35,473 nucleotides of DNA from Caldithrix sp. (GTDB lineage Bacteria; Calditrichota; Calditrichia; Calditrichales; Calditrichaceae), in assembly GCA_014730185.1 (NCBI GenBank), contig WJIP01000125.1, positions 1 through 35,473 on the forward strand, read 5' to 3'. Below are positions 1-35,473 of the stretch, piece by piece (the first letter of the stretch is position 1; the number at the start of each line of letters is the position of its first letter). Below the pieces are notes generated by a model. The model did no database searches, was not told the DNA's origin, and saw nothing but the letters and a program-made list of their open reading frames with translations. The position numbers were made by a program, and so were the translations under genes.

Positions 1-2
1 AG

Positions 3-1181
3 ATAGACTATAACAACTATTTCAATTTTTTACAGCAGACATACTTTGAAAAAGAAGGCCGGGCCTACAATACGATGTTGATGGATGAATTCGTTGATTT
101 TATCCGTACCTACCCGGATGCCGATCAACTTGAACAGGTGTTTTGGATGATGGCTGAAATCCGTTCTCAGGAAGGCCATTACGGACACGCCCTGGCCGGT
201 TACCTGAAAATCCTGTTTTATAAACCGCAATCCGAATTCCGTACCCAGGTGCAGGAAAAAATACTGGAGCTGTGCCGTATACATCCTGGAATAACACTCG
301 CCGAAGAAAAAATTAAAAACACCATGCAGCAAAATTTAAGTTTTAAAAATCGACGGCAGGGACTGTTTCAATTCCTCAGTACGGTCTTCGCTTATAACGA
401 TTCCCTGCTCCATGAGCCGTTGCTGCACGAAATCGATTTGTATCTGGATATGTACCGCGATCAACCGAATAGAGCCGAAATTTTGTATTACTGGCAGGGC
501 CAGATTCTGGAATCTATGCAGCGCTGGCCGGAAGCTTATCTACATTATTCCAAGCTGCTCACCCTGTATCCCAACTCCGAGCTGTACATCGCCGCTCAGT
601 TAAGACGGTCCATTCTGCAATATCGCCATTTCGGTAAATTGGAACAGAGCGTAGATAATCTGCTGATGATCATCAATTCCGCGGAGGAAGACCGCCTGGC
701 CGGTACCGCCCAGTTCCATCTGGCACGGATTTATGCCGACAGCCTGAAAAGTCTTTCCGAAGCCGTCAATAATTACAAATTGTTTGTGGACGCCTTTCCC
801 CAACATCCTCTGCACGCCCGGGCGGTTTGGGAAACGGCCGCGTTATCGCAACAAAACGGAAAAAATGAACAGGCTGTGGCTTATTACCTGAAATATCTGG
901 AACAATATCCGCAGAATCCGCGGATTGTCGCTGCCCTTGACAACGCGGTAACACTGCTCTCAAAAACGTTAAATGCCCATCAGCGGGCCATTGAAGTGTC
1001 TCTGCGCTTTGTCAGTAATCACAACGAAAACGAGGCCGCACCCCGTATTCTGTACCGGGCGGCGAAAATGGCCAAAAACCAGGCCAACGACCGGAAAAAA
1101 TGCCAAGAAATCTGCCGCTTGTTAATTGAAAATTACGGGCAATCGGCTTATGCCGACCAAGCTAAATCTTTAGTGGATTAG
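3..1181 (+). CDS. TPR-repeat protein, 3' part (5' end outside window)
   Basis: The reading frame is open to the left edge, so this is the C-terminal part of a longer protein; the first in-window ATG at 75 is probably internal. The translation is almost wholly helical and shows degenerate tetratricopeptide-type helix pairs with the spacing of YbgF/BamD-like TPRs. Examples are the W-Q-G-Q-I-L-E-S segment followed by an A-Y-L-H-Y-S-K-L-L segment, and an A-V-A-Y-Y-L-K-Y-L-E-Q-Y-P helix. Such proteins act as scaffolds, often in the periplasm or attached to envelope machinery. The N-terminus that would show a signal peptide is missing, so location is unknown. It converges on the minus-strand lipoprotein gene 50 bp away. 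Substrate or partner cannot be told. Confidence 0.8.
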   Translation: MDYNNYFNFLQQTYFEKEGRAYNTMLMDEFVDFIRTYPDADQLEQVFWMMAEIRSQEGHYGHALAGYLKILFYKPQSEFRTQVQEKILELCRIHPGITLAEEKIKNTMQQNLSFKNRRQGLFQFLSTVFAYNDSLLHEPLLHEIDLYLDMYRDQPNRAEILYYWQGQILESMQRWPEAYLHYSKLLTLYPNSELYIAAQLRRSILQYRHFGKLEQSVDNLLMIINSAEEDRLAGTAQFHLARIYADSLKSLSEAVNNYKLFVDAFPQHPLHARAVWETAALSQQNGKNEQAVAYYLKYLEQYPQNPRIVAALDNAVTLLSKTLNAHQRAIEVSLRFVSNHNENEAAPRILYRAAKMAKNQANDRKKCQEICRLLIENYGQSAYADQAKSLVD

Positions 1182-1230
1182 AAGGAATTCCCGCGTGATG
1201 TCCGGGTACTTAATAAAATATGATAATGCC

Positions 1231-1731
1231 TCAAAGCGTTAACACTTCAATGTTATATCCCGTAGTGGGCTGGTCCAGGATCAGTGTGTCTTCCCCACTC
1301 TGTAAATCAAATTGACACAAACCCTGTGATGTCAGATAGATTAAAAATTTACCGTCGTCCGTAAATTCAGCATCATAGCCCTTATTGATTCGCAATCGGT
1401 TGCTGCCGTCGGCGTCCATCAGATAAATATACAGCCAGCTGCCGTCAAAATATCGGCAGGCCAGTTTATCCCCTTGCACCGATACTTTGGGCCGGGAATA
1501 CCCTTGCACGCCATCACTACCGGGTATGATCTGCGTTTCATGACCGGTCCGGAAGTTATACCGGAACAAACCTTTATCAAAATCACCTACATTAATGATG
1601 CTCTCAATGGCCCCATACACCATGTACCGGCCCTCCGCGGAAATCGCCGGGGTTCCGAGCGGATCGCTTCGGCAGCTCAGCAGAGACATTATAAACAATA
1701 ATCCCAGAAATCCTGTTACCTTTTGAGGCAT
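1231..1731 (-). CDS. Putative lipoprotein with TolB/WD40-like beta-propeller segment
   Basis: A short protein (166 aa from the chosen start) with an N-terminal hydrophobic stretch ending in L-L-S-C, a good lipobox, so it is probably lipid-anchored. The rest has repeats of the kind seen in TolB-like propellers: I-S-A-E-G-R-Y-M-V-Y-G and, later, F-T-D-D-G-K-F-L-I-Y, each followed by a strand and a D-x-x-S/T-G turn. This is enough for only a few blades, so it is either a truncated propeller or a small relative. The start at 1731 is preferred over the ATG at 1740 because AAGG (1741-1744) lies 9 nt before it but directly abuts the 1740 ATG. Function unknown. Confidence 0.6.
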   Translation of the reverse strand: MPQKVTGFLGLLFIMSLLSCRSDPLGTPAISAEGRYMVYGAIESIINVGDFDKGLFRYNFRTGHETQIIPGSDGVQGYSRPKVSVQGDKLACRYFDGSWLYIYLMDADGSNRLRINKGYDAEFTDDGKFLIYLTSQGLCQFDLQSGEDTLILDQPTTGYNIEVLTL

Positions 1732-1761
1732 TCGGCCCATCCTTATGAACCATAGAGTAAA

Positions 1762-1914
1762 TTATTCATTAAATGGGTTTGCAGCAAATACCTGATGAAG
1801 TAAACGGAATGTTCCGGGCCACTTTTTGTGCTCCAATGTATACAGTGTCATTCGCAGGGGATCAATTACTTGACCATCGGGACAAAGTTGCCGATATAAG
1901 ACACCTTTGCTCCT
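1762..1914 (-). pseudogene. Possible decayed 3' gene fragment in the spacer
   Basis: Between the SRPBCC gene and the lipoprotein gene, the minus strand carries 50 open codons after an in-frame stop at 1915-1917, ending at TAA 1762-1764. The translation has protein-like composition, for example R-M-T-L-Y-T-L-E-H-K-K-W-P-G-T-F, but there is no start codon with a ribosome binding site; the only ATG is at 1851. A second frame just upstream also reads plausibly. This would fit a frameshifted gene remnant, but it may be chance. Confidence 0.2.
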
Positions 1915-1955
1915 TTAGGCTCCGAATAGTCTGATCATCGCCGGCCTTTCGTACT

Positions 1956-2396
1956 CTACTGACTGGCCTCAAGATAGTTTTTCAAACGTTTATTTATAAA
2001 ATATTTCCAACCTTCAACGCCACTTTCTCTCTTAAATTCAGGAATGTATTCGGGAAACGGTTCGACGGCTTTAAAGGTCAGTCTTAACCGGGATTGTTCA
2101 CCCTGTGGAAAAAGTTCAAACGTAACATAAGCACGACCGGTATATCCTTCATACCGCCAGTCATAAGTTATGCGCCTGTAGGGCTCTACTTCTGTCAACT
2201 TCCAAATATGAGGAAATATTCTATCTCCGACTTTAACCACAAAACGCGTTTCAAAGCCCACCACAGGATTAAATGATGGAATGTTTTCAAAAAACCATTG
2301 CTTCATTTCATGAAGGGTAGTGATCGCCGACCAGACATTCTCAACGGATGTATTAAAGGTTTGCTCTACAACAATAGGTTCTTCCGTTTTGGGCAT
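1956..2396 (-). CDS. SRPBCC / AHSA1-family (START-like) protein
   Basis: This 146-residue protein has the typical length of the SRPBCC/AHSA1 (activator of Hsp90 ATPase homologue 1-like) ligand-binding fold. It opens with a V-E-Q-T-F-N-T-S-V-E-N-V-W strand-helix, has the W-F motif after the first helix, central strands ending in the R-R-I-T-Y-D-W motif, an F-E-L-F strand, and a final long helix containing G-W-K-Y-F. There is no signal peptide, so it is cytoplasmic. Family members bind hydrophobic ligands or act as stress-related helpers, and the ligand cannot be predicted. Its neighbours are unrelated accessory genes, so context gives no hint. The start is supported by a TAGG-type site upstream on the minus strand. 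Confidence 0.75.
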   Translation of the reverse strand: MPKTEEPIVVEQTFNTSVENVWSAITTLHEMKQWFFENIPSFNPVVGFETRFVVKVGDRIFPHIWKLTEVEPYRRITYDWRYEGYTGRAYVTFELFPQGEQSRLRLTFKAVEPFPEYIPEFKRESGVEGWKYFINKRLKNYLEASQ

Positions 2397-2451
2397 AAAC
2401 GACCTATTTTTCTTGTGGTTAAAATAAATTTTCGGGCGCGTACAATTTGGG

Positions 2452-3300
2452 TTATTTCAAATAATCATAGGTGTTAACCATATCATATTTAGGATCCCGG
2501 CTTAAGAAATCCCTGAAGAATGCCGTATGACTGGCGCCCATCAAAATAAATACGCGGTCGGCCGGCTGCAGGTCGATGCGATGCAGATTGGAAAACATAC
2601 GCAAGTTGCGCTGATAATATTTGGCGGCTTCATCGGCGCCTTCGAAGCCCTTTTCCGTTCCGGCATGGGTCAGCATATCGGCGTTAACCGCAATCAGAAA
2701 ATCCAGGTAGCGGTCGTTATTCGTCAATTTCAGTTTTTGCAAAAGATTGAGCGTGTCTTCATCCACATGCACTTCCGGATAAAATTTCAACGGGTTTTGG
2801 TAGTATCGATCATGCCATACGGAATCAACGGTATTGACGATTTGTTGTCCGATGCGGTAGTTGTAACCCATCTTATGATCGATGCCGTAAATGCGTTGCA
2901 CACCGCTCAGCCGGCCCAGTTCGAAGGCCAGCAGTTCGACTTCTGAAGGCTCTTCAAAGTCCAAATCCGGGTTTTCCAGGTAGCTCTTATACTTATTCTG
3001 CAATTTTTTATTCTTTTCCGGTACGGTTTCCACCAAAATGACCGTGGGATCGAAGGCCGATAATTTCCGGGCCACGGCATGCACCTTTTGCTGGTTTTCT
3101 TTTTTGCGGGAATCAAATTCCGTGCTATGGGCATCCGGCGTACTGGCCATATGAAAGGTACCAAAGTTCAGCACTTGGATTTTACCGGTCCCTTCTTTCG
3201 ACTTACGGGTTTTGGATTGCTGGTTGGGTTGTCCACCCAATTGATGTTGATTACAGAAAAATATGAGCAGGATACCAAACACCAGAATATATGGCTTCAT
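2452..3300 (-). CDS. DUF5694-like exported protein (TraB/PrgY-related)
   Basis: The protein has 282 residues. Residues 5-16 form a hydrophobic export signal ending in F-F-C; Cys16 might be lipidated, but the lipobox is poor. The body begins with a strand carrying N-F-G-T-F-H-M (45-51), then I-L-V-E-T-V-P-E (88-95). It closes with I-L-M-G-A-S-H-T-A-F-F near residues 252-262. The paired G-T-x-H and G-x-x-H motifs plus a central Glu recall the TraB/TIKI metalloprotease-like superfamily, to which DUF5694 seems related. An AGAGG site precedes the ATG. Biochemical activity is not established; it probably acts outside the cytoplasm. Confidence 0.65.
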   Translation of the reverse strand: MKPYILVFGILLIFFCNQHQLGGQPNQQSKTRKSKEGTGKIQVLNFGTFHMASTPDAHSTEFDSRKKENQQKVHAVARKLSAFDPTVILVETVPEKNKKLQNKYKSYLENPDLDFEEPSEVELLAFELGRLSGVQRIYGIDHKMGYNYRIGQQIVNTVDSVWHDRYYQNPLKFYPEVHVDEDTLNLLQKLKLTNNDRYLDFLIAVNADMLTHAGTEKGFEGADEAAKYYQRNLRMFSNLHRIDLQPADRVFILMGASHTAFFRDFLSRDPKYDMVNTYDYLK

Positions 3301-3343
3301 AAGACCTCTTTAACTTAATTGAACTTGAACTTCTAACATTGGC

Positions 3344-3400
3344 CACCAACGCAGGGCTGGTGCCGTTTATTCCGGTCAGCCCTTGAGTCAATTGTTGGTG
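3344..3400. repeat. Two-step inverted repeat between DUF5694 and GNAT genes
   Basis: CACCAAC (3344-3350) plus AGGGCTG (3353-3359) pair with CAGCCCT (3377-3383) plus GTTGGTG (3394-3400). This gives two 7-bp stems with a lopsided internal loop (2 versus 10 nt) and a 17-nt terminal loop. It lies after the stop of the GNAT gene on the minus strand. No U-tract follows on either strand, so a simple rho-independent terminator is unlikely. Confidence 0.45.
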
Positions 3401-3466
3401 ACGCTTAAGTTTCCATACCCCCTGCAGCAGGCCTTTTTTTACATATCATCGGCAGTCTGGATTTTA

Positions 3467-4009
3467 CTATTGCTTGTTCAGTTTGGCGAAAATATCCAGA
3501 CTAATAAATCGGCCGTTTTTGGTTTCACAATCCACCATGGTGCCTTCATGATCAAAGCCTATGGTTTGCAATGTTTTTTTACTATTTAAATTACCGGTCT
3601 CAACAAATGCTTCAATGCGGTGCAGTCCTAGGGTCCGGAATCCATATTGACAGATCAAAGGTAGGGCTTCCCGCATTATACCCCGTCCCCAGAAATCTTT
3701 CAAAAGCCAGAAACCGATTTCTGCTTTTTTATGAACCCGGGATATGTCATTCAGGCCACCTGCTCCATAGAACGTTTGATGGTCAGCACAACAAATGGCC
3801 CACCAAATGCCTGAGCCTGTGCGTTCTAAATCGGCAAACCACTGCATTTGTTCTTCAACGGCTTCCGGACGGTCAAAACGGATACCGTAATACTTTACGA
3901 CTTCCGGATGCGACAATCCTTTAAACACATTTTTCGTATCGTTTTCCGTAAAGCGACGGAGTATAAGCCGATCGGTTTGGATGACCGGAAATTCAAGTTT
4001 CGTTGGCAT
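3467..4009 (-). CDS. GNAT N-acetyltransferase, RimJ/RimL type
   Basis: This 180-aa protein shows the whole GNAT fold. It opens with the T-D-R-L-I-L-R-R-F strand (residues 12-20) that marks RimJ/RimL-like members, then H-P-E-V-V-K-Y-Y. Motif A is A-E-I-G-F-W-L-L followed by W-G-R-G-I-M (107-112), the acetyl-CoA pyrophosphate loop. Motif B is N-x-x-S-K-K-T-L-Q-T-I-G-F. It would transfer an acetyl group from acetyl-CoA to an amine of a protein, antibiotic or small molecule in the cytoplasm; the acceptor is not predictable. It stands alone, with large spacers on both sides. Confidence 0.85.
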   Translation of the reverse strand: MPTKLEFPVIQTDRLILRRFTENDTKNVFKGLSHPEVVKYYGIRFDRPEAVEEQMQWFADLERTGSGIWWAICCADHQTFYGAGGLNDISRVHKKAEIGFWLLKDFWGRGIMREALPLICQYGFRTLGLHRIEAFVETGNLNSKKTLQTIGFDHEGTMVDCETKNGRFISLDIFAKLNKQ

Positions 4010-4511
4010 AACATCCCGTGAGTTTTTGAATGATCTCTAACACATATCTTCTAAGACGAATAATTCATCAAAGTCCCATTAACAGTAAATGACATAGGTT
4101 CATATAACCGTATACTGATTAGCTGTAATGTTGTTAAAACTAATGCATCCGGCCCAATGGAGCAAACCGCAGCCTTTTTTGCAGAGTGATTGCACTACAG
4201 CCCTGAACGGCAGCAGCACGCTTGTCGGACGACATACACCAGCCCGAAAACGTTGCCATGTATCAGGCTTGAGGTTTTAACGGCGTGGAATAAAATATAT
4301 TCTTAAAAAAGGGCTCAAAGGTTTACGGTGTATATCAGGCTTTGATCATTTTGCGGGTTAACGGTCAAGGATAAGCGTAGTGTGGGTTTCGAAGTGATTC
4401 ACTGTCCGCCTACTTCCAAGTTTCTTAGAAGCAAAATGCTGAATTTCACTCGCCCAACATGCATTACGATTACACAAAGTTACAGGGAGTTTCATTATCA
4501 TTATCTTAGGT
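4010..4511. other. 502-bp non-coding spacer with short internal repeats
   Basis: No convincing gene is seen. TATCAGGCTT occurs twice (4261-4270 and 4333-4342), and each copy is followed by a TTAACGG or TTTTAACGG motif (ending at 4283 and 4364), giving two diverged copies of one short unit. The stretch from about 4355 to 4475 reminds me of a block I associate with intergenic DNA of Bacteroidota. That is from memory and unverified. Confidence 0.4.
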
Positions 4512-5597
4512 TTATTTAATTTTCAGTAAAGGTTTAATAATTTTCATAAGCATAAACCTCAACGCTTTGGATGTATAGGATTTGTCATTAAATGTACCTA
4601 TAACATAAGCTTCAGTTTGCGGGTGGAAGAACATAAAGGCACCCGTAATTCCTACACATCCCCAGCAAAAATACTTTTCGGGAAATATTAATGGAATGGC
4701 CTTCGGCTTCCAGACAGAATAGCCGTAATCAAATCCTATGGCCGGAAAACCCATCTTCACATCATCATAAATCATTTGATTCAAGGTAGCTTCCTTTATC
4801 AATTGGCCGGTAACCAAAGCTTTCATAAAAACCAGATATTCGCTCAGAGGTGCCACAACACCTCCTCCGGCATAATCAATCTTTGCTATTCTTTTATTCT
4901 CAATGAAATTGATGTTGAAAAGATAGATATGCGCCGGAGGATATTGGGGTTTGTTTTTTGGTTTGGAATAACCGTTTATATAAGCATTATCCATTTTCAA
5001 AGGCACCAGAATCATTTCATGAACAGCTTCGTGAAAAGGTTTTTTGGTGATATTCTCTATGATTAAACCCAGCAAATAATAATTTGTATCGGTATAGAAA
5101 TGTTTTTGACCAGGCTTACCAACGGGCTTACGATTAGCTTTTCCCCATTCCAGTGATTCCTTTACCGTCATTTCAAGGTTTGGGTCGTTCATCATCTTTT
5201 TAAGTAGTGGAAAAAAGACATCATTTAACCCGGATGTTTGCTTCAGTAAATGTTTGATGCTGATATCGCCGGAGTAATCTTTGCCCTTATAGACATGCAA
5301 ACCGTTCATCAGGTCTGCATCAAGATATTTTACAATTTTATCGTCAAAAGACAGCAGCCCTTTGTCGTGTAGCATACTTACGAGGGTAGCCGTAAACAAT
5401 TTGCCTACGGAAGCGAGATGGTTGGCTTGCTGCGGGTTTGCCTGAATTTCTCCTGTTTTTCCTTCGGCAATATTGATGTCAATTCCTAATTTTTCGGATT
5501 GAACAACCAGATAACCATTCTTAACTGTTTTATCATTTTGTACTTGTTGTCTGAATTTGGACTCAATGTTTTCTTGTACCGTAGATATCTTTTTCAT
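4512..5597 (-). CDS. Serine hydrolase, beta-lactamase / penicillin-binding-like family
   Basis: This 361-aa protein belongs to the class C beta-lactamase/PBP-like family (beta-lactamase superfamily Pfam type). Ser63-x-x-Lys66 (A-S-V-G-K-L-F-T-A) gives the nucleophile and base. Y167-T-D is the Y-x-N-like second motif, in the usual context before Y-Y-L-L-G-L-I-I-E. G-I-T-G near the end replaces the K/H-T-G box. The F-D-Y-G-Y-S-V-W strand is typical of esterase/peptidase members. No export signal is visible, which is unusual for a cell-wall enzyme and favours a cytoplasmic esterase or amidase. The gene is visibly more AT-rich than the dnaE region and has no clear ribosome binding site, so it may be acquired. 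Confidence 0.85.
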   Translation of the reverse strand: MKKISTVQENIESKFRQQVQNDKTVKNGYLVVQSEKLGIDINIAEGKTGEIQANPQQANHLASVGKLFTATLVSMLHDKGLLSFDDKIVKYLDADLMNGLHVYKGKDYSGDISIKHLLKQTSGLNDVFFPLLKKMMNDPNLEMTVKESLEWGKANRKPVGKPGQKHFYTDTNYYLLGLIIENITKKPFHEAVHEMILVPLKMDNAYINGYSKPKNKPQYPPAHIYLFNINFIENKRIAKIDYAGGGVVAPLSEYLVFMKALVTGQLIKEATLNQMIYDDVKMGFPAIGFDYGYSVWKPKAIPLIFPEKYFCWGCVGITGAFMFFHPQTEAYVIGTFNDKSYTSKALRFMLMKIIKPLLKIK

Positions 5598-5765
5598 GCT
5601 TTAATATTTGATTTAAAATTGTTATGAATACAGAAGTCTATCCCAAACACCTTATAAGGTAATAAATCATGTACGTTTTGAGCAACCCCTGAAAGCACAT
5701 TTTTCTTTTATGGCATGATAGTATGGTGTGCGAGATTGGAAAGAACCACAAGGGATGTACAATGG

Positions 5766-5793
5766 CAGGGACGGTGGCCACCATCCCTACCCT
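5766..5793 (-). terminator. Hairpin right after the PorV-like stop codon
   Basis: GGGA(5768-5771)-c-GGTGG pairs with CCACC-a-TCCC(5784-5787), forming a near-perfect palindrome 8 nt past the stop codon of the minus-strand PorV-like gene. It is placed like a terminator, but no U-run follows on the minus strand, so it may be a processing or stability hairpin instead. Confidence 0.35.
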
Positions 5794-5795
5794 GT

Positions 5796-6776
5796 CTACA
5801 AAACTTGCGGCAGGCGTAGATGAAAGGAGATGCGGTGCACGTCGCCCAGTTCGCTCTGGTAAGCCGTAAAGGAATAGTCGAAGGTGATTTTGGGGATGGA
5901 CAACCCGATGCCGGTGTTAAAACGGTTTAAATCGTCCAGTCCGGCGCGCACGGCCAGAGTATTCCGGTAACCGATTTCCAGACCCCAGAAGGTATCCATG
6001 CTCAGCGGCCCCATGCTCATCTGGCTGGCAAATTCCCGGTTTTCAGCCAGAAACTGCACATCCATGGCCGGCCGCACCGTAATCGCCCACTGCGGAATAT
6101 CCACGGCATAGGACAGGCCCAGACGAGCGGACGGGGTGATGAACTCCTTGGTACCGTTGGTCCAGGAAATCATAGTGCTGGTGATATCGCGCAGCATCAG
6201 GCCGCTGTGCAGCCGGTCGGTTATACGGTACTGCACACCGGCATCAAAGCCAATGCCCAAGGCCGATTCCACGTTGTAATCCCGGTAAATGGTTTTCAGG
6301 TTGATCCCGTAACTGAGCCGCTTATTCAGTTGTTTAGCATAACTGAAATAGGCGATGTAATCGCCGGTGTTAAAGGTGCGTATTTTGGAATAATCCAGGC
6401 TGAGCTGGCCGTCGGTGATCACTTTGGCCTGACGGCTGTCCTTAATGCCGTTGACCGTCAGATACACGAGAGAGATGCCGATGTGGCTGTCTTCCCTAAG
6501 GGCATGGGAAGCGGCCAGATAGTTATGCTGGATACTGCTGATGAACTGTTTGCTGTGCATGAATTGCACCTGCAGACCCCGGGCCTGCGTCAATCCGGCG
6601 GGATTCCAATATCCAGCAGTGACATCGTTAACCAGGGCCGTGTTGGCTCCCGCCATGCCCAAAGCCCGACTGCCGGCACCCAAACTGAGAAATTCACCGG
6701 CATACTTTTTAAAGGAACTGGCCTGGGAAAAGGCCACCAGAGCAGCCAGTATCAACAAAGAAAACCTGTATCGCAT
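5796..6776 (-). CDS. PorV/PorQ-family outer-membrane beta-barrel protein
   Basis: About 326 aa. A signal peptide (R-Y-R-F-S-L-L-I-L-A-A-L-V-A-F-S-Q-A) is followed by the hallmark PorV/PorQ opening, which includes G-A-G-S-R-A-L-G-M-A-G-A-N-T-A and then Y-W-N-P-A-G-L. The rest alternates in beta-strand pattern, ending in a strand-rich C-terminus. In Bacteroidota, PorV works with the type IX secretion system; many FCB relatives have uncharacterised barrels of this type. The ORF could start at a TTG (6794) overlapping the upstream stop, but AAAGGCAGG lies 6 nt before the ATG at 6776, and that start also gives a proper signal peptide. It is the last gene of the PASTA-rpe-kinase operon. Confidence 0.8.
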   Translation of the reverse strand: MRYRFSLLILAALVAFSQASSFKKYAGEFLSLGAGSRALGMAGANTALVNDVTAGYWNPAGLTQARGLQVQFMHSKQFISSIQHNYLAASHALREDSHIGISLVYLTVNGIKDSRQAKVITDGQLSLDYSKIRTFNTGDYIAYFSYAKQLNKRLSYGINLKTIYRDYNVESALGIGFDAGVQYRITDRLHSGLMLRDITSTMISWTNGTKEFITPSARLGLSYAVDIPQWAITVRPAMDVQFLAENREFASQMSMGPLSMDTFWGLEIGYRNTLAVRAGLDDLNRFNTGIGLSIPKITFDYSFTAYQSELGDVHRISFHLRLPQVL

Positions 6777-6782
6777 AAACAT

Positions 6783-6791
6783 CCTGCCTTT
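6783..6791 (-). promoter_or_regulatory. Ribosome binding site deciding the PorV-like start
   Basis: AAAGGCAGG on the minus strand stands 6 nt before the ATG at 6776. It lies inside the alternative longer frame that would begin with TTG at 6794, which argues against that start. Confidence 0.5.
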
Positions 6792-7363
6792 CAAATCACC
6801 ATAAACAAATAACCGCCGATCACGGGAATGGTTAAGTTGTCGTCAACCGGCACGGGTAAAAATTCGACGCCGGCCATGACCAGGGCGATAACGAGTCCCC
6901 ACCAGCTGTAGGTTGTCAGCGTCAGAACAATCAGGGCTGCGGCCAGATAAAACGCCAGAGCCCCTTCGATGCTCTTGTTAAAGAACCGATCCCGGCCATA
7001 GTGCCGTCCAATAACGGCCGCCGCCGGATCAGCCAGGGTTAAAAAGAGTATTGCAGGTACAGCCGCTTGTTGCGGGTACCACCACACCGCCAGCGTTATA
7101 CCGGTAAACAGCAGCGTAGCCCCCGTTATTCCGTGTTGTACTTCCCGTTCCCTTAATAAGTTCGAAAATATACGCAAAAAGTAGCGTTCCACAAGGGAAA
7201 ATTTTATCCGCAACAGATCGGCTGTCCAGAATCCCGCCGCCAAAAACAGACAAATGTAAAGGACGATCGATTTGTCCAGGAAAAAATGGTAGGCCAGCGG
7301 AATGGCGGATGTGGCCACATGGATGGACTTACGGTACAGTTCGGCCTGCAAATGTCCGGCCAT
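6791..7363 (-). CDS. Polyprenol/dolichol/diacylglycerol kinase-like membrane protein (SEC59/DGK1/VTE5 type)
   Basis: This 190-aa integral membrane protein has about six hydrophobic segments. Family marks are the N-terminal E-L-Y-R-K-S-I-H-V-A-T, the L-A-D-P-A-A-A-V-I-G-R-H-Y-G segment, K-S-I-E-G-A-L-A-F, and E-F-L-P-V-P-V-D-D-N-L-T-I-P before the last helix. These are shared by CTP-dependent dolichol kinase SEC59, yeast Dgk1 and plant phytol kinases. A role in phosphorylating a membrane lipid alcohol is likely, and the substrate is not clear. The length matches bacterial members. It starts 5 nt after the rpe stop, and its TGA overlaps the region of the PorV-like start, so it is part of the same operon. 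Confidence 0.75.
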   Translation of the reverse strand: MAGHLQAELYRKSIHVATSAIPLAYHFFLDKSIVLYICLFLAAGFWTADLLRIKFSLVERYFLRIFSNLLREREVQHGITGATLLFTGITLAVWWYPQQAAVPAILFLTLADPAAAVIGRHYGRDRFFNKSIEGALAFYLAAALIVLTLTTYSWWGLVIALVMAGVEFLPVPVDDNLTIPVIGGYLFMVI

Positions 7364-7368
7364 GCCCG

Positions 7369-8043
7369 CTACACCGTCCGCCCGGTGTGTTTATCGGTTA
7401 TCGTTTTCAAATCACGGCAAGCCCGGGCTACATCATCCGCGCCGAAGATAGCGTTACCGGCTACCAGAATATCGGCTCCGGCCTGTAGTACTTTGACCCC
7501 GGTTTGCGTATTGATGCCGCCGTCCACCTGGATCAGGCATGGAGCCTGCCGCCCTTCAATGAGGGCCTTCAATTGATGGATTTTATGCAGGCTGTAGTCG
7601 ATAAACGATTGCCCACCGAAGCCCGGATTGACGCTCATGATCAACACCAAATCCAGCGATTCTATGATGGGCTCCAGCGTATTTACAGGCGTCGCCGGAT
7701 TGAGGGAGACTCCTGCCCGGCAGCCGTGCTGTTTGATGGACTGCACCACCCGGTCCAGATGGTTGCAGGCCTCCTGATGCACCGTGATGAGGGAGGCCCC
7801 GGCTGCCGCAAAATCTACGATCAACGCATTGGGATTGGTAACCATCAGATGGGCATCCACCGGCAGGTCGGTCAGGCGGCGGATGGCTTGGACCATAAAG
7901 GGCCCGAAGGTCAGATTGGGTACAAAATGCCCGTCCATCACATCCACATGGATGTAATCGGCCCCATTGTCAGCCACCGTTTGTACATGTTCCCGCAGTT
8001 TTAAAACATCGGCGGATAAAATAGAAGGTGCCAAATAAGCCAT
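7369..8043 (-). CDS. rpe: Ribulose-phosphate 3-epimerase
   Basis: The 224-aa (beta/alpha)8 protein interconverts D-ribulose 5-phosphate and D-xylulose 5-phosphate in the pentose phosphate pathway. Every family motif is present: L-A-P-S-I-L-S-A-D at the start, H32-V-D34-V-M-D-G-H-F-V-P-N, D-A-H65-L-M-V, the M-S-V-N-P-G-F-G-G-Q-S-F loop (136-147) and V-D174-G-G-I-N. His32, Asp34, His65 and Asp174 are the metal and acid/base positions. The length is normal. The ATG overlaps the TGA of the PASTA gene by one base (TGATG), so translation is coupled. Confidence 0.97.
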   Translation of the reverse strand: MAYLAPSILSADVLKLREHVQTVADNGADYIHVDVMDGHFVPNLTFGPFMVQAIRRLTDLPVDAHLMVTNPNALIVDFAAAGASLITVHQEACNHLDRVVQSIKQHGCRAGVSLNPATPVNTLEPIIESLDLVLIMSVNPGFGGQSFIDYSLHKIHQLKALIEGRQAPCLIQVDGGINTQTGVKVLQAGADILVAGNAIFGADDVARACRDLKTITDKHTGRTV

Positions 8044-8813
8044 CAGTTTTCTTCCTCGACCACTTCGATTTTACTGACTTTTAACACCACCTGCATATCA
8101 GCACTGATGGGTTGTCCCGGATCAACGCTCTGGGCGATGACCGTTTCCGGTAAAATATTTTCCCGGTCCACATACTCGATTTTGATATTTCGCACGCCCA
8201 GAATCTGCAGCTTTTTCTTAGCCACATCCAGGCTTTCATTGACCAGCGAGGGGAATACTTTACGCTCCGGCATGGGGCCGAGACTGATGGTGATATCCAC
8301 CGCCCGTCCTTTTTTGATTTTCTGTCCCTGGGGAAACGATTGGTTGATAACGGCCCCTTCCATGCCAATATCGGAATACTCGTAATATTTTTTCCCCAGT
8401 TCCAGTCCGTGGGCGCTCAGCAGAAGCTCCGCCTCCCGCGGTGATTTGGAAAATAAGTTGGGCATGATGATTGGTTTCTGCCCGATGCTCACCGTCAGAT
8501 AGACATTGCGTCCTTTTTTCACCGTGGAATAGGCATAGGGCATTTGTTCGATGACCACCCCGGTAGGATAATGGGCATCGTAAGCAGAATCGGCCAGAAT
8601 AACATCAAATCCTTTTTGTTCCAGAGTTTTCACAGCCTCATCCACCGTCAGTTCCACCACATCCGGCAATTCGCTTTCATGTCCCAGACGCACATAGGCC
8701 GGCATGACCACCTTGTCCATCAGAATAACCAAAAGCACCAGCACCACAAAGGCGATGATGATTTTAAACCAGAACGTGCGCCGAATAGCAGCAAAATTTA
8801 ATTCATTCGCCAT
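8043..8813 (-). CDS. Membrane-anchored protein with three PASTA domains
   Basis: This 256-aa protein has a short cytoplasmic N-terminus, one transmembrane helix at about residues 15-32, then three PASTA domains at roughly 47-110, 113-180 and 183-249. Each has the typical pattern: a conserved P near the start, an A-x-x-x-L helix, a G hinge, then Q-x-P-x-x-G-x-x-V/I-x-x-G and a final V-x-L-x-V-S strand. There is no kinase domain, unlike PASTA Ser/Thr kinases. PASTA domains bind peptidoglycan fragments or act as spacers, so this is probably an envelope protein. It heads the PASTA-rpe-kinase-PorV operon. There is no strong ribosome binding site before the ATG. Confidence 0.9.
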   Translation of the reverse strand: MANELNFAAIRRTFWFKIIIAFVVLVLLVILMDKVVMPAYVRLGHESELPDVVELTVDEAVKTLEQKGFDVILADSAYDAHYPTGVVIEQMPYAYSTVKKGRNVYLTVSIGQKPIIMPNLFSKSPREAELLLSAHGLELGKKYYEYSDIGMEGAVINQSFPQGQKIKKGRAVDITISLGPMPERKVFPSLVNESLDVAKKKLQILGVRNIKIEYVDRENILPETVIAQSVDPGQPISADMQVVLKVSKIEVVEEEN

Positions 8814-8861
8814 AGAGCTGAATCCGTATGTTTATCAAACCTCTTTGTGTTATGGTCTATC

Positions 8862-8867
8862 ATTATA
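8862..8867 (-). promoter_or_regulatory. Possible -10 element upstream of the PASTA gene
   Basis: TATAAT reads on the minus strand about 50 nt before the PASTA start, in the 110-bp gap that separates dtd from the PASTA operon. No good -35 hexamer at 16-18 bp is visible, so this is tentative. Confidence 0.25.
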
Positions 8868-8923
8868 TGTAATCGTTTTATTCAACCGTTCTTATCTAAA
8901 ATAAACACTTTTTAGCCCGAACG

Positions 8924-9376
8924 TCATTGTGATTCGTTTTTGCTTTCCACCATCACTGTCACCGGCCCGTAATTAACCAGTTGCACATCCATCATGGCTC
9001 CAAATATACCGGTTTGTACATTCACATCATAATTTTTTAACTTCTCGATAAAGGATTCATACAACAGCCGGCCTTTTTCCGGGGATGCCGCCCTGACAAA
9101 ACTTGGACGGCGGCCCTTGCGCGTATCGCCCATTAAAGTAAACTGGGAGATGGCCAGGATTTCACCACCGCTTTCCAGAAGGGAACGATTCATTTTGCCG
9201 TGATCATCTTCAAAGATGCGCAGATTCACGCATTTATGAGCCACAAACTGCACGTCTTCTTCCGTATCCTGCTCGCTGATTCCTACCAGCAAAAGTAATC
9301 CGCGGCTGATGCGGCCCACCCTTTCCTGATCCACCTTGACCGAAGCTTCGGATACGCGCTGCAACAGTACTTTCAT
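8924..9376 (-). CDS. dtd: D-aminoacyl-tRNA deacylase
   Basis: This 150-aa enzyme removes D-amino acids (and glycine misloaded on tRNA-Ala) from tRNAs. It begins M-K-V-L-L-Q-R-V-S-E-A-S-V and carries the two signatures of the DTD fold: S-Q-F-T-L (77-81) and the cross-subunit N-Y-G-P-V-T (135-140) with its G-P dipeptide. The G-I-F-G-A-M-M segment is at 123-129. The length matches the family. Its ATG overlaps the dnaE TAA by one base (TAATG), so it is co-translated with dnaE. A cytoplasmic quality-control role is well established for the family. Confidence 0.97.
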   Translation of the reverse strand: MKVLLQRVSEASVKVDQERVGRISRGLLLLVGISEQDTEEDVQFVAHKCVNLRIFEDDHGKMNRSLLESGGEILAISQFTLMGDTRKGRRPSFVRAASPEKGRLLYESFIEKLKNYDVNVQTGIFGAMMDVQLVNYGPVTVMVESKNESQ

Positions 9377-12300
9377 TATTCCTTCAGTTTGATTTTAATG
9401 TTCTCCACGCCCAGCGTATCGCACAACTCCCGCAAGGTGTGATCGGTTAATTTTAGCTTGATTCTGCCGGAACGAAAATTGTAATGACCCTGCCCATTGA
9501 GATTCATTTTAATGAATACGCGGCTGTCGCCGGGGCTGGATTTGAGAGCCAGTTTCAGGCGATGTAAATTGTGCTCGTTAAACTGATGGCGATTTATGGA
9601 TAATAAAAGCGAATCCGTCAGTTCCTCCGGCACCTTCTGCAGGGGGATGATCTTTTCGGCAATCATTTTAATGACATTATCGTCCAGTTCGGAATTGATG
9701 CGGCCCTGTACCATAACCATCTGATCCTGCTGGATGAACGGCTCGTACTGGGGAAAGATGGAACCGAAAACGACCGCCTCGTACACGTGATTAAAATCTT
9801 CAATTTTGATAAAGGCCATCTTCTGTTGTTTTTTATCGAAAATGGTGCGGCTCTCGATAATTTGGCCGCCCACATAAATTTTCTGCGGCATCCTGAAATG
9901 ATCATCTTTGGTTTGCTGATCGGCAAAAAAGTCGATGTCGGAGGCAAATAATTGAATGATATCCCGGTAACGGTCCAGGGGATGGCCGGAAAAGTAAAAA
10001 CCCAGTAGTTCTTTTTCCTGTTTCAGTTTTTCGGTGGTGGACCAGTCCGGTACATCGGGCAGTTGCGGATAAGATACCATCACGCCATTGGGCTCTGCGT
10101 CTTGGGCCGCCATATCAAACAGATTACGCTGATTCATATCGCGGCTCTGCTTGCCCTGGAAATTCTGAGCAAAATCCAGGGCTTCTTCGATAGCGTTATA
10201 CAACTGGGCGCGGGTGCCTTGCAGCGAATCCATGGCCCCGGCCTGAATAAGGCTTTCCAGAACTTTTTTGTTTACCAGGCGCAAATCCACGTGCTGCAGC
10301 AACTGGAAAATGGATTGGAATGCGCCCTGTTCCTTGCGGGCATCCACAATGGATTGAATGGCCGATTCTCCAACATTTTTGATGGCGGCCATGCCGAAGG
10401 CAATTTCATCCTCTCCGATGGGCACAAAGCGGGCCTCACTGTAATTGACGTCGGGCGGCTTGATCCGCAGACCCAGTTTACGACATTCCTCCATCAAAAT
10501 CATCACCCGGTCGCTGTCCTTGACCTCGCTGGTCAGGTTGGCGGCCATGAATTCCGCCGGATAATGGGCCTTTAAATAAGCCGTTTGGTAAGCAATCATG
10601 GCATAAGCCGCGGAGTGGGATTTGTTGAACCCGTATTCGGCAAAGCGCACGATAAGGGCGGCAATTTGCTCGGCCACATCCCGGGAAATGCCGTTTTCAA
10701 CGCAGCCCTGTACAAAGGATTTTTGCTGCTTATCCATTTCTTCTTTTTTCTTTTTACCCATGGCCTTGCGCATGATATCGGCCTGGGCCAGGCTGAAGCC
10801 GGCCAGCTCCGAAGCGATTCGCATGACCTGCTCCTGGTAAACGATGATGCCATAGGTCTCTTTTAAGATGGGCTCCAGTTTGGGATGCAGATAGGCGATT
10901 TCCTTGTTACCGTATTTACGCTCAATGAATTCGTCAATCATCTTCATAGGTCCGGGCCGGTACAGGGCGTTCATGGCGATCAGATCTTCAACGCGGGAGG
11001 GTTTCAGCTTTTTTAGATAGGACTGCATGCCGGAGCTTTCAAACTGAAACACGCCCACCGTGAGGCCGTCACCAAAAAGTTTGAAGGTGGCGTCGTCGTT
11101 CAGAGGAATGTCCCGCACAGTGAACTGTTCATCATACCGTTCGCGGATGAGATTTTCCGTTTTCTTGATCACTGTTAAATTACGCAGTCCCAGGAAATCC
11201 ATCTTCAGCAGGCCAATTTGTTCACTCCAGCCCATGGTCCACTGGGTGGTAATTTCACCGTCGGAGTTTTTATAAAGGGGCACATAATTGATAATATCAT
11301 CCGGAGTAATGATGATACCGGCGGCATGCACAGAAGTGTGGCGGGCGATGCCTTCCAAAGTCTGCGAATATCGGAACAGTTCCTCCATGGTGCTGTCATC
11401 GCTTTCAATCAGTTCCTTTAACTCCGGCACCTCCTGTACGGCATTGCGCAGCCTCATGGGTTTGGCCCCCCTCATGGGCACCTTTTTGGCGATGGAGTCG
11501 GCCTGGGCAATGGGCACTTTTAACACCCGGGCCACATCACGGATCACACCGCGGGAAGCCATAGTACCAAAGGTAATGATCTGGGCCACATTGTTTTTAC
11601 CGTATTTTTCCCGCACGTATTCGATCACTTCATCCCGTCGCTCGAAGCAGAAATCGATATCGATATCGGGCATGCTCACCCGTTCGGGATTGAGGAACCG
11701 TTCGAACAGCAGATCATAGCGAATGGGGTCCACATCGGTGATGCCCAGATTATAGGCCACAATACTGCCGGCCGCCGAACCGCGGCCCAGCCCCACCGGA
11801 ATGTCTCTTTGGCGGGCAGCGCTGATGAAATCCTGCACAATTAAAAAATACCCGGAAAAGCCCATTTTGCGTATAATACCCAGCTCGTAGTCCATGCGTT
11901 TTTTGATGGTATCATCCATTTGGGGATAATGCTGTTGGGCCCCGCGGTAAGTCAGCCGCTTCAGATATTCATTGGCGTCAATATCGCCCTCTTCCCGGGG
12001 AATAGGAAATTCCGGCAGATAGCGCTTGCTGAAATCGATCTCCAGATCGATTTTTTCGGCAATCTCCTCCGTACGCTCCAGCACCTGCGGTTTATCCCTG
12101 AACAGGGCGTACATTTCATCGGCGGACTTCAGGTACAGCTCTTCCGTACCGTAGCGCATGCGATTGGGATCATCGCGGTCTTTACCGGTCTGCAGACACA
12201 GTAGAATATCATGGGCTTCATGATCACCCTTTTTCAGATAATGATTATCATTGGTGGCGATAACCGGCACGCCCATATCCTGGGCCAGGTTATAGATTTG

Positions 12301-12861
12301 CGGATAGACGGCCGCTTCATCGGGAATATGATGATCCTGAATTTCGAAATAAAAGTCGTCACCAAATATTTCCAGATATTCCTCGGCAATTTTGATGGCC
12401 CGCTCTTTTTGCCCTCGTCGCAGCTTATAGGCAATTTCGCCTTTCATGCAGGCGGAAGTAGCGATCAACCCTTCGGAATATTGGCGTAGCAATTGTTTAT
12501 CGATACGCGGTTTGTAATACATACCTTCCAGAAAGGCGTGGGAGCTCAGTTTGATCAGGTTACGGAAACCCTGCTCGTTTTTGGCCAGCAGCACCAGATG
12601 GTAGGAATGCGATTCCCCCTCGATGGCTTTGCGCAGGGTCCGTTCCCGGGGAGCAATGTAGGCTTCCATTCCGATAATCGGTTTGATGTTGGCTTTTTTG
12701 GCTTCCGTATAAAATTCCAGAGCACCGAACAGATTACCGTGATCGGTAATAGCCAGGGCTTTCATGTCCAGTTGTGCGGCCCGGTTGATCATGGCTTTTA
12801 CTTTAGCCGCTCCATCCAGCAAAGAGTAATGGGTATGATTGTGCAAATGTACGAAAGACAA
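9376..12861 (-). CDS. dnaE: DNA polymerase III subunit alpha, DnaE1 type
   Basis: About 1161 aa, the replicative polymerase subunit. Domains in order: PHP domain (starts V-H-L-H-N-H-T-H-Y-S-L-L-D-G, metal-type His kept), palm with P-D-I-D-I-D-F at about 398-404 (catalytic Asp pair), a third palm region, fingers, tandem helix-hairpin-helix, an internal clamp-binding motif Q-R-N-L-F at about 911-915, and an OB fold from about 994 to 1075. The length and order match E. coli DnaE. No intein or split is seen. The likely start is TTG at 12861, with GGAG 7 nt upstream; an earlier TTG at 12867 lies only 1 nt from that site. It leads the dnaE-dtd pair. Confidence 0.97.
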   Translation of the reverse strand: MSFVHLHNHTHYSLLDGAAKVKAMINRAAQLDMKALAITDHGNLFGALEFYTEAKKANIKPIIGMEAYIAPRERTLRKAIEGESHSYHLVLLAKNEQGFRNLIKLSSHAFLEGMYYKPRIDKQLLRQYSEGLIATSACMKGEIAYKLRRGQKERAIKIAEEYLEIFGDDFYFEIQDHHIPDEAAVYPQIYNLAQDMGVPVIATNDNHYLKKGDHEAHDILLCLQTGKDRDDPNRMRYGTEELYLKSADEMYALFRDKPQVLERTEEIAEKIDLEIDFSKRYLPEFPIPREEGDIDANEYLKRLTYRGAQQHYPQMDDTIKKRMDYELGIIRKMGFSGYFLIVQDFISAARQRDIPVGLGRGSAAGSIVAYNLGITDVDPIRYDLLFERFLNPERVSMPDIDIDFCFERRDEVIEYVREKYGKNNVAQIITFGTMASRGVIRDVARVLKVPIAQADSIAKKVPMRGAKPMRLRNAVQEVPELKELIESDDSTMEELFRYSQTLEGIARHTSVHAAGIIITPDDIINYVPLYKNSDGEITTQWTMGWSEQIGLLKMDFLGLRNLTVIKKTENLIRERYDEQFTVRDIPLNDDATFKLFGDGLTVGVFQFESSGMQSYLKKLKPSRVEDLIAMNALYRPGPMKMIDEFIERKYGNKEIAYLHPKLEPILKETYGIIVYQEQVMRIASELAGFSLAQADIMRKAMGKKKKEEMDKQQKSFVQGCVENGISRDVAEQIAALIVRFAEYGFNKSHSAAYAMIAYQTAYLKAHYPAEFMAANLTSEVKDSDRVMILMEECRKLGLRIKPPDVNYSEARFVPIGEDEIAFGMAAIKNVGESAIQSIVDARKEQGAFQSIFQLLQHVDLRLVNKKVLESLIQAGAMDSLQGTRAQLYNAIEEALDFAQNFQGKQSRDMNQRNLFDMAAQDAEPNGVMVSYPQLPDVPDWSTTEKLKQEKELLGFYFSGHPLDRYRDIIQLFASDIDFFADQQTKDDHFRMPQKIYVGGQIIESRTIFDKKQQKMAFIKIEDFNHVYEAVVFGSIFPQYEPFIQQDQMVMVQGRINSELDDNVIKMIAEKIIPLQKVPEELTDSLLLSINRHQFNEHNLHRLKLALKSSPGDSRVFIKMNLNGQGHYNFRSGRIKLKLTDHTLRELCDTLGVENIKIKLKE

Positions 12862-13348
12862 AAGCAAACTCCGATTGGATTACAGATTCATTACAGTTTT
12901 GATACCGTATTTTAAAATGTCAGTCACAACTTGCTGTTGACGAATACAACGCGTTACCGGATTGTTTATCCACTGAGCGTAACGTTTTCAGGCCATCTTA
13001 CATTCCTCAATAACCGGCTGTTAACGATGGTAAATTGCCCACTTAATAACCGGTCATCCATGCACACAAAGCATCCGGCCGACCGGATTCGGGTAATCGA
13101 AATTGTTAATATAACCACAAAATAAACATGAACTTAAACATTTTAGTCATGCCCATTTCATGATTGAAAAATTTAACCGTGCCTCGCACGAATTGCAAAA
13201 TTTATTCAGGCCTCTGGATCACCTTGGTACCACAATCTATAAAATTTTTTGAAGTTAAAATGTTAATATTTTACATTTTGGAATTAACGAAATTGGCTTT
13301 TCAATTAGGTTCAAACAACTATTTTGAATTTTGTGAAGGAGACAATGT
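12862..13348. other. Divergent 487-bp intergenic region between dnaE and DUF1015
   Basis: This is the strand-switch point of the window, so it must hold promoters in both directions. It is AT-rich on the DUF1015 side. I see TAATAACCGG at 13035-13044 and the nearly identical CAATAACCGG at 13007-13016 as a short direct repeat, but no clear -35/-10 pair and no RNA gene. The short open frames inside lack ribosome binding sites. Confidence 0.5.
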
Positions 13349-14593
13349 ATGGCAAATATCAAACCTTTTAAAGGGTTGCGTCCCAAAAAAGAATATGCCG
13401 CCAAAGTAGCCTCGCCGCCTTATGATGTGCTGAATACAGAAGAGGCCCGGGAAATGGCTAAAAACAACCCCTATTCATTTTTACATATCAATAAACCGGA
13501 AATCGATTTACCCACCGATACCCACCCTTATAATAAAGCAGTCTACAAAAAAGGGGCTGAAAATTTAAAGCGATTTGTGGAACATGGCTATTTGGTTCAG
13601 GATGACCGGGCTGTGTTTTACATCTACCGGCAAATTATGAACGATCATGAGCAGTATGGCTTAGTAGCCGGGGCCTCGGTGGAGGAATACAAACAAAACA
13701 TAATAAAAAAACATGAATTAACCCGGGCGGCCAAGGAAGACGACCGCGTGAATCATGTTAATTATCTCAACGCTCAGACCGGTCCCGTTTTTCTCACCTA
13801 TCATGCGCAGCCCCAAATCGACCAACTGGTGCAACAAATTGTTGCCGATGATCCGCTGTACGATTTTACGGCCGATGACGGTATTCGCCATACCCTGTGG
13901 AAAGTAGACCGGGCGTCCGATATTAGGACATTTGTGGATTTATTTGCCCAAATCGATCATCTTTATGTGGCCGACGGCCATCACCGGTCAGCCGCTGCCG
14001 CCCGGGTTTACGATATGCGTAAATCGCAGAACAACAACCACACCGGAGAAGAAGCGTATTATTTCTTTTTGACGGTTATATTCCCCCACAACCAAATGCA
14101 TATCATGGACTACAACCGGGTTGTCAGAGATTTGAACGGCTTATCCACTGAGGAATTCATGGCCAAAGTAAGCACCGTGTTCCATGTGCAAAAAATCGAT
14201 GGTGCAGCCGAGAAACCCAAAAAGAAACATACCTTTGTCATGTATTTGAATAAACAATGGTATCACCTCGAAACCAAAGCCGGCACGTTTGATGAGGGGA
14301 ATCCTGTAGAACGCCTGGATGTATCCATTTTAATGCGCAATCTGCTGGAACCGGTTCTGGGCATCGGCGATCCGCGCAAAGACGAACGTATCGATTTCGT
14401 AGGCGGTATCCGCGGTTTACAGGAACTTAAGCGGCGGGTGGACTCCGGTGAAATGGAAGTCGCTTTCGGTCTGTATCCCACTTCCATCGAAGACCTGATG
14501 GCCATTGCCGATGCCAATGAAATTATGCCCCCCAAGTCTACCTGGTTCGAACCCAAATTACGCAGCGGTTTAATTATTCATTCCCTCGATTAA
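13349..14593 (+). CDS. DUF1015 family protein
   Basis: This 414-aa cytoplasmic protein matches the DUF1015 family: an opening I-K-P-F-K-G-L-R-P, then V-A-S-P-P-Y-D-V-L-N-T-E-E-A near residue 20, N-P-Y-S-F-L-H-I-N-K-P-E, a central A-D-G-H-H-R-S-A-A-A motif, and a C-terminal F-G-L-Y-P-T-S segment ending in M-P-P-K-S-T-W-F-E-P-K. The paired His in A-D-G-H-H-R looks catalytic or metal-binding. Family biochemistry is not settled to my knowledge. A strong AAGGAG site (13336-13341) is 7 nt before the ATG. A terminator-like hairpin follows directly, so this is a single-gene unit. Confidence 0.9.
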   Translation: MANIKPFKGLRPKKEYAAKVASPPYDVLNTEEAREMAKNNPYSFLHINKPEIDLPTDTHPYNKAVYKKGAENLKRFVEHGYLVQDDRAVFYIYRQIMNDHEQYGLVAGASVEEYKQNIIKKHELTRAAKEDDRVNHVNYLNAQTGPVFLTYHAQPQIDQLVQQIVADDPLYDFTADDGIRHTLWKVDRASDIRTFVDLFAQIDHLYVADGHHRSAAAARVYDMRKSQNNNHTGEEAYYFFLTVIFPHNQMHIMDYNRVVRDLNGLSTEEFMAKVSTVFHVQKIDGAAEKPKKKHTFVMYLNKQWYHLETKAGTFDEGNPVERLDVSILMRNLLEPVLGIGDPRKDERIDFVGGIRGLQELKRRVDSGEMEVAFGLYPTSIEDLMAIADANEIMPPKSTWFEPKLRSGLIIHSLD

Positions 14594-14599
14594 GAGCAA

Positions 14600-14641
14600 A
14601 GGGCGGTGCACTTTTTAGTATCATGACCACCGCCCTGTTTA
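14600..14641 (+). terminator. Terminator-like hairpin after DUF1015 gene
   Basis: AGGGCGGTG (14600-14608) pairs perfectly with CACCGCCCT (14628-14636) across a 19-nt loop, followed by GTTT. It lies 6 nt past the stop codon. The 9-bp G+C-rich stem is convincing, while the U-tract is short. Confidence 0.55.
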
Positions 14642-14855
14642 AACACCTTTCTCTATTTGTCATTAAAGATTCGTCCTTGGCTGAAAATTATTTTTGCCCC
14701 AGGTCATCGTTTTAAACCAACAGTTCAAAGGGGCATCCATCAATTTTTTATTGGTTTAGCATCTGATTATTATTATGTTAGCTATTAATTGCTGACGCGG
14801 TTCGTGAATCCATTACACTGACAATATTTTTTGATTATAACGCTTTGGAGGCACA

Positions 14856-15881
14856 ATGGCCAGTCTTTCAAATGATACCAAAATATTATTTAAAAATCAG
14901 GATCATACAGGCTTTATCCATCCCTGGCGCAATGCCCTGATTCTGAGTGCCGTATATATCATAGCCGCTGGTGTTTATATTATCGCATCCAGCCATCTGG
15001 CGGCTCAACAGGCCTTATCCATAGAAGAATTACGCTTAACTGAACTGCACAAGGGCTTAATATTCGTATCGGTTACGGGACTGGGATTGTTTATTTTTTC
15101 AGGTATACAATACCGGCGCCTGCTGAATAAAGAAAAAAAGATCGTGCGCCAGCGTTACGCTATCCTGAAATCGGAACGGTATGCAGTAGCGGGATTATTA
15201 TCTTCATCCATCGGACATGATATTAACAATGTCCTGTCCGTTCTCAATATCAATCTGGATCATCTCAATGAACGGTTTAAACAAGACGTAGCCGTAAGCC
15301 AGAGGCTGACTAAGATCGGAGAGGCTACCGACCGTTTGATTACCTTATCGCAAAATTTGAGGGATGCCGGTCGCTTTAAGCAGGATATCGAAAAACAATC
15401 AATTAATCTATACAAGACCATTGCAGATGCTATTGATTTTTCCAGGACGCACAAAGCTGTTCGTGCGTGTAATATTCAATTAACTTGCCCAAAACACCTA
15501 ACTCTAAACGCCTCTCCGCCCCTGATTCAGCAAATGTTTTTTAATTTGATTTTGAATTCAGCGGAGGCTACCGGTGGCCGCGGTTCAATACACATAATCA
15601 TAGAAGGCCGGGAATCAAATGTGCATATAAAATTTGAAGACGATGGTCCCGGGATTTCCGAAAAAGACCAGCAAAAAATTTTCCAGCCGTTTTATACAAC
15701 CAAACTTACCGGTACCGGCCTGGGCATGTTGTCCATTAAAGCCTGCCTGGAATCCCATCAGGGTACCATTTCGGTTTATAAAGGGACTAAAGGAGGAGCC
15801 GGTTTTCATTTGACTTTCCCTGCTGAAGAATCCATAGCTCAGCCTGATAGTCAACCTGTGTCTAGTAATATCGCTGAATAA
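14856..15881 (+). CDS. Membrane sensor histidine kinase (orphan)
   Basis: This 341-aa protein has two transmembrane helices (about 28-46 and 67-84) around a very short external loop of about 20 residues, then a DHp helix with H121 in S-S-I-G-H-D-I-N-N, the phospho-acceptor box of the H-D-I-N-N type. The HATPase domain has N box L-I-L-N234-S-A-E-A, G1 box D-D-G-P-G-I (262-267) and G2 box G-T-G-L-G (286-290). All residues needed for autophosphorylation are present. No response regulator is adjacent, so the partner is elsewhere. The tiny sensory loop suggests sensing in or at the membrane. The start is set by GGAGG six nt before the ATG. Confidence 0.9.
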   Translation: MASLSNDTKILFKNQDHTGFIHPWRNALILSAVYIIAAGVYIIASSHLAAQQALSIEELRLTELHKGLIFVSVTGLGLFIFSGIQYRRLLNKEKKIVRQRYAILKSERYAVAGLLSSSIGHDINNVLSVLNINLDHLNERFKQDVAVSQRLTKIGEATDRLITLSQNLRDAGRFKQDIEKQSINLYKTIADAIDFSRTHKAVRACNIQLTCPKHLTLNASPPLIQQMFFNLILNSAEATGGRGSIHIIIEGRESNVHIKFEDDGPGISEKDQQKIFQPFYTTKLTGTGLGMLSIKACLESHQGTISVYKGTKGGAGFHLTFPAEESIAQPDSQPVSSNIAE

Positions 15882-16109
15882 TCCGTTGAAACCCGATGGC
15901 TTTTTACCTACACCTCTTAGAGATTTAACGTTTGATCTGAACCAGTGGCAACCCTTCACAGAAAGTCTGAATGTTATGATCGAGCCGAATTTTCCAAAAC
16001 ACTGAATTTGCTCGGTCCCAGCATTGGTATTTCCGTCCATATAAAATTTGATAATCAAGGGACTGGTTATTAACATAGAACATTTCAATAATGACAGGAA
16101 TTTGAAAAT
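15882..16109 (+). pseudogene. Spacer with possible histidine-kinase ATPase-domain fragment
   Basis: A 14-nt stretch at 16038-16051 is identical to 15624-15637 of the adjacent kinase gene and is in the same frame. It translates as V-H-I-K-F followed by D-N-Q-G-T-G, resembling the kinase's V-H-I-K-F-E-D-D-G-P-G. The frame is closed by stops upstream and by TAA shortly after. It may be the trace of a partial duplication of the kinase 3' region, or chance. Confidence 0.2.
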
Positions 16110-16991
16110 ATGACGCAAATGACCCTTTTTGAGCGACTTAAAAACGGTGAACGCTTGTTATCCGACGGTGGTATGGGTACGGAACTGCAAAACCGGGGCT
16201 TAAAACCGGGTGAGTGTCCGGAAGCCTACAACCTGGAACATCCCGACATTGTACAAGCCATCCACCAGGATTATTATGATGCTGGAAGCGATATGGTGCA
16301 AACCAATACATTCGGCGGTAATCGCATCCGTTTAAAAAGACACCGGGCGGAAGATAAAGTATATTTGTATAACAAACGGGCTGCAGAACTGGCCCGGGAA
16401 ATCTGTCCCCAGGGCAAATATGTGGCCGGTTCCATCGGGCCTTCCGGAGAAATGATGGAGCCCTACGGCCAGTGGACCCAACAACAGATGTACGATGTAT
16501 TTGTCGAGCAGGCCCGGGCTCTGGCCGATGGCGGAGTCGATATCCTGTTTGTAGAAACCATGATGATGATCGAGGAGGCCGAAACCGCCCTGCGGGCCGC
16601 TAAAGAGAGCACATCCCTGCCGGTTGCCGCAACGATGACCTTTGAGCAAACCGATCGCGGCGTGCACACTTCCTGGGGAGTAACTCCGCAGATGGCCGTG
16701 CAGCGTCTGACCGATGGCGGTGCCGACATTCTGGGATCCAACTGCGGCGACGGAGTGGAAGTCATGATTGCGGCTATGAATGCCATGCGCCCCTTAACCC
16801 CATTACCCCTGCTGGCCCAGCCCAATGCCGGCCGGCCGGAAATCGTGGATAAAAAAGCGGTTTATACCACCACTCCGGAGGTAATGCAGCCGCAAATCAG
16901 CGCGTTACTGCATACGGGCATAAACCTGCTGGGCGGATGCTGCGGGACCCGGCCGCAACACATTGCCATGATGCGCCGCTTACTCGTATGA
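16110..16991 (+). CDS. Homocysteine S-methyltransferase family protein
   Basis: This 293-aa Zn-dependent (beta/alpha)8 methyltransferase corresponds to the N-terminal module of MetH and to betaine/S-methylmethionine-homocysteine methyltransferases. It opens with L-L-S-D-G-G-M-G-T-E-L and has the T-N-T-F-G-G-N motif (65-71). The three zinc cysteines are in place: Cys212 in G-S-N-C-G, and Cys277/Cys278 in G-G-C-C-G-T-R-P. No cobalamin or folate domain is attached, so either the methyl donor is a small molecule or a separate corrinoid protein is used. It probably makes methionine from homocysteine in the cytoplasm. It lies just before the purine-type cluster but is separated from it by 150 bp. 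Confidence 0.92.
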   Translation: MTQMTLFERLKNGERLLSDGGMGTELQNRGLKPGECPEAYNLEHPDIVQAIHQDYYDAGSDMVQTNTFGGNRIRLKRHRAEDKVYLYNKRAAELAREICPQGKYVAGSIGPSGEMMEPYGQWTQQQMYDVFVEQARALADGGVDILFVETMMMIEEAETALRAAKESTSLPVAATMTFEQTDRGVHTSWGVTPQMAVQRLTDGGADILGSNCGDGVEVMIAAMNAMRPLTPLPLLAQPNAGRPEIVDKKAVYTTTPEVMQPQISALLHTGINLLGGCCGTRPQHIAMMRRLLV

Positions 16992-17104
16992 TGAGAGGTT
17001 TTACTGCAAAACATGCAATCAGTCTGCCCAACCTTATCGGATAGACTATTCTTCGGCTAACTGAATTTAAGTTTTATTCCTTTAAATTTTTTATTATCTT
17101 GGAT

Positions 17105-17130
17105 GGTAGCACATTCTACCTTTTGGTAGA
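17105..17130 (+). promoter_or_regulatory. Mutually exclusive hairpins in the xdhA leader
   Basis: GGTAG (17105-17109), CTACC (17116-17120) and GGTAG (17125-17129) follow each other. The middle element can pair with either neighbour; the right-hand option is the 6-bp stem TCTACC-tttt-GGTAGA. It ends 11 nt before the xdhA ATG, where a Shine-Dalgarno site would be expected and none is seen. It may be an operator for a dimeric repressor or a translational control element of the whole catabolic cluster. Confidence 0.4.
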
Positions 17131-17141
17131 CTTTAGTTTGG

Positions 17142-18560
17142 ATGTTACCATTCATCTTAAATAATAGATGGGTAAAGCCGGAAAGCCCCGAAGGCACGGT
17201 TTTACTTGATTTTATACGTACTGATCAACGATTGACCGGCGCCAAGGAAGGCTGTCGCGAAGGCGACTGCGGTGCCTGCATGGTACTGGTCGGCCGATTA
17301 AAACATGGTCAGCTGCACTACACGCAAAATGTGTCCTGCCTGCTGCCCATTGCTGCGGTTGCACATTGCCATGTGGTGACTATCGAAGGGCTCAATCGGC
17401 AAACGCTTTCTCCTCTGCAGCAATTTTTTGTGGACGAGTATGCCTCACAATGCGGATTCTGCACACCGGGATTTATCATTTCGCTGACGGCCTACCTGCT
17501 CAACGGCACACAAATGGATGACGAAGAAGCCCTGTCCTATGTGGATGGTAATCTATGCCGCTGTACCGGTTACAGTTCCATCCGCCGGGCACTCAGCAAA
17601 TTAAACCAAACGTACGGCGCCGAGCTCATCGACTACTCCGTTCCAGCCCAACGCATCAGGCGATTAATCGAATTGAATCTGCTTCCTGATTATTTTTCAT
17701 ACATGGAAAAACAACTGCAAACCCCGCCCCGGCAACCGAGCGGACAACCATTAACAAAGGATGACGGTGCAAGAACCATCGTGGCCGGCGGCACCGATTT
17801 GTTTGTGCAGCAGGCAGACGATTTAAGGGAACATAAACTTGCATTCATGCAGAATACACGGGGTATTGTGATTGAGGATAATCGCTGCTATGTGGATGCG
17901 GCCTTCAATGTGCAGGAATTGCAAAACCATCCCCAGTTACAGCATCATTTTCCCCGTATGCATCAATGGTTCAGGCTTATTGCCTCCATGCCCGTCCGCC
18001 ATCGGGCCACTGTGGGCGGTAATATTATCAATGCTTCGCCCATCGGAGACTTATCGGTTTGGCTACTGGCTTTGGATGTGACGGTCGTTTTGCAAAACGG
18101 CCGGCGGACGCGTGAAATCCCACTCAAAGATTTTTTTGTGGACTACAAAACATTAGCCATGACGGAAGATGAGACGGTGCAACTGGTTTATTTTGACTTG
18201 CCCCGGGAAAACTATTTTTTCCATTTTGAAAAGGTATGCAAACGGACCTATCTGGATATAGCCAGTGTCAATGGGGCCATGTTCCTGCGTACCCGGGAAG
18301 AACGCATTGATACCATCCATCTGGCTCTGGGCGGCGTGGCACCCGTTCCCCTGTATCTGAAACAAACGGTGCACTTTTTACAGGGTTGCCCGGTTACCGC
18401 CGATACCATACACGAAGCGCTACGCATTCTGGAAAGTGAAATACAGCCCATCAGCGATGTGCGCGGTAGCGCCGATTATAAACGTTTGCTGGCCGGGCGA
18501 TTGCTCTGGGCTCACCTGTATCCGTACTATCCGGATTTGGTTGAAAAGGAGGTCTTATGA
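17142..18560 (+). CDS. xdhA: Xanthine dehydrogenase small subunit (2Fe-2S + FAD)
   Basis: This 472-aa fused electron-transfer subunit has three parts. The plant-type [2Fe-2S] domain has Cys38/43/46 (G-C-R-E-G-D-C-G-A-C) and Cys66. The second helical [2Fe-2S] domain has C104-G-F-C107-T-P-G and C139-R-C141-T-G-Y. The FAD domain has V-A-G-G-T-D (214-219) and A-T-V-G-G-N-I-I-N-A-S-P-I-G-D (289-303), followed by the CO-dehydrogenase flavoprotein C-terminal fold. This is the XdhA layout of Rhodobacter-type enzymes and the length agrees. It moves electrons from the molybdenum site in XdhB to FAD and NAD+. It overlaps xdhB by 4 nt (ATGA). It is the first gene of the catabolic cluster. Confidence 0.95.
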   Translation: MLPFILNNRWVKPESPEGTVLLDFIRTDQRLTGAKEGCREGDCGACMVLVGRLKHGQLHYTQNVSCLLPIAAVAHCHVVTIEGLNRQTLSPLQQFFVDEYASQCGFCTPGFIISLTAYLLNGTQMDDEEALSYVDGNLCRCTGYSSIRRALSKLNQTYGAELIDYSVPAQRIRRLIELNLLPDYFSYMEKQLQTPPRQPSGQPLTKDDGARTIVAGGTDLFVQQADDLREHKLAFMQNTRGIVIEDNRCYVDAAFNVQELQNHPQLQHHFPRMHQWFRLIASMPVRHRATVGGNIINASPIGDLSVWLLALDVTVVLQNGRRTREIPLKDFFVDYKTLAMTEDETVQLVYFDLPRENYFFHFEKVCKRTYLDIASVNGAMFLRTREERIDTIHLALGGVAPVPLYLKQTVHFLQGCPVTADTIHEALRILESEIQPISDVRGSADYKRLLAGRLLWAHLYPYYPDLVEKEVL

Positions 18561-20866
18561 GCCCCACCGCCGACCACAATCTGCACGTATCCGGTACGGC
18601 CCGGTTTATCGATGATATTCCCGTTCGCCGGGATACGCTGTATGCCGCCGTGTTGACTTCACAAAAGGCTCATGCCCGGATAACTGCTTTGGACACGGCC
18701 GCCGCCGGCCGCCAGCCCGGTATTGTGCGTATTTTTACCGCCGGCGACATCCCCGGTGATAAAACCATCGGTAATATTTTTCAGGACGAACCGCTGCTGG
18801 CTTCGGATGAGGTTGTCTACAGGGGCGAACCCCTGACGCTGATCGTGGCCGAAACCATGCGCGCCGCCCGGATGGCCCGCAAGTTCATCAACGTGCAATA
18901 TGACGAATTACCCGCTGTGTTCGATGCCCGGCAGGCCTATGATCAGGGCCGTTTGATCGCTCCGCCGCGTACCTTTGTACTGGGCGATGTGGATAAGGCC
19001 TGGCCACAATGTGACATCATCGTCCAGGACCGGGTGGAATCCGGCCATCAGGAACATTTATATCTGGAAACGCAGGGCGCCTATGCTTACATGAACGATC
19101 ATCTTCTCAAAGTGATTTCTTCAACACAGTCGCCCGGCGCCGTGCAAAAGATGATCGCCCGCATCTTAAACATCCCCATGCACCTCATCGAAGTGGAGGC
19201 GCCCCGGCTTGGCGGCGCTTTCGGGGGTAAAGAGGAACAGGCCACCAACTGGGCCTGTCTGTGCGCCCTGGCTGCTTATAATCTTAAACGTCCGGTAAAA
19301 CTGGTATTGAACCGCCGGGAGGATATGAATTATACCGGCAAAAGGCACGCCTATACATCCGACTTTAAGATCGGCTTAAACCGTGACGGAAAAATTCTGG
19401 CATACGAAGTGTTTATGTTCCAGAATGCCGGGGCCTTTGCCGATTTATCCACTTCCATTCTGGAGCGATCTCTTTTCCACGCCGCCAACAGTTACGACAT
19501 TCCCAACGTCAAAGCCACGGCTGTAAGCTGCCGCACCCATCTGCCGCCCAACACGGCCTTTCGCGGATTCGGCGGGCCACAGGCCATGTTTGTAATTGAA
19601 GCGGCCCTGGATAAAGCCTGCCACGCCATGGCCATGGATAAGTTGAGCATCCAGGGAAAAAACCTACTGCAATCCGACAGCGTGTTTCCCTATGGCATGG
19701 GGGCGAAAAGCGACGGCGCCCGGCGATGCTGGCAATCAGCGATGGATATCTATCAAACCGACAGCCGGCAAAAAGCCCTTACCACCTTCAATCGGAAAAA
19801 CCGTCGGTTTAAAAAAGGTTTGGCCCTGATGCCCATCTGTTTTGGTATTTCCTTCACCAGCAAGTTTTTGAATCAGGCCGGGGCCCTGGTACATGTGTAC
19901 AACGACGGCAGCGTGCGTATCAGTACGGGCGCCGTGGAAATGGGTCAGGGCGTCAATGATAAATTACGGGCTGTGGCCGCCCGCGTCTTTTCCATCGATG
20001 AAGAACGTATTTTGCTGGATACCACCAGCACCGCCCGGGTGGCCAACGCTTCCCCGACGGCGGCCAGCACCGGTTCGGATTTAAACGGCATGGCCCTGAA
20101 AACCGCTTGTGAAATCATCTTAAGCGCATTGAAACAGTTTGTTGCCCGGTGTCACGATATCGATGATCCTGAACAGATTATTTTAAATAATGAAACCGTA
20201 CAGGTTAACGGACAATCCATCGATCTGAGTTGGGATAAGCTCATTCAAGAAGCTTATTTGGAGCGCGTCGATTTATCGGCCCATGCTTTTTATGCCACGC
20301 CCCATCTGTTCTTTGACCGGCAGACCGAAAAAGGCCAACCGTTCGCCTATCATGTTTACGGAACCGGTGTGGTGGAAGTCACCGTGGATGCTCTGACCGG
20401 AACCTACACCATCGACCGCATGGGTATTGTACACGATCTGGGCAAGAGTTTGCATACCCAAGCCGATTTGGGACAGGTGGAAGGCGGTGTGGCTCAGGGA
20501 CTGGGCTGGATGACCATGGAAGAAATCATCTATTCGGATGAGGGTAAAAATTGCACCGACACGCTGTCCACCTACAAAATTCCCGATATACAGTTTATGC
20601 CGGACGATCTGCAGGTCGAATTTATCGAAGCATCCGGACGGGACAGCGGGCTGTTCCATTCCAAAGCCGTCGGCGAACCGCCGTTTATGTATGGTATCGG
20701 CGTCTATTTTGCCCTGTTGAACGCTATCCGGGCCTTTCGTCCGAACGCGGAAACGTACTACTCGGCGCCACTGACGCCGGAGAAGGCCTTATTTATGCTA
20801 ACCGGTCAGAATAATAAACAAAATGTTTCTGAGAAGAAATTAACACTAGAGAAGAAGAAATATTGA
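18557..20866 (+). CDS. xdhB: Xanthine dehydrogenase molybdopterin-binding subunit
   Basis: This 769-aa catalytic subunit would hydroxylate hypoxanthine/xanthine at the molybdenum cofactor. Pocket residues can be matched to bovine xanthine oxidase: Glu226 in G-G-A-F-G-G-K-E (bovine Glu802), Arg336 in N-T-A-F-R-G-F-G-G-P-Q (bovine Arg880), and Glu707 in V-G-E-P-P (catalytic Glu1261). Q191 in S-T-Q-S-P-G and the E-M-G-Q-G loop (461-465) contact the molybdopterin. The H-D-L-G-K-S-L-H then G-Q-V-E-G-G signature is also intact. All three purine-specific residues are kept, so xanthine dehydrogenase activity is a firm prediction. The last 20 residues are a lysine-rich tail. It is translationally coupled to xdhA. 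Confidence 0.95.
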   Translation: MSPTADHNLHVSGTARFIDDIPVRRDTLYAAVLTSQKAHARITALDTAAAGRQPGIVRIFTAGDIPGDKTIGNIFQDEPLLASDEVVYRGEPLTLIVAETMRAARMARKFINVQYDELPAVFDARQAYDQGRLIAPPRTFVLGDVDKAWPQCDIIVQDRVESGHQEHLYLETQGAYAYMNDHLLKVISSTQSPGAVQKMIARILNIPMHLIEVEAPRLGGAFGGKEEQATNWACLCALAAYNLKRPVKLVLNRREDMNYTGKRHAYTSDFKIGLNRDGKILAYEVFMFQNAGAFADLSTSILERSLFHAANSYDIPNVKATAVSCRTHLPPNTAFRGFGGPQAMFVIEAALDKACHAMAMDKLSIQGKNLLQSDSVFPYGMGAKSDGARRCWQSAMDIYQTDSRQKALTTFNRKNRRFKKGLALMPICFGISFTSKFLNQAGALVHVYNDGSVRISTGAVEMGQGVNDKLRAVAARVFSIDEERILLDTTSTARVANASPTAASTGSDLNGMALKTACEIILSALKQFVARCHDIDDPEQIILNNETVQVNGQSIDLSWDKLIQEAYLERVDLSAHAFYATPHLFFDRQTEKGQPFAYHVYGTGVVEVTVDALTGTYTIDRMGIVHDLGKSLHTQADLGQVEGGVAQGLGWMTMEEIIYSDEGKNCTDTLSTYKIPDIQFMPDDLQVEFIEASGRDSGLFHSKAVGEPPFMYGIGVYFALLNAIRAFRPNAETYYSAPLTPEKALFMLTGQNNKQNVSEKKLTLEKKKY

Positions 20867-20879
20867 ATTAATGAATTTT

Positions 20880-20980
20880 TGGAGTTATGGAATATTGTAG
20901 TATTGGAGAGCTGGAGTACTGGAGTGTTGCAAGTTTCCATTTCCTAATCACCAATTCACACTTCCAATAACTCAATAACT
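20880..20980 (+). repeat. 8-nt-period repeat element, copy A (before the flavoprotein gene)
   Basis: Six consecutive 8-nt units from 20880 to 20927 follow the consensus TGGAGTAT (TGGAGTTA, TGGAATAT, TGTAGTAT, TGGAGAGC, TGGAGTAC, TGGAGTGT). A second block from 20965 repeats CAATAACT with the same period. The complement of the second block resembles the first, so TTGGAGTTATGGAA can fold back on TTCCAATAACTCAA. A related copy lies at 23497-23620. Confidence 0.6.
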
Positions 20981-21023
20981 GAATGACTCAGCGAATCATT
21001 CGTTCAACAATAGATGAATCCAT

Positions 21024-21028
21024 GGAGG
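21024..21028 (+). promoter_or_regulatory. Ribosome binding site deciding the flavoprotein start
   Basis: GGAGG stands 6 nt before the ATG at 21035. It lies inside the alternative longer frame starting at 21014, which is therefore unlikely to be the real start. Confidence 0.6.
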
Positions 21029-21034
21029 AAATCG

Positions 21035-23512
21035 ATGTCCCTTAACCACAGCATCATGCTTACCGACGCTCAGTTACGTGAGGAAGTGGAAAAATGTTTG
21101 TATTGCGAAACCAAACCCTGCCAGCAGGCCTGCCCCGCCGACTGTTCGCCGGCTGATTTCATTATGGCCATCAAGGTGGGCGAGCCGCAGGATTATCGGC
21201 GTTCGGCTGCGGAAATTTTACATAAAAACCCATTAGGCGGAATTTGCGGTCAGGTGTGTCCCGACTACCATTGCATGCAGGCCTGCGTGTATGAAACCTT
21301 CAATCATCCCGTCAACATCCCGGCGGTGCAGGCGGCGGTTATTCAAAAAGCACGGGATGTCGACTTGCAGCCGGAATTCCGCCCGGATGCGTCCCCGAAA
21401 AACCAAAAAGTGGCCGTGGTCGGCGCCGGTCCGGCCGGTCTGGCCGCTGCCGCTACGCTTTCTTTGCAAGGCTACCCCGTCGCCGTCATGGAAAAGGAAA
21501 CAAAGGCCGGCGGTATGTGCCGTTTGATTCCTCAAGATCGACTGCATAACAGCATGCTGGAAGACGATATCCGGTTTTTAACCGAAACGGGCGCCATGCA
21601 AATTGAATATGAACGAGCCGTGGACGATCCGCAGTCTTTACTGCAAGACGGTTTCGATGCCGTGATCGTGGGCACGGGTCTGGATCGGGTTTATCGTCTG
21701 AACATTGCGGGAGAGGATGCTGCTGATAACTGGTATGACTTTTTGAAAACCGGCAGGCAATCCATGACCGGTAGCCATGTGGCGGTCATTGGCGGCGGGG
21801 CGGTTGCACTGGACTGTGCTAGCACAGCGTTGAGTAACGGGGCGGCCGCGGTCGATATGATCTGCCTGGAAAATCCCGGTGAAATGCCTTTGGATGGCAG
21901 GGAACGAAAGGCCCTGTTTCGCCAAAACATCAACGTTATAACACGTACGCGCCTGAAAGCCATCGATGAACAGGATGGTTCGATTCAGGGCATTCATCTC
22001 GGGCGCGTCAGTCTGCCACAGGGACAATCCTTTCATCCCGCCCGCATGCAGGATATCGAAGGCGCCGATTATTACCTGACCGGTTATGATCGGGTCATCA
22101 CGGCCATTGGAGCGGAAAGTTCGTTGGAGCAGAAACCGCACAGCAACATTTTTTATGCCGGAGACATGAAAAACGGTCCAACCACCGTGGTGGAAGCGGT
22201 GGCCTCCGGCAAAAACGCGGCCGCCCGGACCATGGCCTATTTAGAACAAAAAGCGGTAAAGAATGTAACAAACGACCGAAAAAGCACTCTGCCGTTACGC
22301 GGCTATGTACAGCAACCAGCGTCGCTTCAATCCGATTTTTTCGGGCGCATCATTCATGCCCCTTTCCTGTTATCGGCTGCCCCACCCACCGACGGTTACG
22401 AGGCCGTTAAGAACGCCTACGAAGCCGGATGGCCCGGGGCGATCATGAAAACGGCTTTTGATGACCTGAAAGTGCATATCCCATCGGAATATATGTTCGT
22501 GTTGAATGGACAAACTTTCGCCAACTGTGATAATGTGTCCGATCATCCATTGGAACGGGTGTGTATGGAAATCGAACAACTGGTCAGAGCATTTCCCGAC
22601 CGATTGACCATGGCCTCCACCGGCGGGCCTATTACCGGCGATGATAATGCCGATAAATACGTCTGGCAAAGCAATACCCGCAGGCTGGAAAACGCCGGTG
22701 TCATGGGCATCGAATACAGCCTGTCCTGTCCCCAGGGCGGTGACGGTACGGAAGGCGATATTGCCGCCCAGAACGCCGCTCTGACGGCTAAAATTGTCGA
22801 TTGGGTGATGGGAACCTGTGATGCGGATATCCCCAAATTATTTAAATTGACCGGAGCGGTTACGGCCATTGAACCGATTTTGGCAGCCATTAAGGAGGTG
22901 CTGAACCGTTATCCTGATAATAAAGCGGGCGTCACCCTGGCCAACACCTTTCCCTCTCTTGAATTTCGCTCCGGAAATAAGGAAGGCTGGGAAGAGGGCA
23001 TCATTGTGGGCATGTCCGGCAAGGGCGTCGCCAGCATCTCCAATCTGACCCTGGCCAAAGCCTCCACCTCAGGTCTGCCGATCTCCGGTAACGGCGGGCC
23101 GATGGATTACAAATCGGCGGCTCATTTTCTGGCTTTAGGCGCCCAGACGGTGCAATTCTGCAGCATCGTTATGAAATACGGTTACGGCATTATTGATGAA
23201 TTGAGCAGCGGGCTGAGTTACCTGATGCAACAGCGGGGATTGAGTTCGATAAGTCAGCTAATCGGCGCCGCCCTGCCCCGGCCGATCACCGATTTTGAGG
23301 ACCTGCCGCCCATTCATAAAATTCCCCAGGTATACGAAGATTGGTGTGAACAATGCGGCAACTGCACCCGATGTTCCTATAACGCGGTTAGGTTAAACGA
23401 CGACCGCATTCCCCAATTCGATGCCGAACGGTGTGTGGGCTGTTCCTTTTGTGTGCAAAATTGCTTTGCCGGCGCCCTGACCATGGTGGAAAGAGATGGA
23501 ATGAGGGAGTGA
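21035..23512 (+). CDS. Fe-S/FAD/FMN oxidoreductase in dihydropyrimidine-dehydrogenase domain order (PreT-PreA-like fusion)
   Basis: 825 aa. Domains: a GltD-type helical Fe-S domain with C-L-Y-C-x4-C-x3-C (21-33) and C-G-Q-V-C-x4-C-x3-C (71-84); an FAD site G-A-G-P-A-G (130-135); an NAD(P) site V-I-G-G-G-A (251-256); an FMN TIM barrel with S-L-S-C-P-Q-G (562-568) and I-S-G-N-G-G (683-688); and a C-terminal two-[4Fe-4S] ferredoxin domain (771-810). This order matches mammalian dihydropyrimidine dehydrogenase and a PreT-PreA fusion, whereas E. coli YgfK has the dehydrogenase-like half first. At the position of DPD Cys671 there is Ala577. It probably reduces a cyclic purine/pyrimidine-type intermediate with NAD(P)H or ferredoxin. 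Its stop codon lies within a repeat. Confidence 0.85.
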   Translation: MSLNHSIMLTDAQLREEVEKCLYCETKPCQQACPADCSPADFIMAIKVGEPQDYRRSAAEILHKNPLGGICGQVCPDYHCMQACVYETFNHPVNIPAVQAAVIQKARDVDLQPEFRPDASPKNQKVAVVGAGPAGLAAAATLSLQGYPVAVMEKETKAGGMCRLIPQDRLHNSMLEDDIRFLTETGAMQIEYERAVDDPQSLLQDGFDAVIVGTGLDRVYRLNIAGEDAADNWYDFLKTGRQSMTGSHVAVIGGGAVALDCASTALSNGAAAVDMICLENPGEMPLDGRERKALFRQNINVITRTRLKAIDEQDGSIQGIHLGRVSLPQGQSFHPARMQDIEGADYYLTGYDRVITAIGAESSLEQKPHSNIFYAGDMKNGPTTVVEAVASGKNAAARTMAYLEQKAVKNVTNDRKSTLPLRGYVQQPASLQSDFFGRIIHAPFLLSAAPPTDGYEAVKNAYEAGWPGAIMKTAFDDLKVHIPSEYMFVLNGQTFANCDNVSDHPLERVCMEIEQLVRAFPDRLTMASTGGPITGDDNADKYVWQSNTRRLENAGVMGIEYSLSCPQGGDGTEGDIAAQNAALTAKIVDWVMGTCDADIPKLFKLTGAVTAIEPILAAIKEVLNRYPDNKAGVTLANTFPSLEFRSGNKEGWEEGIIVGMSGKGVASISNLTLAKASTSGLPISGNGGPMDYKSAAHFLALGAQTVQFCSIVMKYGYGIIDELSSGLSYLMQQRGLSSISQLIGAALPRPITDFEDLPPIHKIPQVYEDWCEQCGNCTRCSYNAVRLNDDRIPQFDAERCVGCSFCVQNCFAGALTMVERDGMRE

Positions 23513-23620
23513 TGGAGTACTGGAGTGTTGGAAATCTGGAAGTTGCCAATTTACGGTTTAAAGTTCCAGGTTCCAAGTTGCAGTTTGCAATAACTCAACA
23601 ACTTAATAACCGATAACTAA
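23497..23620 (+). repeat. 8-nt-period repeat element, copy B (after the flavoprotein gene)
   Basis: Units of 8 nt run from 23497 to 23544 (TGGAATGA, GGGAGTGA, TGGAGTAC, TGGAGTGT, TGGAAATC, TGGAAGTT), and a CAATAACT block follows from 23588. TGGAGTACTGGAGTGTTG (23513-23530) is identical to 20912-20929. The first two units supply the last codons and the stop of the flavoprotein gene. Confidence 0.6.
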
Positions 23621-23668
23621 AACCCATCGACTCGATAATCCATTTATGCAGCGATGAAAGGTTGAACC

Positions 23669-25000
23669 ATGTCCCAAACGATACTGATCAAAGACGTAAC
23701 GGTCATTACCCTCGGCAGCAGCAATCGAGTGCTGCACAAAGCAGCGGTGTTGATTGAAGATAACCGCATCAAAAAGGTGACGACCGACCGATCGGATAAA
23801 CTTCAGGCCAATAAAATCATAGACGGCAGCGGCAAAGTGATGATGCCCGGATTCATTAACGCCCACATGCATTTTTACAGCACGTTTGTGCGCGGATTGA
23901 CCAAAGCCCAACCGGCTCGTCATTTTGAGCAGGTGCTGCACAATTTGTGGTGGCGGCTGGATAAGCAATTGACGGGCGACGATATCTACTACAGCGCCCT
24001 GCTCATGCTGTTAACCGCCATTCGTAAAGGGACAACCACTTTTATCGATCACCATGCCAGTCCCAATTGTGTACGCGGTTCGCTGCAAAAGATAGCCGAC
24101 GCCGTGGAACAGAGCGGTTTGCGCGCCGCCCTGTGTTACGAAGTCAGCGACCGCGACGGGCCCGAAGCAACCCGTGACGGCCTGGAAGAAAACCGGGAAT
24201 TTATCGAATATTGCCGGCAGGAACATACCGAACACCTTAAAGCGCTGTTCGGGCTGCATGCCTCGTTCACCATCAGCGACGCTACCCTGGAAAAAGCGGC
24301 CGACATTGGCCAATCCCTGAACAGCGGCTTCCATCTGCACGCGGCCGAAGCCGAAGCCGACCAGCGTATTTCAAGGGAAAAATTCGGCCTGAGCGTCGTG
24401 GAACGTCTGCATCAATTCGGCATATTGGGCCATAAATCTCTGGCCATACACGGTGTGCACATTGATGAGCAGGAAATGGAGTTTTTAAAGGATACGGAAA
24501 CGGCCGTCGTGCACAATCCCCAATCCAATTTGAATAACGGTGTGGGTATCGCCGATATAACCACGATGATGAACAAGGGTATTCTGGTGGGATTGGGCAC
24601 GGATGCCATGACCGTCAACATGTTCGATGAATTACGCACGGCCTTGTGGGCTCAGCACCTGCGTTACGGCGATCCTTCGGTTGGATTTCTGGAAGCGGTT
24701 AACAGCTTGTTTATCAATAACGCCCGCATCGCTAACCGCTACTGGCCGACGCCATTAGGCGTGATCGAAGAAGGGGCCACCGCCGATATCATTTTACTGG
24801 ATTATGATCCGCCGACGCCGCTGATCGATGATAATATCTGGGGACACCTGGTATTCGGCATGTTCTTGCAACCCGTGGATACGACCATCGCCAACGGGCG
24901 TATTTTGATGGAAAACAAGCAATTGAAACTGGATATTGATGAACAGGAAGTAGTGGCAAAGTCCAGGGAATTATCGGCGAAATTGTGGGAACGGTTTTAA
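23669..25000 (+). CDS. ssnA: Putative aminohydrolase SsnA
   Basis: This 443-aa member of the amidohydrolase superfamily is close to SsnA and to chlorohydrolase/guanine-deaminase-type enzymes. Metal ligands are visible: H66-x-H68 in N-A-H-M-H-F, H224 in F-H-L-H-A-A-E, H261 in I-H-G-V-H, and D312 in L-G-T-D-A-M. The E in H-A-A-E is the usual proton shuttle. The N- and C-terminal beta-sandwich strands are present (I-I-D-G-S-G-K-V-M-M-P-G-F; A-D-I-I-L-L-D-Y). SsnA is a standard member of clusters with YgfK, YgeY and molybdenum hydroxylases; a deaminating or ring-opening hydrolysis of a nitrogen heterocycle is expected. The exact substrate is unproven here. An AAAGG site precedes the ATG. Confidence 0.9.
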   Translation: MSQTILIKDVTVITLGSSNRVLHKAAVLIEDNRIKKVTTDRSDKLQANKIIDGSGKVMMPGFINAHMHFYSTFVRGLTKAQPARHFEQVLHNLWWRLDKQLTGDDIYYSALLMLLTAIRKGTTTFIDHHASPNCVRGSLQKIADAVEQSGLRAALCYEVSDRDGPEATRDGLEENREFIEYCRQEHTEHLKALFGLHASFTISDATLEKAADIGQSLNSGFHLHAAEAEADQRISREKFGLSVVERLHQFGILGHKSLAIHGVHIDEQEMEFLKDTETAVVHNPQSNLNNGVGIADITTMMNKGILVGLGTDAMTVNMFDELRTALWAQHLRYGDPSVGFLEAVNSLFINNARIANRYWPTPLGVIEEGATADIILLDYDPPTPLIDDNIWGHLVFGMFLQPVDTTIANGRILMENKQLKLDIDEQEVVAKSRELSAKLWERF

Positions 25001-25043
25001 ACGGCAGATGCCCGCAGAGACGCAAATGTGCAGAAAATTTTGA

Positions 25044-25070
25044 CCCTCCCCCTTAATCCATTAGGGAGGG
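25044..25070. repeat. G+C-rich inverted repeat between ssnA and ygeY
   Basis: CCCTCCC (25044-25050) pairs with GGGAGGG (25064-25070), and the inner TAAT/ATTA can extend the stem. It is followed by AAAAAGAGGGGGTGGG rather than a U-tract, so it does not look like a plus-strand terminator. It has the look of a dispersed intergenic repeat. Confidence 0.4.
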
Positions 25071-25185
25071 AAAAAGAGGGGGTGGGTTAGTTTTTTCTGA
25101 GCTAAAGACATAATCTTAAATATTAAAAATATCCTCAGCGACTTAGGACCTCAGTGGGATGTAAAAAAGTATGCTAAACCATTTT

Positions 25186-25189
25186 GGAG
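25186..25189 (+). promoter_or_regulatory. Ribosome binding site deciding the ygeY start
   Basis: GGAG stands 6 nt before the ATG at 25196. The frame could be extended to a TTG at 25184, but that codon overlaps this site. Confidence 0.55.
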
Positions 25190-25195
25190 AAATCG

Positions 25196-26401
25196 ATGTA
25201 TCAGCGGATCATGAAACGGGCTAAGGAACTGGAAGCGGATGCGGCCGGATTTTTATCGAAGTTGGTGCGCACTCCCTCATTTTCCGGTAAAGAGAAAGAC
25301 GTTGTATCCTTAATTCAGCAAAAGATGACGGATTTACACTTCGATGACGTACGCATCGATCCACTGGGCAATGTGATTGGCCGCATCGGCAACGGGCCGC
25401 GGGTCATCGCCTTTGACGCCCATGTGGATACCGTTTATCCTGGCGATACAAATCAATGGACGTTTGATCCCTTCGACGGTTCCATCGTGGATGGGTATGT
25501 TCGGGGACGCGGATCCGTGGATCAAAAAGGGGGCATGGCCAGCATGGTTTACGCGGCGCAGATCATAAAAGAACTGAACCTGAACCGGGATTTCACCATT
25601 CTGTTCACCGGGACGGTCATGGAGGAAGATTGCGACGGCCTGTGCTGGCAATATCTGGTTCAGGAGGAAAACATTCGTCCGGAAGTGGTGGTGGTTACCG
25701 AGCCCACCAATCTGAATATTTACCGTGGGCAGCGGGGACGCATGGAAATCGAAGTGCGCATGAACGGCGTCTCCTGTCACGGTTCAGCCCCGGAACGCGG
25801 GGACAACGCCATTTACAAAATTAGTCGTATCGCTCTTGAAATCGAAAAACTCCATGATGCTTTAAAAACCGATGAGTTTCTGGGCAAAGGCAGTGTGGCC
25901 GTTACCCAGGTTTTTTCCAATTCGCCGTCGCAATGCGCTGTACCCGATGCCGCCTGGATTCGTCTGGACCGCCGATTAACCCATGGCGAAACTAAAGAGA
26001 CCGCCTTGGCCGAAATTCGTGAAGCCGCCCTTCGCGCCGGATATTCTGATGTCGATATCCGGCTACTGCAGTACAATGAACCGGCTTATACCGGCCTGCG
26101 CTATACAACGGAAAAATATTATCCGACCTGGGTGCTTGAGGAACCCTCGCCCTATCTGCAACAGGCGGTTTCGGCTTATCATAATGTATTCAACCGACAA
26201 CCGCTGGTCGATAAGTGGACGTTCAGCACTAACGGCGTATCCATCTCCGGTATGTTCGGTATTCCGGTGGTGGGCATGGGACCCGGTAACGAGATTTACG
26301 CCCACGCCGTAAACGAAGCCGCCCCTGTGGACCATCTGAGTAAAGCGGCCGCTTTTTATGCCGGGTTTGTCCGGTCCTTACAGGAAAATCAAAGGAGTTA
26401 A
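25196..26401 (+). CDS. ygeY: YgeY-family M20 metallohydrolase
   Basis: The protein has 401 aa. It has the M20 dinuclear zinc peptidase/deacylase fold with all ligands: H76-x-D78 in A-H-V-D-T-V, D109 in G-S-V-D-Q-K-G-G, E143-E144 in V-M-E-E-D, E169 in T-E-P-T, and the C-terminal His in Y-A-H-A-V-N-E. The dimerisation domain lies between, with S-C-H-G-S-A-P-E. YgeY proteins are the M20 branch that accompanies selenium/molybdenum hydroxylase clusters. A role in hydrolysing an amide or carbamoyl intermediate of purine breakdown fits the context; general peptidase activity is less likely. It ends 5 nt before the next gene, whose AAGGAG site lies within the end of ygeY. Confidence 0.92.
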   Translation: MYQRIMKRAKELEADAAGFLSKLVRTPSFSGKEKDVVSLIQQKMTDLHFDDVRIDPLGNVIGRIGNGPRVIAFDAHVDTVYPGDTNQWTFDPFDGSIVDGYVRGRGSVDQKGGMASMVYAAQIIKELNLNRDFTILFTGTVMEEDCDGLCWQYLVQEENIRPEVVVVTEPTNLNIYRGQRGRMEIEVRMNGVSCHGSAPERGDNAIYKISRIALEIEKLHDALKTDEFLGKGSVAVTQVFSNSPSQCAVPDAAWIRLDRRLTHGETKETALAEIREAALRAGYSDVDIRLLQYNEPAYTGLRYTTEKYYPTWVLEEPSPYLQQAVSAYHNVFNRQPLVDKWTFSTNGVSISGMFGIPVVGMGPGNEIYAHAVNEAAPVDHLSKAAAFYAGFVRSLQENQRS

Positions 26402-26406
26402 CGGCA

Positions 26407-27642
26407 ATGGTTGGCCATCAGTTGACACCCTTTAATTACCGATGCACACAATGCGGTCGTCATTTTGAACGTGACGCCGTCACATATTTATGTCCGCACT
26501 GCAGTATCGCTTATCAGGCGGGTCAAACCCTCTGCGGGGTTTTACAGGCTGAATTCGACTATGATTACATCCGCCGTTATTTCAATCCGGCGGCGCCCGA
26601 CTGGCAATTGTTCAGTGCTGTGGAGGCATCCTTTTCACCCTCATTACCTGTGGGCCAGACGCCCTATTTTCAGGCGTACCAATTAGAATCCCTTAGCGGT
26701 TTAAGCAATATTTATCTAAAAAATGACGGATTGAATCCCAGCGGGTCCCTCAAAGACCGGGCTTCTTATTTAGTAGTGGCCGAGGCCAAACGCAAAGATA
26801 TCGATACCGTCGTCACTGCTTCCACCGGCAACGCCGCCAGCGCCCTGGCCGCCGTTTGCGCCTCATGTGGAATGAAAGCGGTTATTTTTGCCCCGGCCTC
26901 CGCCCCCAAAGCTAAACTGTTGCAAATTCTGCTATATGGAGGCCAACTGATTACTGTAGATGGCAGCTATGATGATGCCTTTTCTCTATCACTGGCCTAC
27001 AGCCAGCGTAACAATGTTCTCAACCGTAATACGGCCTACCATCCCCTGACCATCGAAGGTAAAAAATCAGCGGCATTGGAGATATTGACCCAGAACGGCA
27101 TGCACCCGCCGCAGGCTGTGATCGTGCCTGTGGGCGACGGCGTGATCATCAGCGGCATGTACAAAGGTTTTTACGATTTAATGGATAGCGGCATAACCGA
27201 TCGTCTGCCGCGATTGATTGGTGTACAGGCGGAAAAATCGGCGGCCATCCATCGCTATTTACAAACAGGCTGTTTTTCGGCCCTAAAAACGGCGCAAACC
27301 ATAGCCGACTCCATATCTGTTGCCGTTCCCAGTAACGCATATATGGCCCGGCAAGCGATTCTGCAAAGCGGCGGTTTTACCCTGACGGTCAGCGATGAGG
27401 ACATTATGCAGGCCCAGCAATTGTTGGCGGCCAACAGCGGTATTTTCGCCGAACCGGCGGCAGCCGCGACGCTGGCCGGCCTGTTAAAAGACGATTGCCG
27501 TAACGAACTGAATTCCAAGGGATCTATCGTTTTGCTGATTACCGGTCACGGCTTAAAAGACATCGCCACCCCTCTTGAACAGATGCGAATACCTGCCGCG
27601 CAAAAGCCGCAAGCCATTCTCGACAATATGGAGGCGATATGA
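26407..27642 (+). CDS. Threonine synthase-like PLP enzyme (fold type II)
   Basis: 411 aa. The N-terminal zinc-ribbon is C13-x-x-C16 and C30-x-x-C33, as in many bacterial threonine synthases. The PLP lysine is Lys116 in N-P-S-G-S-L-K-D-R-A. The S-T-G-N-A-A-S-A-L loop follows, and V-P-V-G-D-G binds the cofactor phosphate. The position inside a degradation operon, with its start close after ygeY and a 4-nt overlap with hyuA, argues against a biosynthetic role. A beta-elimination on a diaminopropionate-, serine- or phosphoserine-like product is more likely, which would fill the place of diaminopropionate ammonia-lyase YgeX in the E. coli cluster. That function is inferred from context only. Confidence 0.8.
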   Translation: MVGHQLTPFNYRCTQCGRHFERDAVTYLCPHCSIAYQAGQTLCGVLQAEFDYDYIRRYFNPAAPDWQLFSAVEASFSPSLPVGQTPYFQAYQLESLSGLSNIYLKNDGLNPSGSLKDRASYLVVAEAKRKDIDTVVTASTGNAASALAAVCASCGMKAVIFAPASAPKAKLLQILLYGGQLITVDGSYDDAFSLSLAYSQRNNVLNRNTAYHPLTIEGKKSAALEILTQNGMHPPQAVIVPVGDGVIISGMYKGFYDLMDSGITDRLPRLIGVQAEKSAAIHRYLQTGCFSALKTAQTIADSISVAVPSNAYMARQAILQSGGFTLTVSDEDIMQAQQLLAANSGIFAEPAAAATLAGLLKDDCRNELNSKGSIVLLITGHGLKDIATPLEQMRIPAAQKPQAILDNMEAI

Positions 27643-29030
27643 GTCAAAAGGTGATCGTCCGGAACGGCAAACTTTGCCATCCCCACGGCATTCGGCGGGA
27701 AGATATATTGATGCAAAACGGGCGTATTGCCCGTATCGGCAAAATTTCCGAAAACGAATACCAATCCGCTGAGGTAATCGATGCAATGGACCATTATGTG
27801 CTGCCGGGCTTGATTGATATGCACACTCATGTGGATGATGCCATTAACGGCGTTGCCCTGGCCGATACCTATGACAGCGCCTCCCGTCTGGCCATACAAA
27901 ACGGTATCACCACCCTGTTTACGTTTATCACCCAAGGTCCTGCGGAAAGCTTCGATATGGCCATTGACCGGGCCGTTCGAAAAGCCAAAGGAAACAGTTA
28001 TACCGATGTGGGATGGCATCTCACTCCACTGGATTGGTACCCCCCGGCTATGGAGCGCATCCAAACCCGTATTCAAGAGGGATTCAAAACCTTCAAATTT
28101 TACACCACTTACAAAGAGGCCGGTCTTTATCTGGATTACGAACAAATCGCAGCCATCGTCAACCGATTAACAAAATACAATGTGCGTTTTCTGGTGCATT
28201 GCGAAGATGAACAAACGCTGGAAACCTACCGGCAAAAATCGTGGGATCTAAGCAAACCCGAAAGTCATGCAGATATGCGTCCACCCGGAGCCGAATACGA
28301 GGCTATCCGCCGTATTATTGAAATCGCCAAACGCAGTGGAGCTAAATTCCACATCGTTCATGTATCCACGACAGAAGGTCTGGAATTGATCGCAAACGAA
28401 GGCCGTCGCCATGGGATCACCTGCGAAACCGCACCGCATTATTTTTTGCTCAATCGTCGACAATTAGCCGCCGAAAACGGTCACCGCTATTTGTGTACGC
28501 CGCCGCTGCGCCAACCGGACACTCAACGCGGTATGAAAACTTATGCCCAAGAGGCCCGCTTCGATTGCTTTGCCACCGATCATTGCGCTTTCAACCGTAA
28601 AGAAAAAGACCGGCACAAAAAGAATCTGCCATCGATCCCTAAAGGCATTGCCGGATTGGGTTCGCTGGCGCCGGCCGTATTCGAATTATTCCATCAAGAA
28701 GGTGATGCCGGTATGATCAAACTTTTAAAAACTCTATCCGAAAACCCGGCCAGGATAACGGGCTTATATCCGCAAAAAGGGATTTTGCAGGAGGGATCGG
28801 ACGCCGACGTGGTCATCTTAAAGAAAGGTAATCAAAGCCGGCCGTTTTGTTCAAGTCTGACCAACAACTACGAACCATATCCCGATTTTGAAACCCGTTT
28901 GCATATTGCTTATGTTATCAGGAATGGTGAAATTAAAGTAAAAAATAACAGCATCATAAATAACGTCATGAATGGCAAATTATTAAATCACAATAATCAA
29001 ACAAATCAATATGAATCAAAACATAAGTAA
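27639..29030 (+). CDS. hyuA: Dihydropyrimidinase / hydantoinase family hydrolase
   Basis: The protein has 463 aa. It is a cyclic amidohydrolase with a binuclear metal centre, all ligands visible: H62-x-H64 (D-M-H-T-H), carbamylated Lys153 in F-K-T-F-K-F, H187 in V-H-C-E-D, H241 in I-V-H-V-S-T, and D314 in A-T-D-H-C-A. It opens cyclic ureides such as dihydropyrimidines and hydantoins, giving N-carbamoyl amino acids. It is the equivalent of E. coli HyuA/YgeZ in the yge region and would act after a reductase. The last 18 residues (G-K-L-L-N-H-N-N-Q and onward) are encoded by a sequence repeated 518 bp downstream, so the C-terminus may have been altered by insertion of the next gene, which overlaps it by 20 nt. 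Confidence 0.93.
   Translation: MSQKVIVRNGKLCHPHGIRREDILMQNGRIARIGKISENEYQSAEVIDAMDHYVLPGLIDMHTHVDDAINGVALADTYDSASRLAIQNGITTLFTFITQGPAESFDMAIDRAVRKAKGNSYTDVGWHLTPLDWYPPAMERIQTRIQEGFKTFKFYTTYKEAGLYLDYEQIAAIVNRLTKYNVRFLVHCEDEQTLETYRQKSWDLSKPESHADMRPPGAEYEAIRRIIEIAKRSGAKFHIVHVSTTEGLELIANEGRRHGITCETAPHYFLLNRRQLAAENGHRYLCTPPLRQPDTQRGMKTYAQEARFDCFATDHCAFNRKEKDRHKKNLPSIPKGIAGLGSLAPAVFELFHQEGDAGMIKLLKTLSENPARITGLYPQKGILQEGSDADVVILKKGNQSRPFCSSLTNNYEPYPDFETRLHIAYVIRNGEIKVKNNSIINNVMNGKLLNHNNQTNQYESKHK
28974..29001 (+). repeat. 28-bp direct repeat, left copy
   Basis: This copy matches 29492-29519 at 25 of 28 positions, with the last 16 identical. It codes for G-K-L-L-N-H-N-N-Q at the end of the hydantoinase. 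The two copies bracket the four-helix-bundle gene. Confidence 0.75.
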
Positions 29031-29379
29031 CAAACCGGTATATGGCCTGGAAGAAAGAACATTCTTATTTGCTAAGAATGTGAGAATTTTTGTCAAAACG
29101 TTAGCGAATACTTTAGCTAATATTGATGACGGAAAACAAGTTATTAGATCTTCAGGTTCTATAGGCGCCAACTATCGGGAAGCAAATGAGGCTTTAAGCA
29201 AAAAAGATTTTGTTTTGCGAATAAAAATAAGTCATAAGGAAGTAAAAGAGAGTGAATATTGGCTTCGTCTCATTGCTGAAACAAATGAGTTAAAAAATAG
29301 TCAGGAAGCCCAACGGTTGATTGGGGAAACCATTGAATTAAAGAAAATATTTTCCTCCATCTTAGAAAAATCAAAATAA
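29011..29379 (+). CDS. Four-helix-bundle protein (23S rRNA intervening-sequence / S23 type)
   Basis: 122 aa. All-helical, with the family signature R-S-S-G-S-I-G-A-N-Y-R-E-A-N-E-A followed by K-D-F-x-x-R-I-K-I and K-E-x-K-E-S-x-Y-W-L. Related proteins are encoded in 23S rRNA intervening sequences of Leptospira and Coxiella, and a related fold serves as Avd in diversity-generating retroelements. Here no rRNA or reverse transcriptase is nearby. The gene is much more AT-rich than its neighbours, overlaps the end of hyuA by 20 nt, and lies between 28-bp direct repeats, so it reads as a small inserted cassette in the catabolic operon. It probably has no metabolic role there; the function of stand-alone members is unknown. 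Confidence 0.88.
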   Translation: MNQNISNKPVYGLEERTFLFAKNVRIFVKTLANTLANIDDGKQVIRSSGSIGANYREANEALSKKDFVLRIKISHKEVKESEYWLRLIAETNELKNSQEAQRLIGETIELKKIFSSILEKSK

Positions 29380-29491
29380 ACAGGTTTTGAATATTGATAT
29401 TTTTATATTGGAATTTATTTGTTATTTATAATTTGTAATTTGAGATTTAAATGATGAACGTCAATACAATATTGCATGTAGTACGAATTAA

Positions 29492-29519
29492 GGTAAATCA
29501 TTGAATCACAATAATCAAA
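29492..29519 (+). repeat. 28-bp direct repeat, right copy
   Basis: This is the right-hand copy of the repeat at 28974-29001. In the matching frame it reads G-K-S-L-N-H-N-N-Q-K-T-N-F-K and then a stop at 29534-29536. It could therefore be the displaced original 3' end of the hydantoinase gene. A TAA (29489-29491) directly precedes it. Confidence 0.75.
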
Positions 29520-29589
29520 AAACAAATTTCAAATAAATGGCAATAATGAGATTTTATAATAATCCAATGGCCATGAAAGGCAGACTGTT

Positions 29590-31842
29590 ATGCCGGATAT
29601 AAAACAAAAAGCCTGGCGCAATGATGCTTTTGCCAAGGTCACCGGTAAGGCCAAATTTGCCGATGATTTAAAGTTCAATGGCATGCTGCATGCGGTACCG
29701 GTTTATACGGATTATGTGCACGCCCGTATCGAAGGCATCGATGTTGAACAAGCCCGCAATATGGAGGGCGTGGTGGCTGTGCTGACCGCCGCCGATGTAC
29801 CCGGGCAAATTCGCTGGGGGCAAATTCAGCAGGATTACCACATGTTGTGTGAGGATAAAATCCGATACAACGGCGATGTGATAGCGTTGATCGTAGCCGA
29901 AAGTAGGGAGCAGGCTCTCGCCGCCATGCCCCATGTTACCATCAAGGCTCGCCCGTTACCGAAAGTTCTGGACGCCGAACAAGCCATGCAGCCGGATGCG
30001 CCGCTGGTACATGACGATAAAGGTACCAATCTGGTGGTACATCACAAGGTTCGCCGCGGCGATCCCGCTGAAATCGACAAAAAGCATGATATAACCGTCG
30101 AGCATCGCTTTGAAACCCAGTTTGTGGAGCACGCCTATATCGAGCCGGAATCGGCTGTCTGCGTCCCCCGCGGCGACGGCGTGATGGAGGTGTACGGCTC
30201 CATGCAGCATCCATTCAGCACCCGACGCTTTGTGGCCGCCATGATGGGCGTTTCCCTGAATGAAGTGGAAGTGATATCCATCCCCATGGGCGGCGGCTTC
30301 GGCGGCAAGGACGATACCAGCGCTATCGTGTGCGCCCGGGCCGCTTTAGCTGCCAGCATAACCGGGTGTCCGGTTAAAATGACGTACGACCGGGAATGGT
30401 CCATGCGCGAAAGTTATAAACGCCACCCTTATCGGGTTGATTATAAAATGAATGTCGCTAAAGACGGGACGATCCGGGCTGTAAAAACGCGTATCGTTGC
30501 CGACGCCGGCGCATATTGCTCGGTTACGCCCTGGGTAACCTGGCGTTCAACCGTGCAGTGCTGCGGCCCCTACAGCGTCCCAAATGTGCATTGCGATGTC
30601 TACGGCGTTCACACGAATAACGTATTCACCGGCGCCATGCGCGGTTTCGGATCGCCGCAAATGAATTTTGTCATCGAACAGATGGTGGAAGAGGCCGCCG
30701 AACAGTGCGGTATGGACGGCGTCGCCTTTCGTCGGAAAAATATGCTGCGCCAGGGCGAGGAGACCATCACCGGTCAAAAACTGGACGGACACACCGTCAG
30801 TCTGGAACAGGTCATGGACGAAGTGATTACGGCAATCGATTATCATAAAAAGCTGAAACCGTGCAGCCGGGGTAAAGCTAACGGCGATAAGCTTTACGGG
30901 ATCGGGCTGGCGGTCAGCTATCGCGGTATGAGCCTGGGCGCCGAAGGCAAGGATTTTTGCGCCGCTATTATCAATGTGCAATTCGACGGGTCAATTTTAT
31001 TAGAGAGCGGCATCCATGAGAACGGTCAGGGTTCGGAGTCGGCGTTTATCCTTTTATTAGCAAGAGAAATGGGGGTAAATCACGATCGCATTCGCTACCG
31101 GCGGTCATCCACATCGGTCATACCGGACAGCGGTACAACGGTGGCCTCCCGCGGTACGCTGATGGGCGGCGGCGCTGTGGTCAACGCCGCCCGCAAACTT
31201 AAATCGATGATGGCCGAAACCGTGGCTGCCCAACTGGGTTGCGATGCCCAGCACATTGTCTTCGACGGCGAACACCTGCGGGCAAAGGACAGCGGCAAAT
31301 CCATATCCTTTGATGAAACCATCCGGGAAATGTATCAAAAACAAAATTTTCCGCACGCCTTCGGCGTGTTTAAATCGCCTAAAGTGAGCTGGAATGAAGA
31401 GACCGGTCAGGGAAAAGCCTATTTCACCTGGGTATACGGCTGCCAGGCGGTTGAACTGCAGGTCGATGCCCGCAACGGGCGGGTCAAACTGCTCAATGCC
31501 GTGGCCGCTCATGACGTGGGCCGGGCTGTTAATCCACCCATGGTGCTGGGACAGTATTACGGCGGCATGGCCATGGGTATGGGCTACGGTCTGAAAGAGG
31601 CTGTGCAAATAAACGACGGCAAAATCAGCAACGATAATTTCAACCATTACCACATTGCCAGAGCCACGGACATGCCGGATATGAAAGCGATCATCATCGA
31701 AAACGCCGATCCGCTATCGCCGTCGCGGGCCAAAGGCATCGGCGAACCGACCAATGAAATTATGGCGCCGGCCATCGCCAATGCGGTTTATAACGCTACC
31801 GGTGTCCGTTATTACACATCACCCATAACCATAGAGATTTGA
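29590..31842 (+). CDS. Second molybdenum hydroxylase, molybdopterin-binding subunit (XdhD-like)
   Basis: The protein has 750 aa. The xanthine dehydrogenase family fold is clear: Q206 in S-M-Q-H-P, G-G-G-F-G-G-K-D (234-241), A-M-R351-G-F-G-S-P-Q, E-N-G-Q-G in place of E-M-G-Q-G, the H-D-V-G-R-A-V-N-P-P-M-V-L-G-Q motif, and catalytic E719 in G-E-P-T. The residue equal to bovine Glu802 is Asp241, not Glu, and the proline pair after the catalytic Glu is P-T, so the pocket differs from XdhB. Cluster context and similarity point to the XdhD/selenium-dependent hydroxylase group. Its substrate may be another purine or an intermediate. It pairs with the next gene (1-nt gap); no FAD subunit adjoins it. 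Confidence 0.88.
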   Translation: MPDIKQKAWRNDAFAKVTGKAKFADDLKFNGMLHAVPVYTDYVHARIEGIDVEQARNMEGVVAVLTAADVPGQIRWGQIQQDYHMLCEDKIRYNGDVIALIVAESREQALAAMPHVTIKARPLPKVLDAEQAMQPDAPLVHDDKGTNLVVHHKVRRGDPAEIDKKHDITVEHRFETQFVEHAYIEPESAVCVPRGDGVMEVYGSMQHPFSTRRFVAAMMGVSLNEVEVISIPMGGGFGGKDDTSAIVCARAALAASITGCPVKMTYDREWSMRESYKRHPYRVDYKMNVAKDGTIRAVKTRIVADAGAYCSVTPWVTWRSTVQCCGPYSVPNVHCDVYGVHTNNVFTGAMRGFGSPQMNFVIEQMVEEAAEQCGMDGVAFRRKNMLRQGEETITGQKLDGHTVSLEQVMDEVITAIDYHKKLKPCSRGKANGDKLYGIGLAVSYRGMSLGAEGKDFCAAIINVQFDGSILLESGIHENGQGSESAFILLLAREMGVNHDRIRYRRSSTSVIPDSGTTVASRGTLMGGGAVVNAARKLKSMMAETVAAQLGCDAQHIVFDGEHLRAKDSGKSISFDETIREMYQKQNFPHAFGVFKSPKVSWNEETGQGKAYFTWVYGCQAVELQVDARNGRVKLLNAVAAHDVGRAVNPPMVLGQYYGGMAMGMGYGLKEAVQINDGKISNDNFNHYHIARATDMPDMKAIIIENADPLSPSRAKGIGEPTNEIMAPAIANAVYNATGVRYYTSPITIEI

Positions 31843-31843
31843 T

Positions 31844-32371
31844 ATGCATACGATCATCAATAAAAAACAGATTACATTATCCGATCCCATGCTGGATAAA
31901 AATTTGCTCGAATTTATCCGTGAGAATTTGGACCTGACAGGCACTAAAAACGGCTGCGGGATCGGTATGTGCGGCAGTTGCATGGTTTTGGTTGATGATA
32001 AACCGGTACAGGCCTGCCGCAAAACAGTTCGCCATATCGTCGGTAAAAAGTTGTTAACGATTGAAGGCATGGCGCTGGCGGACGGTAACCTGCACCCGCT
32101 ACAGCAGGCGTTTGTGGACGCCGGCGCCATTCAGTGCGGTTTCTGCACGCCGGGTATGGTATTGGCGGCCCATGCCCTTCTGTTAAAAAATAATCAACCT
32201 AGCCGGGACCAAATCCGTAAAGCCATCCACAACAACCTGTGCCGGTGTACGGGCTACCAGCAAATCGTTGACGCCATTGAACAGGCCGCCCATTATTACA
32301 GAAGCCAACGGAATACGTCTATGCATACACATAAAATACAACATACCGTAGCCGATTCTACATCCCAATGA
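31844..32371 (+). CDS. 2Fe-2S subunit of the second molybdenum hydroxylase
   Basis: 175 aa. It has the standard two-cluster small subunit: Cys38/43/46/58 (N-G-C-G-I-G-M-C-G-S-C, then Q-A-C) for the plant-type cluster, and C98-G-F-C101-T-P-G with C133-R-C135-T-G-Y for the second. It is the XdhC/CoxS/NdhS type. It passes electrons out of the preceding molybdenum subunit. Without an adjacent flavin subunit the acceptor is unknown; the XdhA flavin domain or the Fe-S flavoprotein in the cluster are candidates. The final 20 residues are a His/Thr-rich tail beyond the family core. It starts one base after the previous stop (TGATATG). Confidence 0.95.
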   Translation: MHTIINKKQITLSDPMLDKNLLEFIRENLDLTGTKNGCGIGMCGSCMVLVDDKPVQACRKTVRHIVGKKLLTIEGMALADGNLHPLQQAFVDAGAIQCGFCTPGMVLAAHALLLKNNQPSRDQIRKAIHNNLCRCTGYQQIVDAIEQAAHYYRSQRNTSMHTHKIQHTVADSTSQ

Positions 32372-32399
32372 TACGATTATTGCCGAGAGAGAGGAATCC

Positions 32400-33569
32400 A
32401 TGAATGACAATCTGAAGCGCCAATTGAACGAACTGGCCCGAGAACCCAACCCGTTATTCCGGCAGGATTTCCTGCTGACCTGGGAACACGATCTTAAAGC
32501 CTTTGAATCCGTTTTGCGGACTGCCGAAATTCTGAAATCCATGCATCAGCAAAAATTATCCGCCAAAATGTTCGACAGCGGACTGGCCATTTCCATCTTT
32601 CGCGATAAATCCACCCGTACCCGGTTCAGCTTTGCTTCGGCCGCCGACTATCTTGGGCTTTCCGTGCAGGACGTGGACGAACAGAAGACGCAGATATCGC
32701 ACGGCGAAACGGTGCGCGAAACCGCCAATATGATCTCGTTTTTGGCGGAAGTCATCGGCATCCGCGACGATATGTATCTCGGCGAAGGCGATCGCTACCA
32801 GCGTGAGGTTCAGCAGGCCGTGCGTTACGGCTACCAAAACGGCATCCTGCATCAGCAACCAACCATTATCAATCTGCAATCGGATCTGGATCATCCCACG
32901 CAAACCCTGGCCGATCTGGCCAAGCTGAGAGATTACTTTGGTTCCCTCGAGGCCCTACGCGGTAAAAAGCTGGCCATGACCTGGGCCTATTCCCCCAGTT
33001 ATGGCAAACCGCTATCCGTGCCGCAGGGCATCATCGCTTTAATGACCCGACTGGGTATGGAGGTCACTCTGGCTTATCCTGAGGGTTACGATCTGCTGCC
33101 GGACATTGTGGATCAATCAAAGCAATCCGCCCAAAAGAGCGGAGGCCAATTTCAAGTTGTGCACGACATGGAAGAAGCCTTCCAAAACGCCGATGTGGTC
33201 TATCCCAAATCGTGGGCCTCGTTCCGGGTAATGGAACAGCGCCGCGATATGCTGCACGCCGGCAATCAGGAGGGATTGAAACAACTTGAAGCGGATTGCC
33301 TGGCGGAAAACGCCCGCCAAGTGCACTGGGAATGCAATCGTGCCATGATGGACGCCACCCGCGACGGCCAGGCCCTGTATATGCACTGCCTGCCGGCGGA
33401 CATTACCGGCGTCAACTGCCAAAACGGCGAAGTGAGCACGGAAGTGTTCGATCAATACATGCCCCACACCTATCACCAGGCCGGCTTCAAACCTTTTGTA
33501 ATTGCCGCTATGATGGTTCTCAGCAAAATTGAAAATCCGGGAAAACGATTGAAAAAACGGTGTGAGTAG
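32400..33569 (+). CDS. ygeW: Knotted carbamoyltransferase YgeW
   Basis: 389 aa. It belongs to the aspartate/ornithine carbamoyltransferase superfamily. The carbamoyl-phosphate loop is S71-T-R-T-R75 (F-R-D-K-S-T-R-T-R-F-S). D-H165-P-T-Q168 and H329-C-L-P332 complete the site. It is longer than ordinary OTC (about 330 aa), as YgeW is, and it carries the P-x-x-Y-x-K-P-L-S-V-P insertion typical of knotted members. In the yge cluster the likely direction is phosphorolysis of a carbamoylated intermediate to give carbamoyl phosphate, from which ATP could be made by carbamate kinase; that kinase is not in the window. A GAGG site lies before the ATG. Confidence 0.93.
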   Translation: MNDNLKRQLNELAREPNPLFRQDFLLTWEHDLKAFESVLRTAEILKSMHQQKLSAKMFDSGLAISIFRDKSTRTRFSFASAADYLGLSVQDVDEQKTQISHGETVRETANMISFLAEVIGIRDDMYLGEGDRYQREVQQAVRYGYQNGILHQQPTIINLQSDLDHPTQTLADLAKLRDYFGSLEALRGKKLAMTWAYSPSYGKPLSVPQGIIALMTRLGMEVTLAYPEGYDLLPDIVDQSKQSAQKSGGQFQVVHDMEEAFQNADVVYPKSWASFRVMEQRRDMLHAGNQEGLKQLEADCLAENARQVHWECNRAMMDATRDGQALYMHCLPADITGVNCQNGEVSTEVFDQYMPHTYHQAGFKPFVIAAMMVLSKIENPGKRLKKRCE

Positions 33570-33658
33570 AAATCGGATGGATTGAATTATTTAACAGATG
33601 ACCGAATCTTTTTTTCAAATTGATGTAATGATGACTTTGATATAAATAAGGAGTTTCC

Positions 33659-35122
33659 ATGAACAGGGATCAGGTTTTACAAAACACCATCCGGCGCTGC
33701 CGTGAAAAACACATAATTATACCCACCTATAAACAGATGCGCGATCCGCTATCCATCCCGGATAAAATAAAAGATAAACTGAGGACCATCGGATTGTGGG
33801 AGCTCAATTCTCTCAATCTGTTTCGCATCACCTGGAAGAACGAACCCAAGGAACTCGGAGGCGGTTTTGGCGGCGTCAACTATCTGGAACTGCCCCCGGA
33901 ATTGACCGGTGTGGAAGCGCGTATCATTATGTTACTGGGCAAATTCTTTCCCACCGGCTCGCACAAAGTGGGCGCCACTTTTGGTCCGTTGGTGGAAAAA
34001 CTGGTCAGCGGCCGTTTCGATCCCACCCGCCAGAAAGCCCTGTGGCCTTCCACCGGCAACTATTGCCGCGGCGGTGCTTATGACTCTTACCTGCTGGGCT
34101 GCGACTCCATCGCCGTTTTGCCGGAAGAAATGTCCAGCGAACGTTTTGAATGGCTGCGCAAAGTGGGCGCCGAAATTTTCGCCACGCCTGGTTGCGAGAG
34201 CAACGTCAAAGAGATATACGATAAAGTTAAAGAGCTGGAGGCTGAGCGCGGCGATGAAATCGTCAATCTCAACCAGTTCAGCGAAATCGGTAACGCCGTG
34301 TGGCATTACGCCGTAACCGGTCCGGCCATGGAGGAAGTTTTTGAACACGAAAAAGGCGCCAACGACCGTTTTGCCGCTGTGTTTCTGACGCAGGGCTCCA
34401 CCGGTACACTGGGCAGCGCCGAATATCTGCGCGAGCGCTTTCCCCTGTTTAAAGTGGGCGCCGGCGAAGCCCTGCAATGCCCCACCCTGCTGTTGAACGG
34501 CTTCGGCGGACACCGCATCGAGGGCATTGGCGATAAGCATGTGCCCTGGATTCACAATCTGCACAATACGGATATGGTGGCGGCCATCGATGACCGGCCC
34601 AATATGCGCCTGATGCGCCTGTTCAACGAACCGGCCGGTCAGCAGTATCTACAGGATAAGGGCGTGCAGCCCGAAATCGTTGAACAGCTGCCCTTGTTGG
34701 GTATTTCATCCATCGCCAATCTGATGGGCGCCATCAAGATGGCCAAATACTACGAGATGGATCGTAACGATGTCATTTTCACCGTATCCACCGATTCCAT
34801 GGAATTGTACCAGTCCCGCATGCAGCAGGAACGCCATAACTACGGCTCATTCAGCGAAATGGACGCCGCCGTCAGCTTCGAGGCTGACCTGCGCGGATTG
34901 TCCCTGGATCACATGCTGGAGTTAGGCTATTATGAACGCAAGCGCATTCATAATCTCAAATATTTTACATGGGTGGAGCAGCAGGGTAAAACTCTGGAGG
35001 AGCTCAACGCCCAGTGGTACGACCGCGACTACTGGCAAAAGCAATTCGCCCGCGTAGATGAATGGGATGCCAAAATCGAGGCCTTTAACGCCCGCACGGG
35101 CTTGATGGAGGCATACCGGTGA
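33659..35122 (+). CDS. PLP-dependent lyase, tryptophan-synthase-beta superfamily
   Basis: 487 aa. It is a fold type II PLP enzyme. The Schiff-base lysine is Lys103 in F-F-P-T-G-S-H-K-V-G-A-T-F. The substrate loop is W-P-S-T-G-N-Y-C-R-G-G-A, and Q-G-S-T-G-T is the phosphate-binding turn. The sequence is unlike the threonine synthase-like gene upstream and is not the usual diaminopropionate ammonia-lyase as far as I can tell. I recall similar proteins next to ygeW in other anaerobes, annotated only as PLP-dependent beta subunits. A deaminating elimination on the amino acid left after decarbamoylation is a reasonable guess. It is the last gene of the cluster and has a good AAGGAG site. Confidence 0.85.
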   Translation: MNRDQVLQNTIRRCREKHIIIPTYKQMRDPLSIPDKIKDKLRTIGLWELNSLNLFRITWKNEPKELGGGFGGVNYLELPPELTGVEARIIMLLGKFFPTGSHKVGATFGPLVEKLVSGRFDPTRQKALWPSTGNYCRGGAYDSYLLGCDSIAVLPEEMSSERFEWLRKVGAEIFATPGCESNVKEIYDKVKELEAERGDEIVNLNQFSEIGNAVWHYAVTGPAMEEVFEHEKGANDRFAAVFLTQGSTGTLGSAEYLRERFPLFKVGAGEALQCPTLLLNGFGGHRIEGIGDKHVPWIHNLHNTDMVAAIDDRPNMRLMRLFNEPAGQQYLQDKGVQPEIVEQLPLLGISSIANLMGAIKMAKYYEMDRNDVIFTVSTDSMELYQSRMQQERHNYGSFSEMDAAVSFEADLRGLSLDHMLELGYYERKRIHNLKYFTWVEQQGKTLEELNAQWYDRDYWQKQFARVDEWDAKIEAFNARTGLMEAYR

Positions 35123-35272
35123 AATGAAAAACGCTGCGTGATAGCTTTGTTGATATAGTGTAAGTTTTTAGTCAGCATTCTTAAAATGGGCATTATTTCT
35201 ATGAATCAGATTTTTTACCAAACGGCCGTTTATAAGGGTATAGCAGATCATTTATCCATTTGACTTATTGAT

Positions 35273-35473
35273 TTATAATCCCTGCCAGGCAATAGACAGA
35301 CTCAAATATTCGCCGCCCAAATAATAATGATTATCCTTCTTTTTATCATATTGGGACCAGCTCACCACCACATCAAATTGCCCCAGTATATCAACGACGG
35401 TACTGGTTGGATAGAATTGGTTTAAGGCTTTGATAATTCCGGCGCTGTGCAGACTATAGCCGAATGTATGTAC
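35273..35473 (-). CDS. Partial protein of unknown function, possible outer-membrane strand end
   Basis: An open minus-strand frame of 66 codons plus stop runs off the right edge, so only the C-terminus is seen. It contains alternating patterns such as F-D-V-V-V-S-W-S and ends in E-Y-L-S-L-S-I-A-W-Q-G-L, which looks like amphipathic beta strands of a barrel or propeller. It converges on the PLP gene. The product cannot be named. Confidence 0.5.
   Translation of the reverse strand, partial: VHTFGYSLHSAGIIKALNQFYPTSTVVDILGQFDVVVSWSQYDKKKDNHYYLGGEYLSLSIAWQGL

Follow-up and report, generated by a model that had tools for sequence, protein, structure and literature searches.

A gene cluster in a probable Calditrichota bacterium that may encode reductive xanthine and urate degradation with replacement parts

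We describe a gene cluster that quite likely encodes a reductive (anaerobic) pathway of xanthine and urate degradation, of the kind known from E. coli and C. difficile, with replacement parts. This reading is based on the match between the activities that the pathway needs and the set predicted here: a Mo hydroxylase, a flavin reductase, SsnA, HyuA, YgeW, YgeY and a PLP lyase (PMC12507026). Counted against it are the scores of the hydantoinase and of both Mo subunits, which lie under the curated equivalog cut-offs. The interest of the cluster is in its unstudied ending, formed by two PLP enzymes called here PLP1 and PLP2, and in its wide environmental distribution.

The gene cluster and its host

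The window, meaning the whole stretch of 35,473 nucleotides that was analysed, is an entire contig (G000:C54) of a 4.1 Mb genome in 398 contigs, 96% complete. Twelve co-directional genes on the + strand occupy positions 17142-35122; no gap between them exceeds 211 bp, and several overlap:

17142..18560, +, xanthine dehydrogenase subunit of the XdhA type, with 2Fe-2S and FAD; TIGR02963 342.8 bits (cut-off 467); Pfam Fer2, Fer2_2, FAD_binding_5, CO_deh_flav_C
18557..20866, +, Mo subunit of the XdhB type, probably of a true xanthine dehydrogenase (xanthine to urate); TIGR02965 775.6 bits (below the cut-off of 849.5)
21014..23512, +, fused reductase, dihydropyrimidine-dehydrogenase-like, candidate yanthine reductase; PreA NF006183 201.9 bits; pig DPD (PDB) E = 1e-47
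23669..25000, +, SsnA aminohydrolase; NF005540 547.8 bits (above the cut-off of 444); TIGR03314 504.8 bits (above 455.5)
25184..26401, +, YgeY M20 hydrolase; NF009555 550.4 bits (above the cut-off of 321); 53% to E. coli YgeY
26407..27642, +, PLP1, fold-II PLP enzyme resembling threonine synthase, N-terminal CxxC...CxxC ribbon, candidate replacement for YgeX; PALP 254.7 bits
27639..29030, +, HyuA-type D-hydantoinase; TIGR02033 271.7 bits (cut-off 393); 27% identity with E. coli HyuA
29011..29379, +, four-helix-bundle protein, 23S rRNA-IVP family; TIGR02436 71.7 bits; PF05635 51.5 bits
29590..31842, +, Mo2, second Mo hydroxylase subunit, candidate urate to yanthine reductase; NF043082 481.5 bits (below the cut-off)
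31844..32371, +, 2Fe-2S subunit of Mo2; NF043084 166.7 bits (cut-off 217); Fer2_2 114.4 bits
32400..33569, +, YgeW knotted carbamoyltransferase; TIGR03316 589.7 bits (above the cut-off of 500); 59% to E. coli YgeW
33659..35122, +, PLP2, fold-II PLP enzyme of 487 residues, cysteine-synthase-like, family unnamed; cysKM 91 bits (cut-off 344); PALP 53 bits

Eleven of these ORFs are the catabolic members of the cluster. An earlier sequence-only reading of this DNA had described eleven catabolic genes on one strand in this interval, and ORF and family scans recover every one of them, at the same positions and with agreeing families. As a list of the run, however, that reading was incomplete: it missed the four-helix-bundle gene between the hydantoinase and Mo2 (29011-29379), which is probably a bystander. 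Since the end of the cluster sits close to the end of the contig, the cluster may extend further.

Genes of the PorV family lie upstream of the cluster, and the DnaE protein of the window has 70-72% identity to the DnaE of family members; for named Neomarinimicrobiota, Ignavibacteria, Cloacimonadota and Bacteroidetes the figure is 44-49%. PLP2 was set aside for placing the host, as this gene crosses phyla, and DnaE served in its stead. Both observations make plausible the FCB-group host proposed earlier, which we would place, with probability rather than certainty, in the Calditrichota.

Family profile scans put SsnA, YgeY and YgeW all above curated cut-offs, YgeW with scores of 589.7-611.8 bits versus cut-offs of 500 and 453; it is the sole canonical YgeW among 40 genomes of the phylum. 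Because there are three curated-family matches, and because the same families are linked in many other genomes, a chance grouping of the genes is excluded: the cluster is authentic.

Comparison with the published pathway

The reductive urate route was solved in 2025 in E. coli and C. difficile (PMC12507026; commentary by Percudani, PMC12990295). It runs through urate, yanthine, ureidomethyl-hydantoin, 2,3-diureidopropionate, 2,3-diaminopropionate and pyruvate: XdhD converts urate to yanthine, a reductive dearomatisation by YgfK or UacX comes next, SsnA and HyuA open the rings to 2,3-diureidopropionate, YgeW or UacY and YgeY take off the two ureido groups, and YgeX converts 2,3-diaminopropionate to pyruvate (PMC12507026, PMC12990295). 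The E. coli cluster comprises xdhD-ygfM, ygfK, ssnA, hyuA, ygeW, yqeA, ygeY and ygeX (Li et al. 2025, PMC12507026).

The present cluster has in common with that of E. coli SsnA, YgeW, YgeY, a HyuA-type hydantoinase, a Mo hydroxylase, a flavin/Fe-S reductase and a fold-II PLP enzyme. It differs in having a DPD-type fused reductase where E. coli has YgfK, and PLP1 and PLP2 where E. coli has YgeX; Mo2 consists of separate Mo and 2Fe-2S genes with no FAD partner, the carbamate kinase and permease are unlinked, and an XdhAB of the proteobacterial/mammalian XDH type is included. With the C. difficile cluster, which has XdhD without YgfM, UacX and UacY, it shares a Mo hydroxylase without FAD subunit and a reductase with a PydA-type FMN domain; on the other hand, UacX has no FAD domain whereas the reductase here has one, UacY is found there and YgeW here, and YgeX is replaced here.

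The sequence-only reading had suggested anaerobic purine or urate catabolism, in the order oxidation, reduction, ring opening, carbamoyl transfer and elimination. Both the substrate class and the order fit the pathway that was later solved biochemically, as well as the family assignments. It was also right to call the set different in several members: YgfK, UacX and YgeX are missing, and two other PLP enzymes stand instead.

The proposed pathway can be laid out as follows. XdhAB would convert xanthine to urate, from which Mo2 and its 2Fe-2S subunit would remove an oxygen to yield 2,8-dioxopurine (yanthine). At the locus, no gene for a FAD subunit adjoins this pair, so that ferredoxin probably feeds it. 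The DPD-type fused reductase would dearomatise yanthine with NAD(P)H, and the two rings would then be opened by SsnA and the hydantoinase to give 2,3-diureidopropionate. One ureido group would be phosphorolysed by YgeW to carbamoyl phosphate, giving ATP via a carbamate kinase whose gene lies outside the cluster, on the unlinked contig G000:C218 (TIGR00746 365.4 bits, above the cut-off of 358); the other would be hydrolysed by YgeY. PLP1, in YgeX's stead, would eliminate ammonia from 2,3-diaminopropionate to form pyruvate. PLP2 would act on these C3 amino acids too, in an additional PLP-dependent reaction: it might handle the other stereoisomer, as a racemase or a D-specific lyase, or else catalyse the beta-elimination of albizziin, the mono-ureido intermediate. 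What the data show is the identity and order of the genes, their scores relative to cut-offs, the active-site residues and the linkage across phyla; we infer from these all substrates and reactions, the role of PLP1 and, above all, that of PLP2.

Molybdenum hydroxylases and hydrolases

The best PDB matches of the XdhB-type subunit are mammalian XDH (E = 8e-158), and it keeps the equivalents of all five Rhodobacter capsulatus residues examined: Glu232, Arg310, Phe344, Phe459 and Glu730. Since every checked XDH active-site residue is kept, XdhAB is probably a true xanthine dehydrogenase. Mo2, which has relatives of 40-45% identity in clusters of related genomes, keeps Arg310 and Glu730, and has Asp at the Glu232 position and Leu at the Phe459 position. 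It thus departs from XDH at two active-site positions, and XdhAB at none, which would make Mo2 the better candidate for the reductive step. Residue Glu606 of XdhD, considered as a marker, turned out to be uninformative: it sits in an insertion that other Mo proteins, Mo2 included, do not have. Contig C199 carries a third set of Mo hydroxylase genes, accompanied by maturation genes of the XdhC and MocA types.

Aligned with E. coli HyuA, the hydantoinase has the HxH and ATDHC motifs in common with it. No urate permease is linked to the cluster; an NCS2 permease is encoded elsewhere in the genome, on another contig.

The ring reductase

In the order of its domains (Fer4_20, pyridine-nucleotide/FAD, FMN (DHO_dh), 4Fe-4S), the reductase matches dihydropyrimidine dehydrogenase and not YgfK. 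This order is common to pig DPD and E. coli PreT/PreA, as are the catalytic Cys671 and the Asn609 and Asn736 positions of DPD, all kept here. Identity is 30% to E. coli PreT, 29% to PreA, and no more than 30% to YgfK. At 832 residues versus 1025, the reductase falls short of the length of pig DPD by about 190; it scores below the PreA cut-off, and cannot be assigned to YgfK (TIGR03315 153 bits vs a cut-off of 835). Neither YgfK nor UacX was found in the cluster, and we propose the DPD-type protein as a functional analogue. Two of its positions are changed relative to DPD, Asn668 to Ser and Glu611 to Asp. Pig DPD and E. coli PreA, which are uracil reductases, both have Asn668; the aligned residue of YgfK is Ser, in an alignment that is gapped there.

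Close relatives of this reductase occur in similar surroundings: at L049, whose genome falls in the class of the host, one that is 53% identical adjoins Mo, SsnA and YgeW genes, and at L097, from the Anaerolineae, another that is 54% identical adjoins PLP1, PLP2 and HyuA. In the phylum as a whole, proteins of at least four kinds take the reductase slot: full YgfK, a YgfK-like protein of 650 residues that lacks the FAD part, a UacX-like protein of 370 residues, and the DPD type.

Two PLP enzymes and the missing YgeX

YgeX (TIGR03528, cut-off 532 bits) is absent from the 40 genomes of the phylum, where the best score is 43.6 bits; in the genome of the cluster itself the best score is about 25 bits, with PLP1 also at about 25. 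The SsnA loci of these YgeX-less genomes are occupied by PLP1 and PLP2. Like YgeX, PLP1 is a fold-type II PLP enzyme, and it occupies the corresponding slot among the pathway genes; it differs in falling far under the TIGR03528 cut-off, and in having Thr and Asn at the positions of YgeX Asp120 and Asp189. Among curated profiles, it scores narrowly above the cut-off of thrC TIGR00260 (172.5 vs 167.1 bits) and below that of PRK08197 (214.5 vs 303 bits).

The AlphaFold model of PLP2 (pLDDT 91) has the core of O-acetylserine sulfhydrylase and cystathionine beta-synthase (8srt, TM 0.82 by target length), with extra parts of about 70 N-terminal and 100 C-terminal residues. PLP2 differs from these enzymes by a core identity of 24-26% and by its linkage to urate genes, and it is far under every cysteine-synthase cut-off (TIGR01136 91 bits vs 344).

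A plain replacement of YgeX by PLP2 was rejected: two loci (L104, L134) carry both, and in each the usual slot of PLP1, adjoining PLP2, is taken by a YgeX homologue in which Lys77, Asp120 and Asp189 are conserved. Because these loci pair a YgeX homologue with PLP2, the YgeX step probably falls to PLP1, and a different one to PLP2. In YgeX, Asp120 takes the proton from the D isomer. Given its Thr and Asn at the two Asp positions, PLP1 may act on one isomer only. PLP2 could then be a racemase or a D-specific lyase, the alternative being an albizziin beta-lyase; each of these proposals, taken singly, is less likely than not. Selenocysteine in PLP2 was also considered and discarded: a lone in-frame TGA (G009) replaces a phosphate-loop glycine codon, and reads as a sequence error or a mutation.

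Distribution and linkage

Li et al. took SsnA (IPR017700/TIGR03314) as the marker of such clusters, and gave as phyla Pseudomonadota, Bacillota, Chloroflexota, Actinomycetota, Spirochaetota and Elusimicrobiota; YgeX was tallied through the broad Pfam family PF00291 (PMC12507026). That family cannot separate YgeX from PLP1 or PLP2.

PLP2 is present in 27 of the 40 genomes of the phylum. A scan of the genomes of 84,980 species, with PLP2 as query, gives at least 592 relatives, the best 80 of which come from Cloacimonadota, Bacteroidota, Chloroflexota, Spirochaetes, Halanaerobiales, Clostridia, Synergistaceae, Desulfobacterota, Heimdallarchaeota and others. Around these best 80, all in other genomes, at least one urate-pathway gene lies within about 10 kb at 59 loci, and at least two kinds at 46; the remaining 21 have none nearby. 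PLP1 is at most two genes away from PLP2 in 37 of 77 loci, and the two recur together beside SsnA, YgeW, YgeY or YqeA in many phyla. Outside urate loci, the neighbours of PLP2 (DUF364, HAD hydrolase, LOG, PHP, glycosyltransferases) have no common theme.

Fifty PLP2-bearing genomes were scanned for SsnA and YgeX: 40 have a strong SsnA match, above the cut-off in 24, and none has a canonical YgeX. Among 301 evenly sampled Chloroflexota genomes, SsnA is above the cut-off in 24 of 26 with PLP2 versus 20 of 275 without (p = 2.6e-21 by a Fisher test, which ignores shared ancestry), and the two genes are often far apart in the genome.

Alternative explanations

The narrow passage of PLP1 over the thrC cut-off and the resemblance of PLP2 to cysteine synthase invite the thought that both are the ordinary biosynthetic enzymes, threonine synthase and cysteine synthase, present here by chance, and that the pathway ends some other way. 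Their joint recurrence beside pathway genes in many phyla argues otherwise, as do the low cysteine-synthase scores of PLP2, its tracking of SsnA genome-wide, and the absence of YgeX for the last step both from the 40 phylum genomes and from the 50 PLP2-bearing ones; we regard such a coincidence as unlikely. A reductase nearer to dihydropyrimidine dehydrogenase than to YgfK or UacX, together with a hydantoinase and a Mo2 under their cut-offs, would also suit the breakdown of some other N-heterocycle, such as a pyrimidine, a hydantoin or a modified purine, by comparable steps of oxidation, reduction, ring opening and carbamoyl transfer. But SsnA and YgeY are above their cut-offs, and the role reported for SsnA in the pathway literature is in the urate route only; XdhAB has a classical XDH active site, and the reductase has Ser in place of the Asn that contacts uracil. 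Another substrate is quite improbable in our judgement.

It is also conceivable, if doubtful, that XdhAB is an independent xanthine dehydrogenase operon that happens to abut the rest, the pathway proper beginning at the reductase: gaps of 148 bp and 157 bp precede and follow the reductase gene, and several relatives (L047, L050, L054) do not have XdhAB in the cluster. Against this, XdhAB adjoins SsnA in four loci (L036, L041, L042, L045), and YgeY and YgeW in a Bacteroidota locus (L069). The reading that we prefer remains that of a single xanthine and urate pathway, starting with XdhAB.

Discussion

The reductive urate pathway was solved only in 2025; what is new here is the PLP1/PLP2 ending, a further kind of ring reductase, and the broad environmental spread. 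Annotation would label PLP1, PLP2 and the ring reductase as threonine synthase, cysteine synthase and dihydropyrimidine dehydrogenase.

The Percudani commentary asks whether the pathway is ancient or a recent adaptation to the gut, and leans to the latter (PMC12990295). The marker set is found in Calditrichota, Cloacimonadota, Bacteroidota, Chloroflexota, Halanaerobiales and others, mostly in environmental assemblies, which argues against recent gut adaptation. One may then conjecture, tentatively and with rather less than even confidence, that PLP2 represents an undescribed family performing a step outside the published pathway, for example as albizziin beta-lyase or diaminopropionate racemase; that PLP1 and PLP2 together would be the usual ending outside enterobacteria and clostridia, the YgeX ending being a special case; and that the pathway may be old, environmental and shared by many phyla rather than an adaptation to the gut.

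Variation in the cluster and its surroundings

The canonical long form of the urate-pathway protein YgeW, encoded at 32400-33569, is found in only one of the 40 genomes searched in the phylum, that of the window, while in its relatives the same context is filled by a YgeW-like protein of about 330 residues that scores about 250 bits. The window's copy may thus have been acquired laterally.

The position of the cluster's second Mo protein is taken by several kinds of Mo enzyme, since in one family of the phylum it holds a fused TIGR03311-type "selenium-dependent xanthine dehydrogenase". The window's genome also has a third Mo hydroxylase operon, which includes XdhC-like and MocA-like maturation genes.

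Mo enzymes at other loci
L045, 13724-16297: fused TIGR03311-type protein (996 bits, over the cut-off)
L042, 3752-6325: fused TIGR03311-type protein
L192 (G000:C199:14001-31040), 10761-16224: third operon; FeS, Mo and FAD subunits

Other genes of the window
13349-14593, +: DUF1015
14856-15881, +: sensor histidine kinase
16110-16991, +: homocysteine S-methyltransferase-like (PF02574)
29011-29379, +: four-helix bundle, 23S rRNA-IVP family

No tie was seen between the cluster and the first three genes, which lie just upstream on its strand. The fourth lies within the operon, where it overlaps the hydantoinase gene's end, and has no obvious metabolic role.

PLP2 variants and Chloroflexota loci

The cysteine-synthase-like enzyme PLP2 at G009:C12:12639-14096 (L178) has one in-frame TGA in place of a glycine codon, probably an assembly error or the mark of a decaying gene. 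Chloroflexota genomes G107, G239, G312, G366 and G387 carry another, diverged subfamily of PLP2, which scores 458-566 bits. It too tracks the marker SsnA, in 10 of 18 genomes, and some of these have both genes on one contig within a few kb of each other.

At L112, L122, L138 and other Chloroflexota loci, sets of PLP1 (threonine-synthase-like), PLP2, YgeW-like and YqeA genes are directly preceded by an ABC importer that has two PF02653 permeases and may take up nucleobases or nucleosides.

Follow-up and report, generated by a model that had tools for sequence, protein, structure and literature searches.

A four-helix-bundle gene at the 3' end of a Caldithrix hydantoinase gene as a probable mobile cassette related to the 23S rRNA IVSs

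The locus analysed here raises the question of how a small gene came to lie across the end of a hyuA-like hydantoinase gene, between two copies of a direct repeat, and of where that repeat comes from. The window, i.e. the whole analysed stretch of 35,473 nucleotides of Caldithrix sp. DNA, was searched for repeats, and the two copies were found to be identical at 27 of 31 bases (25 of 28 over the shorter stretch quoted in an initial annotation). For the best ungapped 31-nt direct repeat, none of 300 dinucleotide shuffles of positions 28900–29600 reached 27, the maximum being 25. Translated in the hydantoinase frame, each copy gives G-K-x-L-N-H-N-N-Q, and the right one goes on with K-T-N-F-K and a stop. 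The small gene between them starts at an ATG upstream of the hyuA stop and overlaps hyuA by 20 bases. The repeat, its in-frame reading and the overlap had been described in the initial annotation and were borne out. That annotation had further proposed that a cassette was inserted with duplication of the last codons of the host gene, leaving the hydantoinase with a new tail. The features of the locus are collected in Table 1.

The product of the small gene matched PF05635 (E=1.3e-13; 51.5 bits against a cut-off of 33.8) and TIGR02436 (E=5e-20; 71.7 bits against a cut-off of 24), and is thus a member of the 23S_rRNA_IVP/four helix bundle family, above the curated cut-offs. To our knowledge, IVP genes have no known function. 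Rfam returned no rRNA match at the window locus, which is situated between hyuA and an xdh-type gene and not inside an rRNA gene. Apart from the IVP gene, the cassette contains no ORF of appreciable size and no transposase of its own.

Table 1. Features at the end of hyuA, in window coordinates
Feature	Position	Strand	Basis
hyuA-like gene of the dihydropyrimidinase/hydantoinase family	27639–29030	+	TIGR02033 (E=1e-80), match ending at residue 449; C-terminal alignment
Putative cassette left arm, with left repeat copy (28974–29004) and hyuA 3' end	28974–29010	+	27/31 match to 29492–29522; alignment of element ends; evidence from the left copy by itself weak
IVP/four-helix-bundle gene, 122 aa	29011–29379	+	PF05635, TIGR02436; solved relative 2rld; clade of six, support 100/99
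Putative cassette right arm	29382–29450	+	Best arm matches at L262, L254, L271 and L255, in the protein clade of the window gene; matches to gene-less hairpins of its own genome
Second left-arm copy (29492–29522 and continuation), pairing with 29406–29450; read as an adjoining gene-less unit	29492–29545	+	Inverted repeat; shuffle tests against arms
Downstream operon gene of the xanthine dehydrogenase molybdenum subunit type	29590–31842	+	Profile matches

The right flank (29406–29545) was found to be an imperfect palindrome, missed in the initial annotation, whose 45-nt arms (29406–29450 and 29501–29545) are 71% complementary; the second arm contains most of the right repeat copy. The match of the window left arm to the reversed right arm was weak, as its score was reached by 33 of 1000 shuffles. 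RNA folding of the right flank gave no better result than shuffles, and folding of the whole insert beat 20 shuffles for a stretch that includes coding sequence.

Arms were considered across the family. PF05635 was detected by profile search in 36 of 40 genomes of the phylum, most of them drafts, with up to 14 copies per genome. Flanks were extracted for 120 IVP loci, mostly the better-scoring ones, and the left arm was scored against the reversed right arm with a threshold of 28. Most IVP genes are enclosed by a left arm consisting of repeated short words and a right arm with its reverse complement, and the word varies by locus (AGTACATAGTA, GGGGCAGGTGGCAG, GGCAGTTGGCAG, CGTTATTCGTTA). The median score was 33 for cognate pairs versus 16 for non-cognate pairs. 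A score of at least 28 was obtained for 82 of 116 IVP loci of the phylum (71%) versus 4 of 495 control ORFs (0.8%), which were drawn from the window and from hydantoinase loci in relatives and in Bacteroidota, included mechanical ORFs and were matched only roughly in base composition; the rough matching is covered by the non-cognate and shuffle controls. Since the arms are low in complexity, single-locus tests are weak; 53 of 81 loci beat all 200 shuffles, with the window among the 81 and outside the 53. The same threshold was attained by 21 of 29 IVP loci in Bacteroidota, versus 2.6% of non-cognate pairs, and 6 of 8 plasmid loci from Cyanobacteriota, Spirochaetota, Bacteroidota and Chloroflexota beat all shuffles. 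In about 29% of loci no clear arms are seen, and the second IVP gene of the window's genome is one of these.

The window protein belongs to a clade of six members, spread over three host families, with identities at 54–73 of 104 positions. When its right arm was compared with those of 133 loci, the top four matches all fell within this clade (L262, 67; L254, 61; L271, 54; L255, 51), against medians near 19; the fifth partner, L279, scored 30. The neighbours of clade members, named by reading translated ends, are uvrB and purD in G016, purN and purF in G006, and genes resembling etfA and an acyl-CoA dehydrogenase in G007. The link between arm and protein was evaluated over pairs from 147 loci, excluding pairs from the same genome and pairs with similar outer flanks. 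Arms were shared (score of at least 34) by 51% of pairs with a protein similarity of at least 0.6 versus 0.3–1% at low similarity, and none of 2000 permutations equalled the mean arm score for similarities of at least 0.5. Below 0.5 the link vanishes, which indicates that the arms change fast. The arms are thereby shown to accompany this protein subclade into unrelated operons, and the arm words evolve quickly yet remain complementary within one locus. The initial annotation had named, as an outcome adverse to its own proposal, that the repeat be general for such genes and unrelated to hyuA; this largely turned out to be so, the most similar arms being found at the closest protein relatives, which belong to other genera and lie in other operons.

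These comparisons bear on whether the repeats are accidental products of the AT-rich, low-complexity sequence in which the small gene is embedded. The region is indeed AT-rich and of low complexity, and several single-locus tests are weak; against this stand the shuffles of the 31-nt repeat, the concentration of arm similarity in the window's protein clade and the excess of cognate arms over control ORFs. Chance is contradicted for the IVP family and extremely improbable as an account of the locus, where only the left copy is arguable.

The right flank of the window also matched dispersed intergenic hairpins in its own genome (4.1 Mb) that carry no IVP gene and span GGGAAAAT to ATTTTCCC. A search of this genome (G000) with the hairpin consensus yielded six copies, and the next ranks were two pieces of the window right flank (E values of 0.002 and 0.007). 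Among all IVP loci, those most like the gene-less hairpins belong mainly to the window clade (ranks 1–4, 6 and 7). Matches were also found in three genomes that contain clade members, G031 (17), G007 and G006. G005, without a clade member, gave one match; G004 and G016, both with clade members, gave none, nor did G013 and G014. Several gene-less copies with common ends thus occur within one genome, as in MITE-like dispersed palindromes (six in G000; 17 matches in G031). A further close copy of the IVP gene was not found in the genome. Its second, divergent PF05635 gene (contig C68, about 5872–6177) has no recognisable arms and is followed by an ATP-binding gene of the ABC-transporter type.

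Direct repeats scoring above 30 were present at 19 of 119 IVP loci, including the window. On inspection, the copies were palindromic at several loci (e.g. L236, L270, L273 and L252), and at L279 a tandem series of gene-less units lies behind the gene. Because copies are often palindromic or tandem gene-less units, direct repeats around IVP genes are best read as duplicated hairpin units. On a Candidatus Chlorohelix plasmid (L376), a direct repeat of ~107 bp with almost no differences between its copies encloses the IVP gene, and complementary words occur inside either copy. In G029, two loci (L239 and L240) encode an identical protein and share the start of the downstream gene, with different sequence upstream of the arm; the pair represents a duplication of recent date in which the arm repeats are changing.

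In two relatives, IVP-encoding IVSs were located inside 23S rRNA (L230 and L233; Rfam LSU rRNA match). Their arms are built from words of the CAAGG type, as in stand-alone cassettes, with inverted scores of 40 and 36, which directly links the rRNA and stand-alone forms.

Inverted repeats flanking the gene at most loci could also belong to an invertible switch, the function of the arms being to recombine and flip the IVP gene. Some genes do run against their operon, e.g. between cas2 and cas1, and these amount to 12 of 87 loci with co-directional neighbours, as judged from long open frames rather than annotated genes. The other 75 are co-oriented, a strong bias towards the operon direction. In addition, imperfect arms of drifting short words would make poor substrates for a site-specific invertase, and the cassette contains no invertase, so that a switch appears very unlikely.

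The end of hyuA itself was inspected by C-terminal alignment. Hydantoinase relatives terminate shortly after the motif G-[KRQ]-[FLI]-[VI], and the window protein extends 14 residues past it. These residues (450–463; 28986–29030) correspond to the final 14 codons of hyuA, which together with the stop are placed inside the cassette left arm. As judged from this alignment, insertion of a cassette at the hyuA 3' end leaving the hydantoinase with a new protein tail is supported, so this part of the initial proposal stood; the reading of the repeat as duplicated host codons did not.

According to the latter reading, the cassette would have duplicated about 28 bp of the host in the manner of a target-site duplication, and both repeats would be hyuA codons. 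Both copies do read G-K-x-L in frame, two of the first three differences are silent, and the G-K-L-L encoded by the first 12 bases of the left copy (28974–28985) fits the conserved hydantoinase C-terminus and is compatible with a native end, which leaves some weight on host-codon duplication. Against it, an alignment of both window copies, the L271 left arm and five gene-less arms showed that all of them begin with GGNAAA and have other blocks in common. The right copy, taken together with the sequence that continues it, resembled element arms, as only 15 of 2000 shuffles did as well against a gene-less hairpin arm and 14 of 2000 against the L271 arm. The left copy by itself matched hairpin or element arms no better than shuffles did, and was assigned to the element on the basis of its match to the right copy and the comparison among loci. 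Since the same bases begin other element copies, coincidence or selection for a fitting tail is the more likely reason for the fit of G-K-L-L. The duplicated palindromes that make up direct repeats around other IVP genes likewise speak against duplicated host codons.

An orthologous empty hyuA site was not found, the closest homologues being at most 35% identical in relatives and at most 27% in a collection of one genome per species; sister insertion sites were therefore used instead. The genus of G016 also includes G019, whose uvrB is 90% identical; there a short spacer separates uvrB from purD, and both IVP gene and arms are lacking, whereas the distance between the two genes exceeds 500 bp in G016. 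Similarly, purN and purF are separated by short spacers in G004, G014, G001, G007, G008 and G010 and by a cassette in G006. Gene and arms were thus shown to be inserted as a unit, and no host duplication was present at the occupied sites L254 and L262. Protein ends are altered there: purN ends in ...VFK versus ...VFSGEFNRQNQE in G004, and uvrB in ...RLKS versus ...RLSIDN in G019, which recalls the new tail of hyuA. With host duplication missing at the sister sites, clade arms present in other operons and the GGNAAA start common to gene-less hairpins and L271, duplication of hyuA codons is disfavoured and we consider it unlikely. On sequence comparison, the most plausible reading of both repeat copies is that they are arms belonging to the cassette itself.

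The purN–purF junction also carries gene-less hairpins in G005 and G013 (L329 and L330), and the word of the former recurs around the IVP gene L246 of the same genome; these hairpins suggest repeated insertion at the junction that holds the G006 cassette. The insert does not fit a classical insertion sequence or transposon, as there is no own transposase and no flanking host duplication at the sister sites L254 and L262.

In our assessment, the window insert is probably a stand-alone relative of the 23S rRNA IVSs, i.e. a short mobile (or once mobile) cassette composed of left arm, IVP gene and right arm. It would have entered a purine/hydantoin-type operon at the junction of hyuA with the following gene, and 29492–29522 would represent the left arm of a gene-less hairpin next to it, like the tandem units at C13 and L279. 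The arms may pair in the transcript and hold the ORF in the loop, and the stem may be cut by RNase III by analogy with rRNA IVSs, whereby the operon would tolerate the insert. The four-helix protein could recognise its cognate arms, copies would spread through an enzyme absent from the cassette, and the gene-less hairpins would be derivatives.

More tentatively, and with somewhat less than even confidence in the proposal as a whole, stand-alone IVP genes may constitute a distinct and widespread class of bacterial mobile elements. The protein would recognise cognate hairpin arms whose words are rewritten fast but stay complementary, gene-less hairpins would be passengers, rRNA IVSs would be one landing site of many, and IVP genes in cas operons would be hitch-hikers. 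The layout of a gene between inverted arms, found around most IVP genes examined and in several phyla, suggests how orphan IVP genes spread. Together, arm-bounded cassettes, subclade-linked arms and clean empty sites reduce the occurrence of IVP genes in settings as different as rRNA, operons and cas loci to a question of arm recognition and movement that can be tested. The window locus further illustrates that a cassette of this kind can give the gene upstream of it a different ending.

Within open PubMed Central, the literature covered (subscription papers and preprints being outside its scope), no description of arms around stand-alone IVP genes was found. The nearest known system is that of the 23S rRNA IVSs encoding S23p/IVP in Leptospira and Coxiella, in which the ORF is bounded by complementary, stem-forming termini (a 28-bp stem in Coxiella), and strains differ in the short tandem repeats that precede the ORF (PMC4990558). 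The window cassette shares the protein family with them; complementary termini around the ORF are clear at most IVP loci and weak at the window itself. It lies between protein genes of an operon and not in rRNA, and the arm words differ by locus. Insertions in rRNA are also known in CPR bacteria (PMC11270868). Avd, the accessory protein of diversity-generating retroelements, is homologous to the IVP four-helix-bundle family (PMC10053308); neither a reverse transcriptase nor a pair of template and variable repeats was noticed next to the window gene.

IVP genes inside cas operons have been reported and, in the sections of the reports covered here, were treated as CRISPR-associated (PMC3936711, PMC10910872). 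They belong to the same family and are likewise placed between operon genes, whereas arms go unmentioned in those sections. In our sample, plasmids of Anabaena, Nostoc and Pseudanabaena (L372, L373 and L369) carry IVP genes flanked by arms or direct repeats; these genes lie between cas2 and cas1 (on the opposite strand) or between csx2 and cas1. The reported CRISPR association may reflect hitch-hiking cassettes, and an operon or CRISPR neighbourhood of an IVP-family gene should not be taken as evidence of function. Finally, REP/REPIN and MITE-type repeats resemble the units described here in being short, palindromic and intergenic, in occurring in several copies and in having no transposase gene of their own. 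They differ in that here an IVP gene lies between the arms of related units, and neither a Y1 (RAYT) transposase nor an IS parent has been linked to these units.
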